A stretch of DNA of 64,000 nucleotides from Halomonas alkalisoli. Its GTDB lineage: Bacteria > Pseudomonadota > Gammaproteobacteria > Pseudomonadales > Halomonadaceae. Location: NCBI RefSeq assembly GCF_021412585.1, contig NZ_JAKCMI010000044.1, positions 248,001-312,000 on the forward strand, written 5' to 3'. Every line of letters begins with the position of its first letter. Position 1 is the stretch's first letter. A model generated the notes under the pieces. The model made no database searches and was not told the DNA's origin. It was given only the letters and a program-made list of their open reading frames with translations. Shown here piece after piece: positions 1 through 64,000 of the stretch. The position numbers and the translations under genes were made by a program.

Positions 1-1
1 C

Positions 2-40
2 CTGCTGGCCAAGCACAACAGCCAGGGCCAGGGGCGCTAG
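2..40 (+). CDS. Possible C-terminal end of an upstream gene
   Basis: One frame open from the window edge reads LLAKHNSQGQGR and stops at a TAG. It is compatible with the hydrophilic tail of a protein encoded upstream, but twelve residues cannot identify it. Codon choice (CTG, GCC, AAG, CAC, AAC) looks coding. It could equally be chance. Confidence 0.25.
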   Translation: MLAKHNSQGQGR

Positions 41-467
41 GAAGGTCGCAACAGAAGGTCGCCACGGAAATAGTGTTGATGCTCTGCCCTTGCCAGTCTT
101 GTATCAGCGGGGCATCATGTGCGGGCTCATCGCTGCCAGGCAACTGTTTCGACAGGCCTGCGGCTGCGGCCCACGAGCGGGAAGCTCGCGGACTGCAATT
201 TCAGGAGAAGGTTCCGAAGTGAAGGTAGGTCGCGAAGGAAAACAGTGTTTTTTCTTATTGCGTTCCCTCATTTCCCGGTATAGAGTTCTACCTGCGAGCA
301 TTGGACTATAACAAGGCTTCGCTGCGGTCATGCCCGGCCCTGGCCACTTCCTGAGAAGGAACCGAGCCAAGTGCGGCGGGACCCATGCCCGGCAAGCTAC
401 CTGCACGTGTCATTCGGATCCGTGCAGTAACGATCGAAACAGTAAGCTAGTGAAAGGAACTATCGCG
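41..467. other. Gene-free leader upstream of the porin
   Basis: No convincing gene is seen. The short open frames on both strands have no homology I recognise and poor start contexts. The stretch should contain the porin promoter: there are -10-like hexamers near 279-284 (TATAGA) and 307-312 (TATAAC), but neither has a good -35 partner at the right distance, so I do not call a promoter. Confidence 0.4.
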
Positions 468-1535
468 ATGAAAAAAACACTGTTAGCGACTGCCATTGCC
501 GGCGCCCTGGGCGTCTCTGCTGCCGCTCAGGCGGCTACCGTTTATGACCAGGACGGCACCCGTCTGGACCTCTACGGCCGTATTGCCCTGGGTATCCAGG
601 GTGGTGGTGAAGAGACCACTACCGACGACGAAGGGGTTGTCCGCAAGGCCAACGGCACCGAATTTGTCGACGTCTTCTCCCGCTTCGGCCTGCGCGGCAG
701 CCAGCAGATCAGCTCCGACCTGACTGCCTTCGGTAACTTCGAGCTGCGCCCGCAGCTGGACGAAGTCAACCGCAATGCCCAGCAGGTGCGCAACAGCTTC
801 CTGGGTCTGCGCAGCGCCAGCTTGGGTACCATCCAGGCCGGTAATTTCGACAGCTTCTACAAGGACACCGTTGGTGCGCCTTTCGATATCTACCTGAACA
901 AGGGTTACGAGTTCACCGGCGGTAGCCACCGGGCACGCGGCGACTCCGTCGGCTATATCTCGCCGAACCTGGAAGGCTTCCAGGTCTACCTGATGGGCAA
1001 GCACCACACCGGTAACGGTAACGAGGCCGGCTCCGAGGGCAGCAACTCCTCCAAGATCAACACCGCTGGTGGTGCGGTCTATGAAGTCGACGCCCTGCGC
1101 CTGGCCCTGGGCTACGCCCAGGACCGCGAGAGCGTTGGTGGCACCGGCGAGAACATCTACGGCGGTACTGCTAGCTTCGAGTTCATGCCCGGCTTCTCCG
1201 GCCGCATTGGCTATGAGTACCAGGCTGAGGTCAACGACAAGATTGGCGTGGGCATGAGCTATGCCATCAATGAGTGGGCCTTCAACCTGGACTACTACCA
1301 CATCAGCCTGCAGGGCGATGCGAAGGATGAGGCTAACGCGGAAGATCGCGACACCAGCCGCGACTCCTGGGCCGCTGGCGCCTACTACAAGATCTCCAGC
1401 AACTTCGACGTCTTCGCCGAGGTGCACGAGAGCGATCAGCAGTCCATCACCCTGTTCGACGATGGTACTGGCGACGATCTGCGCTCCACCCGCGACAGCG
1501 TCTACTGGCTGACCGGCGTTCGCTACCACTTCTAA
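468..1535 (+). CDS. Outer-membrane general porin (trimeric, OmpC-like family)
   Basis: The protein is a 355-residue beta-barrel porin for passive diffusion of small hydrophilic solutes across the outer membrane. The start chosen is the ATG preceded by GAAAGGAA. It gives a clean Sec signal peptide (MKKTLLATAIAGAL..., cleavage after AQA at about residue 22), followed by the typical first strand with a YGRIALG motif. The chain is rich in alternating aromatic and glycine residues and ends in YHF, the terminal Phe recognised by the BAM machinery. The acidic loops (DDEG, DEANAEDRD) fit a halophile or marine lifestyle. A longer frame extends upstream but lacks a signal peptide. A rho-independent terminator follows, so it is probably monocistronic. 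Exact porin subtype and substrate preference are not determinable. Confidence 0.9.
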   Translation: MKKTLLATAIAGALGVSAAAQAATVYDQDGTRLDLYGRIALGIQGGGEETTTDDEGVVRKANGTEFVDVFSRFGLRGSQQISSDLTAFGNFELRPQLDEVNRNAQQVRNSFLGLRSASLGTIQAGNFDSFYKDTVGAPFDIYLNKGYEFTGGSHRARGDSVGYISPNLEGFQVYLMGKHHTGNGNEAGSEGSNSSKINTAGGAVYEVDALRLALGYAQDRESVGGTGENIYGGTASFEFMPGFSGRIGYEYQAEVNDKIGVGMSYAINEWAFNLDYYHISLQGDAKDEANAEDRDTSRDSWAAGAYYKISSNFDVFAEVHESDQQSITLFDDGTGDDLRSTRDSVYWLTGVRYHF

Positions 1536-1591
1536 TCGCCCTGTCTAACGACAAGCGAGTACAGAAGATACGTCGATTCACTCGACGACAG

Positions 1592-1618
1592 AACCGGCCC
1601 TTCGGGGCCGGTTTTTTT
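1592..1618 (+). terminator. Rho-independent terminator of the porin gene
   Basis: A GC-rich hairpin has arms AACCGGCCC and GGGCCGGTT around a TTCG-type tetraloop, followed directly by a run of seven T. It lies 57 bases after the porin stop and before the Fnr-type regulator. Confidence 0.9.
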
Positions 1619-1650
1619 GTAGGCTCACATTGTCGAAATCGTGGTTGCGG

Positions 1651-1664
1651 TTGATTCAGGTCAA
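1651..1664 (+). promoter_or_regulatory. Fnr/Anr box upstream of the fnr-type gene
   Basis: TTGATTCAGGTCAA matches the Fnr/Anr consensus TTGATnnnnATCAA at nine of ten defined positions. It lies about 98 bases before the start of the Fnr-type regulator gene, which suggests autoregulation. Its placement relative to the transcription start is unknown, so activation and repression cannot be told apart. Confidence 0.7.
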
Positions 1665-1761
1665 GGAAGGGGGCACTGTGGTCCAGTGGCTGCTGCCGGT
1701 GCAGGACAGCGCGGGCGGGCTAGGTCAGAATCTCGGTTACAGATGCAACCAAGGAGTGCCC

Positions 1762-2511
1762 ATGACGCTCGAGTCCTCTCGGCGCCAGCCGGCCAAGGCA
1801 ACACGCTGCGAGCGCTGCACCCTGCATGCGCGCTGCCTTCCCCTGGGCCTCGAACTCGACGCGCTGGAATCCTTCGAGGCCATCATCCAGCATCCGCGAC
1901 CGCTGAAGCGGGGCGAGGTGCTGGTGCGCCAGGGGGGCACGTTCGAGAGCCTGTTCGTGGTGCGCTCGGGCAGCCTCAAGCAGTCGGTGGCCCAGGAGGG
2001 GCAGCGCGACCAGGTGACCCATTTCTACCTGCCAGGCGAGGTGGTGGGGCTGGATGGCATCGGCGAGGATAACTGCTACGGCAGCGTGGTGGCCATGGAG
2101 TCGACCTTCGTCTGCGAGCTGCCCTTCCACCGGCTGGAGGATCTCGCCGAGCAGCTGCCGGAGCTTCGCGGCCAGCTCTATCGCTGCATGAGCCGTGAAC
2201 TGCGCAACGACCAGCGCATGATGTGCCTGCTCTCGGGTCGCACCGCCGACCAGCGCCTGGCCAGCTTCATGCTGGGGCTCTCCGAACGCTTCCGCTTGCG
2301 GGGTTTCTCACCCTATCGCTTCCACCTCTCCATGTCCCGCTCCGATATCGGCAGCTATCTGGGGCTGGCACTGGAGACCGTGAGCCGTGTGCTGGCCCGT
2401 TTCCAGCAGCAGTCCCTGGCCACGGTGGCGGGGCGTGAGCTGACCATTCACGACATGGAGGCGTTGGTGGCACTGGCGGAAGAGGGGGTGGGCCGCCACT
2501 CGGGGGGCTGA
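1762..2511 (+). CDS. fnr: Fnr/Anr-type oxygen-responsive transcription regulator
   Basis: This 249-residue Crp/Fnr-family regulator senses oxygen through a [4Fe-4S] cluster and switches genes for anaerobic or micro-oxic metabolism. The N-terminal cysteines C16, C19 and C25 (C-x2-C-x5-C) plus C118 in FVCELPF match the four cluster ligands of E. coli Fnr. The cyclic-nucleotide-like beta roll follows (RPLKRGEVLVRQG, YLPGEVVGLD). The C-terminal helix-turn-helix contains ETVSR, the residues that read TTGAT. The start at this ATG has AAGGAG six bases upstream; an upstream in-frame extension lacks family similarity. The box at 1651-1664 suggests autoregulation. The neighbours downstream are c-di-GMP enzymes, which may or may not belong to its regulon. 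Confidence 0.93.
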   Translation: MTLESSRRQPAKATRCERCTLHARCLPLGLELDALESFEAIIQHPRPLKRGEVLVRQGGTFESLFVVRSGSLKQSVAQEGQRDQVTHFYLPGEVVGLDGIGEDNCYGSVVAMESTFVCELPFHRLEDLAEQLPELRGQLYRCMSRELRNDQRMMCLLSGRTADQRLASFMLGLSERFRLRGFSPYRFHLSMSRSDIGSYLGLALETVSRVLARFQQQSLATVAGRELTIHDMEALVALAEEGVGRHSGG

Positions 2512-2588
2512 CGGGTATTCCCGCTTTTGCTTATGGGCCCAGGATGCCATGATGGCACCACGCTCGTTGAAAAATCGGTGGTTCGCCC

Positions 2589-4568
2589 TTGATCGGATGG
2601 CTGTTGTCGACCCTGCGTTCGCGCCTGCTGCTCGGTGTCAGCCTGGGCTGGCTGGCGCTGGTCGGTGCTCTGTTGGCCTATAGCCATCTCAGTGGTGGCG
2701 CGCTGGCCCAGCGCGAGAACCTCACGCATCTGGAGTACGAGGCACAGCTGATTGCCAAGCAGCTTGATCGCTCCATCCATGTGCGGAAACAGGCCCTCGC
2801 TCGCCTTCGCCCCTCCCTGGCATTGGACGACGACCTCTTCACCCAGCTGCAGCGCCAGGAAGGGCTGCTGGCGCTCTTCGACCGGCTGATGGTGTTCGAT
2901 GCACAGGGTGAGCCGGTGGCCGCCTGGCCCCCCTTCGAACATGGCGGCCCCAATATCGCCGCCCGCGAGTATTTCCATCATGTCCGCGGATTTCGCCGTC
3001 CCCATGTCAGCGAGCCCTACGTGGGGGGCGAGACCGGCATCCCCCAGGTGATGGTGATAGAGCCGCTGCTCGATGAAGAGGGGCGCTTCCTGGGGATTCT
3101 CGGCGGCAATGCCAGCCTTCACGATGGTACCTCCTTCGTCAACCTGCGCTCTCAGCGGATCGGCGAAGAGGGCCACGTGGTGCTTGCCACCGCACAGGGG
3201 CAGATCATCAGCCATCCCGACCCTGGCTATCTGATGCAGGCGGTTCCCGCTGCCGACCGGCTGCCGCTGCTGGATCGGGCCCTCTATGGGTGGGAGGGCA
3301 GCGGCATGGGCGAACAGCTGGATGGCCAGCCCGCGCTGATGGCCTTCCGCCAGGTCTGGTCGGCCGATTGGGTCGTCGGGGTCTTCCTGCCCGTCAGCCA
3401 GGCACAGGCACCGATACAGCGCTATGCCACCGAGTTGCGCTGGGTGGGCCTGGCCACGGTGGCGCTGATGCTGCCGCTGCTCTGGTGGCTGCTCGGCCTG
3501 GGGCTGGCCCCGCTGCATCGGCTGGAACGCCAGATAGAGCGGGTAGGGCGTGGCGACGCCAGGCGGCTCAGGCTTCACACCACCATGCGTGAACTGCATC
3601 AGGTCGCCGATGCCTTCAACCGCCTTGAGGACCAGCGGCGCGATGCGCTCGCCTCGCGTGAGGCGCGCGAGGCCTTCCTGCAGGCGGTACTTGCCTCGTC
3701 CCCGGTGGGCATGTTCCTTGCCGACATGAAGGGGCGGATCAACTACGTGAATCCCGCGCTCGAAGCCATCTCCGGCTTCAACGTCGCGGCTTCCCGCACC
3801 TCCGAGTGGGTGCGCCGAGTACATCCCGACGACCGGCCGGCCTTTATCGAGCAGTGGCGTGCCACGCTGGAGAAGGGTGATGATCACCACCTTCAGTATC
3901 GCTTCCAGCGTGACGACGAACAGCTCTGGGTGGAAGCCCAGGTGAGCCGGGTGGAGCTGGGTGACACGGCGCTGGGCTTCGTCGGCATGATTCAGGACAT
4001 CACCGAGCGTCATGAGCGGGAGACTCGCCAGCTCTGGGAGGCGGAGCACGACCCGCTGACCGGCTGTCTCAATCGGCGTGGCTTCGAGAACCGCCTGGAA
4101 GAGGCCTGCACCCTGCAGCGTCGCGACAGCGATCAGATCCTGTCGCTGATCATGATGGACCTGGATCACTTCAAGCCGGTCAACGATACCGCGGGTCATG
4201 CGGCCGGCGATGAGCTGCTGCGTCGGATCGGCCGGCTGCTTCAGGAGACGGTGCGCCAGCAGGATGCCGTGGCCAGGCTCGGCGGCGACGAGTTTGCCCT
4301 GCTGCTGCCGGCCTGCCCGATTGAGCGGGCCAGCGACATAGCCGAGCGGATCCGACAGGGCATCGAGGCGCTTGAATTCCAGGCGGACGGGCACGTTTTC
4401 CGCGTCACGGCGAGCATCGGCGTGTCGAGCCTGGATGAGGAGGATCGGGACGGCGGGCCCCTGGTCAAGCGTGCCGACCGGGCCAGCTACCGCGCCAAGC
4501 ACAAGGGGCGCAATCGGGTGGTGGTGCAGGCAGGGCTGTCGCAGGTCGCCGAGGCTGGCCGGGATTAA
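2589..4568 (+). CDS. Membrane sensor diguanylate cyclase (Cache-HAMP-PAS-GGDEF)
   Basis: This 659-residue inner-membrane receptor probably makes cyclic di-GMP from two GTP. The order is: transmembrane segment (about 12-30), extracytoplasmic double-Cache-like sensor (about 40-275), second transmembrane segment (about 282-302), HAMP (GLAPLHRLERQIERVGRG), PAS (about 355-470) and GGDEF (about 480-645). The active-site motif is intact (RLGGDEF). An RQQD sequence sits five residues before it, which is the I-site for product inhibition. The likely start is a TTG about 8 bases after GGTGG; no in-frame ATG gives a complete first membrane helix. It follows the fnr-type gene by 77 bases and may be co-transcribed with the next gene. 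The signal sensed is unknown. Confidence 0.88.
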   Translation: MIGWLLSTLRSRLLLGVSLGWLALVGALLAYSHLSGGALAQRENLTHLEYEAQLIAKQLDRSIHVRKQALARLRPSLALDDDLFTQLQRQEGLLALFDRLMVFDAQGEPVAAWPPFEHGGPNIAAREYFHHVRGFRRPHVSEPYVGGETGIPQVMVIEPLLDEEGRFLGILGGNASLHDGTSFVNLRSQRIGEEGHVVLATAQGQIISHPDPGYLMQAVPAADRLPLLDRALYGWEGSGMGEQLDGQPALMAFRQVWSADWVVGVFLPVSQAQAPIQRYATELRWVGLATVALMLPLLWWLLGLGLAPLHRLERQIERVGRGDARRLRLHTTMRELHQVADAFNRLEDQRRDALASREAREAFLQAVLASSPVGMFLADMKGRINYVNPALEAISGFNVAASRTSEWVRRVHPDDRPAFIEQWRATLEKGDDHHLQYRFQRDDEQLWVEAQVSRVELGDTALGFVGMIQDITERHERETRQLWEAEHDPLTGCLNRRGFENRLEEACTLQRRDSDQILSLIMMDLDHFKPVNDTAGHAAGDELLRRIGRLLQETVRQQDAVARLGGDEFALLLPACPIERASDIAERIRQGIEALEFQADGHVFRVTASIGVSSLDEEDRDGGPLVKRADRASYRAKHKGRNRVVVQAGLSQVAEAGRD

Positions 4569-4664
4569 ACCTTTTCCGCTGCCTGCCGATATCTGATGCT
4601 GACACGCTTGCAGTGTGGACGGGTCGTCTCGCATTCGGCGGGTTCTGAGGAGTGCACGCCCCCT

Positions 4665-7600
4665 ATGTCTCACAAGACGCTGGATATCGCCAGGGATACC
4701 ACGCTCTACATGGTGGCCGCCGTACTCATCCTGATGGGTGCAACAGGGCTGTTGACCTACTGGCTGGGAATCGTCTACCCGCTGCGTAGCGTACTGCTGC
4801 CCGACAATGCGCTGGCCGTGCTGATGGTTGGCCTCGGCCTGTTGGCGCTCCTGTTGCGTTGGTCCGTGATGCATCGCATTGCCGGTCTCATCCTGCTTCT
4901 GCATGTGACCTACCTGCTTGGGCACAACATCCTGGCGGGGGGAAGGGAAGTGGGGGTGTCCTGGCTGACCGGCGACGTGCGGATGGGCTCCCTGGCGTCA
5001 GCGGTGCTGATGCTGGTGGCGCTCTGTCTGCTGCTCGGGGTGGGCCAGCGCCGGTCGCGTTGGCTGTGGAGCGGCGTAGGCGCGCTGCTGCTCTGCATCA
5101 GCCTCCTGGCCCTGCTCAGGCTCTTCCTGCCGGGTGGCGAGGCGGCATGGACGCTCAACAATGCCTCTTCGCCCCTGCTGGGCACGATTCTCTCCCTGTT
5201 CCTGGGCGTGGCGATGCTGCTGATGGCGCTGGGTGTCGACCGACCACAGCCGCGAATGGGGCGGCTGGCGCTTGCGGCCGGGCTCTTCGGAGTCCTGCTG
5301 AGCTGTACGGCCTGGCATCTGCTGAACTGGCAGTATCAGGAGGACAAGCAGCTTCACGCCAGCCATCTGCTGGACAACCTGCAGTTCAACGCCGAACAGG
5401 TGATGGCCGCGCAGCTGCTGTTGGCCCAGCGAATGGCCGAGCGCCTTGATGCCCCTGAGGGTGGGGGCGATGCGGCGATACGTGATGGCCACGTCGAGCA
5501 CTATTTCCGCGACTCACCCGGCATGCAGGCGATCGGGCTGCTGGATCAGTCAGGATGGACTTGGGAGCAGTCACGCAGCGAGGCCGCCGGTCGATGGCTG
5601 GAGGAGCAACTGGCCGACTCCCAGGTCGAGGCGTGGTTGCAGCAGAACTTCCCTCAGCCGAGGCTGATGCTGGCCGACCCGGGGCAGAGCCATATCGCGC
5701 TGATGGTGACTCAGCTGCCTACGGCTGACCGGCAATTGGTAGGCAGCCTGGATCTTGTCATGTTGCTTAAGGAAGAGCTTCGCGTCCAGTTGGGGACCTA
5801 CATGGTTCGTGTGTTGCGCGGGGACGCCCCCCTGCTCGACATGCGGGCGCCGGGCCGCACGGCGGGCGAATTGAGCTACCCGCTTGTTGCGCGGCGCCAT
5901 ATCGGCTTGCCGGGAGGGGTCAAGCTGACTCTCGAAGTCGTTCCCGATTCCGTCAATGACATGCTCATGGCCGGGTTGATACCCGGCGGGGTGGCGTTCT
6001 CCGGTCTGCTGCTGAGCTATCTCATGTCGTTCAGCCTGGGGCTGGCCTATCAGCGACATCAGGACCGACGTACGCTATGGGAGAGCGAACAGCGCTACCG
6101 CTCGCTCTTCGCCTATAACCCCGATGCGGTCTTCTCCATCGACCCCCGGGGTACCTTCGTCACCGCAAATTCCACCTGTGCTGCTCTAACGGGCTTGCCC
6201 GTGGATCAGATCATCGGCTCGCACTTTTCGCAGCTCATTCTCCCCGGCGAGATCGAGCGCATTCAGTACAATTTCGATGAAGCCCTTAAGGGAAACGCGC
6301 AGCGTTACGAGGTCGCCATCGTCAACGATACCGGTGAGCCGCGCCTGCTATACGTGACCAATCTTCCGATCCTGGTGGATGGGGTTGTCCAAGGCGTGTT
6401 CGGCATCGCCAAGGATGTCACGGAGCAGCACAGGAACGAGACTCGCCTGCGGGTGCTGGAGCGTAGTGTGGAAGCCAGCATCAACGGCATCGTGATCACC
6501 GACGCCACTCGGGAAGATTGCCCCATCACCTATGTCAATGACGCCTTCCAGGCCTTGACGGGGTATCGGGAGGAGGAGCTGCTCGGCCGTAACTGCCGTT
6601 TTCTGCAGGGAGCGGAGACGGACCTCGAGACGGTATCACTATTGCGCAGCCGGCTGGCCGAGCAACGCGACTGCCATGTCACGCTACGCAATTATCGCAA
6701 GGATGGCAGCACCTTCTGGAATGCGCTCTATGTAGCCCCGGTTCCCGATGGCGAAGGTCGCGTGACCCACTTCGTCGGCGTGCTGAATGACGTGTCGGAA
6801 CGCCAGGCCTATGAAGATCGTCTTGCCCATAGTGCCAGTCACGATGCCTTGACCGGCCTGGCCAATCGATCGCTGCTGGAGGATCGGCTGATCCACTATT
6901 TTGCCTTGTCCCAACGACAGGATCGCACCATGGCCGTGCTGTTCGTGGACCTGGACGACTTCAAGCCGATCAACGACAGCCTGGGCCATGCCATCGGCGA
7001 CAAGGTGCTGGTCGAAGTGGCCTGCCGATTGGATAGCGCCATGCGCCCTGGCGATACCCTGGGGCGCCTGGGGGGAGACGAGTTCGTGGCGCTGTTGCCT
7101 GACGCTACCCAGGAAGAGCAGGCAGAAATGGCCAAGCGTCTGCTGCAGCTCGTTGCTCGCCCCTATCGCATCGACCATCACGAACTCCATCTGTCGGCCA
7201 GCATTGGTATTGCCATCAGCAACGACACCATCGACCAGCCCATGGAGCTGATCCAGCAGGCCGATATGGCCATGTACAGGGCGAAGCAGCAGGGGCGTAA
7301 CGCCTATCAGTGGTTCACACGTGAAATCACCACCCGTGTCAACGAGCGACTGGTGATGCGTAATGAACTCCAGGATGCTATCGACTCGCAGCGGCTCGAG
7401 CTCTACTACCAGCCCCTATACGACCAGGTGGGTGACATCGTTACCGTGGAGGCCCTGCTGCGCTGGAAACATCCTGCAAGAGGCTTCGTGCCGCCCAGCG
7501 AGTTCATCCCCCTGGCCGAGGAGACCGGCCAGATCATGCCGATCAGCCGCTGGGTGCTGGAACGGGCGTGTCTCGATATGGGGTTGCTTGATGCGCGAGG

Positions 7601-8141
7601 GTTCGGTGGTTTCAAGGTGGCGGTCAACCTCTCGCCCATGCAGTTTCACCGTGCCGGCTTCCTGGATACACTCAGGGACACTCTTGCCAGCACCCGGCTC
7701 CCGGCCGGTCGACTGGAGCTGGAACTCACCGAAGGGGTGTTGCTGAACGACGCGGAGGAGGCCGTCGAGATTCTTCACGCCCTGCGCAGGATGGGTATCG
7801 ACGTCTCCATCGATGATTTCGGCACCGGCTTCTCCAGCTTGAACTACCTCAAGCATCTTCCCATCAGCAAGGTGAAGATCGATCGCAGCTTTATCAGGGA
7901 AGTGACCCATAGCGTCGACGATGCATCCATCGTGCAGGCCATCATCTCCATGGCCCAGCACCTGGGACTGACCGTGGTGGCCGAAGGCATCGAGACCGAG
8001 AAGCAACACAGCCTGTTGAAGGGCTACGGCTGTGAAATCTTTCAGGGTTTCCTGCTAGCGCGGCCCATGCCGCTGGAACAGCTCGAGGTTCTGTTGAGAG
8101 CCAGCAAGCAAGCGCAGCAGATTGCTCCGTATCGCGGCTGA
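4665..8141 (+). CDS. Membrane PAS-LOV-GGDEF-EAL protein, putative blue-light c-di-GMP enzyme
   Basis: This 1158-residue protein has a multi-helix membrane N-terminus (about seven segments in residues 12-230). A probable periplasmic loop follows, then another membrane segment near 425-455. The cytoplasmic part has a PAS domain, a second PAS of LOV type, GGDEF and EAL. The LOV domain carries GRNCRFLQG with the photoactive cysteine at residue 644 and the NYRKDGSTFWN strand typical of FMN-binding LOV domains. GGDEF is intact at 803-807 with an I-site RPGD five residues earlier. EAL is intact at 929-931, with ELELTEG, DDFGTGFSS, KIDRSF and VAEGIET catalytic motifs. It could therefore both make and hydrolyse c-di-GMP, with light probably biasing the balance. 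The start was chosen because TGAGGAG precedes this ATG; a longer frame upstream is less likely. Confidence 0.9.
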   Translation: MSHKTLDIARDTTLYMVAAVLILMGATGLLTYWLGIVYPLRSVLLPDNALAVLMVGLGLLALLLRWSVMHRIAGLILLLHVTYLLGHNILAGGREVGVSWLTGDVRMGSLASAVLMLVALCLLLGVGQRRSRWLWSGVGALLLCISLLALLRLFLPGGEAAWTLNNASSPLLGTILSLFLGVAMLLMALGVDRPQPRMGRLALAAGLFGVLLSCTAWHLLNWQYQEDKQLHASHLLDNLQFNAEQVMAAQLLLAQRMAERLDAPEGGGDAAIRDGHVEHYFRDSPGMQAIGLLDQSGWTWEQSRSEAAGRWLEEQLADSQVEAWLQQNFPQPRLMLADPGQSHIALMVTQLPTADRQLVGSLDLVMLLKEELRVQLGTYMVRVLRGDAPLLDMRAPGRTAGELSYPLVARRHIGLPGGVKLTLEVVPDSVNDMLMAGLIPGGVAFSGLLLSYLMSFSLGLAYQRHQDRRTLWESEQRYRSLFAYNPDAVFSIDPRGTFVTANSTCAALTGLPVDQIIGSHFSQLILPGEIERIQYNFDEALKGNAQRYEVAIVNDTGEPRLLYVTNLPILVDGVVQGVFGIAKDVTEQHRNETRLRVLERSVEASINGIVITDATREDCPITYVNDAFQALTGYREEELLGRNCRFLQGAETDLETVSLLRSRLAEQRDCHVTLRNYRKDGSTFWNALYVAPVPDGEGRVTHFVGVLNDVSERQAYEDRLAHSASHDALTGLANRSLLEDRLIHYFALSQRQDRTMAVLFVDLDDFKPINDSLGHAIGDKVLVEVACRLDSAMRPGDTLGRLGGDEFVALLPDATQEEQAEMAKRLLQLVARPYRIDHHELHLSASIGIAISNDTIDQPMELIQQADMAMYRAKQQGRNAYQWFTREITTRVNERLVMRNELQDAIDSQRLELYYQPLYDQVGDIVTVEALLRWKHPARGFVPPSEFIPLAEETGQIMPISRWVLERACLDMGLLDARGFGGFKVAVNLSPMQFHRAGFLDTLRDTLASTRLPAGRLELELTEGVLLNDAEEAVEILHALRRMGIDVSIDDFGTGFSSLNYLKHLPISKVKIDRSFIREVTHSVDDASIVQAIISMAQHLGLTVVAEGIETEKQHSLLKGYGCEIFQGFLLARPMPLEQLEVLLRASKQAQQIAPYRG

Positions 8142-8205
8142 GTGCAGGTTGCCCCGACCTTGACCCGATAACCGGGAACAGTAGAATCGAGGCCTCGCTA
8201 TTCGG

Positions 8206-8251
8206 CGCCGGGACGACCCGGTGTACGACCTGTCATACCGGGGACGACCCC
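8206..8251 (+). ncRNA. Guanidine-II (mini-ykkC) riboswitch
   Basis: Two consecutive hairpins each present an ACGA loop closed by GGG/CCC: 8206-8223 (seven pairs, one G-U) and 8240-8251 (four pairs), with a 16-base linker. This is the defining architecture of guanidine-II RNA, where guanidinium binding joins the two loops and frees the ribosome-binding site. The GGGAG Shine-Dalgarno of the exporter gene lies about 10 bases after the second hairpin and the ATG at 8275, so translational control is the likely mode. Confidence 0.88.
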
Positions 8252-8274
8252 ATCCCACCATGGGAGCTAGACTC

Positions 8275-8589
8275 ATGGCGTGGTTTTTTCTCGTCGTTGC
8301 CGGTCTTCTCGAAGTTGCCTGGGCCCTGGGACTCAAGGCCTCGGAGGGTTTCACCCGACCGTTACCCAGCGTATTGACCGTGATTGCCATGGTCGCCAGC
8401 TTTTACCTGCTTGCCCAGGCCATGAAAGTGCTGCCGGTGGGCACCGCCTATGCCATCTGGGTGGGCATTGGCGCCGTGGGCACCGTGCTGCTTGGCATTC
8501 TCCTCTATGGCGACAGCGCTTCGCCGCTGCGCCTGCTCAGCCTTGTTCTGATCCTTGCCGGGCTGGTGGGGCTGAAGCTGGCTGGTTAG
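8275..8589 (+). CDS. gdx: Guanidinium exporter, SMR family (formerly SugE)
   Basis: This 104-residue, four-helix small multidrug resistance protein probably works as an antiparallel dimer exchanging guanidinium for protons. It begins [20 protein letters not shown] with the essential glutamate in the first helix. It contains [10 protein letters not shown] and [17 protein letters not shown], the signature of the Gdx/SugE branch rather than EmrE-type multidrug exporters. The start is fixed by GGGAG about 8 bases upstream and by the family length (about 105 residues); an upstream in-frame ATG would run through the riboswitch. Guanidine-II RNA directly upstream supports guanidinium as the physiological substrate. 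It faces the convergent diguanylate cyclase gene with only 13 bases between stops. Confidence 0.93.
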
Positions 8590-8602
8590 GAGAAGGCCTT
8601 CC

Positions 8603-9655
8603 TTACGGCTCACAGACCGTGCGGTTGCGCCCGTGCTCCTTGGCCTGATAGAGCAGTTCGTCGGTTCTATGCACGCACTCATCCAGGTTGTCGGAGTCGA
8701 TAAGTGAGCAAATACCGATGCTGGCGGTGATGTGCAGTGGAGATGAGGTGTCGTCGAGCATTGGCGTGGTGGCCAGGAGCTTGTGAAGCCGTTCGGCGGC
8801 ATGCTGTGCTTCCGCTACGCTGGCTCTCGGCAGCATGATCACGAACTCCTCACCGCCCCAGCGACCAATGATATCGGCCTGCCGAAATACCTCCCGGCAC
8901 AGCTCGGTGAAGCGCACGATGACTTCATCCCCGGCCTGGTGGCCCAGGGTGTCGTTGACCGTCTTGAAGTGATCCAGGTCGATCAGCATCAGGGCGGCCG
9001 GGGGAGCCCCGCGCTGCATAAGCGCCAACTCCTGATTGAGGCGCTGTTCGAAGGCCCGACGGTTGAGCAGGCCGGTGAGCGGGTCGGTGGCGGCATGCTT
9101 GGCCAGTTCGTGACGTGTTGCCTTCAGCTCGCGTATCAGCTCGGCCTGTTCGCGGTGGGCGTGCATCAGTTCCATATGCGCCATCACCTGGTTGGCGAGG
9201 GCCTGGAGCGCGAAGCGCTGGCGTTCGGTCAGCTCACGGGGCCGATAGTCGAGCACGCACAGCGTCCCGAGGGGATAGCCATCACGGCTCTCCAGAAGCG
9301 CTCCGGCATAGAAGCGCAGGTGAGGCTCTCCGGCCACCAGTGGGTTATTGGCGAAACGTGGGTCCCGGGTCGTGTCGGGTACGATGAAGAGGCCCGGCTG
9401 CAGGATGGCATGCGCACAGATCGAGACATCCAGCGGGGTCTCGCGCACCCCGAGCCCCTTTTCCGACTTGAACCACTGCCGGTTGCGGTCGATGAAGTTG
9501 ATGACAGCGATGGGAGCCTCGCAGATCAGCGAAGCCACCTCGACGATATCACCAAACGCCGACTCCTCGGGCGTGTCGAGGATCTGGTAGTCTGCCAGCG
9601 CCTGTAAGCGCTGGTTTTCATATTCGGCTGAGCAGAAGTCGGTGTTGTCAGGCAT
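8603..9655 (-). CDS. GAF-domain diguanylate cyclase
   Basis: This 350-residue soluble protein has an N-terminal GAF domain (about 20-160, with SLICEAPIAVINFIDRNRQW and SICAHAI, as in bacterial phytochrome-like GAF sensors). A coiled linker follows, then a GGDEF domain (about 185-345). The active site reads GGEEF and is preceded by RQAD at the I-site spacing, so it should be an active, product-inhibited cyclase. It lies on the strand opposite the two upstream c-di-GMP proteins, making three such enzymes in 7 kb. No chromophore cysteine typical of phytochromes was identified in the GAF part, and the ligand is unknown. Confidence 0.9.
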   Translation of the reverse strand: MPDNTDFCSAEYENQRLQALADYQILDTPEESAFGDIVEVASLICEAPIAVINFIDRNRQWFKSEKGLGVRETPLDVSICAHAILQPGLFIVPDTTRDPRFANNPLVAGEPHLRFYAGALLESRDGYPLGTLCVLDYRPRELTERQRFALQALANQVMAHMELMHAHREQAELIRELKATRHELAKHAATDPLTGLLNRRAFEQRLNQELALMQRGAPPAALMLIDLDHFKTVNDTLGHQAGDEVIVRFTELCREVFRQADIIGRWGGEEFVIMLPRASVAEAQHAAERLHKLLATTPMLDDTSSPLHITASIGICSLIDSDNLDECVHRTDELLYQAKEHGRNRTVCEP

Positions 9656-10127
9656 GAGCGGGAAGTTGTTCCGGTAAAGCGATCAAGTTGTTGAAGACCT
9701 GCTGGGCCTGGAGTAGAGGAAACTTATCGTTCATCGGCCATCCATATTGGCAAAGTCCAGTCGCCCTGTCGTACTAGTAGAATGGGCGGTGGAAACAACC
9801 ATCATGGCCCTCTTCCCTCCCCGTCACAACTGGCGCCATCTCATGCGGGAGGGCCTGGGGCATGATGGGCTTGCAGTACGACCCGTTGCCGGCTGGCGCA
9901 GGTGCCCATGTTTCGGGAATCGCTTGCAGGGCGTGGGGGTATGTGGGGGCAAAGGGGGGTGATATTGGTCAGCCGGCACAGCGCCTGCTGGCTTGTGCCC
10001 TCGCCCCAGCCGCCAGGTTGACAGATAGGGCGGGATGATCACCCCAGGGCTTTTGAGGTTGGAACAATCGCTTATATCGACGCTCATAATTGCTAGGAAA
10101 GATTAATAGTGACGTGCATCCACTGGA
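9656..10127. other. Intergenic region between divergently placed neighbours
   Basis: About 470 bases without a supported gene. Short open frames on both strands have no recognisable motif and are GC-driven. It presumably holds the promoter of the leftward GAF-GGDEF gene and the terminator of the leftward L,D-transpeptidase-like gene, but I could not find a clear hairpin with a T run. Confidence 0.5.
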
Positions 10128-10787
10128 TCATTTCAAATCGTAATAAGATTCAAATACGGCATGTTTCGATCGGGTTTCAGGCAGTACATAGACGATGCCA
10201 TTCGAGTGCTTGAATGCGGGGCTTACCACGGTTGTATAGAAAGTTTTTGGTACATTGATGCAGCCATAAGTAATGCGTTTATCGTGTGCATAGGGTGTCG
10301 CCAGTCGCTCCGCGCGCCGCTCCCTGGGGGTGCCGGCCACGACAGGGTGTAGGGAGATGGCGGTTTCATAATCCACCCAGAGTATCTCGCCGCCCTTGAG
10401 GTTGCGTCCCAACGATGCCACAAAACGGCCTGCCGGTGTCGTGCGCTCATCCGGACGAATGTTCGCCAGGGCTCGCTCGCCAATGCCCGGCACCGAATCA
10501 TCACCTACCGCCATACCCAGCAAGGCGGATGCCTCCCCACTGAGTTGGCCTGTCGCATCAAACATAAAAACCCGGGCCTCACGCTTGTCGACGATCATGA
10601 ACGGCATGCCGAGATTATCTTCCGAGTGAGTGACCCAACTGACAATGGCCCTCACTTCCTCGGATGCGTGCTCGTGAATGAATCGGTGCCCTGAGTCTAA
10701 CTGGTCATAGGCATTCGCTAGAGCCACTAGAGGCGTGGCAAAGGCAAGTATCAACCACCACAAACAGAGTGTTTTCATGCGTCTCAT
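10128..10787 (-). CDS. Secreted L,D-transpeptidase-like (YkuD-type) protein
   Basis: This exported protein of about 219 residues has a hydrophobic signal (MKTLCLWWLILAFATPLVALA) and a C-terminal region resembling the L,D-transpeptidase fold. It shows TTPAGRF, a conserved His in SLHPVV and a candidate catalytic Cys in ITYGCINVP, where classical enzymes read S-H-G-C-x-R. Loss of the Arg and the HG pair makes it a divergent member, so peptidoglycan crosslinking activity is uncertain. The start is placed at the second ATG, 7 bases after AGGAGG, since the first ATG is only one base from it. It is downstream of the TpsB-TpsA genes on the same strand with about 100 bases between, so it may be co-expressed and help the exoprotein at the cell wall. 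Confidence 0.65.
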   Translation of the reverse strand: MRRMKTLCLWWLILAFATPLVALANAYDQLDSGHRFIHEHASEEVRAIVSWVTHSEDNLGMPFMIVDKREARVFMFDATGQLSGEASALLGMAVGDDSVPGIGERALANIRPDERTTPAGRFVASLGRNLKGGEILWVDYETAISLHPVVAGTPRERRAERLATPYAHDKRITYGCINVPKTFYTTVVSPAFKHSNGIVYVLPETRSKHAVFESYYDLK

Positions 10788-10889
10788 GGACATGCCTCCT
10801 GCGGCGATTGTCCAACGTTGACCTCACGCAGAACTGCTACCCGCGCTCTGGCATCGCTGGTAGCAGCTAGCTCTCCTCATGCGTCAGGT

Positions 10890-13787
10890 TTAGAAGCGGT
10901 CCTGCCTGGGTGCATACACTGGCGGTACATAAGTATCCCTGGGCGGCGTCACGAAACCGCTTTCCGGCAGCGGCTCTACCCGCTCAAGCTGCGATGTCGG
11001 CATATTGACGGCGGCGGTAGCGAAGGTCAGTTCCAGCCCTTCGCTGTGATACACGAGGGCGTCGAGAAACGTCCTATCCTTCTCTTCCACTGAAGAGGTG
11101 TCTGGCCTTCTGGCCTCTCCTGCCAACTCTTTCGCCAGGAGATATACCGATTCCGGCGGGAGGGTTGCCAGTTCGGGAGCGAGGAGATCCGATGGATCTG
11201 TGGGTTTCGGGTCGGTTGAGCGGGGATCCGTCGGAGTAGGGTCGCTGGGGTCGGCAGAAGTGGCACTAACAAACAGCGCGCCGTCGACATAGGTAATGGC
11301 GTAATTGCTGGTACTGAAAGTGCCTCCAGTGGCATCAGTGGGCGTGATCGCATAAGGGCTGCCATCCACACTGGCGGTGGCCACCGCGCCGTCGCTGGTC
11401 AGGCTGACGCTATCCACCGTTTCCGCATTCACCAGCCCCTCCGAGGTGAAGGCCTGAGGCGACAGGGGGAAGGTTTCGCCGAAGACCTTGGAGCCGTCAT
11501 TGGCCGTGATGGTCAGCGGTGCTGGCGTGATATCCGCCCGGGTAAAGTAGGTTCCTTCAGCAGTGCCGAAGGGGGCAAAAAGATCATAGAACCCAGAGTC
11601 ATCGGTAAAGGAGTTGGCTTGATAAGTAATCGGCTTCTCGTCGCCCACATCCTTGGTATCGAACAGGGCATTGCTTGTCGTGCCTAGCTCAGCGCCTGAC
11701 TGTACACCGTTTATATCTGGCTCGAGGCCGCTGACGGTCGCGTTGCGCAAGCCGTCATACACCTTGTCGTCGCCCAGCCCGAATACCCAGGCCTTGGCAT
11801 CCAACACTGCGCTAGCCCCGGTTAACGTAAGATCGTAGGCGTCGATTTCGGCTTGGGTGGTGGTATAACTAACAGGATTGAAACGTACGCCCAAGGTGCC
11901 TTCAGTGACAGTGATGCAGGGGGGGGCAGCGCAGTTAAAGTCCACTGTGCCACCATTGATATCACCCGGTCCCGTACCGTCATTGTCGGCAATCAGTATG
12001 GCATCGCCGCGCGTGACAGTAGTGGCCGCCGACATGTTGACATTCTGACCAGCTATCGCAGTAAAATCACCGTCTGTGAATGTGAGGGCGGCATCGACGT
12101 TTACATCGCGTTCAGCGTTGGCGATCAGGCTGCCCCATGTGCCGGTAATCGCCTCGTTGATGTTGATGTCACGATCGGCATTAAGCGTCAACGTCGTCGG
12201 CGACGTTGATAAGGCGGTCCACTCGATGGCGGCATTCACATTGATATCGCCTGAACCGGTGCCGCTGGCCCCGCTATTTTCCGTAGTCACGGTGATGTTA
12301 CTGGTGACCAGGTTGCCATTTAGCTGATCGACATTGATATTGGCCTCGTTGACCCCGGAATCCGGTGCGAAGACGTTGTCGGTTTCGGTGGCGCCTGAGG
12401 TGGCCGCATCGGAGATGGTGATTTCCGCCGGGTCGAGCAACCACATGCCAAAGGCCCCGTTGGGCGCGCGGGTATCGATCCTGATACCCGAGACGTCCAA
12501 CCAGCCACCGGAGGTTTCGATCAGGCCGCCGTTGCCAGACTCGGCACCGCCGCGGGCGGTAATGCTTCCGTAGGCACGGGTTGAGTCATCGGCCCATACC
12601 ACCACCGTGCCGCCGTCGCCGGAGGTAATCGCGTCGGCGTTGATCGTGCTGCCCGCGCTCATGTAGGCCGCCTTGGCGTTCTGCACCGAGGGGTCCTTGC
12701 CCTGGTAGCCACCGCCGATCAATACGCTGCCGCCGCCGGCATCGCCGGACGCATCAATTACCGCATCATAGAGGCCGACGTGGCGGGCGCTCGCAATGAC
12801 GCTACCCCCGGTTTCGCCGGCATCGGTGCCGGACACATCCAGGCTGCCGCCAATATTCACGGTGCCGCTCTGCATGTCACCCATCAGCATGATGGTGCCA
12901 TTGCGGTTATCGATGCTCTGGGCGCGGATCACCCCGGTGTTGTTGACTGCGGACTGGAACAGCTCGCCTGCCGATTGAGCTGTCATCAGGACCTTGCCGC
13001 CATCGGCTTGAATCATCCCACCGTTCTGCGCCAGCGCATCCAGCGCGCCCTGGCTGACGGCCACATTCAGCAAGCCATCGCCAGCTACGTCGAGGGTAAT
13101 GGCGTCGCCCGCGGCCAGTGCCACAGTGCCGAGATTGGCCTGAAGCGTGCCCTGGTTGCTGACGTTGGCACCAAGCAGGGCGATATAGCCGCCGTCGGCA
13201 TTGATCGTGCCCTGGTTGACGATGCTGCCGTCGCCCGTCCCGGCGAAGCTGTAGTGGCCGGCCATAAAGTCGCTGTCGCTGAGGCTCAGGGTGGAGGCCA
13301 CCAGGCCGCCGACGTTGACCGAGGCGCTCTGCCCGAACAGCACGCCGTTCGGATTGATCAGGAATACATTACCGTTGGCGTTGAGGCTGCCCAGAATGCT
13401 CGAGGGATCGGAACCCAACACCCGGTTGAGCACCGTTGCACTGCTGTTGGGTTGGGCAAAGTTTACCGTCTCTCCCGAGGCAATATCGAACGCCTGCCAG
13501 TTGATGGCGGCATTCTGACTGCCTTGGGTGATAGTCATCTCAGTGGCACCGCCACTGATACTGGCACTACCGGCTGACACCTCGCCTCCTACCGGCAAGG
13601 CCCAGGCATTGCTGCCGGTAGCCAGGAGCATGGCGGCAGCAAGAGTCCTCAGTGGGAATCGGACTCCGCTTGTTGCAATGCTGCTGCTACCGCTGGCGGT
13701 TTTCCGCCCGCCACTGTTGGCAAGCTCGGATACCGCAATAAAGCTGTCGATACTATGGTTCCAGATGGATTTATAGAACTTGTTCAT
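10890..13787 (-). CDS. Two-partner secretion exoprotein (TpsA, filamentous haemagglutinin type)
   Basis: This is a 965-residue secreted or surface beta-helix protein. It starts with an extended signal peptide region (MNKFYKSIWN...AVSELA) and a hydrophobic core ending NAWA near residue 63. The TPS secretion domain follows (about 64-190, with NFAQPNSSATVLNRV and the diagnostic FLINPNGVLFG). Repetitive beta-helix segments and MBG/YDG-type repeats (AKVYDG-like and ITANDGSKVFGE, about 650-850) come next. A Pro/Thr/Asp spacer (PSDPTPTDP...) and a conserved-looking tail complete it. The ATG was chosen because it begins the ESPR; a longer frame upstream is spurious. Its transporter is the adjacent TpsB, 66 bases upstream. 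The function could be adhesion or aggregation; no toxin domain is visible. Confidence 0.88.
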   Translation of the reverse strand: MNKFYKSIWNHSIDSFIAVSELANSGGRKTASGSSSIATSGVRFPLRTLAAAMLLATGSNAWALPVGGEVSAGSASISGGATEMTITQGSQNAAINWQAFDIASGETVNFAQPNSSATVLNRVLGSDPSSILGSLNANGNVFLINPNGVLFGQSASVNVGGLVASTLSLSDSDFMAGHYSFAGTGDGSIVNQGTINADGGYIALLGANVSNQGTLQANLGTVALAAGDAITLDVAGDGLLNVAVSQGALDALAQNGGMIQADGGKVLMTAQSAGELFQSAVNNTGVIRAQSIDNRNGTIMLMGDMQSGTVNIGGSLDVSGTDAGETGGSVIASARHVGLYDAVIDASGDAGGGSVLIGGGYQGKDPSVQNAKAAYMSAGSTINADAITSGDGGTVVVWADDSTRAYGSITARGGAESGNGGLIETSGGWLDVSGIRIDTRAPNGAFGMWLLDPAEITISDAATSGATETDNVFAPDSGVNEANINVDQLNGNLVTSNITVTTENSGASGTGSGDINVNAAIEWTALSTSPTTLTLNADRDININEAITGTWGSLIANAERDVNVDAALTFTDGDFTAIAGQNVNMSAATTVTRGDAILIADNDGTGPGDINGGTVDFNCAAPPCITVTEGTLGVRFNPVSYTTTQAEIDAYDLTLTGASAVLDAKAWVFGLGDDKVYDGLRNATVSGLEPDINGVQSGAELGTTSNALFDTKDVGDEKPITYQANSFTDDSGFYDLFAPFGTAEGTYFTRADITPAPLTITANDGSKVFGETFPLSPQAFTSEGLVNAETVDSVSLTSDGAVATASVDGSPYAITPTDATGGTFSTSNYAITYVDGALFVSATSADPSDPTPTDPRSTDPKPTDPSDLLAPELATLPPESVYLLAKELAGEARRPDTSSVEEKDRTFLDALVYHSEGLELTFATAAVNMPTSQLERVEPLPESGFVTPPRDTYVPPVYAPRQDRF

Positions 13788-13853
13788 GATGTTCTTCCAA
13801 GTAAGTTTGACGTCTTGTTGAATAATCGAGTAGCAATGTATCAAAAATTGTAA

Positions 13854-15542
13854 TCAAAAATACTTGACCAGCTGTACCCAGAATTGACCGTCCGAATCCG
13901 GTGCTGAAGTCGCTTCTTCACTGCCGAGTTTATGGGCGTAATATGATTTTATTGAGAAGTTGTTGTAATCGACCCAGTTGATACCCACACCGGCTCCGCT
14001 CAGGGTGCGACTATTGTCAGCGTCATCCCAGGGGTCCTTGTGCACAGTGACAGTCCCTGCATCGACAAATCCGAGGAGATGCACTTGGCCGGGTAACTGT
14101 TCGGAAAGGCCCGCCAGAAGGAGTCGGGCTTCAAGGGTTGCCAGATACCCCTCATCGGCAAAGGCTTCGCCCTGGGGGTAGGCGCGCACAGCATTCATGC
14201 CGCCTAGTGACATCTTCTCCGAGCTATCGAGATTGCCGGAGGCGAACTGGGCGCTCACAGATCCATACAGAGAGAGGATGTCGGTGAGTTGCTGCGCACG
14301 CATGACACTTAAGCTCACCTTGTCGAAATGGCCGTGGGTTCTCGCTGTAACGGCATCCGCATCGCGAATGGCGGGCGTTTTGATATCGATTTCGCCGGTA
14401 TGCAGAGTGACAAAAGCGGCAGTCAGGCCGCCCGCACCCAATTCATCGCGGTGGTCACCGTAGAGGCTCGCCATTACCACATCGGCATTTTTTTCGCTGA
14501 CTATGGGAATGAAATCGAATCGGTCCTCGAAGGTCTTGTGGTCGTAGCCGATCTGCGCGTAGAGATTGGTCTGGCGTGAGCGGATCAACGGATAACGGCC
14601 AAACAGGCTGGTAACCCTTGCTTCGCCTGTGACACCCAGGGGACTGAATTCTTGCCCCAATTTATACTCCAGGTGGCTGTAGGCAGCGCCTGCGGTGGCC
14701 CTGCCCAGCTGCATCTGGTAGGCGGCGCGAGCATAATCGAGGCCGTCGAAACTGCTCAGCAAGCGAAGGCTGGCCACATCTCCCCGTCCTGCCAGGTTGT
14801 TGACATGAATCGTTCCGCCCAGACGATACTCGCCGGTGTAGTAGTTTCCCGCGTTATCGGCATCGATGCTGCCTGTCACTCGCTGTCCGGGGGTAACATC
14901 GACGATCAGGTCGGCCGCACCCACCGACTCACCCGGCACCAGGGTCGACTGGACGTTGACACCGGGGATGTCCGACATCAGCAGAAGCCGGCTCTCGAGA
15001 GGGGCGCGGTTAATCACCTCACCAGTATCGACGCCACTTAGAAGACCATGGGCTAGTCCATCCGAGAGATTGCTCTGGTTGCGCAGGGTGACATCACCGT
15101 AACGGCCTTCCACCACGGCGATCGTCACCGCACCATCCTCGATGGCCTGTGCAGGCAGGTAGGCTTGCGCGACAAAATAGCCGTTCTGGTGATAAAAATC
15201 GGTGATCCGAGAGGCTATTGCCTGTAATTCACCCAGGCTGAGCTGAGCCCCTGGCCTGAAGCCGGTGACGGAGAGCAGCTCCTCGGCGGAATAAAGGCTG
15301 TGCCCGCTCAGGCGCAGTGAATTGACCTCGATCTTCGCCGCGCTGTCGGCATCCATCACCGGTACCTGTGGCGGTTGCACGTCAATTTCCGGTGCCGTTC
15401 TTTCCACGGCCGGCGAAGGCGGAATCTGTTGAAGCTGGCCGCCGGCACTGGGTAGGGCGGCGCTGGGAACTTGTGCGTTGGCAATGCCTGAGCTTAATAC
15501 TAATAGTGCAAAGGGAATGATGTTTTTCTTCACCATGTTCAC
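13854..15542 (-). CDS. Two-partner secretion outer-membrane transporter (TpsB, FhaC/ShlB family)
   Basis: This 562-residue outer-membrane pore of the Omp85 superfamily exports the downstream TpsA exoprotein. It has a signal peptide (MNMVKKNIIPFALLVLSSGIANA) and a Pro/Gln-rich linker. Two POTRA domains follow (about 65-230, including SLRLSGHSLYSAEELL and FYHQNGYFVAQAYLPAQ), and a 16-strand barrel ends in VQLVKYF. The conserved barrel loop motif appears as VRAYPQGE, equivalent to the VRGY of FhaC. It is first in a leftward set TpsB, TpsA, L,D-transpeptidase-like. The upstream 300 bases are strongly AT-rich compared with the rest of the window. Confidence 0.9.
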   Translation of the reverse strand: MNMVKKNIIPFALLVLSSGIANAQVPSAALPSAGGQLQQIPPSPAVERTAPEIDVQPPQVPVMDADSAAKIEVNSLRLSGHSLYSAEELLSVTGFRPGAQLSLGELQAIASRITDFYHQNGYFVAQAYLPAQAIEDGAVTIAVVEGRYGDVTLRNQSNLSDGLAHGLLSGVDTGEVINRAPLESRLLLMSDIPGVNVQSTLVPGESVGAADLIVDVTPGQRVTGSIDADNAGNYYTGEYRLGGTIHVNNLAGRGDVASLRLLSSFDGLDYARAAYQMQLGRATAGAAYSHLEYKLGQEFSPLGVTGEARVTSLFGRYPLIRSRQTNLYAQIGYDHKTFEDRFDFIPIVSEKNADVVMASLYGDHRDELGAGGLTAAFVTLHTGEIDIKTPAIRDADAVTARTHGHFDKVSLSVMRAQQLTDILSLYGSVSAQFASGNLDSSEKMSLGGMNAVRAYPQGEAFADEGYLATLEARLLLAGLSEQLPGQVHLLGFVDAGTVTVHKDPWDDADNSRTLSGAGVGINWVDYNNFSIKSYYAHKLGSEEATSAPDSDGQFWVQLVKYF

Positions 15543-16168
15543 CGTGGTGTTTTTCGTACATTAGGTTATAGCCTGTAGAGGGCAGGCTCTTATTTTATTG
15601 TAAGATTTTATGATTGCTTCAGGTTTGCGCACTAATTTTCGGGCATCTAAGTGCCGGTAAATAATTTATATTTTCTTGAAATATTTATCTTGTTGCCAAA
15701 ACTGTAAGTAAGGAAAAGAGTGAAAGGTGTAATCTTAAGAAAAATTAAAAAGTTGGTACTGGTTAAAAAACGATCGCACCTCAGGAATCGAACTGTACTC
15801 CTCTTTATCTAGGAAATCCTATTTATCATGACAAAAATGTAATTATTTTTAACGATGTTTTTGATGCCATGCACCTGGCCTTCTTCATGCCTCCACCACC
15901 TAATTCATCGGAGGGCCTGAGGGAAGAAGAGGGCGAGTGCTTTTCTCTTGTAAAATCATGTCGCTTTGACAAGAGCGCGACTCAAGAGGAGCGCTCGCCA
16001 ATGGGTGAAATCCTGCCGCAGGCGGAGCTTGGTCGCTCGACAGCGGGGGGCGGCAGGGCTGCCAGCATTCAATGCATCGTAATCAGCCTGTAGCTTGCCA
16101 ACGGTGGGATCGGATGTGGGGCTAAAGGCTAACTGGCAGTGAGTTCGCTTCGCGGTCGGGGTGTAAGT
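15543..16168. other. AT-rich promoter region and left flank of the integrated element
   Basis: No supported gene. 15543-15870 is markedly AT-rich (runs such as AATTAAAAAG and ATAATTTATA) and probably contains the tpsB promoter, possibly an H-NS-type silenced region. An imperfect inverted repeat with arms near 15932-15950 and 15983-15999 (GGCGAG and CTCTTG outer blocks) could form a long hairpin. A stretch near 15777-15800 (TCAGGAATCGAAC) resembles a tRNA T-arm and might be an older att remnant, but this is weak. Confidence 0.5.
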
Positions 16169-16225
16169 CATTGAAATGACTGGCGCCCCCACCAGGATTC
16201 GAACCTGGGACCTTCCCCTTAGGAG
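16169..16225. repeat. Left attachment repeat (attL), copy of tRNA-Arg 3' part
   Basis: This 57-base segment is repeated at 27582-27638 with a single mismatch (16180 against 27593). The portion 16181-16225 duplicates the 3' 45 bases of tRNA-Arg(CCT), including the T arm, variable loop and part of the anticodon loop. The repeat ends within the anticodon region (after AGGAG), a typical crossover position for tyrosine recombinases in tRNA genes. Confidence 0.92.
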
Positions 16226-16356
16226 CGTCAAGGCGAGTGGTTTTTTACATTCTTTAGCCTGTTCATTCCTTACCTGAAATATGAAGTAAAACAATTCGCT
16301 ATGTGATTACTGTGTCCCTTTGTGTCCGATGCTTTCCTACGGTATACTGTACAAAT

Positions 16357-16378
16357 CTAGGGGACAGTCTAGGGGACA
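16357..16378 (+). repeat. Paired CTAGGGGACA repeats, candidate integrase arm sites
   Basis: Two copies of CTAGGGGACA start 12 bases apart immediately before the integrase ATG. A matching pair with the same 12-base step occurs at the far end of the element (27515-27535). Placement beside both att repeats is what arm-type binding sites of a tyrosine integrase would show. The TGTGTCCC-TTTGTGTCC sequence at 16312-16327 may be a further inverted copy. Confidence 0.55.
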
Positions 16379-16381
16379 ATA

Positions 16382-17719
16382 ATGGCAGAGCGGAAGCCCA
16401 TCACTACACCCGCCGAGGTCGCATCTTTCTCTCTGCCGGAGGGCCGCAACAAAGCACGGCGCCCGGTCAAGTCGAAGCATGGGGCTGGTCTGGCGCTTGA
16501 GGTTCGTGCCGGTCGTGATTCGAAGCTGTGGATATACAGGTTCAACATTGCTGGTCGCCAGTTCGAGACCATGCTCGGCACCTTCCCACCCATGACCTTG
16601 AAGCAGGCGCGAGAGAAGCATGGTCAGTCCGTCGCGCTGGTGAGGGACGGCATCGACCCGCGCAAGCATCGCGCCGCTGAGGTCGCTAGGAATCAGGCCG
16701 CATGGACGATGCAAGAAGCCTTCGGCCACTGGCTAGAGTTCTACGCCGCGTCGCCGGTCAAGGGAGGCAACCCACCCACACCACGCACCGTGGCAAAGCA
16801 GCGTGGTCGCTGGAATCTGCACTTGAAGAAGCCGTTGGGCGGTGCCTACGTCCGCGACCTTACCCGCCGCCGGCTTATCGAAGTGCTGGAGGGCATCGCA
16901 TCATCTGCAAGGGAAGAGGCCCGGCAGTGCCTCACTTTACTTCGGCAGCTGCTGGACTACTGCGAGGATCGTGAGCAGATCGACGATAATCCGGCAGCTG
17001 GTTTGAAGCCTGCCAAGGTGAAGGCGCGGCCCGGTAAGCCGAGAGAGCGGCACCTCGAATTGCCAGAGCTGCGCGACCTGTGGATGGCTATTGATGATAA
17101 CCGTACGGCAGAGGGATTGGCCGCTACAGCGATGCTGTCCCTGTCCGTGGCAAACGCTATCAAGCTACTGATACTCACCGGCACCCGCCGAGGCGAGGTT
17201 GCTGGTATGCGCTGGTCTGAGGTGAAGCGCGATACATGGATGATCCCTGGCGAGCGAACCAAGAACGCCAAGCCGCACAAAGTTTATCTTGCGCCGCTGG
17301 CACTGGAGTTACTGCGCGAGCAGCGCCAGCTATCCAGCGGCGACTATGTGTTTGAATCGACCCGCGATGCCGGCAAGCCTATCCACTACGACACAATCAC
17401 AACCGCCGTCGCTCGGCTTCAAGGTCGCGCCCGCAAGGATCACGACGAGACCGCGCCGCTATATCACCACGAGCACTTCACAACGCACGACCTGCGCCGC
17501 ACCTGTGCAACGCTTTGGACGAAAACATTTATGGCTGACCCGCTGCTAGTGGATGCGATGCTTTCACACTCGCCGCCTAGACTGCTGGGAACATACAACA
17601 GGGACCGGCGCTGGGATATGCAAGTTGATATCTGGAAACGCTGGGGCGCGACCGTTAACGACATGGTCGCCAATGATCCGGGCGCTAATGTCGTTTCTCT
17701 GCGTGGAGGTGTGGCGTAA
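16382..17719 (+). CDS. int: Tyrosine recombinase (integrase) of the element
   Basis: This 445-residue site-specific recombinase should integrate and excise the element at tRNA-Arg. It has an N-terminal arm-binding region of the DUF4102/P4-integrase kind (KLWIYRFNIAGRQFETMLGTFPPMTLKQAR), a core-binding SAM-like domain (about 105-200) and a catalytic domain (about 225-420). Catalytic residues are visible: R269 (TGTRRGEV), H369 and R372 (HDLRRT), H396 (LSHSPP) and nucleophile Y405 (TYNRD). The length is usual for P4-type integrases. It reads inward from the left att repeat, 156 bases away, and its stop overlaps the next start (TAATG), so the next gene is translationally coupled. Confidence 0.95.
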   Translation: MAERKPITTPAEVASFSLPEGRNKARRPVKSKHGAGLALEVRAGRDSKLWIYRFNIAGRQFETMLGTFPPMTLKQAREKHGQSVALVRDGIDPRKHRAAEVARNQAAWTMQEAFGHWLEFYAASPVKGGNPPTPRTVAKQRGRWNLHLKKPLGGAYVRDLTRRRLIEVLEGIASSAREEARQCLTLLRQLLDYCEDREQIDDNPAAGLKPAKVKARPGKPRERHLELPELRDLWMAIDDNRTAEGLAATAMLSLSVANAIKLLILTGTRRGEVAGMRWSEVKRDTWMIPGERTKNAKPHKVYLAPLALELLREQRQLSSGDYVFESTRDAGKPIHYDTITTAVARLQGRARKDHDETAPLYHHEHFTTHDLRRTCATLWTKTFMADPLLVDAMLSHSPPRLLGTYNRDRRWDMQVDIWKRWGATVNDMVANDPGANVVSLRGGVA

Positions 17720-18237
17720 TGAAGCATGAAGCGCTCAAGTACTTAGAGGAGCATGAGCTGGCGAAAGCCGCTATGAAGGCAACAGGCCGTTCTTTCAGTG
17801 AGCTAGTGTCTGGAATCAAGGTCGAACCGAATGAGGCGTTATCCCCTGAAAGCTGGATGATGTCCTGGCCCGGCGACCTGATACCGCCAGAGAAGCTGAC
17901 AGACGTTCACCCGCTGGCCGTGCTGTTTTGGTTCTACACGGATGAATCATGGGATCACCCGGCCCAGCGGGAGCTAGCAGCCAACTACCTGACAAAGCAG
18001 GAATTGGCACTTACTTACTCTGATGGTGTTGCTGTGAAGCGTGGGCGGGCCGAAGGGGGGAGGAACACCGGAAAGAGACGCAAAGAAGATGCGGACAGGC
18101 TTCGTGCTGATATTGTTAAAAAATGGCATGCGCTTTCGACTATGCCCGAGCAAAATAGGTCAAGTGCTATCGCTGCTCGTCTTGGCATCACTCCTAAGCA
18201 TGTCAGGGACGTGCTCAGAAAAGCGAACCTGAGGTAA
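17719..18237 (+). CDS. Uncharacterised protein with C-terminal HTH-like segment
   Basis: A 172-residue protein whose ATG overlaps the integrase stop. I do not recognise the family. The middle is rich in Trp and Pro (SWMMSWPGDLIPP, VLFWFYTDESWDHP). A basic segment follows (VKRGRAEGGRNTGKRRKEDADRLRADIVKKW). The end (SSAIAARLGITPKHVRDVLRKANLR) looks like a helix-turn-helix. It could be a DNA-binding accessory factor for recombination or replication; this is inference from position and the basic tail only. Confidence 0.65.
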   Translation: MKHEALKYLEEHELAKAAMKATGRSFSELVSGIKVEPNEALSPESWMMSWPGDLIPPEKLTDVHPLAVLFWFYTDESWDHPAQRELAANYLTKQELALTYSDGVAVKRGRAEGGRNTGKRRKEDADRLRADIVKKWHALSTMPEQNRSSAIAARLGITPKHVRDVLRKANLR

Positions 18238-18260
18238 GCGTCGATATTATCACAACCGCG

Positions 18261-18292
18261 AACCTTGGCAGTGTCCTATAACTGCCGAGGTT
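18261..18292 (+). promoter_or_regulatory. Hairpin that covers the Shine-Dalgarno of the AlpA-like gene
   Basis: Arms AACCTTGGCAGT and ACTGCCGAGGTT (12 pairs, one G-U) enclose an 8-base loop. The 3' arm contains CGAGG, the only plausible Shine-Dalgarno for the ATG at 18298. The structure has no T run, so it is not a standard terminator. It could limit translation until opened, or be a DNA operator. Confidence 0.5.
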
Positions 18293-18297
18293 CACCA

Positions 18298-18573
18298 ATG
18301 AACACCCAAGCCGATTCCTTAAATACATCGCAATACCTTAATAGCCCAAGCGACAACCGTGCCACTAAAGCACCGCCCGCAAGGCGTGCCCCGTCCACCT
18401 TCCTGAAAGACCTTGAAGCCTGTGAACGCTACGGCGTTGCCCGTTCAACGTGGTGGCGCTGGCTATCCGAAGGCGTCATTCCTCCCCCCATCAAAATTGG
18501 CCCCCGCGCTACTCGCTGGCGCTTGTCTGACCTTGAACGCTGGGAACAGCAGCGTGAGGAGGCCGCCCAATGA
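18298..18573 (+). CDS. AlpA-family regulator / excisionase-like protein
   Basis: A 91-residue protein with a MerR-like winged helix of the AlpA family (TFLKDLEACERYGVARSTWWRWLSEGVIPPPIKIGPRATRWRLSDLERWEQQ). In P4-like elements AlpA activates the integrase or helps excision. The first 35 residues are polar and probably disordered. The start is the ATG following the hairpin; the longer frame upstream would run through that hairpin. The stop overlaps the next gene (ATGA), so the two are translationally coupled. Confidence 0.85.
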   Translation: MNTQADSLNTSQYLNSPSDNRATKAPPARRAPSTFLKDLEACERYGVARSTWWRWLSEGVIPPPIKIGPRATRWRLSDLERWEQQREEAAQ

Positions 18574-18842
18574 ACACGCGCCTTATCCGCCTGGCAGAGA
18601 AACTTTCCCAAGGTCCGATTACTCGGGAGCAAGCCGACCGCATCGCGCCCGCTAGCAATGGCCCGCACTATATCGGGGCTTTGCGCCGCCGCCTAGATAT
18701 TGAACTCGATTGTGAGCGAGTCCCGTATATCACCGTGGATGGTCAGTCCACATGGTATGGACGGTATGTCCCGACACAGGAAGAGCGTCAGAAACTGAGG
18801 GAGTTCGTTATCGAGCAGCAGGGAGGCGCTAATGATGCTTGA
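18570..18842 (+). CDS. Small protein of unknown function, replication-gene partner
   Basis: 90 residues, predicted mostly helical with a short beta pair (RVPYITVDGQSTWYGRYVP). The pattern LSQGPITREQADRIAPASNGPHYIGALRRRL suggests a winged-helix or helix-turn-helix DNA-binding fold. It starts within the stop of the AlpA-like gene and its end overlaps the primase/helicase start by about 11 bases, so the three probably form one operon. I do not recognise a named family. Confidence 0.7.
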   Translation: MNTRLIRLAEKLSQGPITREQADRIAPASNGPHYIGALRRRLDIELDCERVPYITVDGQSTWYGRYVPTQEERQKLREFVIEQQGGANDA

Positions 18843-21633
18843 ACAAAAGAAAAGCCCCGCATCGGCTGGCACCGTCTGCGAGGCTCAAGATATGTCGTCT
18901 GATACCAATGATAGCAGCACTATGGCCACGCTGACCATCATCAACTCAATCAATCCTAAGCACCTGGCAAAACGTTATCGGCTTGATGATGACGGTGGTC
19001 TAGAGAAGTCGTCAGGCGGTGAGTTGATTACTGGTAATGCCGAGGTTGTTGCCGTATCTAGCTTAACGGAGTTTGCGGCGCTGCTGGTGTCGCTTTCACC
19101 GAATCAGGCACTCACTTATGGCGCACCTGAGCGCGATACCGTCAAGATCGTAACCAAAAGCCAATGGCTCAAGATGGGGCGCCCTGATGGCGCCGTGCCA
19201 AGGTCAAAGGAGGCGTTCTCATGGCCGGCTGGCGCTGGCGTCATGATGGCCGACTATGACCCTGGTGCAGTTGGTGAAGTGCTCGACCGCGATACGCTGC
19301 TGGTCAATCTGCGTGAGGCGGTGCCGGCACTGGCTGACTACGCCGCCCTGTGGTGGCCATCGTCATCGAGTCATATCACCCGCACTGATACCGGCGACGA
19401 CCTGACCGGACTTCGTGGGCAGCGTCTGTACTGGCATGTAGCGGATGCAAGCGACATACCCCGCGCCGGTAAGGCCCTGGAAACTTATCTTTGGGCCGCA
19501 GGCTTTGGCTGGATCGAAGTTGGCGCCGCTGGCCAGCTACTCAAACGAACCTTGATTGATAGCAGCGTCTGGCAGCCTAACCGGCTCGACTTCGCGGCTG
19601 GTGCGGCCTGTACGGCTCCACTTGAACAGCGCCGAGGCGATCCGGCGCTATTCGATGGCGTGGCCATCATGGATACCCGAGCGGCGATTCCAGACCCTAG
19701 TCCGGCGACAGTCGCGGCTGCTGAGAAAGCGATTCTTGAGGCCAAGCAAGAAGCCGCACCCGAAGCTAACGCCATGCGGGAGGTCTATGTCGAGGATCGT
19801 GCTATCGAGATGGCTGGCGCTGGTGCTGATGATGATGCACTAGAGCTATGCCGCGCTGTGGTTGCCCGCGCATTGGATCACTCGACCTTGGCCGGTGACT
19901 TCCCGTTGACGGTGGTGCTTGATGGTAATGCGCAGCACGCTGTCACCGTTGGCCATGTGCTCGACAACCCCGAGCGGTATCACGGCTGCCTGACGCTCGA
20001 CCCTATCGAGCCCGACTATGAAGGATCGAAGGTTGTCGGCAAGCTGTACCTGATGGGATCGCGCCCACGCCTGTACTCATTCGCGCATGGTGGTCGCACC
20101 TTCCAGCTAACCCGACCCCCGGCCCGCGTTGAGCTGGTTAAGGGCCGCACCGTGGATGCTGTCGAGCAAGTGCTGACGCTGATGCGCAAGGCGCCCGATG
20201 TGTTCGATTTTGGCGGCCCGTTGGTGACTGTGAGCAGCGGGCAGGTTCATCCCGTTGATGAGCATGCCCTAAAACACTGGCTAGGCGGTACAACTCAATT
20301 TTGGCGGCTGCATCGCACCCCGAAGGGGCAAATGGTCGACGTGCTGGAAGATCCGCCGACTGCGATTGCAAAGCAACTGTTATCGCTTGGGCAGCGTCGT
20401 CAACTGAAGCGCCTGGAAGGCGTCATCACAGCGCCTACACTCCGACCCGATGGCTCGATCCTGAATCAACCGGGCTTTGACGAGCTGACCGGGCTGCTGC
20501 TGGAGGCGGACAGCGATGACCTATACCCGGTGCCTAGCAAGCCAACGGCTGATGACGTCGAGCAGGCGCTAGAACGGCTGATGCGCCCGTTCGCAGACTT
20601 CCCGCTTGTCGGTGCTGTGGATCGTGGCGTTTTGCTGGCAGCACTGCTGACAGCGGCTGTGCGTCCGGTGCTGGATACTGCGCCGGCTTTTGGCTTCGAT
20701 GCCCCCGTTCAGGGTAGCGGCAAGACGCTGTTGGCCAAGTGCATTGCGGTACTCTCGCTGGGCGAAGTTCCGACCGTATGGCCGCATACCCACGCACGCG
20801 ATGACGAGGAAATCCGCAAGCGCATCATGACAATTCTGATGACAGGCACCCGCGCTGTTATCTGGGATAACGTCATCGGCGTGTTTGATAGCGCCGCGCT
20901 GGCCGGCTGCCTGACGTCGAGCCACTACTCTGACCGGATACTAGGTAGGACTGGTGCCGCCAATGTCCCGAGCAAAGCCATGTGGCTGCTGACGGGCAAC
21001 AACCTGACCCTTGCCGGCGACCTGCCGCGCCGAGTGCTCAAGTGCCGAATCGATCCTGAGATGGATAGGCCGTTCGCTCGACAGTTCGACCTCGACCCCG
21101 AGGCGTATTGCAAACGGCATCGTCAGCAGATGATAGCGGATGCCTTGACTATCATTCGCGCCTGGCTGCTGTCAGGTGCGGCGCCTGCCCCGGGCAGCAT
21201 GGCCAGCTTCGAGGGCTGGGATTCGATGGTGAGGCAGCCTGTCGCCTGGATTAGTCGAGAGTTCGACGAGTATGCCGACCCGATGGAGGCAGTAGACGCC
21301 GCCCAGGCCGCCGACCCTGAGCAGGAACAGCTAGATGCTTTATTGTCATCGCTGGCCGATGTATTCGGCTCCGAGCCATTCGCCAGTAAAGACGTCAGGC
21401 GCGTGCTCGACCGCTGTGCGGATGCTAGCCGCCCTGGTATTGAGCCTCTGCCCGGTGACGAGCAACAGGCGCTTGCCGATACGATGGAGGAGTTCCGGGC
21501 AGGGCGGCTGCTAACCGCTAGAAGCATCGCCAAGGTTCTGCAATTCCGGGCCGACCGCGTGTGCAATGGCCGACGATTACGCAAACGGCAGGGACGAGCA
21601 AAGCAAACCGTTTGGGTAGTTGAGAATATTTAG
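18832..21633 (+). CDS. Primase/helicase-like replication protein with AEP-like N-terminus
   Basis: This 933-residue protein is the probable replication initiator of the element. The C-terminal half has a P-loop ATPase (GSGKT at 628-632, with VIWDNV as a Walker B-like strand and LLTGNNL as sensor 1), as in phage and plasmid superfamily 3 or DUF927-type helicases. The N-terminal third looks like an archaeo-eukaryotic primase core: DYD at 141-143 as the metal motif, SSH at 179-181 as the SxH motif, then RLYWHV and NRLDFAAG. That assignment is motif reading only. Two ATGs (18832, 18835) are possible starts. It ends 5 bases before a terminator and beside a candidate iteron origin. Confidence 0.8.
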   Translation: MMLEQKKSPASAGTVCEAQDMSSDTNDSSTMATLTIINSINPKHLAKRYRLDDDGGLEKSSGGELITGNAEVVAVSSLTEFAALLVSLSPNQALTYGAPERDTVKIVTKSQWLKMGRPDGAVPRSKEAFSWPAGAGVMMADYDPGAVGEVLDRDTLLVNLREAVPALADYAALWWPSSSSHITRTDTGDDLTGLRGQRLYWHVADASDIPRAGKALETYLWAAGFGWIEVGAAGQLLKRTLIDSSVWQPNRLDFAAGAACTAPLEQRRGDPALFDGVAIMDTRAAIPDPSPATVAAAEKAILEAKQEAAPEANAMREVYVEDRAIEMAGAGADDDALELCRAVVARALDHSTLAGDFPLTVVLDGNAQHAVTVGHVLDNPERYHGCLTLDPIEPDYEGSKVVGKLYLMGSRPRLYSFAHGGRTFQLTRPPARVELVKGRTVDAVEQVLTLMRKAPDVFDFGGPLVTVSSGQVHPVDEHALKHWLGGTTQFWRLHRTPKGQMVDVLEDPPTAIAKQLLSLGQRRQLKRLEGVITAPTLRPDGSILNQPGFDELTGLLLEADSDDLYPVPSKPTADDVEQALERLMRPFADFPLVGAVDRGVLLAALLTAAVRPVLDTAPAFGFDAPVQGSGKTLLAKCIAVLSLGEVPTVWPHTHARDDEEIRKRIMTILMTGTRAVIWDNVIGVFDSAALAGCLTSSHYSDRILGRTGAANVPSKAMWLLTGNNLTLAGDLPRRVLKCRIDPEMDRPFARQFDLDPEAYCKRHRQQMIADALTIIRAWLLSGAAPAPGSMASFEGWDSMVRQPVAWISREFDEYADPMEAVDAAQAADPEQEQLDALLSSLADVFGSEPFASKDVRRVLDRCADASRPGIEPLPGDEQQALADTMEEFRAGRLLTARSIAKVLQFRADRVCNGRRLRKRQGRAKQTVWVVENI

Positions 21634-21637
21634 CAAC

Positions 21638-21660
21638 AAGGGGCCGAAAGGCCCCTTTTC
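21638..21660 (+). terminator. Terminator after the replication gene
   Basis: Perfect hairpin AAGGGGCC-GAAA-GGCCCCTT followed by TTTC, located right after the primase/helicase stop. It ends the early operon of the element. Confidence 0.85.
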
Positions 21661-21670
21661 TTGTGCTAAG

Positions 21671-21786
21671 TGGTGGCTTTGGTGGCTTTGGTGGCTTTGT
21701 TTCCCGGCGTCATGAGCTACTGATAGAAGTCTATGTCGATAGTATTTGGGGGGAAATTGAAGCCACCACAGCCACCACAACCACCA
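21671..21786. repeat. Opposed 9-base tandem repeats, candidate replication origin
   Basis: Three tandem GGTGGCTTT units at 21671-21699 face three units of the complementary AGCCACCAC type at 21759-21786. The two arrays form an inverted repeat of about 28 bases with few mismatches around a 59-base AT-richer centre. Iterons in opposed arrays beside a primase/helicase gene are typical of a plasmid-like or P4-like origin. Function is inferred from position. Confidence 0.5.
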
Positions 21787-21875
21787 TTTGAGAACGACAA
21801 GGGAACCCCTTCCCCTGGAGCCTGTAAACCACGCCCGGTCAAACTTGAAGATGCTTGCATCCCTGCTCTCATGCC

Positions 21876-21890
21876 TATATCATAGATATA
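21876..21890. promoter_or_regulatory. TATATC/GATATA inverted repeat before the small-gene pair
   Basis: TATATC-ATA-GATATA is a perfect 6-base inverted repeat 25 bases before the ATG at 21915. It may be an operator or include a -10 element for the following two-gene unit. Confidence 0.35.
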
Positions 21891-21914
21891 ACATCGACGA
21901 TACAAGGTGGTCCC

Positions 21915-22133
21915 ATGCAATACGATTCTAACGATCTTACCCGCCGCGCCATGGCCGCACACTTTCGCGCTGGTAATCGCGACCAGCCGGGTAACGATAG
22001 CGACGTGATGGAGATCGAGGGTCGCGTCTATGTGGTCCTGCGCAACGTCAATGGCATCCTTAACGTGTACCGCCTGACCAGTCAGGGCAAATTGCGGGTG
22101 CTGCGTCGCTGGCCGCCGGAGATGAAATCATGA
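21915..22133 (+). CDS. Small protein of unknown function coupled to the ART-like gene
   Basis: A 72-residue protein, start set at the ATG preceded by AAGGTGG. The N-terminal half is polar (MQYDSNDLTRRAMAAHFRAG). The C-terminal half looks like a small beta sheet (VYVVLRNVNGILNVYRLTSQGKLRVLRRWP). The stop overlaps the next start (ATGA). Its size and coupling would suit an antitoxin or immunity partner of the following ADP-ribosyltransferase-like protein, but no antitoxin motif is recognised. Confidence 0.6.
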   Translation: MQYDSNDLTRRAMAAHFRAGNRDQPGNDSDVMEIEGRVYVVLRNVNGILNVYRLTSQGKLRVLRRWPPEMKS

Positions 22134-22711
22134 GCATCGAAAAACTCACCCCGGAATGGGGGGAGGCGTTCCTGGCCGATACGCTTGCGGGAGATACTGA
22201 AGCCGCTTTAAACCTGTGCGTGGCTATGGGCAACCAGCAGCGAGGGGAGGCAGCCGTAGCTTTATGGGAAATGGGCATACCGGCTCCCGCTTACCGCGCC
22301 TTTCTTCAGCTCGCATGGGAGCATGATTACCAGCACGTCATAGAAGCTGCGTTCTTGCGCCCTGTCGAAGTTTCCGAGCTGTTCGACTACGCAGACTTCG
22401 ACACCAGCGCATTACCTGAACGCCTAACCGTTTGGCGAGGCACAGCAGGCATTGACTATGAAGCCGCCGCCGCTGGCCTCTCATGGACCACTAACCGCCG
22501 CATGGCGTGCTGGTTCGCCATGCGCTACGCCGACAGGCTGGGAAGCCCGCTAGTGCTGCGCAGAGAGGTCCGCCGCGAAGACGTGGCCATGTACTCCAAT
22601 GAGCGGGTGGAAGGTGAAGTAGTGCTGTTAGATGAGCCTGACGAGTTGCCGGAAGTAGACGGCACCATCGAGGAGTGGCGACAGTTATTCAAGGAGGAGG
22701 AGGGTGCATGA
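22130..22711 (+). CDS. ADP-ribosyltransferase-like (R-S-E class) protein
   Basis: A 193-residue protein. The C-terminal half carries the order of motifs expected of R-S-E mono-ADP-ribosyltransferases: Arg in LTVWRGTAG, a Ser-Thr strand with GLSWTTNRRMACWFAMRYA, and EGE in NERVEGEVVLL as the ExE catalytic pair. The N-terminal half is alpha-helical (about 1-85). If active it would transfer ADP-ribose from NAD to a target protein or nucleic acid. In a mobile element that could mean a host take-over, toxin or anti-phage role. This is motif-based inference; the fold has not been tested. It is translationally coupled to the upstream small gene. Confidence 0.6.
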   Translation: MSIEKLTPEWGEAFLADTLAGDTEAALNLCVAMGNQQRGEAAVALWEMGIPAPAYRAFLQLAWEHDYQHVIEAAFLRPVEVSELFDYADFDTSALPERLTVWRGTAGIDYEAAAAGLSWTTNRRMACWFAMRYADRLGSPLVLRREVRREDVAMYSNERVEGEVVLLDEPDELPEVDGTIEEWRQLFKEEEGA

Positions 22712-22890
22712 GCAAGCTGGCGGAAAGGAACGGGTAGGCGGAGGCAACGCCAGAGAGAGGACAGAGCATCCGCCATACCGATTGGCTATTCAATGGGTTA
22801 CAGGGTGAAAATCAATACACCCACCATGCGACCTACCATAGAGATGCAAAGCGACCGTCTGCACCACCTGATACCCACGCTGACAACACG

Positions 22891-23208
22891 CTATTTGTCC
22901 CAAGGGGCTGGCGATAAATTGAACTCAATTTTCAAGTCTTCTCGATAATCAATCAGGGCAGCGGCATCAAAGCTATGCCCCCTTACAAAAGCCCGCGCAT
23001 TGCCCAGATACTCACCATCTTCCGAATAGATTCGCAATCTTATGCGAGCTGATTCACAAGTTGTCACGCCCGATATAATCATACCCCCGCCGAACCCTGG
23101 CTCTCCTACCGGCACCCAATCCTCTACCTCGCAATCATCGACGGCATGTGCATTGACTCCGAGTGCTGCCGTCAAGAGTGCCCCCGCTATCGCCACTGTA
23201 TTTTTCAT
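22891..23208 (-). CDS. Small exported protein of unknown function
   Basis: A 105-residue protein with a clear Sec signal (MKNTVAIAGALLTAALGVNAHA, cleavage after AHA). The mature chain has two cysteines (DDCEVEDW and TTCESARIRLRIY) that could form a disulfide in the periplasm, and a beta-rich pattern. It is the only leftward gene of the element and has its own promoter region. Such lone, opposite-strand secreted genes in prophage-like elements are often morons that alter the host cell surface; I cannot assign a function. Confidence 0.65.
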   Translation of the reverse strand: MKNTVAIAGALLTAALGVNAHAVDDCEVEDWVPVGEPGFGGGMIISGVTTCESARIRLRIYSEDGEYLGNARAFVRGHSFDAAALIDYREDLKIEFNLSPAPWDK

Positions 23209-23347
23209 GCTGTTCCTCTGCGTTTGCTTATATTCGACTTGCTGACCCTACCTGAGCGTAGGGGCTGAATCCATGCTGCGTTCGCAGCAAATTCAAGATT
23301 ATTCCTATTATCGTGATTTTTTGGTGATAGGCACCTGCTACTGCCTG

Positions 23348-23389
23348 TTGTCATCCTGATAGAATTTAACTATAATGGTTGTAGTTAAA
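23348..23389 (+). promoter_or_regulatory. Sigma-70 promoter with overlapping operator for the tape-measure module
   Basis: TTGTCA (23348-23353) and TATAAT (23371-23376) are separated by exactly 17 bases. An inverted repeat TTTAACTA (23365-23372) and TAGTTAAA (23382-23389) overlaps the -10 box, the position expected of a repressor operator. The first gene starts at 23404 after GAGG. This suggests that the whole rightward module is transcribed from one repressible promoter. Confidence 0.75.
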
Positions 23390-23403
23390 CGAGGATTCTG
23401 GCT

Positions 23404-23817
23404 ATGACCGAACGACTATCCGACGGCAAATGGAAACCAGGCGTTTCTGGTAATCCAGCAGGCCGTCCGAAATCGGCAACCACTGAGTTACGCCGTCAGC
23501 TTTCCGAGCATGGCCCCGCCTTGGCTGCAAAGGCCGTCGAGTTGGCCCTAGCTGGAGATTCGACCGCGCTGCGTATCTGCCTTGACCGCATATCGCCCAC
23601 GCTCAAAGCACAGCCCGCGCCTATCAGCGTGAGCCTTGAAGGGGCCGAGGGTTTGGCAGGCGTGAGCCGCCGCCTGGTGGATGCTGCCGCGTCTGGTGAG
23701 ATCCCCGCCGATGTTGCGAGCCAGCTTGTCGGCGCCTTGGGTCAAGTGGCTCGTATCACCGAGATTGACGAGCTAGAACGCCGACTGGCGAAGCTGGAGG
23801 AAGCTGCTAATGGCTGA
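23404..23817 (+). CDS. DUF5681-type protein (phage-associated)
   Basis: A 137-residue protein beginning with the diagnostic WKPGVSGNPAGRPKS motif of the DUF5681 family. That family is common beside phage packaging genes and is thought to bind DNA. The rest is helical and ends with a leucine/glutamate-rich coil (LERRLAKLEEAANG) similar to the heads of the later microgenes. It is the first gene after the promoter at 23348-23376 and overlaps the next gene by 8 bases. No large terminase subunit follows, which is unusual for this family. Confidence 0.75.
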   Translation: MTERLSDGKWKPGVSGNPAGRPKSATTELRRQLSEHGPALAAKAVELALAGDSTALRICLDRISPTLKAQPAPISVSLEGAEGLAGVSRRLVDAAASGEIPADVASQLVGALGQVARITEIDELERRLAKLEEAANG

Positions 23818-24067
23818 CCAAACCCCCGCCCAGGTAAAGCGCCTTGTTAAGCGCCTTCGCAAGATGGCCGAGCAAGATGAAGTTACCGCAATTGCCGCCT
23901 TGCTCGATATTGCCCGCTACAACCGACCGGCTAACGGACATGAGTACCTGCCGACCGAGGTTGAACAGCATGGCCTTGTGTGGCGCCTTGCCCGCATGGC
24001 AGAGGCGGGCGACGAGTTAGCCATAACCGCTATTGCGAGCCTTCGCCGCAAGGAAGGCCTCTCATGA
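23810..24067 (+). CDS. Small helical protein upstream of the tape measure
   Basis: 85 residues, highly helical and basic at the start (AQVKRLVKRLRKMAEQDEVTAIAALLDIARY). No family recognised. It overlaps the previous gene by 8 bases and the tape-measure start by 4 (ATGA). In tailed phages the gene just before the tape measure often encodes its chaperone. That role is possible here from position only. Confidence 0.65.
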   Translation: MADQTPAQVKRLVKRLRKMAEQDEVTAIAALLDIARYNRPANGHEYLPTEVEQHGLVWRLARMAEAGDELAITAIASLRRKEGLS

Positions 24068-25554
24068 TTGTGAGGCAGCTAGTTACAACGCTTGGGTTTG
24101 AGGTGAACCAAGGTCAGTTGAACAAAGCTGACCAAGCCGTCGCCACACTGACCAAAGGTCTTACGGCGGTTGTCGGCCTGGCCACCGCCGCAACAGGCGC
24201 CCTGTTCGGGCTGGCTCGCAGCACTCAATCTGCCGGGGATGAGATCGCCAAAACTGCCCGCCTCATTGGCACAACAACCGACGAGCTGCAATCGCTCCGT
24301 TTCGTGGCAGGGCAGGCAGGCGTTGAAACTGGCACCCTGGACAACGCGCTTCAATTCCTCAACAAGAACCTGGCAGGCACCGGTAAGACGGCATCCGATG
24401 TTCTCCCCCAACTCGCTAATGAGTTCGCCTCATTAACCAACGAGGCCGACAAAGCCGCGCTTGCCCAGGAGTATTTCGGACGCAGTGGCGCCCGTATGGT
24501 GCTGCTGCTTGAGCAGGGCGCTGAAGGCATTGCAGAGGCTCAGGAGCGTTTCGAGTTACTGGGCGGTGCCATGTCAGTAAAAGGCACGGCGAACGCCGAG
24601 ATAATGGGCGATGCCCTGGACGACCTGCAAACTATTGTGCGTGGTCTGAGCTATTGGGTGGGCGAACGGCTAATGCCTATCGTCATTGAAATAGCGCATG
24701 GCATCCGTGATTGGTACATCGAAAACCGCGAGATTATCCGGCAGAACATCGCCGCCTTTGTCGATAAATTGGTGTCGAGCCTTCGGGTGTTCTGGTCAAC
24801 CGTTCGTCGCGTTATCGGCATCGTAAACCAAGTTGCTCAGTCGATGGGTGGTTGGGAAAGCACCATGAGGCTTGTGGTGTCTCTGCTGGGCGCCATGGTC
24901 GCTACCCGTGTTATCCGTGGCGTGTGGGCGCTGGCTGCCGCTATAACAGCCGCTGGCGGTGCCATGAAGTTCTTGGGACTCATGATGCTGAGAATCCCGC
25001 ATCTGGCCATCATGGCCGCTCTAGCCCTCGTCCTTGAGGATCTGTGGGGCTGGACCCAGGGCCATGAGTCCGTCGCTGAATATATTCTCGGCACGTGGGA
25101 GCAGTTCGCTGCCGATTGGAGAGAGCTTGTCGGCAACTTGTTTGAGGGCCGCTGGCTGGAAGCGCTCGGCAATATGGATCGCGCTACAGACGAGTTTGCC
25201 GCCAAGATTCGCGGTTATCTGGAAACACTGTTGCTCCCCGAATGGCTAGCTAGGTTCATGAACGATGGCGGCGCTGCCGGGGCGCTTGGTCGGCTTCGTG
25301 AGGGTGCCGAAGGTGCCGCACAGCTTGAGCAGTTCCCGAACACCGACGACCTTAGCGGAGTTGCTGGCCAGCAGATCCTTGAGGGGGCAGGGGGCGCCAG
25401 CGTCGATAACCGCCAAGTAAACGTCACCGCGCCTATCACAATTGACATTACGTCTGGCACCCCCGAGGAGCAGGCGCAGCGTATTGAGTCCGTCGTTTAT
25501 CGCTCGTTGGATCGGGCCATCAATGACGCTGCACTTAATCTTGAGACGAGGTAA
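24064..25554 (+). CDS. Phage tail tape-measure protein
   Basis: A 496-residue protein with the composition of a tape measure: an N-terminal segment with tape-measure similarity (GEIAKTARLIGTTTDELQSL-type helix pattern around 60-90, then VETGTLDNALQFLNKNLAG). A hydrophobic membrane-active stretch follows (about 270-330, LGAMVATRVIRGVWALAAAITAAGG and LAIMAALALVLEDL), with a long helical remainder. Such proteins set tail length and enter the host membrane during DNA ejection; this length would fit a tail of roughly 70-75 nm. The ATG was chosen because it overlaps the previous stop. No other tail genes exist in the element, so it is an orphan. Confidence 0.8.
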   Translation: MIVRQLVTTLGFEVNQGQLNKADQAVATLTKGLTAVVGLATAATGALFGLARSTQSAGDEIAKTARLIGTTTDELQSLRFVAGQAGVETGTLDNALQFLNKNLAGTGKTASDVLPQLANEFASLTNEADKAALAQEYFGRSGARMVLLLEQGAEGIAEAQERFELLGGAMSVKGTANAEIMGDALDDLQTIVRGLSYWVGERLMPIVIEIAHGIRDWYIENREIIRQNIAAFVDKLVSSLRVFWSTVRRVIGIVNQVAQSMGGWESTMRLVVSLLGAMVATRVIRGVWALAAAITAAGGAMKFLGLMMLRIPHLAIMAALALVLEDLWGWTQGHESVAEYILGTWEQFAADWRELVGNLFEGRWLEALGNMDRATDEFAAKIRGYLETLLLPEWLARFMNDGGAAGALGRLREGAEGAAQLEQFPNTDDLSGVAGQQILEGAGGASVDNRQVNVTAPITIDITSGTPEEQAQRIESVVYRSLDRAINDAALNLETR

Positions 25555-25558
25555 ATCA

Positions 25559-25696
25559 ATGGCACAACTGCGCAAGCTGGACCGGGCATGTAACCCGCAC
25601 CAATTTACCCAGCGTGGCGGCACCATGCCGGGCAATTCCCCCAAGCATCGCCGTAAGGCGGAACAGCAACAGCGAGGCAATACCAATGAACGCTAA
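25559..25696 (+). CDS. Microgene, basic 45-residue protein
   Basis: It starts 4 bases after the tape-measure stop with GAGG upstream and ends within the next gene. The product is small and basic (MAQLRKLDRACNPHQF, HRRKAEQQQRGN). No family recognised. Tight spacing inside the operon supports translation. Confidence 0.5.
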   Translation: MAQLRKLDRACNPHQFTQRGGTMPGNSPKHRRKAEQQQRGNTNER

Positions 25697-25952
25697 ATCA
25701 ATCGCCTTCGATCTTGAAGCGAAATGGGGCCACCTTGGCCGAAAGAATCTGGAGGCACTGGCCGCCGATGTACTGCGACTGGCTAGTACCCGAGGTGATA
25801 GCGCCGATGACGAAATGGAAATCCAGCGTCAGGCTCAGCAGCGGCTGCATGAACAGTCCCAGCGGCTCGAAAAGCACCGCGAACGCCAGCGGGGGCAGAT
25901 GGACGAGGCCGCCGCAGCTATTCAAAATCAGTGGAAACGAGGTAAGCAATAA
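25686..25952 (+). CDS. Small charged helical protein
   Basis: 88 residues with a C-terminal half that is almost entirely charged helix or coiled coil (QRQAQQRLHEQSQRLEKHRE). It overlaps its neighbours on both sides (11 bases upstream, TAATG downstream). The start is the ATG inside the previous gene; the longer frame upstream has no ribosome site. Unknown function. Confidence 0.6.
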   Translation: MNAKSIAFDLEAKWGHLGRKNLEALAADVLRLASTRGDSADDEMEIQRQAQQRLHEQSQRLEKHRERQRGQMDEAAAAIQNQWKRGKQ

Positions 25953-26494
25953 TGACCAAGCGTAAGATTCTTTCCGCCGCCCACCGTCTAGAGCTGCTGG
26001 ACGATGATATGTCCGTCTTGGTGGATTATATCGAGGCGCGGCAGGACGACCACGACGCGGCTGTGACTGCTGGCAACGATGATGAGGCCGACCGTTTGGC
26101 CGAGGACCTGGAGAGGGCCGAAGAGAAGCGCCGCGCCCTTGAGATGCGCCGCACTCCGTTGGAGCAAGCCGCCGAAGCCGAAGCCGCCCAGGCGCGTGAA
26201 GCCGAGGGCAAGCAACTGTCCCGCGAGGCTAACCAACGCCGCGCCGCCCTGGTGGCCGCCCTGGAGACTGCGCATCAAAAGGCCGCCGAGCTGGAAGCCG
26301 CACTAGCCGCCGTGGGCGACCAAGATGTTATTCGCTGGGCCACCAACGCCCGGCAGGCTAACGAGCACGGCGTTAGCGTCGAGCGTGGAAGCCTGACAGG
26401 AGGTCGAGAGCTAGCGGCGAAGCTGCACACTGCCGGACGCCGCGCCACCTGGATCGCCGATTCGATGAATAGCCGAGTACTGGGGCTGTGGTGA
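25952..26494 (+). CDS. Coiled-coil protein of the tape-measure module
   Basis: 180 residues dominated by a coiled coil (about 45-130, DRLAEDLERAEEKRRALEMRR and ALETAHQKAAELEAAL) with a short globular tail (TAGRRATWIADSMNSRVLGLW). No family recognised. Such proteins in phage modules can be scaffolds or tail-assembly chaperones. It overlaps both neighbours. Confidence 0.65.
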   Translation: MTKRKILSAAHRLELLDDDMSVLVDYIEARQDDHDAAVTAGNDDEADRLAEDLERAEEKRRALEMRRTPLEQAAEAEAAQAREAEGKQLSREANQRRAALVAALETAHQKAAELEAALAAVGDQDVIRWATNARQANEHGVSVERGSLTGGRELAAKLHTAGRRATWIADSMNSRVLGLW

Positions 26495-26685
26495 GCCTAC
26501 GGAATCGCGTTAACGCCCTGGAGAGCCGCGCTGGTCGCGGCCTTCGTCGTGAGGTGGTCGAGGCATTGGAGCGTTGTCTGGCGGCTGCTGTGGCCGCTGG
26601 CGACCACCATCGGGCCGCTGTGGTGCGTGCTGTCCTGGCATCACCGCATGGAGTGGCCGCCTCTAAAGCGGTGTTAACCCGATGA
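26491..26685 (+). CDS. Microgene 1 with NALE-type head
   Basis: Begins with GTG overlapping the previous stop (GTGA); an upstream GTG at 26488 is also possible. 64 residues, starting VSLRNRVNALESRAGRG and continuing with an alanine-rich helix. It is the first of four consecutive tiny genes whose proteins begin with a related R-[IV]-x-x-LE helix. Confidence 0.55.
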   Translation: MSLRNRVNALESRAGRGLRREVVEALERCLAAAVAAGDHHRAAVVRAVLASPHGVAASKAVLTR

Positions 26686-26894
26686 CTCGCATTGAACAAC
26701 GCCTGGCCGCGCTAGAGGCGGTACTGGCCGCCCATACCCCCCACGGAGAGGCGAATCCCCAGCGCATCCACCGCGCCATGCTCGACCGTGGTCATGACGT
26801 ACCGCCGCCTCGACCTGCCCAGGATGCCCGCGAATGGCTGGACTCCGTGCCGTTCGCTGTTATTGGAGATCTGCTGAGGAGCTACCGCCCATGA
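26682..26894 (+). CDS. Microgene 2 with RIEQRLAALE head
   Basis: 70 residues starting MTRIEQRLAALEAVLAAHTP, followed by a different, Pro-rich tail (RGHDVPPPRPAQDAREWLDS). The start overlaps the previous stop (ATGA) and the stop overlaps the next start. No family recognised. Confidence 0.6.
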   Translation: MTRIEQRLAALEAVLAAHTPHGEANPQRIHRAMLDRGHDVPPPRPAQDAREWLDSVPFAVIGDLLRSYRP

Positions 26895-27061
26895 CCACTA
26901 CCCGCCGCCGTATCGAGTCCCTGGAGCGTCGGAAACCTCAGCGGGGCCTAGTGCTCAGCTTTGCCGGCATGTATGACCAGAACGCGCCTGGAGCCTGGCA
27001 GCGACCGACGAACCAGACGTTTGAGCAGGCATACCGGAACCACACGAAGGGCGAGCTATGA
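26891..27061 (+). CDS. Microgene 3 with RRIESLERRKP head
   Basis: 56 residues starting MTTTRRRIESLERRKPQRG, then an aromatic tail (VLSFAGMYDQNAPGAWQRPT). Chained by ATGA overlaps on both sides. Unknown function. Confidence 0.6.
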   Translation: MTTTRRRIESLERRKPQRGLVLSFAGMYDQNAPGAWQRPTNQTFEQAYRNHTKGEL

Positions 27062-27234
27062 ACCACATTGAAAAGCGTCTTGCCACCCTGGAGGCCCGCA
27101 AGCCTATCGACCCAGGCCCTGACCGTATCGAGCTGGTGGGCATGGATGGCACCGGCCCGCGTGTCGTCATGGAACGCCAAGCGAATGGCGAATGGCGCCA
27201 TGAGGTAGCTAACGAGGGAGTGCAAGCCCCATGA
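27058..27234 (+). CDS. Microgene 4 with HIEKRLATLEARKP head
   Basis: 58 residues starting MNHIEKRLATLEARKPIDPG, followed by a beta-type tail (DRIELVGMDGTGPRVVMERQ). It starts in the previous stop (ATGA). The head is nearly the same as that of microgenes 2 and 3 while the tails differ, which suggests duplication followed by tail replacement or divergence. Confidence 0.6.
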   Translation: MNHIEKRLATLEARKPIDPGPDRIELVGMDGTGPRVVMERQANGEWRHEVANEGVQAP

Positions 27235-27268
27235 AACCCCAAATCAGGTACAAATCTAGAGCTATGAA

Positions 27269-27457
27269 ATGCCACAAATCAAAGCATCAAACCTCGACCT
27301 TGGCTCAGCCGCGTGGATCATCGCCGGAATATTCGGCTCTTGGCTGTTTCTCGGCTGGCTGGACACTCGTCATGATAACCGCATATCTGAGCGGATTGCT
27401 CCCTTAGAGCAGCGTATCGAGTCGCTGGGGGTCCGGGCGAAGAGTATGGGGCTGTAG
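27269..27457 (+). CDS. Small membrane protein at the right end of the element
   Basis: 62 residues with one hydrophobic helix (SAAWIIAGIFGSWLFLGWL) and a charged tail containing RIAPLEQRIESLG, which repeats the head motif of the preceding microgenes. It may be a holin-like or anchor protein; there is no direct evidence. The start has only weak ribosome-site support. Confidence 0.5.
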   Translation: MPQIKASNLDLGSAAWIIAGIFGSWLFLGWLDTRHDNRISERIAPLEQRIESLGVRAKSMGL

Positions 27458-27514
27458 AGTGCCGACCAAGGAAGGCGGCACTTTGAGATAGTTGGAGGGG
27501 TAATGCTTACCAAT

Positions 27515-27535
27515 CTAGGGGACGGGCTAGGGGAT
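27515..27535 (+). repeat. Right-end CTAGGGGA pair, candidate integrase arm sites
   Basis: CTAGGGGAC and CTAGGGGAT start 12 bases apart, reproducing spacing and orientation of the pair before the integrase. It lies 47 bases from the right att repeat. Confidence 0.55.
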
Positions 27536-27581
27536 AAATGACATTGCGGCCGATGCTGACGATACCTGTATCATCTTAACC

Positions 27582-27638
27582 CATTGAAATGATTGGCGCC
27601 CCCACCAGGATTCGAACCTGGGACCTTCCCCTTAGGAG
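27582..27638. repeat. Right attachment repeat (attR) inside intact tRNA-Arg
   Basis: Matches 16169-16225 with one mismatch. The part 27594-27638 is the 3' portion of the functional tRNA gene, so the element's own att sequence has rebuilt the 3' end of the tRNA. Confidence 0.92.
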
Positions 27639-27670
27639 GGGGACGCTCTATCCAGCTGAGCTATGGGGGC
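27594..27670 (-). tRNA. tRNA-Arg (anticodon CCT)
   Basis: A full cloverleaf on the minus strand: acceptor GCCCCCA with TGGGGGC, D arm GCTC/GAGC, anticodon stem TCCCC/GGGGA with loop CTCCTAA (anticodon CCT, reading AGG), T arm CCAGG/CCTGG with TTCGAAT, and encoded CCA. A -10-like TATAAT lies on the minus strand at 27684-27689. It is the integration site of the 11.4-kb element. Confidence 0.96.
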
Positions 27671-27826
27671 GCAACGGCTGCGCATTATAAGGGCTTGGGG
27701 CGGGAAGATAAACCGTAACGGCCGAGGGTCTTGCTGGCGTAACACTGTCACCCCCCGTCACAGCGCTGCCCACCGCCTTCGCTTGGGCGGTATAGTAGTG
27801 CTTTTTCATTCCTATGCGTTCTTTGC

Positions 27827-28615
27827 ATGTTCCAGGAAGCCCACAGGATCAAGCGTCTCCTTCCCGTTCTGATTCTGGCCATTGGCGTGGCGGGCTTCCT
27901 GGTGCTGCGTCTCACGCGTCCGGAGCCGGTAGAGGCGGTGGCGCAGGAGCGCAGCTGGCGGGTCGAGTCGGTGGTGGTGGCCTATGGCGAGCATGTGCCG
28001 GTGCTGCCACTGTTCGGCGAGGTGGTATCGCAGGACCGGGTCAGCCTGGTGGCCCCCATGCCGGCGCGGGTCGCCGAGCGGCCAGGGCAGGAGAGACAGG
28101 GTGTGGCGGCAGGCACACTGCTCGTTGCACTGGATGAAGCCGATACGCTGCCGCCCTTGCGTCAGGCCGAGGCGGAGGTGGCGGATATCGAGGCGCAGGT
28201 CGCCAATGAGCGGATCCGCCACGATAACGACCGTGAAGCCCTGGCGCGGGAGCGCGATATCGTCGCCAACGCACAGCGTCAGATGGAGCGCACCCGCTCG
28301 CTGGTCGAGCGCAACCTCGCCTCCCCATCGGACCTGGACAACGCCAGCGACCTGACGGTGGCCACCCGCGAGGGAGCCATTGCCGAGCACCAGGCACGGT
28401 TGCAAAGCCTGCAGGCGCGGTTGGCACGGGCCCAAGCCGTGGAGCAGACGGCACGACGGGATGCGGATCGCAGTTGGGTGGTGGCACCCTTCGATGGTGT
28501 CGTTACCGGTATTCGGGTCGCGCTTGGCAGTGCCACTATTGTAACGCTGGAATACCGGCAGAGAGGATGCTGCCCCTGGCCCTCGCCGACTGTCAGTGGC
28601 CATCGGCTCAGCTGA
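27827..28615 (+). pseudogene. Truncated RND efflux membrane-fusion protein (AcrA/HlyD-like)
   Basis: 262 residues of a periplasmic adaptor: N-terminal membrane anchor (RLLPVLILAIGVAGFLVL), first lipoyl half (PMPARVAERP...GTLLVALDEAD), coiled-coil hairpin (about 105-205) and second lipoyl half up to WVVAPFDGVVTGIRVALG. The usual beta-barrel and membrane-proximal domains (another 100-150 residues) are missing, and after about nucleotide 28540 the sequence is unrelated (YRQRGCCPWPSPTVSG). No RND pump gene follows. The break coincides with the left border of the catabolic cluster, so the gene was probably cut by the event that brought it in. Confidence 0.75.
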
Positions 28616-28764
28616 ATAGTCATATCTTTATTACCCAATGGAAGGTGGGCATATACCGTCATAAGCTGCCTGACGCTGACGAACTTGACGTTCCCTTGTT
28701 AAGTGAAGTGGCGCTATCCGCGGCGTCTTCCCCGTACTGGGGGAGGCGTACACCGGGATATGGC

Positions 28765-29832
28765 ATGGAGATGACGAAGATGATGATAGAGCGTGGCAGG
28801 CGAATTCTTCGTAGCCCGGCTACCTTGTCTCGAGCGGCACTCAAGGGGGTTCCGCAGGTGATGCCCGGTGTGATGATCTGCATCACCATTGCGCTGGCGA
28901 CCACCTTTATTGCCGATTATTACGGTGGCCCTACCCTGCTGTACGCGTTGCTGTTTGGCATGGCGCTCCACTTTCTTTCTGAAGAAGGGCGTTGCGTGGC
29001 CGGGATCGAATTCACCGCGCGAGTCATTCTGCGTGTTGGCGTCGCACTGCTCGGGGTGAGAATCACCCTTGAGCAGGTGGTTTCTCTGGGGGGCGGGCCA
29101 ATTGTCATGGCGATGGTAGGGGTGGTCTTGACCATCCTGATGGGGGCCCTCCTGGCCAGGCTGCTCGGCCTGCATCGAGACTTGGGCTTGTTGACGGGTG
29201 GGGCTGTGGCTATCTGTGGGGCGTCTGCGGCACTGGCCCTGTCCGCCGTCATGCCCCGTGAGGCTAACAGTGAGCGCAATACCATTCTCACGGTTGTCGG
29301 TGTCACCACACTGTCAACGGCGGCGATGGTGCTCTATCCATTGATCGTCGGTGTCCTCGGCCTCACGGACCAGCAGGCCGGGGTGTTTCTGGGGGCAACG
29401 ATCCACGATGTGGCTCAGGTCGTCGGCGCGGGATACATGATCTCGGAAGGTGCCGGCGATGTAGCGACATTCGTCAAGCTGATGCGTGTGGCGATGCTGG
29501 TGCCGGTCGTGATGTGTTTCATGTTTCTGTTTCGCCAGGCGCAAGCCAGCGAACGCAAGGGTGGGCTGCCCAGGTTGCCCGGCTTTCTGGTGGCCTTCGT
29601 GATGCTGGTGATCCTCAACAGCATGGGGGCGATACCTGAGAGCCTTGCCGATGGTATGACAGATCTTTCCCGCTGGTGCCTGGTGACGGCCATTGCCGCG
29701 CTGGGGATCAAGACGTCTTTCCAGAAGCTGGCCGTGGTGGGGTGGAGGCCGGTGATTCTGATGGTAGCCGAAACCGTCTTTCTGCTCGTTCTGGTGCTGG
29801 CGTTCATTCTGGCTGGTGGAGTCAGCCTTTAG
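28765..29832 (+). CDS. YeiH/UPF0324 family membrane protein, putative sulfur oxyanion exporter
   Basis: About 355 residues with ten or so membrane helices. The family signature appears as GVALLGVRITLEQV, GGAVAICGASAALALSAVMP and GATIHDVAQVVGAGYMIS. The family (E. coli YeiH) is usually annotated as a sulfate or sulfite exporter and is linked to the LysR regulator YeiE; a YeiE-like gene lies at 36903. In this cluster it could relieve sulfite produced by C-S cleavage. The start is uncertain: ATGs at 28765, 28771 and 28780 are all in frame, the last having GGAG at 9 bases. The longer upstream frame overlaps the broken fusion-protein gene and is not conserved. Confidence 0.85.
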   Translation: MEMTKMMIERGRRILRSPATLSRAALKGVPQVMPGVMICITIALATTFIADYYGGPTLLYALLFGMALHFLSEEGRCVAGIEFTARVILRVGVALLGVRITLEQVVSLGGGPIVMAMVGVVLTILMGALLARLLGLHRDLGLLTGGAVAICGASAALALSAVMPREANSERNTILTVVGVTTLSTAAMVLYPLIVGVLGLTDQQAGVFLGATIHDVAQVVGAGYMISEGAGDVATFVKLMRVAMLVPVVMCFMFLFRQAQASERKGGLPRLPGFLVAFVMLVILNSMGAIPESLADGMTDLSRWCLVTAIAALGIKTSFQKLAVVGWRPVILMVAETVFLLVLVLAFILAGGVSL

Positions 29833-29943
29833 CGCCTGCACTCGCCGACTGTTCGAACCTGGGGTTTCACGCCCAGGGCATCGTATTGTCCTGCGCTATT
29901 TTTCGCTGCTTCATTCTCCCGTGTTCTTACCCACACAGTCGAG

Positions 29944-29968
29944 CGCCGGCGGTGAGGTACCGCCGGCG
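29944..29968. terminator. Strong hairpin between convergent genes
   Basis: Perfect 10-pair stem CGCCGGCGGT / ACCGCCGGCG with a GAGGT loop, located between the convergent YeiH-type and VOC genes. There is no T run, so termination may be weak or it may serve in mRNA protection. Confidence 0.5.
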
Positions 29969-30018
29969 ACCGGGGAGAGACTCCTGCCCGTCCGTCACGG
30001 ACGAGGCATTGCGTGCCG

Positions 30019-30399
30019 TCAGGAGATATCGAAATGCCCCTGGGGGGCGAACTCGGCGACGCCACCTCCGGGCAGGCGGAACTTGACCGGGATGACGCCC
30101 GGGGCGCTGACCACTTCCAGGCCATGCTGTTCCACCATCTTCAAGAAGGCGTCCACGTCCTCCACCTCGAAGCCGAAGTGGTGGATGCCGGGCCCCGTGC
30201 CGCTGGCGCTCCCTTCTCGGGACGCCTGCTCGTCATCGTACTTGAGCAGGGCAATATCGATGTTGCCGTCGGTCATGTGACGGGAATAGTGATCCCGGTT
30301 ATGGCCCTGCCTGACATCCCGCAGGCCAAAAACCTTTTCATAGAATTCGCCCGCGGCGTCCAGATCATCCACTTTGATTGCAAGGTGAGCAATGCGCAT
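30019..30399 (-). CDS. VOC (glyoxalase/dioxygenase superfamily) protein
   Basis: 126 residues of the vicinal oxygen chelate fold, with two beta-alpha-beta-beta-beta modules: MRIAHLAIKVDDLDAAGEFYEKVFGL and GIHHFGFEVEDVDAFLKMVEQHG. Likely metal ligands are His5, His in GIHHFGFE and a C-terminal Glu (AEFAPQG). Members can be lyases, epimerases or dioxygenases, so the reaction cannot be assigned. It is divergent from the class II aldolase, and the shared 174-base gap contains one of the AT-rich operator sites. Confidence 0.85.
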   Translation of the reverse strand: MRIAHLAIKVDDLDAAGEFYEKVFGLRDVRQGHNRDHYSRHMTDGNIDIALLKYDDEQASREGSASGTGPGIHHFGFEVEDVDAFLKMVEQHGLEVVSAPGVIPVKFRLPGGGVAEFAPQGHFDIS

Positions 30400-30510
30400 G
30401 GCGTTTCCTCCTGATTATTAAATTTGTTCAGGCAATGCCGCGCCTAAGCCCGTTGATTGCCGATGGGGTGACCGGGCATGGGAGAGGTCTCCCCGATGCT
30501 ACGTCACAAT

Positions 30511-30535
30511 TGGTATATTATATAAATTATAGTAA
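30511..30535. promoter_or_regulatory. AT-rich operator-like site a (VOC / aldolase divergon)
   Basis: TATATTATATAAATTATA at 30514-30531 stands out in GC-rich DNA. It shares a TATATTATATAA-like core with five other sites in the cluster, all upstream of transcription units. It lies 43 bases before the aldolase gene and about 115 before the VOC gene, and probably overlaps a promoter. Confidence 0.6.
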
Positions 30536-30573
30536 TTTGTCTAACGATCACGGTCATTCCTAAAGGAGGTGTC

Positions 30574-31314
30574 ATGTCGTCTGCGATGGTGGAAGCAGTG
30601 CGGAAGCGTCTGGTCAGCGGCTGTCGGGTGCTGGCCGGGCATGATCAAGGCGATCTGATATGGGGGCATCTGTCGGTTCGCATGCCCGGCGAGCCGGACA
30701 AGCTGTTCATCAAGCCGGCGGGGCTGGGGCTTGAAGAGATCGATGACGAGCACCTGATTGTGGCTGACCTGGATGGCAACCGACTGACCGGCCGCTGGCC
30801 GATGCATGCCGAGGTCTTCATTCATACCGAGATTTTCCGCCGGCGTGCCGATGTCCAGGCGGTCGTGCACACACATCCCTGCCATGCCGTGGCCTTCAGT
30901 GCCCTGGGGGTCCCGCTGCAGCCGGTGGGTCATGAAGGGGCGCTGTTCATCGATGGGTTGCCTGTGTTCAGTCAGACCTCCGACCTGATCGTCAATGCCG
31001 AGTTGGGGCGGGCTTTGGCGAGCACGCTGGGCGCGGAGCGGGCGGCGCTGATGCGCAACCATGGCATTGTCACGGCGGGACAGAGCATCGGCGAGGCGGT
31101 GATGACGGCGTTGCTGCTCGAGAAGGCCTGCCGTGTGCAGCTGCTGGCGATGTCGGCTGGAGGGGGGCTGGTCCTTCCGACTGCTGCCGACGCCCGGGCC
31201 AAGCGCGACAGGCTATACCGTCCAGCGACCTTCGAGACGGCCTTCGATTATTGCGAGCGTCTTGTCGCCGCAAGGGCGAGCACAGGCTGCTCTTGCGGTG
31301 GCAATGAGCCTTAG
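30574..31314 (+). CDS. Class II aldolase/adducin family protein
   Basis: 246 residues with the fold of L-fuculose-phosphate aldolase and related epimerases or decarboxylases. The zinc-binding motif HTHP (VVHTHPCHAVAF) and a third His in LMRNHGIVTAG are present; KPAGLGLEEI is the phosphate-loop region of the family. It probably cleaves or rearranges a hydroxy-acid intermediate of the local pathway. AAAGGAGG precedes the ATG. The C-terminal CSCGGNEP tail is unusual. The gene stands alone downstream of operator-like site a, with the TctCBA genes following. Confidence 0.85.
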   Translation: MSSAMVEAVRKRLVSGCRVLAGHDQGDLIWGHLSVRMPGEPDKLFIKPAGLGLEEIDDEHLIVADLDGNRLTGRWPMHAEVFIHTEIFRRRADVQAVVHTHPCHAVAFSALGVPLQPVGHEGALFIDGLPVFSQTSDLIVNAELGRALASTLGAERAALMRNHGIVTAGQSIGEAVMTALLLEKACRVQLLAMSAGGGLVLPTAADARAKRDRLYRPATFETAFDYCERLVAARASTGCSCGGNEP

Positions 31315-31458
31315 CGCTTCCCCGCTCGCTGGGCGGGATCCGTCGCCGAGCGTCGGGTTGTTCGGGCGGCTGCGGTGCGTGTTCGTCCTTTAGTCGTAGG
31401 CTGGTCATTCGCTCCCGACGGCCCCTTGCGTCAGCGAAGTGGTGTTGCTACCTTTGTC

Positions 31459-31483
31459 TTGTAAATTATATAAAATATGAATT
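31459..31483. promoter_or_regulatory. AT-rich operator-like site b (first TTT operon)
   Basis: TTGTAAATTATATAAAATAT followed by GAATT, about 70 bases before the first tctC gene. It shares the ATTATATAA core with the other sites in the cluster. Confidence 0.6.
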
Positions 31484-31553
31484 TGGGAAGAGCAATGCCC
31501 GCAGGTGCTGGCCGCAGCGCCTAGAGGCTCCCCGTCAGATGAGGAGGACGACA

Positions 31554-32504
31554 ATGCGAAAAACAACAATGCTTCTATCGACACTAGTGGCACTGCCCCT
31601 GGCCATGCCAGTGGTGGCCGACACTCAGTGGCCCACGCAGGACGTGACATTGGTCACCCACTCCAGCTCCGGCGGGGGCGGGGATGTGATGCTGCGCAAC
31701 ATGGGACGTACCCTGGAGCAGAAGTTTGGCATCAATACCGTGGTGGATAACCGTGTCGGTGGCTCGGGGGCTGTGGCCATGTCCTGGATGGCCAACCAAG
31801 CCCCCAACGATGGATATACCATCCTGTCCGTCACGCCCACTCAGTTGATTACACCACTGCGAGCCCCAGGTATTCCCACCTATCAGGATCTGACGCCCAT
31901 TGCGCGCTTGCTGACGGATCCCACTACCCTGTATGTACACGAGAACAGCCAGTTTGAGACCATCGAAGAACTTCTCGAGCATGCACGGGAAAATCCGCGC
32001 AGCCTGAGTATCGGCATCGGTAGTGCGGGGTCGCTGGATCAGCTGGTACTGCAGAATTTTGCCAGGGAGACCGACATTGATGTGCGCACCATCCCTCATG
32101 AGGGGGGCGGCGATGCGGTCGTAGCCCTGCTGGGCGAGCATGTCGATGCCGTGATCGGTGAGCCCGGCCAGGCCCTGACCCATCTTGACTCCGGCACCTT
32201 ACGCATGCTGGCCGTCTTCCAGGAAGAGCGTCTTGAGACCTATCCAGAGGTGCCCACCTTGCAGGAGCTGGGCTACGAAGTGATTTCCAACAAGTTCCGC
32301 GGTGTCTTTGGTCCGCCGGATATGGACCCGGAGCTGGTCGAGGCGATCGGCAACACACTGCGCGATATCGTCGATGACGAGCCCTGGAAGACCTACTGGA
32401 GCGAGGGCAGCATGACACCTTCGTATCTAGGCCACGAAGAATTTACCGAGTTCCTGCACGTGGCCAATGAAGAGATCCGCGAGTTCGTTGAGGGTCTGCA
32501 GTAG
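31554..32504 (+). CDS. TTT transporter periplasmic substrate-binding protein (TctC family), system 1
   Basis: 316 residues: a signal peptide (MRKTTMLLSTLVALPLAMPVVA) and the Bug/TctC two-domain fold (TLVTHSSSGGGGDVMLRNM as the first binding loop, VDNRVGGSGAVAMSWMA, SIGIGSAGSLDQ, then VPTLQELGYEV near the end). Such proteins deliver carboxylates to TctAB. The start chosen has GAGGAGG 6 bases upstream; a longer start would begin inside that site. It heads the operon tctC-tctB-tctA-abrB. The ligand is unknown; context suggests an acidic, perhaps sulfonated, compound. Confidence 0.9.
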   Translation: MRKTTMLLSTLVALPLAMPVVADTQWPTQDVTLVTHSSSGGGGDVMLRNMGRTLEQKFGINTVVDNRVGGSGAVAMSWMANQAPNDGYTILSVTPTQLITPLRAPGIPTYQDLTPIARLLTDPTTLYVHENSQFETIEELLEHARENPRSLSIGIGSAGSLDQLVLQNFARETDIDVRTIPHEGGGDAVVALLGEHVDAVIGEPGQALTHLDSGTLRMLAVFQEERLETYPEVPTLQELGYEVISNKFRGVFGPPDMDPELVEAIGNTLRDIVDDEPWKTYWSEGSMTPSYLGHEEFTEFLHVANEEIREFVEGLQ

Positions 32505-32553
32505 GCTTCGGCGGTACTTGTTCAATCATTGACACTCCTCGCTAGCTGGTTGA

Positions 32554-32588
32554 GCAGGCATGGCCGATAGTGAGTCGGTCATGCCTGC
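32554..32588 (+). promoter_or_regulatory. Intercistronic hairpin between tctC and tctB (system 1)
   Basis: A 14-pair stem (arms GCAGGCATGGCCGA and TCGGTCATGCCTGC, one G-U) with a 7-base loop lies between the binding-protein gene and tctB. It has no T run. Such structures stabilise the upstream message, giving excess binding protein. The second TTT operon has a similar structure at the same place. Confidence 0.6.
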
Positions 32589-32627
32589 CGCCGCTCTCAA
32601 CTCGGCATTTCGATAAGGGTACGCCTG

Positions 32628-33164
32628 ATGAATCGTACCAATGTGCTTTCCGGGATCGTCTGCTTTGCCATCGGCGCCTTCGTCTTCTGGCTGTCGGCTG
32701 ACGTGCCCTCCTTCACGGCAACCGATGAGCTGGGTGGTCGCTTTTTTCCTCGCCTGATCTCGGTCCTGTTCATGCTCGCAAGCCTGGGGTTGATCATCAC
32801 GGGCTGGATGAATATCGAGATTCAGGGGGGCCAGGTCGGTGGTGGCAAGGGGAAGTCGGTACCCAGGGATGAGGACGAACGAGTCCCGGATGATGAACCC
32901 AGCGACGCGCTGACCATCGGCGGAATGCGCCCCGGGACCCTGAGGCTGTTCGGCTTTATCGCCGTCATGGCTGTCTACACGATGATTCTTCCGCTGATCG
33001 GCTACATCCCCGCTTCACTGGTGGTCTTTGCGGCCTTGATCATGATCGCCGGAGAATACCGGCCTCTACGGGTTATGCTTGGCACTATTGGTATCACCGC
33101 GGTGCTTTATCTGCTTTTTGCCGTTATCTTCGGAATGAATGTGCCAACGGCTTCGCTTTTCTAG
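32628..33164 (+). CDS. TTT transporter small membrane subunit (TctB family), system 1
   Basis: 178 residues with four predicted helices: VLSGIVCFAIGAFVFWLS, FPRLISVLFMLASLGLIITGW, LFGFIAVMAVYTMILPLIGYIPASLVVFAALIMIAG and LGTIGITAVLYLLFAVIFGM. A charged cytoplasmic loop lies in the middle (about 70-105, rich in Glu and Asp), longer than average. It works with TctA to import the ligand bound by TctC. Confidence 0.88.
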   Translation: MNRTNVLSGIVCFAIGAFVFWLSADVPSFTATDELGGRFFPRLISVLFMLASLGLIITGWMNIEIQGGQVGGGKGKSVPRDEDERVPDDEPSDALTIGGMRPGTLRLFGFIAVMAVYTMILPLIGYIPASLVVFAALIMIAGEYRPLRVMLGTIGITAVLYLLFAVIFGMNVPTASLF

Positions 33165-33232
33165 CGACCTACTCTCTAGTCGTAACTTTCAGTTTACGGT
33201 TAAAAAACAACCAGGCTCTAGAGGAAACCACT

Positions 33233-34732
33233 ATGATAGAGGTTGCCGCAATTGGCGAGGCTTTACTCAATGTTTTGTCGCCATATACTCTATTTTTTCT
33301 TGTCCTTGGTGTATTCATAGGCATCATTGCCGGAATACTGCCAGGCATCAATGGGGCTATCGGGATCAGCCTTATCCTGCCATTCACTTTTGGCATGCCC
33401 CCCGCAACGGCTCTTATCATGATGCTCGGGCTCTGGGGCGGGCAAAACTTTGGTGGCGGGGTGACGGCGGCGCTTGTGCATGCGCCGGGGGCAGCTTCGG
33501 GAGCAGCAACACTCTTCGACGGCTATCCGATGGCGCAGAAGGGGCAGGCCGGCAAGGCCCTGGGCATCATCTGTATCTCTTCCGCGATCGGGTGGTTTCT
33601 CAGCACCATTTTGTTGGCGGTGATCGCCCTGCCGCTAGCCGCTTTTGCCTTGCGCTTCAGCGCCCCCGAGTATTTTGCGGTAGGCGTCTTCGGCCTGAGT
33701 ATGGTGGCCAGCATGGCGACAAAGAACATTTTCAAGGGGGCTATTGCTACCTTGATGGGGTTGTTGATCGTGACCATCGGCACCGATCCCTTCAGCGGCC
33801 TGCCGCGTTTCACCTTCGGTCGCTTCGAACTCATGGATGGCATCAATTTTCTGATTGTGATGATCGGGGTTTTCGCCATCGCAGAAGTGCTGGTACAGGC
33901 ACAGAAGCCCAATGTCCAGGCGAAAGTGCAGGCTTTCTCGCGTGAACTGCCAACCTGGAAGGAAGTTCGAGCTCTACTGCCGACGATTTTCCGTTCCTCG
34001 GGTATCGGCATGCTGGTCGGCACGGCGCCGGGGGCAGGGGGGTCGATCGCAGCCTTCATCGCGTACAACGAGGCCAAGCGTTTCTCGAAGCATCCCGAGG
34101 AATTCGGGCACGGCTCCCAGGAGGGCGTGGCGGCACCCGAGGCCGCCAACAATGCCACCGAAGGTGGGGCCATGGTGCCCCTGCTGGCCCTGGGGGTGCC
34201 GGGATCGGGGGCTGCCGCCGTCATTCTGGCCTCGATGATCCTCTATGGCCTGCGTCCTGGCCCGCAGATTTTCACCGAACAGCCGGTGCTGGTGTATAGC
34301 CTGTTCTTCGGCCTGGCCATCGGTGCCGTGGTATTGTTGGTGCTCGGGCTGCTGCTGACGCCCTACCTGGCGCTGGTCATGCGCATTCCCAAGCCCTATC
34401 TGATTACCGGGGTGACGGGGATTGCCTTCATGGCCGCCATGGCGATCACCGGGCTGCTGTTCGATGTGAGGCTGGTGCTGTTCTTCGGTGTCCTCGGCTA
34501 CATCATGCGCAAGCTGGATTTCCCGCCGGCGCCGATGATTCTGGCCCTCGTACTGGGCTTCATGATCGAGACCTCGCTGCGCCGGGCGCTCATCATGTCG
34601 GATGGTGACTGGACGGTATTCTTCACGCGGCCTATTTCGGCGGTAATTCTCTGTGTGGCCTTGTTGTCCTTCTTCTACCCGATGATTCGCGAGGTCGTGA
34701 GCCGGCAACGGGCTAAGCGTCGTCAGGCTTGA
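33233..34732 (+). CDS. TTT transporter large membrane subunit (TctA family), system 1
   Basis: 499 residues, about 12 helices, with the TctA signatures [15 protein letters not shown] and [17 protein letters not shown] and the second repeat [21 protein letters not shown]. The first conserved loop reads [15 protein letters not shown] where many members read IPGTxSS, which may reflect a different substrate. It is in operon with tctC and tctB and precedes an AbrB-family gene. Confidence 0.92.
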
Positions 34733-34760
34733 TAGATGAAGCACTTTTTACTCGGGTGCG

Positions 34761-35852
34761 GTGGCGATAGCTCATGCATGTGATGCTTGTGTCATGAGCC
34801 CACCAACCCCTGGGGCCCGCCGGGAGTCATATAGCGGCTTCTTTCGTGCCTGGGGCATCGGCCTGGTGGGCGGTGGGTTGGCAAGCTGGGCCGGGATACC
34901 GCTGGCCTGGATGCTGGGGCCGCTGTTTGCCGCCATGCTGATATCCCTAGCCGGGATTTCGCTGTCGATGCCCAGCCCCTTGCGCATTGGTTCTCGCGGC
35001 ATGGTCGGCATGCTGTTGGGCTCGGCGGTGACGCCCGAGACCTTTGAGCGCGTGAGCCAATGGCCTTTCAGCCTGATGCTGATGGTGTTGGGACTGCTGT
35101 TGATGTCCGTGTTGACCGCGAGTTACTACCGGTGCATTGGCGGCTTCGATCGGCTCTCGGCGGTGTCGGCCTCGTTGCCGGGGGCGATTAGCAATATTCC
35201 GGCAATAGCCATACGCATGGGGGCAAACGGGCCCAAGGTCGTTCTCTCGCACCTGGCAAGAGTCACGTTGGTGATTATGGTCGTGCCGCCGCTGTATATG
35301 GCGTGGCAGGGCCTCGACGCTGGCCTGGAGCGCGGCAATCCCACATCGTGGAACTTGCTGGGGGAGCATCTGTGGATCCTGCCGGCGGCCCTCCCGGCCG
35401 GGTTTCTGGCTCGCCGGCTGAGCCTGCCGGTTCCCGAGATGATCGGTCCGATGATCGCGGCGTCGATACTGTCGCTGATGGGGTATCGCCTCGCGTTGCC
35501 TGAGTGGCTGCTCGCCGGGACCTTCCTGGTGCTCGGCACCACGATCGGAGCGCGCTTCTACCGCATGCCCTTGTCACTGCTGGTGGGCACCGGTCGCCAT
35601 GCGCTGCTGGCGACCCTCGTCACTTTGGCCACGGCAGTGGCAGTGGCGGTCGTCATGCATACTGTGCTGGGCGTTCCCCTGGCGGTGGCGCTGCTCGCGG
35701 TGATTCCCGGCGGGCTTGCTGAGATGGCCTTGCTGGCAGCGGCCTTGGGTGTCGATCCCGTCTTCGTGACGTTCCATCAGATCGCTCGCAGCATCCTGCT
35801 GAACGCGCTGGCGCCCTTCGTGTTGCGGCTGTTTGGGGGGCGCTCGGGGTAG
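34761..35852 (+). CDS. AbrB-family membrane protein 1 (PF05145 type)
   Basis: About 352-363 residues with ten helices in two repeats. The repeats have the signatures GLASWAGIPLAWMLGPLFAAML and GFLARRLSLPVPEMIGPMIAAS plus SLPGAISNIPAIA and VIPGGLAEMALLAAALGVDP. The family is often mislabelled ammonia monooxygenase and is commonly found beside TTT transporters; its transport function is not established. The start could be GTG 34761 or ATG 34794; neither has a strong ribosome site. The stop abuts the convergent GntR gene with no bases between. Confidence 0.8.
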   Translation: MAIAHACDACVMSPPTPGARRESYSGFFRAWGIGLVGGGLASWAGIPLAWMLGPLFAAMLISLAGISLSMPSPLRIGSRGMVGMLLGSAVTPETFERVSQWPFSLMLMVLGLLLMSVLTASYYRCIGGFDRLSAVSASLPGAISNIPAIAIRMGANGPKVVLSHLARVTLVIMVVPPLYMAWQGLDAGLERGNPTSWNLLGEHLWILPAALPAGFLARRLSLPVPEMIGPMIAASILSLMGYRLALPEWLLAGTFLVLGTTIGARFYRMPLSLLVGTGRHALLATLVTLATAVAVAVVMHTVLGVPLAVALLAVIPGGLAEMALLAAALGVDPVFVTFHQIARSILLNALAPFVLRLFGGRSG

Positions 35853-36695
35853 CTAGCCCATTTCGTTGCGGTAGTGGATGGTATCGGTCATGCCGACCAT
35901 GGTGCGCCATTCCACCGGTTCGCCGCCCAGGCTGTAGGCTACGCGCTCGACTTCCAGTACCGCAATGCCCGGCTCGATGGACAGGAAGCGGGCCTCTTCC
36001 GCGGTGGCCGCCCGTGCCCGGACTTGTTCCACGACCTTGGTGATTAGCAGGTTGTATTCCTGTTCCAGAATCAGGTAAATGGAGCCCGGCGAGTGCTGCT
36101 GTAGGATTCGCCAGGCCTCGGGGCACAGATCGTCGGACAGGAAGATTCGCTCGAGCAGGACGGGGCGGGCATCCAGATGACGCAGGCGCAGGGTTTCGGT
36201 GCCCGTCGACCCGGGAGCGATATGCAGGCCGTGGGCGATACGTTCATCGGCCTCGGCTTGGCGTGTCTCCAGGTAGGTCGCCTCGTTACCCGCCACCTTA
36301 CCCCCGGTGTTGCGGTAGAGTTGGTGGAAGCGGAAGGGCTGGTAATCGCCGTTATGCGAGGTGACGAAAGTGCCTTTGCCGGCCTGTCGCGTCACCAGGC
36401 CTTCACTCGCCATTTCCTCGATGGCTTTACGTACCGTGCCTTGGCTGAGATGGTATTCTTCGGCAAGGCGCATTTCGCTGGGCAGGCACTGGCCCGGTTT
36501 CCATTCACCCTTGAGCACCCGATAGACAAGGTGTTGCTTGACCTGCTGATACAAGGGCTTAGAGCTGGGTCTGGTCTCATTCATGCCGGTAGGCGGTTCC
36601 TGGTGAGGAGCGGTCGTCGCCCGCTTGCGAGGCATGACGACGTCTGGGGGTGGCGTGGCCTGGGAGTCATGACGTGATTTTTCCATGGGGCGCAT
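35853..36695 (-). CDS. GntR-family regulator, HutC subfamily (UTRA domain)
   Basis: 280 residues: a disordered basic N-terminal extension (about 1-45), a winged helix (about 46-115, PLYQQVKQHLVYRVLKGEWKP and HLSQGTVRKAIEEMASEGLV) and a UTRA ligand-binding domain (about 130-275, ending VEWRTMVGMTDTIHYRNEMG). UTRA regulators bind small-molecule effectors and usually repress. Several starts are possible (36695, 36686, 36584); the first two follow GAGAGG. The AT-rich site at 36739-36764 is just upstream of its own gene, and the same kind of site precedes the other units. It is the best candidate for their common regulator. Confidence 0.88.
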   Translation of the reverse strand: MRPMEKSRHDSQATPPPDVVMPRKRATTAPHQEPPTGMNETRPSSKPLYQQVKQHLVYRVLKGEWKPGQCLPSEMRLAEEYHLSQGTVRKAIEEMASEGLVTRQAGKGTFVTSHNGDYQPFRFHQLYRNTGGKVAGNEATYLETRQAEADERIAHGLHIAPGSTGTETLRLRHLDARPVLLERIFLSDDLCPEAWRILQQHSPGSIYLILEQEYNLLITKVVEQVRARAATAEEARFLSIEPGIAVLEVERVAYSLGGEPVEWRTMVGMTDTIHYRNEMG

Positions 36696-36738
36696 GCCTC
36701 TCGGTTGCCAGTTGAAAGCGAAATCTCCCTCCGTTTCA

Positions 36739-36764
36739 TTGTATCATTTATATTATAGGATTTT
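36739..36764. promoter_or_regulatory. AT-rich operator-like site c (gntR upstream region)
   Basis: TTGTATCATTTATATTATAG on the plus strand; read on the minus strand it gives CTATAATATAAATGATACAA, aligning with the other sites. It lies 44 bases before the GntR gene and about 140 before the divergent LysR gene, consistent with autoregulation. Confidence 0.6.
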
Positions 36765-36902
36765 GAGCGTCATGCCCATTGCATGGGGCCATCGGGCAGG
36801 AGTGGCTGTTCTCGACAAGCAACGACCGATTCGCTGAGGGTGCGCGTTGCTCTCTCCAAGGTGTTGCCATGATCTCCTTGTTATCTTTTCGCTAGGATTG
36901 CT

Positions 36903-37811
36903 ATGTCGCTTCCCGTCACTTTTCGCCAGATTCAGGTGTTTGCCGCCGTGGCTCGCAACGGTACCGTCATTGCCGCGGCGCAGCAGTTGCATCTGTCACA
37001 ATCCGCCACCAGCCAGGCACTGTCGGACCTGGAGCGACAGCTTGGCGTTGCCCTTTTCGAGCGCCTGGGGCGTCGCCTATGCCTCAACGATATCGGCCGC
37101 CACCTGCTGCCACAGGCAGAACGCCTGCTGGATGGAATGGAAGTCTTCGTGAGGTCGGCGCAGGAGCCGGAAGGGAGGTTGAGTGGCACCCTGAATGTAT
37201 CGGCCAGCGCGACCATCGGTACCTACATGCTGCCTGCGCTGGCGGGACGTTTCAACGAGCGGCATCCTGGGGCCGACCTGAGATTGAATCTGCGCAATAC
37301 CGGCGAAGTGGTAATGGATCTGCTCAGGCTGAATGCCGACCTGGGATTGATCGAGGGGCAATGCCATGAGCCACGACTGGCCAGCGAGGCCTGGTGCCAG
37401 GACAGGATGGTGATCATTTGTTCCCCGCAGCATCCGCTGGCCCGGGTTGGCCGCCTCGAGAGGCATGATTTGATCGACGTGAGCTGGATCATGCGTGAGA
37501 AGGGCTCGGGGACCCGTGAGGTATTCGAGATCGCCCTGGGCGCACATGTCGACCGCTTGGCGATTCGCATGGAGCTCGGTCAGCACGAGGCCATCAAGCA
37601 GGCGGTGCGAGCGGGGTTGGGCCTGGGATGCTTGTCGTGGCTGAGCGTGGCTGGGGAGATCGAGCGCGGTGAACTGATCGCCCTGAGTAGCGACTTGTGC
37701 CTGACACGACGCTTTTCCCTGGTGTGGCATCCGGAGCGTTATCGAAGCCCGCTGTGGCAGGCCTTCAAGGTGTTCCTCGTCGAGCAATCCGACCAGTACC
37801 CGAATGGCTAG
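36903..37811 (+). CDS. LysR-family regulator, YeiE-like
   Basis: 302 residues: N-terminal winged helix (FRQIQVFAAVARNGTVIAAAQQLHLSQSATSQALSDLERQLGVALFER) and a periplasmic-binding-like effector domain. Its run of motifs SATIGTYMLPALAGRF, LGLIEGQCHEP, IMREKGSGTREVFE and ELGQHEAIKQAVRAGLGLGCLS closely follows E. coli YeiE. YeiE has been reported to sense sulfite and is linked to yeiH. A yeiH-type gene is 7 kb upstream and a sulfite-exporter-family gene is immediately downstream on the other strand. It is therefore a likely sulfite-responsive regulator here. The effector itself is inferred. Confidence 0.88.
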   Translation: MSLPVTFRQIQVFAAVARNGTVIAAAQQLHLSQSATSQALSDLERQLGVALFERLGRRLCLNDIGRHLLPQAERLLDGMEVFVRSAQEPEGRLSGTLNVSASATIGTYMLPALAGRFNERHPGADLRLNLRNTGEVVMDLLRLNADLGLIEGQCHEPRLASEAWCQDRMVIICSPQHPLARVGRLERHDLIDVSWIMREKGSGTREVFEIALGAHVDRLAIRMELGQHEAIKQAVRAGLGLGCLSWLSVAGEIERGELIALSSDLCLTRRFSLVWHPERYRSPLWQAFKVFLVEQSDQYPNG

Positions 37812-37831
37812 CTGGCGGGCGGCGTTGCCGG

Positions 37832-38599
37832 TTATCCCAGCAGGTCCATGACCGGGCGCCATAGCAGGGATATGCCGCCGACCATGATGATGCCCTCCAT
37901 GATGGTGGTATGCAGCTTGACCGAGGTGTGGCTCACCACCCATCGCCCCAGGTAATTGCCGGGAATGGTGCAGAGCCCGAGCAGAAGGCCGGCCAGGAGC
38001 ATGCTGGGCGTCAGCAGGGCATGATTGCTGAAGGCGATGGCCTTGGTGGTGTTGACCGCGGTGGAAATGGCGGCATCGGTGGCCAGGAAGGCTTGCCCCT
38101 TGATCCCGGCACCCAGCAGCATGGGGACCAGGAACATGCCCATGCCGGTGGTGGTGCCCGAGCCGATACCGAACAGGCCTGTGCCGATGGCAAGGCCCCT
38201 AGGGCTGAGCTGCATCTTGCGCCTTGCGCAATAGCGCCCCAGGGGGACGGCTATCAGCAGGAACAGGCCGAGCATGATCGAGACCGCTTCGCTGCTTAGG
38301 CGCACGTATACGAAGGTGCCGATCAGCACCCCGGGAATGGCGGTCATCAGGGCCAGCCCGGTCAAGCGGACATCGATGAGCTTGCGGTACAGCCAGAAGC
38401 GGTGGGCATTGGCCAGCAGCATCGCCACACTCATGATGGGGATGACGGCCTTGACGCCGATGATCGGCGCCAGTACCGGAGGCAGGATCAGTCCGCCGCC
38501 GAACCCCGTCATGCCACCCAGGGTGCCGGCGACCAGTGCCGCGAGCAGGATGGCGATCAGTTCGCCGGCGCTGAAAGCTCCCAGGGCGAGAAAGTCCAA
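37832..38599 (-). CDS. TauE/SafE (TSUP) family exporter, putative sulfite exporter
   Basis: 255 residues with eight helices and the two TSUP repeats, each with a conserved glycine pattern: GTLGGMTGFGGGLILPPVLAPIIG and GIGSGTTTGMGMFLVPMLLGAG. Family members export sulfite or sulfoacetate during sulfonate degradation, among other roles. It is the last gene of the leftward run following three MmgE/PrpD genes, separated from them by a hairpin, and overlaps nothing. Function in sulfite export is inferred from family plus context. Confidence 0.85.
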   Translation of the reverse strand: MDFLALGAFSAGELIAILLAALVAGTLGGMTGFGGGLILPPVLAPIIGVKAVIPIMSVAMLLANAHRFWLYRKLIDVRLTGLALMTAIPGVLIGTFVYVRLSSEAVSIMLGLFLLIAVPLGRYCARRKMQLSPRGLAIGTGLFGIGSGTTTGMGMFLVPMLLGAGIKGQAFLATDAAISTAVNTTKAIAFSNHALLTPSMLLAGLLLGLCTIPGNYLGRWVVSHTSVKLHTTIMEGIIMVGGISLLWRPVMDLLG

Positions 38600-38681
38600 G
38601 CGAAAGGTACTCCGATCCGTTCAGGTGATGCCGGCGATCGATGCCTGGCCCATGATCGGGTTAGTGCAACCCCGAACTAGT

Positions 38682-38704
38682 ACTGCCCGCGAGTCGCGGG
38701 CAGT
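38682..38704. promoter_or_regulatory. Hairpin between the MmgE/PrpD run and the tauE-type gene
   Basis: Perfect stem ACTGCCCGC / GCGGGCAGT with a GAGTC loop that can extend to 11 pairs. It lies in the 222-base gap and has no T run. It may reduce read-through into the exporter gene. Confidence 0.45.
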
Positions 38705-38717
38705 TGACGGCTGAGCG

Positions 38718-38768
38718 TCACTCGGTGGTCAGCTCATTCATGTTGCTGGCCGGGTGGGTCATGCGCAT
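38718..38768 (-). CDS. Possible 16-residue leader-type ORF
   Basis: MRMTHPASNMNELTTE follows a strong GGAGGGG ribosome site (7 bases before the ATG) in the gap between the MmgE/PrpD and TauE-type genes. It could be a leader peptide, or the remnant of a deleted gene. Only the ribosome site supports it. Confidence 0.25.
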   Translation of the reverse strand: MRMTHPASNMNELTTE

Positions 38769-38821
38769 TGCGTTCCCCTCCGGATCATTGCTCGGGGACG
38801 GTCTGCCATGGGGAGCGCGCC

Positions 38822-40237
38822 TCATGCCTCGTTGGCGACATTGGCCATCCAGTCGGTGAGGGCCGCGCTGTCGGCCAGCGTATCCACCGCCCAGATGGAT
38901 GCGATGAGGGCCTTCTGGCTCTCTTCGTCCAACAGGCCCTGGGCGCAGACGCGGAATTTCTCCTCGACCTCACCATTCGTCATGGGGTTGCTCGGGCCGC
39001 CGCGATAGCGTTCATCGGCCCACTTCTCGAACGTCTTGCCATCCTTGGTCTGCAGCACGATGCGCGAGCGAATGCGGTCGAAGCCCATGGCCTCGATCTC
39101 GGGATCGAGATGGAGACTGATGCGCTTCTGCATGTCCTGCATGGGATCGCTGCTGACGAACTCATCGGTGAACTCCTTGGCGCCGGCTTGGCGACGCAGC
39201 ACCAGCATGGCCAGCAGGGCATTCATGCAGAACTTGGCCTGGAGATGATTTTTGGCGATGGGGTAACGGATTGGTTCGAGGATATTGTTGGCTGCGTAGA
39301 AGTCGATCTTCTCAACCTGCTCCGGCTGAATATCGTGTTCGAGTACCAGGTTGCGCATGGCATCCATGGACTGATGGGTGACGATGCCGGAGGGGTAAGG
39401 TTTGATGCTGACGCCGGGCGAGACGATGGTGAAGGTCTTGCCGAAGCCTTGGCTCAGTTTCTCTTCGGAGTAGCCGCCACCCAGCACCTGGAGGAAGCCC
39501 CAGCGCCCATCGAGGGCGGTCGGGTCGGCGGTGAAGCCGCGCTTGGCCAGCATGGCCGCCGTCACCCCGTTCTCGGCGGCACGGCCCACATGCAGCGGCT
39601 TGGTCATGGTACCGAAGTTACAGCGGATGCCGGCGGCGAAGCTGGCGGCGATGCCCAGCGCATTGGCGAGCTGTTCGTCGGTCAACTCCAGTAGCTTGGC
39701 GGCGGCGGCGCAAGCGCCGAAGGTACCAACCGTACCGCTAGTGTGGTGACCGCGGCGGTAGTGGTCCGGCAGCATCCATTCGGAGATCTTGGACTCCACT
39801 TCGACGCCGGTCTGGAAGGCCAGCATCAGGGCTTCACCGGAGACGCCGCCCAGTTGCTGGGCCACGACCAGAGCGGCGGTCAGCGGTGGCACAGAGGGGT
39901 GGGTGAGCAGGCCGTACACGTGGCGTGGGTCATGGCTGACCTGGGTGTCATCCCAGTCGTGGGCATGGCCCGAGGTGCCCAGGATGCGGGCGGCAGCTGG
40001 GGTAGGAATACGCTGTCCCTCACCGGCCAGCAGTAGGGCGTCTTCTCGCCCCCCCTGGTAGACGGCTTCCTCCATCAGGATGTGCACCGAATGCTCGGTG
40101 GCGCCAGCGGCATATAGCCCCATGGTATCCAACATGCAGCGTTTGCCGATTTCCAGGGCTTCGGCGGGAAGGTCTGCAAAGGTCACGTTCTGGATGAACT
40201 GTACGGCATCCCGGGTGATGTTGGTTTCCGTGGTCAT
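38822..40237 (-). CDS. MmgE/PrpD family protein 1
   Basis: 471 residues, a typical length. The family includes 2-methylcitrate dehydratase and cis-aconitate decarboxylase, acting on polycarboxylates. The helical domain motifs (LDTMGLYAAG, GTSGHAHDWDDTQ, GVEVESKISEWMLPDHYRRGHHTSGTVGTFGA) and the lid region (KPYPSGIVTHQSMDA) are visible. It is the most distant of the three copies here: the HGEDFD of the others is replaced by HAHDWDDTQVSHDP. AAGGAG precedes the ATG. It could be a dehydratase, decarboxylase, epimerase or hydratase in the local pathway. Confidence 0.88.
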   Translation of the reverse strand: MTTETNITRDAVQFIQNVTFADLPAEALEIGKRCMLDTMGLYAAGATEHSVHILMEEAVYQGGREDALLLAGEGQRIPTPAAARILGTSGHAHDWDDTQVSHDPRHVYGLLTHPSVPPLTAALVVAQQLGGVSGEALMLAFQTGVEVESKISEWMLPDHYRRGHHTSGTVGTFGACAAAAKLLELTDEQLANALGIAASFAAGIRCNFGTMTKPLHVGRAAENGVTAAMLAKRGFTADPTALDGRWGFLQVLGGGYSEEKLSQGFGKTFTIVSPGVSIKPYPSGIVTHQSMDAMRNLVLEHDIQPEQVEKIDFYAANNILEPIRYPIAKNHLQAKFCMNALLAMLVLRRQAGAKEFTDEFVSSDPMQDMQKRISLHLDPEIEAMGFDRIRSRIVLQTKDGKTFEKWADERYRGGPSNPMTNGEVEEKFRVCAQGLLDEESQKALIASIWAVDTLADSAALTDWMANVANEA

Positions 40238-40316
40238 GGTTTAACTCCTTGCAGATGATGTGGCCATCCTGAGCCGCTGCATTCGGCGTCAGGGGGCATG
40301 CCGGAGTGGGCGTCGG

Positions 40317-41705
40317 TTACTTACCCAGCAGCTTGGCGGAGAAGGGGACGGCACTGCCGAACAGCTCGTCGGCAAAGGTCGACAGGGCGGCTGCGTCGGG
40401 GCCGGACCAGTTGCCGAACGTCAGGTTGGCCTGGCATTTGGCGAGCAGGTCATCTCGACTCATGGGTTCGTGCAGGCCGCCACGCAACTGGCCCTGGAAC
40501 TCGGATACGGTTTCGCCGTTCTTGAGCCGTGCGGCAACATGGCCGGTGTAGTTACTGGGGTACTCGTTATCGGGGTCGACTTCGAAGCGCACTTTGGCAG
40601 CCAGCTCCAGCACCTCGGGATCACGGATAGATGTCTCGGTGAACTCGGCCAGGCCGGCATCGCCATAGCAGAACCCTGCTGCCACCGTATAGGGACCGCT
40701 GAACTTGGCCGCGTAGGGGGTTGGCGGGCGCTGCTTGTGGGCTAGCGGCTCCCAGAGACGGTGAACCGTACCTTCCCCGACCTGGCAGACGATTTCCTCG
40801 ACGTCGGCGGCCTTGATATCGCGACGTGCCAGGCGCACGGCACAATCGATGTACGGCTGGGTCATGGTGCCACAGGCATAGGGTTTGAAGGCGACATTGG
40901 CGGCCTCCCAGTGCTGGCCCAAGCCGTCGACCAGGAGCGTGAGATCGGGCTCGATGGACGGGGCAAAGGCCTTGTAGAGGCCGTGCACGCCCTCGAAGAC
41001 GCTGACCGGTCCATGAAAGCCGGCCCCGCCCATCGCCGCTGCCCGAATCCCGGATTGGGCGGCCCAGCCGGCATGCATGCGCTTGGTCCAGGAGCCGTCG
41101 GCGAGGTATTCGATGATGCCGGCCGACATGCTGGCCGAGACGCCCAGGGTATTCTTGAGCTGTTCGGCATCATGGCCCCGGGCGACACCGACGCCGATTG
41201 CCGCGGCCACGGTGCCCAGCACCGAGGTGGGATGGAAGCCGGCGGCATGAACCCCCTTCTTGGCGATCGCTCCCAGTCGGCACATCACTTCGATGGCCAC
41301 CGCCATGCCCAGGGCAACCCGGCCCTCGGACAGGCCATAAGCCTCGCCGGCGGCGAAGAGGGCCGGGACCACGACGACCCCGGAATGCACTGGGCAGCCT
41401 TCATAGGTGTTGTCGAAGTCTTCGCCATGGCCGGTAGTGCCGTTGATCAGGGCGGCATCGTAGGGGCTGCGCGGCGTGTCGCTACCGAAGACGGTGCAAT
41501 TGCCGGGTGTGTCGGCGGCTTGACTTACCGCCCGACCGTAATCGGTATCGAGCGAGGCGATGGCGAGCGCGACGGTATCCAGGACCGTGTTGGCTACGGC
41601 GCTGCGAACCGTGTCGGGAACAGCGTGTTCATCCAGATTGGCGGCCCACTCTGCCAATTGCTCGGATAGGGAGCGTGGAGCGCTCGCCGTCGATACTTTC
41701 GTCAT
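40317..41705 (-). CDS. MmgE/PrpD family protein 2
   Basis: 462 residues. Motifs: NGTTGHGEDFDNTYEG, GFHPTSVLGTVAAAIG, SAGIIEYLADGSWTKRMHAG and KPYACGTMTQPYIDCA. It is clearly paralogous to the next gene upstream. The start is the ATG 6 bases after GGAG; a longer frame adds four residues. An AT-rich site of the cluster type lies 12 bases upstream of the start, so it may have its own regulated promoter within the operon. Substrate unknown. Confidence 0.88.
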   Translation of the reverse strand: MTKVSTASAPRSLSEQLAEWAANLDEHAVPDTVRSAVANTVLDTVALAIASLDTDYGRAVSQAADTPGNCTVFGSDTPRSPYDAALINGTTGHGEDFDNTYEGCPVHSGVVVVPALFAAGEAYGLSEGRVALGMAVAIEVMCRLGAIAKKGVHAAGFHPTSVLGTVAAAIGVGVARGHDAEQLKNTLGVSASMSAGIIEYLADGSWTKRMHAGWAAQSGIRAAAMGGAGFHGPVSVFEGVHGLYKAFAPSIEPDLTLLVDGLGQHWEAANVAFKPYACGTMTQPYIDCAVRLARRDIKAADVEEIVCQVGEGTVHRLWEPLAHKQRPPTPYAAKFSGPYTVAAGFCYGDAGLAEFTETSIRDPEVLELAAKVRFEVDPDNEYPSNYTGHVAARLKNGETVSEFQGQLRGGLHEPMSRDDLLAKCQANLTFGNWSGPDAAALSTFADELFGSAVPFSAKLLGK

Positions 41706-41716
41706 GTTGGGCTCCA

Positions 41717-41744
41717 TAATGATAATTTATATAAAATAAAAGAA
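41717..41744. promoter_or_regulatory. AT-rich operator-like site d (between MmgE/PrpD genes)
   Basis: Contains ATAATTTATATAAAAT inside an AT stretch; matches the ATTATATAA-type core of the other sites with one difference. It is 12 bases before the start of the second MmgE/PrpD gene and 36 after the end of the third, which suggests an internal promoter. Confidence 0.5.
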
Positions 41745-41779
41745 AACATACCATAAGGCAACGAATACCACAGCCTTCG

Positions 41780-43165
41780 TCAACCCCTGAAGGTCGCTAA
41801 GCCTGTAAGATCACCTGCTTTAGGAAGTTCTTGCAGGTAGTCCAGCAGTTGCTCGCCGCGTTCGGCGGGCCAGCCGCCGTAGGCGACGTTGGCGCGATAT
41901 TTGGCGATGATTGCCTCGAGGGTCAGCGGCTCGTGGACGCCGCCACGCATATGCGGCTGGTCCAGGGCGATCTGCTCGCCATTCTTGAGCCGCACCCGCA
42001 GGTGCCCGGAGTAGTTGCGTGGGTATTCGTTGGCCGGATCGATCTGGTAGGAGATCTTACGCGCGAGTGCCAGGATTCGCGGGTCCTTGGCCTTGGCGTC
42101 CGTGAACTGCTCGAGCCCGGCATCGCGCTCGAAAAAACCGACGGCCATGCAGTAGGGCATGCTGAACTTGGCGGCATAGCCGGAGGGGGGGGCATGTTTG
42201 GCGGCCAGGGGCTCCCAAAGCCGGTGGACCAGCCCCTCGCCCGTCGGGCACAGGATCGAGTCGATCTCGTCCGCGTCGACGCCCTGTTCGGCGAGGCGGA
42301 TCATGCAGTCGATATAAGGGTGGATCATGGTGCCGCAGGCATAAGGCTTGAAGGCAATGCGTTCCATATAGAATGTTTTACCGAGGCCTTCCGCCACATG
42401 CCGGTAGTCCGGTGTCGCTGTGGGAGCGAAAGCACGGAAGAAGCTGTGCTCACCTTCCAGGATGGTGCGCGGCGCGAAAAACCCCTGCTGGGCTATCACT
42501 GCGGCGCGCACTCCGGATTGGGCGGCCCAGCCGGGATGAAGGCGCTTGGTCCAGGCCCCATCGGTCAGAAACTCGATGATGCCGGAAGAGAAGCTGCCGG
42601 CCACACCCATGGCCATTGCCAGCTGGCGGCGGTCGAGGCCGAGGGCGGTGCCGGCCCCCATGGCAGCGCCCAGCGCACCGATAACTCCCACTGGGTGAAA
42701 GCAGGCCTTGTGCATGTGGCCGGCCGCCACATGGTTGAGACGACAGACGGCCTCGGTGCCGGCGATGATCCCGGTGAGCACGCGCTCGCCGGACAGTTGG
42801 AAGCGCTCGCCCACCGCCAGCACGGCCGGTATGACCATGGCCCCTACACGGATAGGGGCACCCTCGAGAGTATCGTCGAAGTCCTCGCCATGGGTGGCGG
42901 TGCCATTGACGACTGCCGCGCCGGCGGTATCGAAGCCTCGCGCATGGCCGAAGGCCGTGCAGGGGCCGTCGCTGTCCCAGCCGGCGACCAGTTGTTGCAC
43001 ATACGGCTGCTGGCGTGCGGACACACACAGCCCGGCCATGTCGATGAGGTCCTTGGTCGCCACGGCCTTGGCCGTCTCCGGGAGGTTATTCAACGTCCAC
43101 TGGCTAAAGGCCTCGGCCATCTGTTCAGATAGTGTCGGCCCCTCATGTTCTATGTGCTCCGCCAT
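41780..43165 (-). CDS. MmgE/PrpD family protein 3
   Basis: 461 residues from the ATG that follows GGGAGG by 5 bases. A start 18 codons further upstream would overlap the ComA-family stop (ATGA) but lacks its own ribosome site. Motifs: NGTATHGEDFDDTLEG, CFHPVGVIGALGAAMG, SSGIIEFLTDGAWTKRLHPG and KPYACGTMIHPYIDCM, all shared with the second copy. Two close paralogs side by side suggest two consecutive or stereospecific steps, or a heteromer. Substrate unknown. Confidence 0.88.
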   Translation of the reverse strand: MAEHIEHEGPTLSEQMAEAFSQWTLNNLPETAKAVATKDLIDMAGLCVSARQQPYVQQLVAGWDSDGPCTAFGHARGFDTAGAAVVNGTATHGEDFDDTLEGAPIRVGAMVIPAVLAVGERFQLSGERVLTGIIAGTEAVCRLNHVAAGHMHKACFHPVGVIGALGAAMGAGTALGLDRRQLAMAMGVAGSFSSGIIEFLTDGAWTKRLHPGWAAQSGVRAAVIAQQGFFAPRTILEGEHSFFRAFAPTATPDYRHVAEGLGKTFYMERIAFKPYACGTMIHPYIDCMIRLAEQGVDADEIDSILCPTGEGLVHRLWEPLAAKHAPPSGYAAKFSMPYCMAVGFFERDAGLEQFTDAKAKDPRILALARKISYQIDPANEYPRNYSGHLRVRLKNGEQIALDQPHMRGGVHEPLTLEAIIAKYRANVAYGGWPAERGEQLLDYLQELPKAGDLTGLATFRG

Positions 43166-43215
43166 AGTTCCTCCCGTGGTATCGCTGTTGATTTGGGGTG
43201 TCGCCGTCGAGGCGG

Positions 43216-44007
43216 TCATAGACCGGACATGAGGCCGAAAACGCCACGCTTGCGCATCCCGCGGCGCCGGGACTCCAGGTCGAGGACCTGGTCGCTGTCC
43301 ACGTCAAGGTTCACGCGCGCGCCGAAGGTGGTCAGGAACCAGGAGCGCAGGTCAGACTCCTTGGCCTGGAAGATGAGTGACTCCAGGCCGAATTCACCCA
43401 CCAGGTCCTGGATCAGTGACTCGTTGACTTCCTCGACGCCTTCATTGAGGCCCTCGGCCTGGATCAGCACGCGGTGGGCACCGGCCGCCAGGCAAGCCTG
43501 GACCTCGGCGGCCACCAGGCGCTTGCTGCCGGCCCAGGACACTCCGCCCTTGCGCCCGCATTCGGCGATCACTTCCAGGCCGACCTCGCGCGCCTGGGCA
43601 ATGAACTCGTATTTCTCGCGGATACCCATGGCGACCTGGGCGTTGGAGATCTCCACCCCCCAGCCGCCGAGATCGTGAATGGCCTGGTAGTAGTTGCCGG
43701 CCATCCCCTGCACGATCGCCAGTTCGGAGATCTCGCCGGCGAAGAAGGTCGGGATGTCATGGCGCGCGTAGCTCGCCAGCTTGGCGTGCAGCACCTCCGG
43801 GTCCAGCAGGCGTGCCACGCCCATGGCCAGCTTGGCGATGTCGATGTAGTCCGCCGCCAGCTCCAGCAGGTCATCCTGGGCGTGGCGTCCCAGGCCGCGG
43901 TCGGCGACGATGGTCAGACCGTCCTGGCGGGGCTTGGCGATGCGGCCGGGGAGGCGTACCACGCTCAGTGCCTTGCCTTCCAGGTGATCCACGAGCGGTG
44001 TGGCCAT
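43216..44007 (-). CDS. ComA (phosphosulfolactate synthase) family protein
   Basis: 263 residues with a TIM-barrel of the ComA type. GLTIVADRGLG near the N-terminus, DYIDIAKLAMG, PTFFAGEISELAIVQG, GVEISNAQVAMGIREKYEFI and LEVIAECGRKGG follow the pattern of archaeal (2R)-phospho-3-sulfolactate synthase. That enzyme adds sulfite to phosphoenolpyruvate. In a catabolic operon with exporters of sulfite, the likely direction is elimination of sulfite from a sulfonated acid, but this is inference. The start has GAGGAG upstream and overlaps the stop of the AtzG-like gene by one base. Confidence 0.82.
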   Translation of the reverse strand: MATPLVDHLEGKALSVVRLPGRIAKPRQDGLTIVADRGLGRHAQDDLLELAADYIDIAKLAMGVARLLDPEVLHAKLASYARHDIPTFFAGEISELAIVQGMAGNYYQAIHDLGGWGVEISNAQVAMGIREKYEFIAQAREVGLEVIAECGRKGGVSWAGSKRLVAAEVQACLAAGAHRVLIQAEGLNEGVEEVNESLIQDLVGEFGLESLIFQAKESDLRSWFLTTFGARVNLDVDSDQVLDLESRRRGMRKRGVFGLMSGL

Positions 44008-44201
44008 CAGAACTCCTCACGTGGGAAGACGGGGGGGATCGGGTCGACGGCATTCATCTGGTCACCGAGCTCGGCCTCGATCTGCTCCATGGCGGTCAGC
44101 CAGGTGGAGAGGCGAGTCGCGATATTGCTGAGTTCATCGTCGGGAATCGTCAGACCCTGTAGCTGTGCCATGACTTTGACTTGTTCGATGCTGAGGTTCA
44201 T
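44007..44201 (-). CDS. AtzG-like small amidase partner (DUF4089 type)
   Basis: 64 residues: SIEQVKVMAQLQGLTIPDDELSNIATRLSTWLTAMEQIEAEL, then DPIPPVFPREEF. This is the GatC/AtzG-like pattern, a helical N-terminus followed by a Pro-rich tail that wraps the amidase. In the cyanuric acid pathway AtzG stabilises AtzE, the 1-carboxybiuret hydrolase. The gene lies directly after the amidase, with 24 bases between, and before the ComA-family gene with a one-base overlap. Confidence 0.8.
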   Translation of the reverse strand: MNLSIEQVKVMAQLQGLTIPDDELSNIATRLSTWLTAMEQIEAELGDQMNAVDPIPPVFPREEF

Positions 44202-44225
44202 AGGTATCTCCAGTTCGCTATCGGT

Positions 44226-45686
44226 TCAGGCGACGCCCTTGAGCGTGGTGTCGAGGGCTGGATGGTGACGATGCCACGCGGAGGCTTGTTGGAAGGCATG
44301 GCCTACTCGGAACACGGTCGCCTCATCGAAGGGTCGCCCGGCAATCTGCAGGGCCAGGGGGAGGCCTTCGCTTGAGAAGCCGGCCGGCACTGAGAGCGCC
44401 GGTACGTTCGACAGGCTGAAGGGGTAGTGGCAGATGCGTCGCTCGATCAATCGGGCTACCACGTCCTGCTGGTCGCCATCGACCCGCTCCTGGGTGGCCT
44501 CGATGAGCTTGGGCGGCGTCACGTTGGTGGGGGTGATCAGGGCATCGTAGCGGCGCAGCGCATCCAGGACCTGTCGTCTCACCAGCACCCGGGCGCGCAT
44601 GGCGCGATTGTAAACGCTGGCCGGTATCAAGCTTGCGGCGGCCAGCCGGGTGCGCGTGCCGACATCGAAGCGTTGGTAGCGGTCGCGAAGGTAGTTGGCC
44701 AGGAAGTAGGCTCCGACATCGGCATCGGCGCTCAACAGCTGCAAGGGAACCGCCCATTTCGCCAGCGGCAGGGAGACTTCCTCGACCACGGCGCCTTGTT
44801 CACGCAAGGTCTGGATGGCTTGTACCATGGCCTCGCGCACCTCGGGGTGGGTGGCCTCGCCCCAGGCGATCTCCTTGACCACCGCCAGCTTCAGCCCCTT
44901 CAGGTCGCGGCCTAGCCGGGCGCTGAAGTCCGGCACTTCGCGGGGTATGCACAGCGGATCCTTGGGATCATGCCCGGCAATGGCCTGCAGCACCGCGGCG
45001 CAATCTTCGACGCTGCGGGTCAGGGGGCCGAAGGTGTCGCTGGTATAAGCGGCCATCACACCCCCGTGACGGCTGACGCGGCCATGGGTGGGACGCAGCC
45101 CCACCACGCCGTTGCAGGAGGCCGGGCCGCGCACCGAGCCGCCGGTGTCCTCGCCGATGGAAAAACTGCACTGGCCCGCCGCCGTGGCTATGCCGGATCC
45201 GGTGGAGGAGCTAGAGGCCGTATGCGCGGGGTTCCAGGGGTTGCGGGGTTGGCCGTAGGGGAACTCGATGGTGCCGCCCTTGCCGAACTCGTGCAGGTTC
45301 TGCTTGCCGATCAGCACGGCACCGGCATCGCGCAGGCGGGTGATGATGGTGGCGTCATGGGGGGGCTGCATCTCTTCCGGATCCAGCACCTTGGTGCCCA
45401 GGGTGGTGGGCAGCCCCAGGGCATGCATCTGGTCCTTGACGCCATACGGCAGGCCATGGAGGGGGCCGCGGTAGTGGCCCTGGGCAATTTCCTGTTCCGC
45501 CTGGCGTGCCTGTTTCATGGCGAACTCGCGGTCGACAGTGATCCAGGCGCGTAGAGTGTCGTCATAGCACTCGATGCGATCCAGGTAGGTTTCCAGCAGC
45601 TCGACCGGTGACAGCTGGCCGGATTCAATCAGGCGGGCCTGCTCGGTGGCTGTCAGATAGTGAAGCTCGTTGTTTGGCGTGGACAT
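44226..45686 (-). CDS. AtzE-like amidase (amidase signature family)
   Basis: 486 residues. The Ser-cisSer-Lys catalytic triad is visible as YGVKDQ (Lys), ASSSSTGSG (cis-Ser region) and DTGGSVRGPAS (Ser nucleophile). It resembles AtzE/GatA-type hydrolases and is followed by its AtzG-like partner. It would hydrolyse a carboxamide bond, releasing ammonia or an amine from the imported compound. It follows the second TTT transporter genes in the same leftward operon with 86 bases between. Confidence 0.9.
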   Translation of the reverse strand: MSTPNNELHYLTATEQARLIESGQLSPVELLETYLDRIECYDDTLRAWITVDREFAMKQARQAEQEIAQGHYRGPLHGLPYGVKDQMHALGLPTTLGTKVLDPEEMQPPHDATIITRLRDAGAVLIGKQNLHEFGKGGTIEFPYGQPRNPWNPAHTASSSSTGSGIATAAGQCSFSIGEDTGGSVRGPASCNGVVGLRPTHGRVSRHGGVMAAYTSDTFGPLTRSVEDCAAVLQAIAGHDPKDPLCIPREVPDFSARLGRDLKGLKLAVVKEIAWGEATHPEVREAMVQAIQTLREQGAVVEEVSLPLAKWAVPLQLLSADADVGAYFLANYLRDRYQRFDVGTRTRLAAASLIPASVYNRAMRARVLVRRQVLDALRRYDALITPTNVTPPKLIEATQERVDGDQQDVVARLIERRICHYPFSLSNVPALSVPAGFSSEGLPLALQIAGRPFDEATVFRVGHAFQQASAWHRHHPALDTTLKGVA

Positions 45687-45772
45687 GCTATCTCCTTGTT
45701 TCTGGTGTCAGGCGTGGTGGTAACAGGTGCCGTCAGTGCTCCCTGCTGCAACCTCGCGTTGAAATGTTCTGG

Positions 45773-47287
45773 CTAAGCGCTGCGGTTGCGAGTGCGCCAC
45801 GCGGTGAACTTGCGCATGATCAGCGGCTGCAGCAGCGACAGCACCAGCAGGATCGCGAAGGCCATGGCCACCGGCCGGCCCAGGAAAAAGGCGAGTTCAC
45901 CACCACCGCTGATCTGCCAGGTACGTATCAGTTCGCTCTCGACCATTCGTCCCAGCAGCAGGCCGACGACGCAGGCGGCGACAGGGTAGCCGTAGCGCTT
46001 CATCAACCAGCCCAGCCCAGCGAAGACGAACAGGGTGATCGGGCCGGCGTGATCGCCGGTTACCGCGAAGGAACCGATCAATGCTAGGACCAACACCGAG
46101 GGGATCAGGATAGTCAGCGGCACGCGAACGATGTTGCCGGCGACGGCCAGAAAACCTAGCCCGACGACCAGGAGTAGGGCGGCCTGGATGAAATTGCCGA
46201 AGATGATGGTGTAGACGATGTCCATGTTCTGGTTGATGAACTGAGGGCCGCCGGTGACGTTGTGCATGGCAAAGGCCGCGAGCAGCATGGCTGTGCCACC
46301 GCCACCGGGTAGGCCCAAGGCCAGCATGGTAACCATCGAGCCACCCTCCGAGCTGCTGTTGGCGGACTCGGCGGCCATGACTCCCTTGGGGTTGCCCTTG
46401 CCGTAGCTGTCGGGGTCCTTGTCAGTGCGCTTGGCCTGGGCGTAAGCGATCAGGTTGCCTACCGAGGAGCCCACTCCGGGGATGGCGCCGACGAAGACAC
46501 CGATCAGGGTGCCGCGCAGCTGGAAGAACGGATAGCGCAGCACCGACAGGAAGCCTGACAGCACACGTCGGTAGTCGGCACGGCGTGCCGCCTTGTCCTT
46601 GATCAGGAATTGGCTGCCGACCAAGGTGAAGAGCTGGCTGGCGGCGAACATGCCCATCATGGCCGGTACCACGGGGATGCCGTCGAGCAGGAAAGGAATG
46701 TCCATGGTGCCGCGAACATAGCCACTAGTATTCATGCCGACGGTACCTAGTAGCAGCCCAAAGCCACCGGCGATCAAACCGCGGGACAATCGCTTGCCGC
46801 CCAGGGCGGCGATCATCGTCAGGCCCCACAGGGCGACCAGCAGCATCTCCGCCGGGCCTAGACGGATGACCCAGTTCCCCAGGGGCGCGACCACGAATAG
46901 CAGGATGATGTAGCCCACCAGTACGCCCAGAACAGAACTCATCAGCGCCAGGCCCAGAGCTTCGTTGTGCAGGCCCTTGCGAGCCATGGGGTAACCATCG
47001 AAGGTGGTGGCCACCGAGGAGGTGGTGCCGGGGATGCCCATGAGTATCGAGGTCACCGCCCCACCATAGCCACCACCGGTGAAGATGGCGGTGAGAAACA
47101 TCACCGCCGGAAGGAAATCCATGTACAGGGTCAGGGGCAGGCAGATGGCCATGGCCATGGTGTTGGAAACACCGGCGATGGACCCGGCGATCAAGCCGAT
47201 CAACAGGCCCGGGATGATCACCAGCCAGATATTGATGTCGCTGCCTAGCAGCGATATGGCGCCCAGGATAGCCGAGGAATCAAGCAT
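45773..47287 (-). CDS. TTT transporter large membrane subunit (TctA family), system 2
   Basis: 504 residues, about 12 helices. Signatures: GLIAGSIAGVSNTMAMAICLPLT, the canonical MGIPGTTSSVATTFDGYPMARKG and GAIPGVGSSVGNLIAYAQAKR. Thirteen bases separate it from the tctB-type gene upstream. Unlike system 1 it retains the canonical IPGTxSS loop, so the two systems may take different ligands. Confidence 0.92.
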   Translation of the reverse strand: MLDSSAILGAISLLGSDINIWLVIIPGLLIGLIAGSIAGVSNTMAMAICLPLTLYMDFLPAVMFLTAIFTGGGYGGAVTSILMGIPGTTSSVATTFDGYPMARKGLHNEALGLALMSSVLGVLVGYIILLFVVAPLGNWVIRLGPAEMLLVALWGLTMIAALGGKRLSRGLIAGGFGLLLGTVGMNTSGYVRGTMDIPFLLDGIPVVPAMMGMFAASQLFTLVGSQFLIKDKAARRADYRRVLSGFLSVLRYPFFQLRGTLIGVFVGAIPGVGSSVGNLIAYAQAKRTDKDPDSYGKGNPKGVMAAESANSSSEGGSMVTMLALGLPGGGGTAMLLAAFAMHNVTGGPQFINQNMDIVYTIIFGNFIQAALLLVVGLGFLAVAGNIVRVPLTILIPSVLVLALIGSFAVTGDHAGPITLFVFAGLGWLMKRYGYPVAACVVGLLLGRMVESELIRTWQISGGGELAFFLGRPVAMAFAILLVLSLLQPLIMRKFTAWRTRNRSA

Positions 47288-47299
47288 GATGTGGCACTC

Positions 47300-47806
47300 T
47301 CAGAACAGCAGGGTCGGCAGGGGGTACGGCAGCAGCCTGGAGGCCCCCCCCACCACTACCGCGGTAAAGCTGGCGGCGTAGATCGGGACGAAGAGCCAGC
47401 CGCGAACGCCCAGCAACAACAGGGCGAAGATCATAAAGAGCAGGGTGGCGACGTCCAGTCCGATCAGGGGGTAGGACATCACCAGGGCCCCGACACCCAG
47501 TAACAGCAGGAAAGCGTGCAGCAGGTCCATGGGGGACTGCTCCTGCTCCAGCTCGTCCCGTTCGTGATTAGGAAGCTGAGTAGCACGCTTCTGCACAGGA
47601 TGTTTTCGAAATCGGATACATTGCGTTACTACCAGCAGGCACAGTCCCAGTAGCAGCATTGCGAGTGGAACCACCAGGATGATGTTGTTGATGTTCCGGG
47701 AAACCTGCAGGGTATCGGCGAGATAGAAACCGGTTACCCCGGCAATCACGATAACCAGGGCTAGGTGTCCATACTCGACATCGATCTTCCAGGGGCCAAG
47801 GCGCAT
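47300..47806 (-). CDS. TTT transporter small membrane subunit (TctB family), system 2
   Basis: 168 residues with four helices (HLALVIVIAGVTGFYLADT, IILVVPLAMLLLGLCLLVV, LLHAFLLLLGVGALVMSYPLIG and LDVATLLFMIFALLLLGVRG) and a charged central loop. Partner of the adjacent TctA and TctC. The binding-protein gene is 85 bases upstream with a palindromic hairpin between. Confidence 0.85.
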   Translation of the reverse strand: MRLGPWKIDVEYGHLALVIVIAGVTGFYLADTLQVSRNINNIILVVPLAMLLLGLCLLVVTQCIRFRKHPVQKRATQLPNHERDELEQEQSPMDLLHAFLLLLGVGALVMSYPLIGLDVATLLFMIFALLLLGVRGWLFVPIYAASFTAVVVGGASRLLPYPLPTLLF

Positions 47807-47856
47807 AGCGGCACCTCTCGGGGAGTGGGGTAGTGACTCGGGTAGTAACTAAGCAG

Positions 47857-47882
47857 AGAGACGCAGCCATGGCTGCGTCTCT
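47857..47882. promoter_or_regulatory. Perfect 26-base palindrome between tctC and tctB (system 2)
   Basis: Arms AGAGACGCAGCCA and TGGCTGCGTCTCT form a hairpin in the message right after the binding-protein gene. No T run follows on the coding strand. As in system 1, it likely protects the upstream transcript and sets a high binding-protein ratio. Confidence 0.6.
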
Positions 47883-47890
47883 TGCCTCAC

Positions 47891-48913
47891 TTAGTTGGGC
47901 CGTACCAGTTCGAGAAGTTCCGGATCGCTGATCGCCTCGTGTTGGCGCAGCATCAATTCGCGGGATTCGTCCGGTCCAACCCAGTCGATCCCCAGGTCTT
48001 GACCCTCATGGTCCTCGATGGCCTCGGGGTTTTCGGACACCTTCTGGAAGGCTTCGACGATCTTGGCGTAGCGCTCAGGGTAGGTCTCCATCAGTTCGGT
48101 ATGGACGAAGTAACCCTGTATATGCCCAGACACGATGCGGGGATACTCGATCCCTTCTGCTTCCGCCACCTCGAGGACATGGGGGGCATCCCAGACCTGG
48201 GAGGGTTCTTCGGAGAAGACCATTAGCGGCCGGAACTCGCCCTTGCGCGCCTGCATGCCCTGGTCGCCGATCGCTCCGACGTCGAACTGACCGCCGATGA
48301 TGCCATTGCGCACCGGGCCACCGCTGTCATAGGTGACGACCCTCACATCGTCACGGTTTACCCCGATGGCCTCCAGGAAAATGGCCAGATTGATCATGTC
48401 CGTTGAAGTGGGCTGCACACCGATGCTGACGGTGCCGGGATTCTCGCGGATCTCGGCGATTAGTTCATCGATGTTGGAGAAGCGGCTGTCATTTGAGGTG
48501 GCGATGATGGAGGTGCCGATATCACTCAGATTCACCGGCTGAAAATCCTCGATCTCGAAGTCAGCCCCCTGGACCAGCTGGTTGACGGTCATGTAGGGGA
48601 AGGCCGTGGTGCGCATCAGGGTGTAGCCGTCGGCAGGCTGCTGGTGGAAATAGACGTGGCCCAGCATGTTACCGCCGCCAGGACGGTTGACTACCTGGAT
48701 GGGTTGGCCCAGTTCTTCGGCCAGGTACCGCGAGATCAGGCGCGCGGCTCGGTCATTGGTGCCGCCGGTTCCCGCCGGGACGACCATGGTGAGCGGTCTG
48801 TCGGGGAACTCATCCGCGCTCACACTGTTGGCGCCGATGACCATGGCGCTTGCCATGGCGACTGCGGTGGCAAGCTTGCTCATTCTACGGGTGCGGTTGA
48901 ATTTCAATTTCAT
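47891..48913 (-). CDS. TTT transporter periplasmic substrate-binding protein (TctC family), system 2
   Basis: 340 residues. Signal peptide (KLKFNRTRRMSKLATAVAMASAMVIGANSVSA) and Bug/TctC fold: VVPAGTGGTNDRAARLISRYL as the first ligand loop, VVNRPGGGNMLGHVYF, VSIGVQPTSTDMINLAIF. The start is the ATG 5 bases after GGAGAGGG; a longer frame runs into the upstream AT-rich site. It heads the long leftward operon tctC-tctB-tctA-amidase-AtzG-ComA-three MmgE/PrpD genes-TauE. Ligand unknown. Confidence 0.9.
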   Translation of the reverse strand: MKLKFNRTRRMSKLATAVAMASAMVIGANSVSADEFPDRPLTMVVPAGTGGTNDRAARLISRYLAEELGQPIQVVNRPGGGNMLGHVYFHQQPADGYTLMRTTAFPYMTVNQLVQGADFEIEDFQPVNLSDIGTSIIATSNDSRFSNIDELIAEIRENPGTVSIGVQPTSTDMINLAIFLEAIGVNRDDVRVVTYDSGGPVRNGIIGGQFDVGAIGDQGMQARKGEFRPLMVFSEEPSQVWDAPHVLEVAEAEGIEYPRIVSGHIQGYFVHTELMETYPERYAKIVEAFQKVSENPEAIEDHEGQDLGIDWVGPDESRELMLRQHEAISDPELLELVRPN

Positions 48914-48984
48914 CAGTACCCTCTCCTCTCGGGTGTGGCTGGCGGGCAGCCATCGATTGTCGTTGTGTGAGATCAGGCGTTTTG

Positions 48985-49010
48985 TTTGTATATTATATAT
49001 AAGATACAAA
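48985..49010. promoter_or_regulatory. AT-rich operator-like site e (second TTT operon)
   Basis: The best-formed site: TTTGTAT and ATACAAA half-sites frame the TATATTATATA core, giving a 26-base near-palindrome. It is 72 bases before the tctC start and probably overlaps the operon promoter. Confidence 0.65.
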
Positions 49011-49077
49011 TTTTCAGCTGTCAAACTGATACTGCTAGTAATTCGTCGACTGCAGCCGATTGTTCATCTGTCGGCAC

Positions 49078-49848
49078 TCAGTTGAGGTAGGTTCCCCCAT
49101 TGACGTGCACAGTCTGGCCAGTCATGAAACGGCCATCCGGTCCGCACAGCATCTGCACGACCCCGGCAATCTCCGCGGCCGTACCACGACGCCCTAGCAG
49201 TGGCTTATGTATCGCATGATGCTTGGGCTTGGCGGCCACGGTGGAGGTGTCGCGTTTTGTCTCCACCATGCCTGGAGATACCAGGTTGGCGGTGACACCG
49301 TAGTCGGCCAGGTCCCAGGCCAGTGCCTTTGTGAGCCCCATCAGCCCGGCCTTGCCGGTGACTACATGAACCCTGTCGCTGCCACCGGAGCTGCCTGTCA
49401 TGCCGCCGATGTTGACAATGGCGCCTGCGCTGCTCTTGATCAGGTGCGGAGTGGCCGCCCTGGCGCACAGGAAGGCGCCGTCGAGGATGATGGCCAGGAT
49501 CTCCTTCCAGTCCTCCAAGCTCACGGTCTGCAGCTTGGCTTCCCGTCTCACCGCGGCATTGTTGACCAGGATGTCCAGGCCCCCAAATGTCTCGATTGCG
49601 CAACCGATCAGGCGCTCGACATCGCTTTCGTTGGTGACGTCGGCCAGGCAGCCGACTGCCTGGCCGCCGCTGTCATGAATCTCCTGGACGACCTGCTCGA
49701 CCTGCTCACGGCTAGAGCGGGCGTTGACCACGACGGCGGCGCCCTCTGCAGCCAGGCGGACGGCAATGGCTTTCCCGATGTTCCTGGCGCTGCCGGTGAC
49801 AATGGCAACGCGACCTTCCAGGGGGCGTTGTCCAGTTGACTGTGTCAT
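49078..49848 (-). CDS. Short-chain dehydrogenase/reductase with altered active site
   Basis: 256 residues of the classical SDR fold. The nucleotide-binding site is VTGSARNIG, a variant of TGxxxGIG, and NNAAV replaces NNAG. The end is MTGQTVHVNGGTYLN as usual. The catalytic region reads NIGGMTGSSGGSDRVHVVTGKAG: the Lys is kept, but the Ser position has Gly and the Tyr position has Val, with a His next to it. It may therefore be a non-canonical enzyme or have lost activity. An AT-rich site lies upstream at 49951-49975, so it is probably co-regulated with the cluster. Confidence 0.85.
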   Translation of the reverse strand: MTQSTGQRPLEGRVAIVTGSARNIGKAIAVRLAAEGAAVVVNARSSREQVEQVVQEIHDSGGQAVGCLADVTNESDVERLIGCAIETFGGLDILVNNAAVRREAKLQTVSLEDWKEILAIILDGAFLCARAATPHLIKSSAGAIVNIGGMTGSSGGSDRVHVVTGKAGLMGLTKALAWDLADYGVTANLVSPGMVETKRDTSTVAAKPKHHAIHKPLLGRRGTAAEIAGVVQMLCGPDGRFMTGQTVHVNGGTYLN

Positions 49849-50188
49849 TTTCTTCTCCTGGGTTGCGTAGGGGCCGCACGCGGTCTTGTGCAGGCGGCGG
49901 GATGGCGGGGGAGGTTCGACGGGGCGCAGGCCTCATTTGCCTCTCGCTTAATTTTATATATTATATAACTTTAAGAATGCAAGCCTTGGATTGACCACTT
50001 GCGCCGAAGGGGCGCGAAGGTGGCATGGGGCAGAGGCCTGATGGCTTCGAGGGCCGGCCGCTGCCTGTGTGGCGGGGTGAGGTCAATCAAGCAGCTCAAA
50101 GGGTTGCGACTGGAAAGGGTGAAAACCTTGGATACTCAATGGCTTCCAAATGCAAATCTGAATGCCTCGGCTTCCGGTGGGCGTTGAC
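49849..50188. other. Divergent intergenic region
   Basis: About 340 bases between the SDR gene and the second AbrB-type gene. Apart from operator-like site f there is nothing I can support; the short open frames have no recognisable motif. Promoters for both flanking genes should lie here. Confidence 0.5.
49951..49975. promoter_or_regulatory. AT-rich operator-like site f (SDR / abrB2 divergon)
   Basis: TTATATATTATATAA at 49954-49968 within an AT-rich 25-base stretch, 103 bases before the SDR gene and 220 before the AbrB-type gene. It shares the TATATTATATAA core with sites a and e. Confidence 0.6.
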
Positions 50189-51238
50189 ATGGGAAACCTG
50201 CAGAGAGGATGGCTGCGCACGCTTGGCATCGGGGGGATTGGAGGTGCGCTCTTCATGGTGCTGGGGCTGCCGGTGCCCTGGTTGCTCGGGGCCTTGTTTG
50301 CGGGCATCGTAGCCATGTTCCTGGGCGTGTGCTGGGAATCCCCGTGGCATGGACGGGCTCTCGGGCAGGTGCTGGTCGGCAGTACCCTTGGCTTTGCCTT
50401 TACTCAGGACGTGCTGGCGCAAGTGGTCGCCATGGCGGGCCCGATACTGCTGGGTGCCAGCCTTTCCATACTTTCGGGACTGGTGACGGCGGTTGTACTG
50501 AGGAGGACGCTGGTTGGCGACTGGGCAACGGCTTACTTCGCGTCGATGCCGGCAGGGCTTGCCGAGATGTCTCTGCTGGGCGCGCGTCATGGTGGCAATC
50601 CTGTGATCATCATTACCTGCCATGTGCTGCGTGTGGTGAGTATCGTCTGTCTCGTCCCCCTGGGCTTCGTCCTCTTATATGGCGGCGATTGGCAGGATAT
50701 GACCATCGTTCGGCCCAATGGTGTCTCCCACCCCGGGTGGCTGCCCATCACCGTTGCAGGGGCCGTGCTGGTTGCCCTACTGTTCCAGCGCCTGCGCATC
50801 CCCAATGCACTGATTCTGGGCAGTATCTGTTTTGGTGCCAGCGTGCAGCTGATGGACATTCCGCTGCCGGCGATTCCCGAGGCATTGTTTGCCTTCGGGC
50901 AGGTGCTGCTGGGAGCCACCCTGGCCATGGAGTTTACCCGTGAGCGCATGTCGGCCCTGCAGACATATGCCTTACCGGCGGTCAGTGTCACGGCACTATT
51001 GATGTCGATGAGCCTGACAATTGCCCTGTATCTGAGCTGGCTATTCGATCTGGATGGGATCACATCGGTGATTGCCATGTCACCTGCCGGGTCGGTGGAA
51101 ATGGCGGTCACCGCGGTATCGCTAGGTGCCGAATTCCAGCTGGTTATTGCCTTTCACCTTGCCAGGGTATTCATGATCAACGGCTTGATGGGGCCGATTT
51201 TTAGCGTCGTGCATTATTGGATCGCGCGGCGTGATTGA
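50189..51238 (+). CDS. AbrB-family membrane protein 2 (PF05145 type)
   Basis: 349 residues with about ten helices in two repeats (GGALFMVLGLPVPWLLGALFAG, LLFQRLRIPNALILGSICFG, SMPAGLAEMSLLGARHGGNP and MSPAGSVEMAVTAVSLGAEF). It is related to the AbrB-type protein at 34761, so the cluster holds one per TTT system. The start is the ATG after GGTGGG; an alternative in-frame ATG is at 50162. Transport role not established. Confidence 0.8.
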   Translation: MGNLQRGWLRTLGIGGIGGALFMVLGLPVPWLLGALFAGIVAMFLGVCWESPWHGRALGQVLVGSTLGFAFTQDVLAQVVAMAGPILLGASLSILSGLVTAVVLRRTLVGDWATAYFASMPAGLAEMSLLGARHGGNPVIIITCHVLRVVSIVCLVPLGFVLLYGGDWQDMTIVRPNGVSHPGWLPITVAGAVLVALLFQRLRIPNALILGSICFGASVQLMDIPLPAIPEALFAFGQVLLGATLAMEFTRERMSALQTYALPAVSVTALLMSMSLTIALYLSWLFDLDGITSVIAMSPAGSVEMAVTAVSLGAEFQLVIAFHLARVFMINGLMGPIFSVVHYWIARRD

Positions 51239-51349
51239 GGCGCTGAGAGGGGGCGGGGGCGTGCAAGCGAGCGGTGTGGCCCGCGGCAATGAGGCCGTCA
51301 TCGACACCCGAAACTATTGCGAAAAGATTGGAAATGAGAGGGTAACGGG

Positions 51350-52747
51350 ATGTATGCGGGTATGGATTTTGGCACTTCAAGCTGTGCCGTCGCCATTTGG
51401 CATCATGACGCACCCGAGTTGATTCCATTGGAGGATCACGGCACGCACATGCTTTCGGCCTTGCATTCGAGCAAGGGAGCCCTTCCCGTCCCCCATTTTG
51501 ACCGGCAGGAAGTGCTGAGCGGGATAGGGGAAGCTGCCGATCGGCAGCGGGCCGAGGCAATTCAACGCGGGCTGATGCGTCGAGAGATGGCCGAGCGGGT
51601 CAGGCGACAGCAGGGTGATAATGCACCGCTGTACTTCGACCCCGACATCGTCTTCGGTCAGGCGGCATTGGCCAATTACCTGTTCGATCCCCAGCATGGG
51701 TTCTATGCGAAGTCACCGAAGTCGTTCCTGGGCGCCGACCTGCAAGGCCGGCACCTGGGCCTATTCACCGAGATCATCACGCGCCTGATGGCGCATATCA
51801 AGCAGCGGGCCGAGGTGTCTGCCGGGCAACCCCTCGACCGGGTCGTGGTGGGGCGCCCCGTCAATTTTCACGGTACCCGTGGGGAGCGGGGTAACCGGCA
51901 AGCCGTGCAGATTCTGGAGCAGGCCGCCACCGCGGCAGGCTTCGTCGAGACCGCCTTTCTCTACGAGCCGATAGCGGCGGCACTGGACTATGAGCGCACC
52001 CTGGAGAGGGATCGGATCGTCCTGGTGCTCGATGCCGGGGCCGGCACCACCGATTGCTCGATGATAAAGGTCGGCCCCAGCTACCGTCATCTCCGGGACC
52101 GGGCGTCGAGTTTGCTCGGCTCTTCCGGTACCCGTATCGGCGGTATCGATTTCGATATCAAGCTGGCGATGAATGCCTTGATGCCCAGTTTCGGCAAGGA
52201 CGTGCTTCTCAACAATGGCCTGCCGTTCCCTAACCACTTTCTGTGGGATGCCCTGACGGTTAACGATATCAATGCCCAGGCGCGGTTCTATGCCAAGACG
52301 ACGCCGCTCGAGCTGCAGGGGTATTGCAATATCTGCGCGGACAAGCAGAAGGTTGGGCGTCTGATCCGGTTGCGCGAAGAGCGTCTCAGCCATAGCGTGG
52401 TGCGTCACGCGGAACTGGCCAAGATCGCCCTGTCCGAGGCGGAGGGGGTCACCAGCCACCTGAGTGATATCGAGCGGGACTTGTCAGTGGCTGTCACCCG
52501 CAGTCAGCTGCGCGATGCGGTCGAGCTCGAACTCAGGAAGTTTGTCTCCTTGATGCGCGAAGTGGTGACTCAAGCGGGTGTTCGCCCCGATACTATCTAT
52601 GTGACAGGTGGGACGGCCAAGTCACCCGTTGTGGCGGAGATGATCCGTCTCCATTTCGGAGGAACGGAGGTGGTCACTGGGGACTTTTTTGGTAGTGTGA
52701 CATCCGGGTTGGCCACTTGGTCGCACCGGATGTTTGGCAAGGGGTAG
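51350..52747 (+). CDS. yegD: YegD-type Hsp70-like protein
   Basis: 465 residues, close to the usual length of YegD. The actin-like ATPase fold is visible: phosphate 1 loop GMDFGTSSCAVA, FLYEPIAAALDYE, phosphate 2 loop VLDAGAGTTDCSM and the adenosine motif YVTGGTAKSPVV. The substrate-binding domain of DnaK is absent. Function is not known; a chaperone-like or regulatory ATPase is assumed. A downstream gene follows by 2 bases, so the two are co-translated. Confidence 0.9.
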   Translation: MYAGMDFGTSSCAVAIWHHDAPELIPLEDHGTHMLSALHSSKGALPVPHFDRQEVLSGIGEAADRQRAEAIQRGLMRREMAERVRRQQGDNAPLYFDPDIVFGQAALANYLFDPQHGFYAKSPKSFLGADLQGRHLGLFTEIITRLMAHIKQRAEVSAGQPLDRVVVGRPVNFHGTRGERGNRQAVQILEQAATAAGFVETAFLYEPIAAALDYERTLERDRIVLVLDAGAGTTDCSMIKVGPSYRHLRDRASSLLGSSGTRIGGIDFDIKLAMNALMPSFGKDVLLNNGLPFPNHFLWDALTVNDINAQARFYAKTTPLELQGYCNICADKQKVGRLIRLREERLSHSVVRHAELAKIALSEAEGVTSHLSDIERDLSVAVTRSQLRDAVELELRKFVSLMREVVTQAGVRPDTIYVTGGTAKSPVVAEMIRLHFGGTEVVTGDFFGSVTSGLATWSHRMFGKG

Positions 52748-52749
52748 GC

Positions 52750-53157
52750 ATGGCAAGCTTGGATGATTTTCTGGAGGAGATGCAGGCTCAGGTCAGCCTG
52801 TCGGCGGCGGAGCGGCGTCGTCTGGCCGCGTTGTGGCCCGACGCCGAGCGTGCTGCCCGGGTTTGCCTTGCGAGGATGCCGGGTATCGGGGTGCTCTCCT
52901 TTTCACGTCGCGCCAAGGCCTTTCTTTTCGTCAGCCGGGCGCTCGATGATTATGTGGAAAAGGGAGAGTTGGATCAGGAGCAGGCGCAACTGGCACTGAC
53001 GATCATGCGATTACAAAGCCGACGCTTTCGAAAAGCTGAGTCGATGTTTTCTGCTCGTGCATCTAGGTTCAGCCAGAATGAGTTGGCGTCCTTGCCCGAA
53101 ACAGCACGGATTTTTCTGAAGGCCATGTGGCGCCATGATGGTCATCGCAGTGACTAG
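52750..53157 (+). CDS. Uncharacterised helical protein paired with yegD
   Basis: 135 residues, almost entirely helical and basic (LSAAERRRLAALWPDAERAARVCLARMPG, ARASRFSQNELASLPETARIFLKAMWRHDG). No family recognised. It starts 2 bases after yegD and is probably its partner. The last codon is followed by TAG that belongs to the CTAG end of the MITE, so the original C-terminus may have been altered by its insertion. Confidence 0.7.
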   Translation: MASLDDFLEEMQAQVSLSAAERRRLAALWPDAERAARVCLARMPGIGVLSFSRRAKAFLFVSRALDDYVEKGELDQEQAQLALTIMRLQSRRFRKAESMFSARASRFSQNELASLPETARIFLKAMWRHDGHRSD

Positions 53158-53321
53158 GAGCCTGTCGGACTTAACGCTGATCTACTGCGAGATCCGGTCT
53201 TTCGGCCAATTTCATTCGATCTGATTCGTTAAATAGCGGGCTATTCACCTCATCAGATCGATAAACTTGTCTCGAAATCCAAATCTCTCGTGACGATTGG
53301 TCAAATCCGACAGACTCCTAG
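53154..53321. mobile_element. MITE-like element with CTAG target duplication
   Basis: 168 bases bounded by CTAG on both sides and 15-17 base imperfect terminal inverted repeats (GGAGCCTGTCGGACTT, against GGAGTCTGTCGGATTT read from the other end). It is AT-richer than its neighbours and has an inner hairpin (CGATCTGAT...ATCAGATCG, and AATAG-CGGG-CTATT). No coding capacity. The ends resemble those of IS elements that target CTAG; the parent element was not identified. Confidence 0.75.
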
Positions 53322-53439
53322 GTGACCGTTATGATTCCCTACGACGATCACTTGCAAGCTTGCCCGGCATGCTCGATACCCAAGAGGTTATGCCTTGGAG
53401 GCGCCAGCAGCTGATCTACCGGGTCATCGCCTGGAGTTG

Positions 53440-53622
53440 ATGTACGTCGTGCTGACCTGGGTCTTCGCTTCCTGGAGCCTGCCGCTGATCATCATGGCGA
53501 TCACCCCCTTCTCGCTGATCGGGGCGCTGCTCTCCTGGCTGGAGCATGGCCGGGAGCGGTGGGCAGGGCGATACGCGCCACCCGTGACGACAAACGAGGA
53601 GAGTCCACATGGAAGTCGATGA
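53440..53622 (+). CDS. Small membrane protein upstream of the amidase
   Basis: 60 residues from the ATG that follows GGAG by 5 bases. There is one long hydrophobic segment (MYVVLTWVFASWSLPLIIMAITPFSLIGALLSW) that could make one or two helices, then a charged tail. It overlaps the amidase start by 14 bases, so the two are co-translated. No family recognised. Confidence 0.55.
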   Translation: MYVVLTWVFASWSLPLIIMAITPFSLIGALLSWLEHGRERWAGRYAPPVTTNEESPHGSR

Positions 53623-55117
53623 GTACCGCCGTCATGACGGCCTGGGTCTGGCGGCGCTGATTCGCAGCGGTGAAGTGAGCCAGGGTGAGGTCTTCGAGGC
53701 GGCCTGTGCTGGCATCGAGGCCGACAACCCCAGCCTGGCGGCAGTGGTTCGCACCCGCTTCGAGCGGGCCCGGGCCGAGGGCCAGCAGGTTGACCCCGCG
53801 GCACCCTTTGCCGGGGTGCCGACCCTGGCCAAGGATCTGCTGATGGCGCTGGAAGGCGAGCCGCTGGCCTTCGGCAGTGCGTCTCTTGCCGACTGGAAAG
53901 CCCCGGTGGATTCGACCCTGGTCACCCGCCTGCGCGAGGCGGGTCTCTCCATCCTCGGTCAGACCGCCACGCCGGAGCTGGGGCTGATGGGCATCACCGA
54001 GCCGCGGGCCTTTCCCCATCCGCGCAATCCCTGGAATGCGGCACATTCCCCCGGTGGCTCCAGCGGCGGGGCGGCAGCGTCCGTGGCCGCTGGGCTGGTG
54101 CCGCTGGCCATGGCCGGCGACGGCGGCGGGTCGATTCGCATCCCCGCCAGCTACTGCGGCTTGTTTGGCCTCAAGCCTTCCCGGGGCAGGGTGCCGCTGG
54201 GCCCGATGCATGCCGAAGTGTGGCAGGGGGCGGTGGTGGAGCATGCCGTGACCTGCAGCGTGCGAGATAGCGCGGCGTTGCTCGATGCCACCAACGGCAT
54301 GGACGAGGGTGCCCCCTATCCGGTGAGGCGCGAACAGGGCTTCCTGGCGGCACTGGCGCGGCCACCGGGGCCGCTGCGGGTGGCGGTCTCGCTGGGTGAG
54401 CCGCTGGGCAAGCCGATGGGTACCGTACTCGATCCCCAGGTGCGCCTGGCAGTGGAAGAGGCGGCCCGAACCCTCGAAGGGCTTGGGCATCACGTCGAGT
54501 GGGTGGAGCCGCCGGTGGATGGCGAGCGGCTGGCCGATAGCTACCTGACGCTCTACCTGGGCCATCTCACCGCCGATCTGGCCTGGATCAGCCAGCAGAC
54601 CGACGTCGCCGTTTCCCGGCTCGACATCGAGCCATCGACCCGGGCCATCGCTCGGCTCGGCAGCTGCCTGCCGGTGCGGGACTATGAGCTGGCCAAGCGC
54701 TACTGGAACGAGGCGGCTCGCGCCATGGGCGACTTTCATCGGCGCTACGACATGCTGCTGATGCCGGTGGCCGCCGCGCCGGCGCCACGCCTGGGCGAGC
54801 TCTACCCGCCACCGGCCCGGGAGCGGCTGATGTCGCTGCTGGCGATTCCCGGCATCGCCAGGCTGGCGCTCAAGGCGGGTATGCTCAAGCGCCTGGCGCG
54901 AGACGCCTTGGCCCGCACCCCCTTCACCCAGCTGGCCAACCTCACCGGCCAGCCGGCCATGTCGCTGCCGCTGCATGTCACCCCGGCTGGCTTGCCGGTG
55001 GGGGTGCAAGTGATTGGTGCCATGGGTGACGAGCGACGGCTGCTGGCGCTGGCGGCCCAGGTCGAGGCCGAGGTGCAATGGCAACGGCACCTGCCCAGGC
55101 CGCTCGAAGGCAGGTAG
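53609..55117 (+). CDS. Amidase (amidase signature family)
   Basis: 502 residues. Catalytic elements: Lys in PTLAKDLLM, cis-Ser in SPGGSSGGAAAS and Ser nucleophile in GDGGGSIRIPASYCG. The family hydrolyses diverse amides; the substrate cannot be told. It is not close to the AtzE-like copy at 44226 and has no AtzG partner. The ATG follows GGAGAG. Confidence 0.88.
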   Translation: MEVDEYRRHDGLGLAALIRSGEVSQGEVFEAACAGIEADNPSLAAVVRTRFERARAEGQQVDPAAPFAGVPTLAKDLLMALEGEPLAFGSASLADWKAPVDSTLVTRLREAGLSILGQTATPELGLMGITEPRAFPHPRNPWNAAHSPGGSSGGAAASVAAGLVPLAMAGDGGGSIRIPASYCGLFGLKPSRGRVPLGPMHAEVWQGAVVEHAVTCSVRDSAALLDATNGMDEGAPYPVRREQGFLAALARPPGPLRVAVSLGEPLGKPMGTVLDPQVRLAVEEAARTLEGLGHHVEWVEPPVDGERLADSYLTLYLGHLTADLAWISQQTDVAVSRLDIEPSTRAIARLGSCLPVRDYELAKRYWNEAARAMGDFHRRYDMLLMPVAAAPAPRLGELYPPPARERLMSLLAIPGIARLALKAGMLKRLARDALARTPFTQLANLTGQPAMSLPLHVTPAGLPVGVQVIGAMGDERRLLALAAQVEAEVQWQRHLPRPLEGR

Positions 55118-55152
55118 AATGCCCGCCATATTCCGCCGTTGCCGAGCCCTGC

Positions 55153-55947
55153 ATGCCTGATCGCGTTTCTCCCTTCTCGTCGGCCGGCGATCGCCACTTC
55201 GATGGACTGGCCGAAAAGTTTGCCGGTAGCCTCTATGGTGGCCCCCGCGGTGCGCTGCGCCTGGCCCTGCTCGATCGCCTGCTGCCGGAAATGCTCCATC
55301 TCGATGACCAGCCGGTGCTCGACGTGGGTGGTGGCCTGGGTCAGCTCTCCGGCTGGTTTGCCCTGCGGGGCCATGCGGTCACCCTGGTCGAGCCGGCCGC
55401 CGACATGCTCGATCATGCCCGCCAGGCACTGGCCGGGCAGCCGATCACCTTCGTGGAGGCATCGCTGCAGGCGCTATCGCAGCGTGCGGAGGGGCCCTGG
55501 TCGCTGATCGCCTGTCATGCGGTGCTGGAGTGGCTGCACGATCCCCGGGCGGCGCTGGCCACCCTGGCAGGACAGCTGGCGCCGGGAGGGCAGCTGTCGC
55601 TGATGGTGTTCAACCGCGATGCGCTGCGGATGTCCAACGTGGTCAAGGGCAATCTCGAGAAGGCGCTGGACGACCGCCTCGAGGGCACCGGCAAGCGCCA
55701 GCGGTTGACGCCGATCTCGCCGCTGACCCACGGCCAGATCGAGGCCTGGAGCGCCGAGAACGGCCTGGCCATCGAGGCAGTGGCGGGCATTCGTGTCTTT
55801 CACGACTACCTGCGCCACCCGCCGACCACGGAGTCCGACTGGACCCGGCTGGTGGCGCTCGAACAGCGCTACTGCCGCACGGAACCCCACTGGCGGCTGG
55901 GCCGCTACCTGCTCTATACGCTGGTTCGTACCGATACCGCCACCTGA
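55153..55947 (+). CDS. cmoM: tRNA 5-carboxymethoxyuridine methyltransferase CmoM
   Basis: 264 residues. Class I SAM-dependent fold with motif I VLDVGGGLGQLS, VTLVEPAADML and the family motif ACHAVLEWLHDP. The ending VALEQRYCRTEPHWRLGRYLLYTL is typical of CmoM (formerly SmtA), which methylates cmo5U34 of tRNAs to mcmo5U. The start chosen gives the usual length; an upstream frame overlaps the amidase. It is followed by rsmC after 15 bases, so both RNA methyltransferases may be co-transcribed. Confidence 0.9.
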   Translation: MPDRVSPFSSAGDRHFDGLAEKFAGSLYGGPRGALRLALLDRLLPEMLHLDDQPVLDVGGGLGQLSGWFALRGHAVTLVEPAADMLDHARQALAGQPITFVEASLQALSQRAEGPWSLIACHAVLEWLHDPRAALATLAGQLAPGGQLSLMVFNRDALRMSNVVKGNLEKALDDRLEGTGKRQRLTPISPLTHGQIEAWSAENGLAIEAVAGIRVFHDYLRHPPTTESDWTRLVALEQRYCRTEPHWRLGRYLLYTLVRTDTAT

Positions 55948-55962
55948 TCAAGGAGATCCTCG

Positions 55963-56991
55963 ATGCCTGCCGAGACCCCGGTCTGCCAGTTGCTCGAACG
56001 CCAGGACGCCGACTACCGAGCTTGGCTGTGGGTAGCGCCACCCCGCGACGCCTGGCTCGAGGGTGGTGAGGGTGGGGCGGGGGAGGGCAGCGTGCTCAGC
56101 GCCGACCATGCGGTGCTGCAAGCCTGGCGGGCCCGAGGCCTTGCGGCCAACTCCCCCTTCGATGCTCCGGTGTCAGCCGAGCCCCCGGGAGTGGTGCTGT
56201 TCTGGCCCAAGGCGCACGCCCTGGGTGAGTGGTGGCTGCTTTGGCTTTGCGCCAACCTGCCGGCGGGAACGCGACTGCAGCTGGTGGGGGAGAACCAGGG
56301 CGGCATCAAGCGGGTACTCAGGGTACTGGCGGCGCTGGGGCTGGGCTGTCGCAAGCGCGATAGCGCCCGGCGCTGTTCGCTGTTCGAAACGCGGCTGGAC
56401 CGAGTGGGTATCGATCCGGATGTGGCCTGGTCCTCCTTCGCGGTCGAGGGGCTGACCCTGGTCAGCCACCCGGGTGTGTTCGGCCACGGCAAGCTTGATG
56501 ATGGCACCAGGCTGCTGCTCGAGCAGTTGCAGGATGTGCTGCCGGAAGGCGGGGCGAAAGGGGAGGGCGAGCTACTCGATATGGGGTGCGGCGACGGGGT
56601 GCTGGCGGCCTGGCTGGCGCGGCGCGGTCACCGGGTCACGGCGGTGGACGTCAATGGCTTTGCCGTCGAGGCGACCCGGCGCACCCTGGCCGCCAACGAC
56701 CTGCAGGGCGAGGCGCTGGCCGGCGATGTCTACTCGACCCTGGGCGAGCGGCGTTTCGAGGTCATCGTCAGCAATCCCCCGTTCCACCAGGAGCGCAGCA
56801 TCGACTACGGCCCGGCCGGGCGCCTGATCCGCGAGGCGCCCGAGCACCTGGTGCCGGGCGGCCAGCTCATCCTGGTGGCCAACGCCTTCCTGCCCTACCC
56901 GGATCTGCTGCAGAGCGCCTTCGGCGGCTTCGAAATCCTTGCCGACGACCGGCGCTTTCGGGTCTATCGAGCGGTGAAGGCGAGGCGCTGA
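55963..56991 (+). CDS. rsmC: 16S rRNA (guanine-1207-N2)-methyltransferase RsmC
   Basis: 342 residues, the usual length. N-terminal inactive duplicate (about 1-160, GVVLFWPKAHALGEWWLLWL), C-terminal methyltransferase with LLDMGCGDGVLAAWLARRGH and the catalytic IVSNPPFHQ motif (NPPF, for amino methylation of guanine). AAGGAG precedes the ATG. It acts on 30S subunits. Confidence 0.92.
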   Translation: MPAETPVCQLLERQDADYRAWLWVAPPRDAWLEGGEGGAGEGSVLSADHAVLQAWRARGLAANSPFDAPVSAEPPGVVLFWPKAHALGEWWLLWLCANLPAGTRLQLVGENQGGIKRVLRVLAALGLGCRKRDSARRCSLFETRLDRVGIDPDVAWSSFAVEGLTLVSHPGVFGHGKLDDGTRLLLEQLQDVLPEGGAKGEGELLDMGCGDGVLAAWLARRGHRVTAVDVNGFAVEATRRTLAANDLQGEALAGDVYSTLGERRFEVIVSNPPFHQERSIDYGPAGRLIREAPEHLVPGGQLILVANAFLPYPDLLQSAFGGFEILADDRRFRVYRAVKARR

Positions 56992-57015
56992 TTCTTCTGA
57001 TATTCCGGCTAGCCT

Positions 57016-57270
57016 TCAGGCGACGCGTCCGTGGTGCTGGGTCGTGTCGCCGCGTCCGGCAATCAGGCCTTCGACGGAAATATCTTCATCGAGGTCGTCC
57101 CAGTGCAGCCCCTTTCCGGAATAGCTGATCCGGCACCGCTCGCGCTCCACGGGGCTGGCATGCAGCAAGCGGGGGAACCAGGCCAAGGGCACGCCCAAGG
57201 TTCGGCCGTCGCTGAGTTCGACCCACATGGTGTGCTCGTCAAAGCTGACGGTCTTGGCGGAAATGCTCAT
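57016..57270 (-). CDS. DUF2442-family protein, possible antitoxin-like partner
   Basis: 84 residues: VSFDEHTMWVELSDGRTLGVPLAWFPRLLHA... is the DUF2442 signature, ending in ISVEGLIAGRG. It overlaps the DUF4160 gene by 32 bases. DUF4160-DUF2442 pairs are widespread and have been proposed as toxin-antitoxin-type modules, without firm proof for this type. Confidence 0.8.
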   Translation of the reverse strand: MSISAKTVSFDEHTMWVELSDGRTLGVPLAWFPRLLHASPVERERCRISYSGKGLHWDDLDEDISVEGLIAGRGDTTQHHGRVA

Positions 57271-57496
57271 TCCAGGCCCTCTCGATCTCGCTGCGATGTG
57301 CTTCCACCAGCTGCATGAGCTGTGCAAGCTGCTTTCTATTGTAGCCACAGCTGTTGGCGATGGCGATTTGTGGCATGACCCAGATCTTGGCTTCGCCGTC
57401 TCCGCTCTCGGCATGGATATGCATGGGTTCCAGCGGGTTCCCTTCATTCGAGTAGAAGAAGAAACGAATTCCCTTGTAGCGGAATACCACGGGCAT
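57239..57496 (-). CDS. DUF4160-family protein
   Basis: 85 residues: MPVVFRYKGIRFFFYSNEGNPLEPMHIHAES...AKIWVMP, then a helical tail (NRKQLAQLMQLVEAHRSEIERAWNEHF). Typical of DUF4160. It is upstream of and overlaps the DUF2442 gene. The biochemical role is unknown. Confidence 0.82.
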   Translation of the reverse strand: MPVVFRYKGIRFFFYSNEGNPLEPMHIHAESGDGEAKIWVMPQIAIANSCGYNRKQLAQLMQLVEAHRSEIERAWNEHFRQDRQL

Positions 57497-57510
57497 GGTG
57501 CCTCCATGCG

Positions 57511-58035
57511 TTACTGTTGTGGATCGCGGTAGGCGATATCCGTGATCACGTAGGTAGTGTCGCCGGCCGGTGCCTTCACCGTCACGTCGTCGTCCAGCGC
57601 CTTGCCCAGCAGGGCCTTGGCCAAGGGTGCGTCGACGCTGATCCAGCGCTTGGCGGTGTCGGTCTCGTCATGGCCGACGATGCGAATGCGCATCTCGTCG
57701 CCTTCCTCGTCTTCCAGGGTGACGAAGGCACCGAAATAGACCTTGTCGATCGCCGCCGGCAGCCGGTCCACCACCTGTAGTTCGTCGAGCCGCTTGGTCA
57801 GGTAGCGGATCCGCGCGATGACGCGGTTGAGCTCCTTCTTGTTGTAGGTGTAGTCGGCGTTCTCGCTGCGGTCCCCCAGTGCCGCCGCCTCACCCACCTT
57901 GGCCGACAGGGCCGGGCGCTTCACCCGGGAGAGGTGGTCGAGGATGCCGCGCAGGCGTTCCGCCCCCTCGAGGGTGATGAGGTTGCTCTTGGGTTCCTGG
58001 CGCGGATCCTTGGCCGGGTCGCGCCAGCGGGTCAT
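57511..58035 (-). CDS. greB: Transcription elongation factor GreB
   Basis: 174 residues. It rescues backtracked RNA polymerase by stimulating transcript cleavage. N-terminal coiled-coil domain with the acidic tip (GDRSENADYTYNKKELNRVIARIRYL, carrying the essential Asp and Glu) and C-terminal FKBP-like domain (VYFGAFVTLEDEEGDEMRIRIVGHDETD). YLTKRL and YNKK favour GreB over GreA. The start MTRWRDPAKD matches known GreB proteins of pseudomonads; ATG 58050, five codons upstream, is also possible. Confidence 0.9.
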   Translation of the reverse strand: MTRWRDPAKDPRQEPKSNLITLEGAERLRGILDHLSRVKRPALSAKVGEAAALGDRSENADYTYNKKELNRVIARIRYLTKRLDELQVVDRLPAAIDKVYFGAFVTLEDEEGDEMRIRIVGHDETDTAKRWISVDAPLAKALLGKALDDDVTVKAPAGDTTYVITDIAYRDPQQ

Positions 58036-58208
58036 GTTGCGGCCCTTCATGCCATTCCGCTCCTGTTTCGACTGAGAGTCGCAACATACGCCATTCTCCC
58101 GGTGCTGGCCAAGCGTCAGAACGGAAACTGGAAGTTCATTCAAACGTTCGTTACATTGCATGGACGACCCCGTCGTACCGTTCAAGAATAACCCCAAGGA
58201 GACCGGAC

Positions 58209-58844
58209 ATGATTCGACACCATCTACTTGCCGTTGCGCTGGGCATCGGCATCGCGCTGGCCCCACTCGGCAGCGCCGTCGCCTGGGAAGGTGACGTGGA
58301 AGCGCTGAAGCAGCGCTGGGAACAGATCAATACACAGCGCGCCGAGGGTGAACGCCGGCGTGCCCTGAAGTCGCTCGCCGACGAGGCCGAGCGCCTGGCA
58401 GAGGCCCATCCCGGGGAGGCCCAGCCGCTGATCTGGTATGGCATCATCGAGGCCTCTCATGCCCGTGAGCGCAGTGGTCTGGGCGCACTTGGCAGTGCGC
58501 GCAGCGCCCGCGACGCCCTGGAAAAGGCCATTGAACTCGATCCGGAAGGGGGTAACGGCTCTGCCTACGTGACACTCGGGGCGCTGTATGACCGCGCGCC
58601 GGGTCGTCCGGTCGGCTTCGGCAACAGCGATACCGCCGAGCGGATGTTCCAGCGTGCGCTGGAGATTCGACCGGACGGCATCGACGTGAACTTCTACTAT
58701 GCCGCTTTCCTGGAGGATGAAGGGCGCCGCGAGGAGGCCCGCGAACATGCCCAGCGTGCCGTGGATGGCACGGCGCGTCCGGACCGGGAGACATCCGACG
58801 AGGCGCTGCGGGAAGAGGCCCGAGCCCTGCTGGGGACGCTCTGA
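58209..58844 (+). CDS. Periplasmic TPR-repeat protein
   Basis: 211 residues with a signal peptide (RHHLLAVALGIGIALAPLGSAVA) and a helical chain of TPR-like repeats (ARDALEKAIELDPEGGNGSAYVTLGALYD, AERMFQRALEIRPDGIDVNFYYAAFLEDEGRREEA). It is a scaffold-type protein, with no known partner. AAGGAG precedes the ATG. Confidence 0.8.
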   Translation: MIRHHLLAVALGIGIALAPLGSAVAWEGDVEALKQRWEQINTQRAEGERRRALKSLADEAERLAEAHPGEAQPLIWYGIIEASHARERSGLGALGSARSARDALEKAIELDPEGGNGSAYVTLGALYDRAPGRPVGFGNSDTAERMFQRALEIRPDGIDVNFYYAAFLEDEGRREEAREHAQRAVDGTARPDRETSDEALREEARALLGTL

Positions 58845-59000
58845 TCCTTTCTGCCTGACTCTTTCTTCCTCAACCCTTTTCCTCAAACCCTCCTCCTGGC
58901 CCTGCCCTTCGCTGCCGTGCCGGTCGCCCTGACCGCACGGTAGTTGGCATTTCGGGCCCCGGTCATGATAATGGTCGCCATTCGTCGATTGGAGAATGGC

Positions 59001-59663
59001 ATGTCCAACAGCCACGACCAGAACCTCGACTACGACCAGAGTCGCGAGATCACGCTTCTCCCCGCATTTTCGGCGGACGATGTGGAGCTGCGCGAACGGC
59101 GCTGCCTGTATCAGGGCTTCTTTCGCCTGGAGGAGGTGCACCTTCGCCATCGGCTCTTCGACGGTGGCTGGAGCGGCGAGGTGGTGCGCGAGGTGCATTG
59201 CCGTCATGATGCCGTAGGGGTGCTGCTCTACGATGTGGAGCGGGATTGCGTCGTATTGGTGGAGCAGATTCGCGCGGGTGCCTTGGCTGACCCCGTTTCG
59301 CCCTGGAAGCTCGAAGTGGTGGCCGGCCTGGTCGAAGTGGGGGAGAGCCGGGCCGAGGTGGCTCGTCGCGAGGCCATGGAGGAGGCCGGTTGCCCCGTCG
59401 ACGAAGTGATCGAACTGCATACCTACTACCCGAGCCCGGGTGCCTGCGACGAGCGGGTCACCCTCTACTGTGCCCTCGTGGACTCCGGGGGCCTGGGAGG
59501 CGTGCATGGGCTCGACGAAGAGCACGAGGACATTCGCGTTCACGTGCTACCGTTTACTCAGGCTTGGGAACTCCTGCAGGCTGGCCGACTCGACAATGCC
59601 ATGTGTCTTATCGCCATTTACTGGCTGGCTGCCGAGCGAGCATCTCTGAGAGCGAGGAGGTAG
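59001..59663 (+). CDS. nudF: ADP-ribose pyrophosphatase (Nudix)
   Basis: 220 residues. The Nudix box is GLVEVGESRAEVARREAMEEAG. The N-terminal beta domain (LYQGFFRLEEVHLRHRLFDGGW) is that of NudF, which hydrolyses ADP-ribose to AMP and ribose 5-phosphate. TTGGAG precedes the ATG. It heads the conserved nudF-yqiB-cpdA order; the next start is 2 bases downstream. Confidence 0.92.
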   Translation: MSNSHDQNLDYDQSREITLLPAFSADDVELRERRCLYQGFFRLEEVHLRHRLFDGGWSGEVVREVHCRHDAVGVLLYDVERDCVVLVEQIRAGALADPVSPWKLEVVAGLVEVGESRAEVARREAMEEAGCPVDEVIELHTYYPSPGACDERVTLYCALVDSGGLGGVHGLDEEHEDIRVHVLPFTQAWELLQAGRLDNAMCLIAIYWLAAERASLRARR

Positions 59664-59664
59664 C

Positions 59665-60111
59665 GTGGCAAGAACCGCCTATGTGACCGATCTGAAGGGC
59701 CTGCAGGGTGAATGCAGTGCCAACTACCTGCGCCTGACCCAGCTGCTGGGTGACCTGGGCGCGGGTGAAACCCGACAGCTGGAGCTGACCGGGCAGAACG
59801 GCCGCTTCGGCATCCTGCATCTTGAGATACTCGAGCAGGCGCCCTATACCACCATGGCGCGGGTGACCCAGAGCGGTCTCATGGAGGGGCTCATCGAGCC
59901 GCCGCGCATGCGGGTGCATCTCTATCATGACGTGCGCATGGCCGAGGTCACCGATTTTCAGCGCGAACGCCACTTCGACGGCCGCTACCGCTACCCCAAC
60001 CTGCGCATGTTCCAGCCCGACGAAAAACTGCAGCTCAATCGCTTCCTTGGCGAGTGGCTGGCCCATGGCCTGGCGCACGGCCACCCCGCCGACCTGCCCG
60101 AACTGCCTTGA
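59665..60111 (+). CDS. yqiB: YqiB (DUF1249) protein
   Basis: 148 residues with the DUF1249 pattern (ANYLRLTQLL, MARVTQSG, MRVHLYHDVRMAEVTDFQ, YRYPNLRMFQPDEKLQLNRFLGEWL). It starts with GTG 5 bases after GAGGAGG. Its function is unknown; it is always found between nudF and cpdA in related bacteria. Confidence 0.9.
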   Translation: MARTAYVTDLKGLQGECSANYLRLTQLLGDLGAGETRQLELTGQNGRFGILHLEILEQAPYTTMARVTQSGLMEGLIEPPRMRVHLYHDVRMAEVTDFQRERHFDGRYRYPNLRMFQPDEKLQLNRFLGEWLAHGLAHGHPADLPELP

Positions 60112-60144
60112 AGAGGGCGTTACCTTGATGAGCGAGCTGCCCTG

Positions 60145-60867
60145 ATGCGTATCGTCCAGATCACCGACTGCCACCTCCATGCCGATCCCCGGGCACGCTC
60201 CCGGGCCGGCTTCCCCCTGCGCCAACTCGAGGCGGTGGTGAACGCCGCCATCGGTGAGCATCCCGATCTGGTGCTGGTCACCGGCGATATCAGCCAGGAC
60301 GAGACCGCCGCCTCCTATGAGCTGGCCCATGGGGTGCTGTCGCGGCTGGATTGCCCCTGGTTCTGGCTGGCCGGCAACCACGACCAGCCCCAGTTGATGG
60401 AGCCGGTCAAGGCCATCCATCGGGAGGTCGATCTCGGCGGTTGGCGCCTGTTGACGGTGGATACCAGCGTACCTGGCCAGGCCCATGGCGAGATCGGGGA
60501 AACGCGTCTTGCCGAGCTGGTCGAGCGGCTGGGAGCGGACGACCGGCCCACGCTGCTGGCCATGCACCATCCGCCGCTTGTCCTGGGCTCGGAGTGGCTC
60601 GATGCCATCGGGCTAAAGGATCGCGACGTCCTGTGGCAGACGCTGGCCGACTTTCCTCAGGTGAAAATGATCCTCTGCGGTCACATTCACCAGGCGCTGG
60701 CCAGCCATCGGCAGGGGGTGGCCATCTACGGTACCCCCTCCACGACCGACCAGTTCCTGCCCGGCTCGGCTGATTTCGCCATCGACGAGGCCTCTCGTCC
60801 CGGCTATCGCATCGTGGAGCTGGCCGACGGCGAGTGGCTGACCTGGGTGGAGCGTGTCGACCTCTGA
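60145..60867 (+). CDS. cpdA: 3',5'-cyclic-AMP phosphodiesterase CpdA
   Basis: 240 residues of the metallophosphoesterase family: IVQITDCHLH, LVTGDISQDE, WLAGNHDQP, LAMHHPP and LCGHIHQ supply the metal ligands. It hydrolyses cAMP and so dampens Crp signalling. Third in the nudF-yqiB-cpdA set. Confidence 0.92.
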   Translation: MRIVQITDCHLHADPRARSRAGFPLRQLEAVVNAAIGEHPDLVLVTGDISQDETAASYELAHGVLSRLDCPWFWLAGNHDQPQLMEPVKAIHREVDLGGWRLLTVDTSVPGQAHGEIGETRLAELVERLGADDRPTLLAMHHPPLVLGSEWLDAIGLKDRDVLWQTLADFPQVKMILCGHIHQALASHRQGVAIYGTPSTTDQFLPGSADFAIDEASRPGYRIVELADGEWLTWVERVDL

Positions 60868-60993
60868 TAGCGTAGCGTTATTCATATATCGACTAAAAAG
60901 ATAGGCAATCATTCTTTTACGTTATTATGGTTCCGGCGTTAACCTGTGTCGCATGATCCTTCTTGCCCTTAGTCATGCGAGGTACCCGGGCCG

Positions 60994-61968
60994 ATGACCA
61001 GTCTTCATGCACCCGCACGCGAGCCGTCCGCCCAGGCTGCCGGGACGGCGCAGGCGTCTCTTTCGACCCAGCGCCTGACCCATCTCCAGCAGTTGGAAGC
61101 CGAGTCCATCCATATCATTCGTGAGGTAGCCGCCGAGTTTGCCAATCCGGTGATGATGTATTCCATCGGCAAGGACTCCTCGGTGATGCTGCACCTGGCG
61201 CGCAAGGCCTTCTATCCCGGCCCGCCGCCGTTTCCGCTGCTGCACGTGGACACCACCTGGAAGTTCCGCGAAATGATCGAGTTCCGCGATCGCATGGCGG
61301 CTGAGGTGGGCATGGAGCTGCTGGTGCATACCAACGAAGAGGGGCGTGCCGCCGGCATCAACCCCTTCGACCACGGTTCCAGCGGCTATACCGACGTGAT
61401 GAAGACCGAGGCCCTCAAGCAGGCGCTGAACAAGTATGGCTTCGATGCCGCCTTCGGCGGTGCTCGCCGGGATGAGGAGGCCAGCCGAGCCAAGGAGCGC
61501 GTGTTCTCCTTCCGCGACAAGTTTCACCGCTGGGACCCCAAGAACCAGCGGCCGGAGCTGTGGAACCTCTACAACGCCCGCATCAACAAGGGCGAGTCGA
61601 TTCGCGCCTTTCCGCTCTCCAACTGGACCGAGCTGGACATCTGGCAGTACATCCATCTTGAGCAGATTCCCATCGTGCCGCTCTACTTCAGCGCCCCGCG
61701 CCCGGTCGTCGAGCGAGACGGCATGCTGGTGATGGTCGACGACGACCGCATGCCGCTGGCCGAGGGAGAAGTGCCCGAGGAGAAGTGGGTGCGCTTCCGT
61801 ACCCTGGGCTGCTATCCGCTCACCGGTGCGGTGGAGTCCAAGGCAGCAACCCTGCCCGAGATCATCCAGGAGATGCTGCTGACCCGCACCAGCGAGCGCA
61901 GCGGCCGTGCCATCGATCACGACCAGGCCGGCTCCATGGAGAAGAAGAAGCGCGAGGGGTACTTCTAA
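60994..61968 (+). CDS. cysD: Sulfate adenylyltransferase subunit 2 (CysD)
   Basis: 324 residues, slightly longer than E. coli CysD because of an N-terminal tail of about 25 residues. ATP pyrophosphatase motif [34 protein letters not shown] and the C-terminal [10 protein letters not shown] are conserved. With CysN it makes adenosine phosphosulfate from ATP and sulfate. It overlaps cysN by one base. The AT-rich stretch at 60885-60935 upstream may bind CysB. Confidence 0.95.
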
Positions 61969-63410
61969 TGTCACACCAGTCCAACCTGATAGCCGAAAAC
62001 ATCGAGCAGTACCTTCACGAGCACGAGAACAAGGACCTGCTGCGCTTCATTACCTGCGGCAGCGTGGACGACGGCAAGTCGACCCTGATCGGCCGGCTGT
62101 TGCACGACTCCAAGATGATCTTCGACGACCACCTGGCGGCGATCACCCGGGACTCGAAGAAGAGTGGCACCACCGGCGAAGCGGTGGACCTGGCGCTGCT
62201 GGTCGACGGGTTGCAGTCGGAGCGCGAGCAGGGCATCACCATCGATGTGGCCTACCGCTTCTTCTCCACCGACAAGCGCAAGTTCATCATTGCCGATACC
62301 CCGGGCCACGAGCAGTACACCCGCAACATGGCCACCGGCGCCTCCAACGCCAGCCTGGCGATCATCCTGATCGATGCCCGCTACGGCGTGCAGACCCAGA
62401 CCCGGCGCCACAGCTTCATCGCCGACCTGCTGGGCATCAAGCACCTGGTGATCGCGGTCAACAAGATGGACCTGGTGGGCTTCGAGGAGGCGCGCTTCAA
62501 CGAGATCGTCGCCGACTATCGTCGCTTCGCCGAGCAACTGTCGGCCACCGACATCCGCTTCGTGCCGATCTCGGCGCTGGAAGGCGACAACGTGGTCAAC
62601 CGCAGCGACCGCTCGCCCTGGTACACCGTCGAGGGTGAGCCCGGCCCGGCCCTGCTGGAGCTGCTGGAAACCGTCGAGGTGGCACGGGACCGCAACGTGG
62701 TCGACCTGCGCTTTCCGGTGCAGTACGTCAACCGCCCGAACCTGGATTTCCGCGGTTATGCCGGCACCCTGGAAGCGGGCGTGCTGCGCCCCGGGCTTGC
62801 GGTCAAGGTGCTGCCCTCGGGCAAGACCAGCCGCGTCGAGCGGGTCGTCACTTTCGACGGCGATCTGGAAGCCGCCTGGCCGGGCCAGGCGGTCACCGTC
62901 ACCCTGGAAGACGAGCTCGATATCTCCCGTGGGGACTGGATCGTCGCCGAGGATGCCGATATCGCCCTGTCGAACAGTTTCGATGCCGATATCGTCTGGA
63001 TGCACGAGCAGCCCCTGGCGCCGGGCCGTCAGGTAGACATTCGCCTGGCGGGACGCTCGGTCTCCGGCCAGGTGAGCACCATTCACCACCAGGTGGATGT
63101 CAACACCCTGGAGCGGCACGGCACCGCTCAGCTCGAGCTCAATGCCATCGCCCGCTGCCGCGTCGAGCTGACCGCCGCGGTGCCCCTGGACCCCTATGTG
63201 CAGAGCCCTGGCACCGGCAGCTTCATCGTCATCGATCGGCTGACCAACGTCACCGTGGGGGCGGGGATGATTCGCTCCATCGTGAAAGACGGTGCCAAGC
63301 CAAGCGGTGAGGTCGACTGGGCGGCCTTCGAGGCGGATCTCAACGCGCTGGTGCGCAAGCACTTCCCGCACTGGGAGGCGAAGGATGTGCGTGACCTGCT
63401 GAAACGCTGA
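61968..63410 (+). CDS. cysN: Sulfate adenylyltransferase subunit 1 (CysN, GTPase)
   Basis: 480 residues, CysN alone without a fused CysC kinase domain. GTPase motifs: [16 protein letters not shown] and NKMD, followed by EF-Tu-like barrels. GTP hydrolysis drives APS formation with CysD. Start overlaps the cysD stop (TAATG). A terminator follows. Confidence 0.95.
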
Positions 63411-63423
63411 TCGCGTCATCCTG

Positions 63424-63492
63424 CTGTCTTCGAGGCCCTGCTAATACTGTCTTCGAAGCCTTGTTAATGCTATCTACGAAGCCCTGCTAATA
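63424..63492. repeat. Three imperfect 23-base tandem repeats
   Basis: Units at 63424, 63447 and 63470 share the pattern CTGTCTTCGAAGCCCTGCTA with few changes. The last unit supplies the left arm of the terminator, so the repeats look like duplicated half-terminators. Confidence 0.65.
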
Positions 63493-63510
63493 TAGCGGGG
63501 CTTCGTTTTT
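63477..63510 (+). terminator. Terminator after cysN
   Basis: Stem CGAAGCCC / GGGGCTTCG with an extended inner pairing (GCTA/TAGC), followed by five T. It separates cysDN from the next gene. Confidence 0.85.
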
Positions 63511-63551
63511 CGGCTGTCGAATCGCTTTTCCATACCAAACCAGGAACTCCT

Positions 63552-64000
63552 ATGCCGCCCAATGCCGTCCCCCATGATGTTCCCTTCCGCGAGGCGGTGC
63601 ATGTCTGGCTGCGTATCGCCCTGCTGAGCTTCGGCGGGCCCGCGGGCCAGATCGCGGTCATGCACCGTATCCTGGTGGAAGAGAAGAAGTGGATCGGCGA
63701 GAACCGTTTCCTGCATGCCTTGAACTACTGCATGCTGCTGCCCGGCCCCGAGGCGCAGCAGCTGGCGATCTACATCGGCTGGCTGATGCATCGCACCCGG
63801 GGTGGTCTCCTGGCGGGCACACTCTTCGTGCTGCCGGGGTTCATTGCTATCCTGGCACTCAGTTACCTCTATGCGGCACTGGGCAACGTGGGCCTGGTCG
63901 AAGGGCTCTTCTTCGGCCTCAAGGCGGCGGTGTTGGCCATCGTGGTCAACGCCGTGGTGCGGATCGGCAAGCGGGCCTTGAAGAACAACGTCATGCTGGG
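63552..64000 (+). CDS. chrA: Chromate transporter ChrA family, N-terminal part (cut by window end)
   Basis: 149 residues are visible. The CHR-domain signature is clear: [40 protein letters not shown], then [26 protein letters not shown] precedes the ATG by 7 bases. These proteins export chromate. The C-terminal half lies outside the window, so single- or double-domain type cannot be decided. Confidence 0.9.

Follow-up and report, generated by a model that had tools for sequence, protein, structure and literature searches.

Two described sulfur routes lie close to the gene cluster analyzed here. In the sulfolactate and sulfosugar pathways with SuyAB, as set out in PMC12421959, the C-S bond is cleaved to sulfite, which is exported by a TauE homolog. 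The same end is proposed here, but the cluster genes identified include no SuyAB-like gene, and a ComA-like lyase would perform the cleavage. Mercaptosuccinate degradation in Advenella mimigardefordensis also involves a sulfur-bearing succinate and yields sulfite, and TTT-family proteins were picked out in the proteome; in contrast, a thiol dioxygenase (Msdo) is used, and MmgE is not mentioned in the main text of that article (PMC5373536). The open-access literature on sulfosuccinate, sulfotricarballylate and ComA in catabolism contained nothing on the gene set, in agreement with the earlier note on this DNA, which knew of no described pathway with it; the conserved set is thus apparently undescribed. 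To our knowledge, sulfonated polycarboxylates are a class without an assigned lyase, and a search of the open-access literature for such an enzyme found none. The phosphosulfolactate synthases ComA, which form C-S bonds (M. jannaschii 1qwg, Bacillus YitD 1u83 and a Xanthobacter plasmid homolog, presumably XcbA) belong to the same Pfam family as a protein of the window, i.e. the whole stretch of 64,000 nucleotides that was analyzed, but the neighborhood of the window protein is catabolic.

The cluster comprises the following genes (assigned with Pfam unless stated otherwise):
28765..29832, plus strand: YeiH-family membrane protein (PF03601), peripheral, outside the common core
30019..30399, minus strand: VOC protein, 64% homolog in the G947 cluster (tblastn)
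30574..31314, plus strand: class II aldolase family protein, peripheral; no NCBIfam cut-off reached among the best 25 of 29 hits
31539..34732, plus strand: TctC1-TctB1-TctA1, tripartite tricarboxylate transporter
34761..35852, plus strand: AbrB-family membrane protein 1 (PF05145)
35853..36695, minus strand: GntR/UTRA regulator (HutC-type), 45-52% orthologs in three other clusters (tblastn)
36903..37811, plus strand: LysR regulator distantly related to YeiE, below the NCBIfam cut-off
37832..38599, minus strand: predicted TauE/SafE-family exporter, 52-54% orthologs at the loci of the groundwater MAG and the Dongia MAG
38822..40237, minus strand: MmgE3 (MmgE/PrpD), His and Tyr kept at the positions of H99 and Y145 of iminodisuccinate (IDS) epimerase
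40317..41717, minus strand: MmgE2 (MmgE/PrpD), His kept at the H99 position
41780..43219, minus strand: MmgE1 (MmgE/PrpD), catalytic His replaced by Arg (alignments)
43216..44007, minus strand: ComA-like protein (PF02679; Pfam, NCBIfam, alignment and tree), lacking the phosphosulfolactate synthase motifs
44007..44201, minus strand: AtzG/GatC-like small ORF of 64 aa, labeled by eye from the sequence, no match in the Pfam search
44226..45686, minus strand: amidase-signature hydrolase (PF01425), under the AtzE cut-off, peripheral
45773..47287, minus strand: TctA2
47300..47806, minus strand: TctB2
47891..49024, minus strand: TctC2 substrate-binding protein, start codon uncertain
49078..49848, minus strand: SDR dehydrogenase, orthologs of 49-67% in three further clusters with ComA and of 44-58% in many clusters that lack it
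50162..51238, plus strand: AbrB-family membrane protein 2, 31% relative close to the Dongia cluster
A tRNA-Arg and phage genes are situated immediately upstream of the cluster.

The gene families named in the earlier note (YeiH family, VOC, aldolase, two TctCBA sets, GntR/UTRA, LysR, TauE, three MmgE/PrpD proteins, ComA, amidase and SDR) were all recovered with Pfam. Some of its finer names fell short of curated cut-offs, namely AtzE for the amidase (279 versus 425.75 bits, TIGR02715), YeiE for the LysR regulator (285 versus 480, NF040889), YeiH (141.5 versus 232.6, TIGR00698) and HutC for the GntR/UTRA regulator (117 versus 220, TIGR02018). The TauE/SafE match (PF01925) reached 91.7 bits at a cut-off of 32.6 and is silent on the substrate. 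The family domains PF03972 and PF19305 were found in MmgE1, MmgE2 and MmgE3, and with 19-56 bits the three proteins missed the cut-offs for the 2-methylcitrate dehydratase PrpD (458 for TIGR02330 and 950 for NF042438).

In the Billgrantia genome the genes SDR-TctCBA-amidase-AtzG-like-ComA-like-MmgE1-MmgE2-MmgE3, followed by TauE, form a minus-strand operon (37832-49848), in which 1 base is shared between the AtzG-like ORF and the start of ComA, and 4 bases between ComA and MmgE1. This grouping is not due to chance, because there is a single ComA match genome-wide, three of the four MmgE/PrpD genes of the genome are within the operon, and further genomes have the ComA-MmgE trio as well. It is very unlikely that chance brought together unrelated catabolic genes on an island by the tRNA-Arg. 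The tRNA and the phage genes would agree with such an island, as would the aldolase, YeiH and amidase genes outside the common set, which could indeed have been acquired in this way, but for the core it is disfavored by the presence in four lineages and the overlapping genes of the window.

Homologs of ComA were collected by genome and plasmid scans. Besides the window, B. aerodenitrificans and four further genomes had close homologs, with at least 46% identity, which gives six close-clade loci (window, B. aerodenitrificans, a Rhodobacteraceae MAG, a groundwater MAG, a Dongia MAG and G947). Gene presence was determined by tblastn with the proteins of the window; a simple ORF caller fails at some high-GC loci and missed the ComA of L023. 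ComA, MmgE1, MmgE2, MmgE3 and TctA were present together at all six loci. TctC/TctA accompanied the ComA-MmgE trio in every genome, the SDR and the HutC-type regulator in five of the six and a TauE ortholog in four; in G947 no SDR or HutC-type ortholog was found within the 30 kb examined. At three of four other distinct loci TctA is nearer to the TctC1-TctB1-TctA1 set. The repeated co-occurrence of ComA-like, MmgE/PrpD and TctC/TctA genes, which the earlier note had proposed to look for, thus exists. The amidated substrate and the second exporter that it had envisaged are based on Billgrantia alone, as the other loci had no amidase, aldolase, YeiH or YeiE-like gene in their examined flanks. 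An ornithine-cyclodeaminase-type gene was dropped as a core partner, since orthologs of at least 50% were present in only two of the six cluster genomes (G640 and G947). The grouping is rare: within the bacterial family, ComA matches occurred in four of 250 genomes, including that of the window; the other three genomes had a full-length match of 98% identity (same genus), two partial matches and a weak match, respectively.

The ComA-like protein is a member of PF02679 (191 bits, cut-off 25.2). With 148 bits it stayed below the cut-off of 280 for the ComA equivalog TIGR03849, an archaeal model that bacterial synthases may fail as well. In the ComA tree the close clade had a support of 1.000 and the canonical group stood apart with a support of 0.979; matches of G836 and G1033 (stop in frame) and of G196 and G231 (partial or weak) were left out. 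The putative catalytic Lys of ComA (K137 of M. jannaschii) is kept in the whole close clade (6/6; K153 in the window protein). The E-x-G-x-K and E-x-S positions and the Lys of the FVK strand are retained in the ComA-like protein, and a more distant MmgE-linked ComA of G446 lacks the putative catalytic Lys. According to the alignment, the Arg of the R-E-S-G/R-A-D-A motif is present in 9/9 canonical sequences and 0/6 members of the close clade, all six of which have also lost the Gly-Thr and E-A-P motifs of phosphosulfolactate synthases. The comparison of residues on which the earlier note had made its reading depend is mixed, the Lys being kept and three motifs lost, and therefore ComA homology by itself is no proof of sulfite chemistry.

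A role of the protein as phosphosulfolactate synthase or in coenzyme M synthesis was rejected, because the three motifs are lost and sulfopyruvate decarboxylase alpha (ComD) had no match in either Billgrantia genome (G000, G063). Coenzyme M-type bacterial routes without sulfopyruvate decarboxylase alpha exist. A biosynthetic operon for phosphosulfolactate or a coenzyme M-like cofactor is nevertheless extremely unlikely: Pfam ComA membership and the ComD/ComE-like genes of G947 are compatible with it, but it is opposed by these losses and the missed archaeal cut-off, and two importers together with three MmgE/PrpD genes fit catabolism.

The base proposed in PMC7347537 and PMC11814083 for two MmgE/PrpD enzymes is a His, H99 in IDS epimerase and H103 in cis-aconitate decarboxylase. 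MmgE1-3 share both family domains with cis-aconitate decarboxylase and with IDS epimerase (2hp0/2hp3), the nearest solved MmgE/PrpD enzyme, but the relationship is distant and does not indicate any activity. MmgE2 and MmgE3 have retained the catalytic His; MmgE1 has Arg at this position at all six close-clade loci. Among 24 MmgE1/MmgE2-type relatives at loci without the close ComA clade, 23 had His and one had Arg. The link between the Arg substitution and the close ComA clade is near-exclusive. A strict pairing was dropped, because Sodalis praecaptivus has MmgE1 with Arg, and no ComA was found in the 21 kb around it or in a plasmid scan; therefore, Arg is not strictly a partner of ComA, and N- or P-containing substrates could also be served.

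The Sodalis gene adjoins an ornithine-cyclodeaminase-type gene and is located next to a C-P lyase operon. This neighbor would suit a phosphonate-bearing polycarboxylate with a phosphorus-based leaving group, as would a Sodalis ABC transporter with relatives beside the Dongia cluster (54% for the ATPase, 34% for the permease) and the Dongia-side binding protein, which weakly matched a putative aminoethylphosphonate transporter model (75 bits, cut-off 393). However, the phn operon of Sodalis is convergent with MmgE1 and could be its neighbor by coincidence, and the ComD-like protein of G947 fits sulfopyruvate decarboxylase better than phosphonopyruvate decarboxylase (167 versus 92 bits), so that such a substrate is quite unlikely.

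A TauE-family gene adjoins ComA in the groundwater MAG, lies less than 3 kb from ComA in the Dongia MAG and follows the operon in Billgrantia. The four genomes with a TauE ortholog at the cluster represent two of the four lineages; G639 had a 27% match only, and G947 had none. The ComD-like protein on the G947 contig exceeds the sulfopyruvate decarboxylase alpha cut-off of 148 bits, as found in one of the six cluster genomes, and a ComE-like protein on the same contig reached 200 bits, below its cut-off of 221.5. The TauE gene beside the cluster, the ComD/ComE-like pair in one cluster and the relationship to ComA lean to sulfur.

At a probability of about 0.4, we favor an operon that degrades a polycarboxylic acid bearing one further anionic group, a sulfonate being the likeliest (e.g., sulfosuccinate- or sulfotricarballylate-like). 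The sulfonate catabolism suggested by the earlier note is plausible; it gains from the repeated neighborhood and the sulfur-leaning neighbors, but is weakened by the mixed residue comparison, by the breadth of the TauE family and by the position of the amidase, the aldolase, YeiH and the YeiE-like gene outside the core. It is nearly as likely that the same polycarboxylate operon serves a sulfur-free substrate, with the ComA-like protein acting on a C-C, C-O or C-N bond as lyase or isomerase and the TauE-family protein as an organic acid exporter. This would agree with the loss of all three examined motifs, with the two of six cluster genomes lacking a TauE ortholog and with the likeness of the remaining operon to ComA-less polycarboxylate sets. 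In addition, an ornithine-cyclodeaminase-type gene (imine reductase family) adjoins ComA in G947 and Dongia, as it does MmgE1 in Sodalis, which together with IDS epimerase as the nearest solved enzyme points to C-N substrates. In contrast, sulfur is favored by TauE at the cluster in two lineages, by the ComD/ComE-like genes of a third lineage and by the conservation of the Lys and the E-x-G-x-K region of ComA.

If the substrate is a sulfonate, TctCBA would import the substituted polycarboxylate, and MmgE1 with its Arg would bind it or set it up. The ComA-like lyase would then run the ComA chemistry in reverse, the conserved Lys taking a proton and sulfite leaving, to yield an unsaturated polycarboxylate. 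The latter could be hydrated, isomerized and oxidized by MmgE2, MmgE3 and the SDR and enter central metabolism, while sulfite would leave via TauE and the HutC-type regulator may control the set; the amidase pair of Billgrantia would perhaps widen the substrate range. We infer all of these reactions, their direction and the sulfonate, including the release of sulfite. ComA together with MmgE1-Arg, and often TauE, is in our reading an add-on that would strip off an anionic group, likeliest sulfite, ahead of a general polycarboxylate route.

MmgE2- or MmgE1/2-type, MmgE3, SDR and Tct genes are present without ComA in G754 (L112), Neorhizobium and Phyllobacterium. The alphaproteobacterial MmgE/PrpD-SDR-TctCBA clusters have MmgE1/2-type, SDR and Tct relatives, and sometimes MmgE3, in common with the window, but they lack a close-clade ComA and have His instead of Arg in the MmgE1/2-type protein, and some contain ABC/FCD genes and tartrate- or isocitrate-type dehydrogenases. 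It is rather doubtful, albeit conceivable, that a new class of sulfite-eliminating C-S lyases evolved from ComA by loss of the phosphate-binding signature and, with an MmgE/PrpD partner changed from His to Arg, opened sulfonated polycarboxylates to the existing polycarboxylate route. The substrates would then be the kind of product that results from the addition of sulfite to aconitate, fumarate or related acids, and the turnover of sulfonated polycarboxylates would have a marker gene and an enzyme, with ComA chemistry serving breakdown. Distant ComA homologs adjoin TcuA, PrpF, MmgE/PrpD or isocitrate-type dehydrogenases on Paracoccus pTAV3, a Bradyrhizobium plasmid, G694 contig 37 and at a second G947 locus; the groups next to TcuA, PrpF and isocitrate-type dehydrogenases would also belong to such a class. 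Independently of any role of sulfur, three ComA homologs located in catabolic clusters carry the annotation phosphosulfolactate synthase, although they too lack the motif Arg.

The gene families that an earlier note had named in the window were borne out by Pfam. Its finer labels have less backing, as the models for AtzE, YeiE, YeiH and HutC all scored below their curated cut-offs. The window's ComA-like protein likewise scored below the curated cut-off of the archaeal ComA model, and the label of the AtzG-like ORF was assigned by eye. The central genes form a run on one strand:

49848 to 38822, minus strand: SDR, TctC2, TctB2, TctA2, amidase, AtzG-like ORF, ComA-like, MmgE1, MmgE2, MmgE3

The intergenic gaps across this run are 12 to 86 bases, with two overlaps, and TauE lies 222 bases beyond its MmgE3 end. 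The run together with TauE reads as one operon; a division into two operons is plausible. Just beyond the cluster, at 53651-55114, lies another gene of the amidase family (PF01425, 282.7 bits). At 51350-52747 an Hsp70-like protein adjoins AbrB2, and a 34% relative of it stands beside TauE in the Dongia MAG (locus L025, 7553-8809). On the other side the cluster is flanked by a tRNA-Arg(CCT) at 27594-27670, which may be an integration site, and to the left of it a phage-like integrase (16382-17719), a primase-like protein (18832-21633) and a tail tape-measure-like protein (23980-25554) are encoded.

The window lies in a Billgrantia genome, judged by the congeneric genome G063, which matches the B. 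aerodenitrificans MCCC 1A11058 record. Among named genomes, a scan with a two-sequence ComA alignment yielded four loci, with ComA-like proteins of 98% (Billgrantia aerodenitrificans MCCC 1A11058), 69% (a Rhodobacteraceae MAG), 47% (a groundwater proteobacterial MAG) and 48% (a Dongia MAG) identity to that of the window. In the genome collection, where the Dongia locus is G1032, the latter two are placed in a single genus group. A further locus, in genome G947 (50%), came from a class-wide sample, so that with the window the ComA clade comprised six loci from four lineages. MmgE1, MmgE2 and MmgE3 accompanied ComA in all six (54-76% identity outside Billgrantia), as did TctC- and TctA-type genes, and the SDR and a GntR regulator were missing only in G947 (5/6). 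TauE orthologs were present in four of the six genomes, namely both Billgrantia and the groundwater and Dongia MAGs (52-54% outside Billgrantia), adjoining ComA in the groundwater MAG and within 3 kb of it in the Dongia MAG. No ortholog was found in G947, and the ComA-clade genome G639 had just a 27% match elsewhere in the genome. The repeated co-occurrence with ComA that the earlier note wanted checked was seen for MmgE/PrpD. In the flanking sequence retrieved for the four loci outside Billgrantia, no relatives of the amidase, aldolase, YeiH or LysR were found. A 31% AbrB relative was located near the Dongia cluster and a 64% VOC homolog in the G947 cluster. It is very probable (about 0.85) that the genes constitute an operon for polycarboxylate catabolism whose design is conserved. 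In agreement with the earlier note, no described pathway with this gene set was found in searches of an open-access library.

The ComA-like gene is rare. In the window's family 4 of 250 genomes had a match: besides its own, these were a genome matching at 98% over the full length, another in which two partial matches occurred, and a third whose match was weak. In the phylum there were 3 among 398, its own and two others (46% and 26%).

The clade was compared, in an alignment of 32 sequences of the ComA family, with a canonical group of nine (M. jannaschii, YitD, the Xanthobacter, Nocardioides and Legionella plasmid proteins and four others). The Arg of the R-E-S-G or R-A-D-A motif and the E-A-P motif were present in 9/9 canonical sequences and the Gly-Thr pair in 8/9, whereas all three were missing from all six clade members, which carry E-G-(L/V/I)-(N/S)-E, Q-A-K and G-V or G-A instead. 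The clade retains the Lys in the F-V-K-aligned strand, E-x-S and E-x-G-x-K, the last Lys of which is presumably catalytic in ComA. Because motifs were lost and some residues kept, the window protein was assigned to the ComA family but not filed as a phosphosulfolactate synthase. The loss of the Arg suggests that the clade's substrate may lack a phosphate.

The closest solved structures to the MmgE trio were those of iminodisuccinate (IDS) epimerase and cis-aconitate decarboxylases. Counted along the aligned rows in 2hp3 numbering, the His of G-H-P-S falls at H99 and the Tyr of G-H-Y at Y145, which PMC7347537 describes as the two proposed bases of IDS epimerase, with H99 equivalent to H103 of human cis-aconitate decarboxylase. 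According to PMC11814083, exchange of this H103 to Ala abolished activity. At the H99 position MmgE1 has Arg in 6/6 ComA-clade loci and MmgE2 has His in 6/6. The comparison set comprised 24 further MmgE1/MmgE2-type loci without a ComA-clade gene at the locus (18 from the genome collection, six from plasmids). His was found in 23 of these, including the second G947 copy and Paracoccus versutus with a distant ComA nearby, and Arg in one, Sodalis praecaptivus, for which no ComA was detected in the 21 kb fetched at the locus or in the plasmid scan. On Sodalis plasmid pHS1 the gene for MmgE1 with Arg is transcribed away from a group of genes of ornithine-cyclodeaminase type, ABC transporter, flavocytochrome c-like and TauD-family kinds, and it converges with a nearby C-P lyase operon.

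In the proposed route, TctCBA would import the substrate, MmgE1 with Arg would act on the substituted compound, the ComA-like lyase would split off the substituent in a reversed addition, MmgE2, MmgE3 and the SDR would complete the conversion, and TauE would export sulfite. A sulfonated substrate is favoured by the ComA homology, the TauE linkage and a ComD/ComE-like pair, and disfavoured by the lost ComA motifs, the patchy TauE and the Sodalis locus, where genes of imine-reductase type and for C-P lyase are near; its odds are put at slightly below even. A sulfur-free substrate for the same operon is considered a little less likely than that. The sulfopyruvate decarboxylase pair (ComD- and ComE-like) is encoded on the contig of the G947 ComA cluster; ComD scored above the cut-off in only this one of the six cluster genomes, and neither Billgrantia genome had a match. 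In all, G947 has three ComA-family matches, and the sulfopyruvate decarboxylase alpha model hits it four times, once above the cut-off.

Related sets occur without this ComA. An MmgE1-type match of at least 49% identity was found in 20 of 385 genomes of the Dongia class, three of which hold the ComA clade. At 18 opened loci without it, several ending at contig ends, the SDR (47-58% to the window's) was present in 12 and a TctA-type gene in 14. Genes for an FCD regulator and an ABC transporter accompanied them at some loci. Genome G754, Neorhizobium and Phyllobacterium combine MmgE3 (63-64%), MmgE1/2-type proteins with His, the SDR (47-53%) and Tct genes. In the window's class, the only MmgE1 match at a strict threshold among 369 sampled genomes was its own. 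Because MmgE/SDR/Tct sets occur without ComA, ComA and MmgE1 with Arg, often with TauE, were seen as having been added to a pre-existing route for polycarboxylates. In the groundwater and Dongia MAGs a second operon adjoins the ComA core:

Second operon, groundwater and Dongia MAGs: alpha/beta hydrolase, ABC genes, MmgE/PrpD, isocitrate-type and tartrate-type dehydrogenases, enolase-superfamily gene

Its hydrolase, one dehydrogenase and MmgE/PrpD have relatives (67-83%) in the two rhizobial ComA-less clusters, those of Neorhizobium and Phyllobacterium.

A link with tri-/dicarboxylate enzymes appears in several branches of ComA-like proteins, not in all. On Paracoccus versutus pTAV3 the gene adjoins TcuA, with MmgE/PrpD, PrpF, TctCBA, SDR and AbrB also there, and on megaplasmid p53363 of the peanut-root strain Bradyrhizobium guangxiense MmgE/PrpD, PrpF and ComA-like are consecutive. 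The plasmid scan gave matches in six more Bradyrhizobium plasmid records. On contig 37 of G694 and at a second G947 locus the gene lies beside TcuA and an isocitrate-type dehydrogenase, and in G446 and G872 it adjoins an MmgE/PrpD gene, with Tct genes near. Such neighbours were lacking at the Chelativorans and Arthrobacter loci by annotation, and at most of the other loci when the window's proteins were used as tblastn queries. A plasmid of Legionella lytica has a CDS of 2913 bases, much longer than ComA, that carries the annotation phosphosulfolactate synthase and is followed by a 2-phosphosulfolactate phosphatase. On a plasmid of Arthrobacter sp. ERGS1:01 the ComA-like gene lies between a CocE/NonD hydrolase and a thioredoxin reductase, with a UGSC-family protein near.
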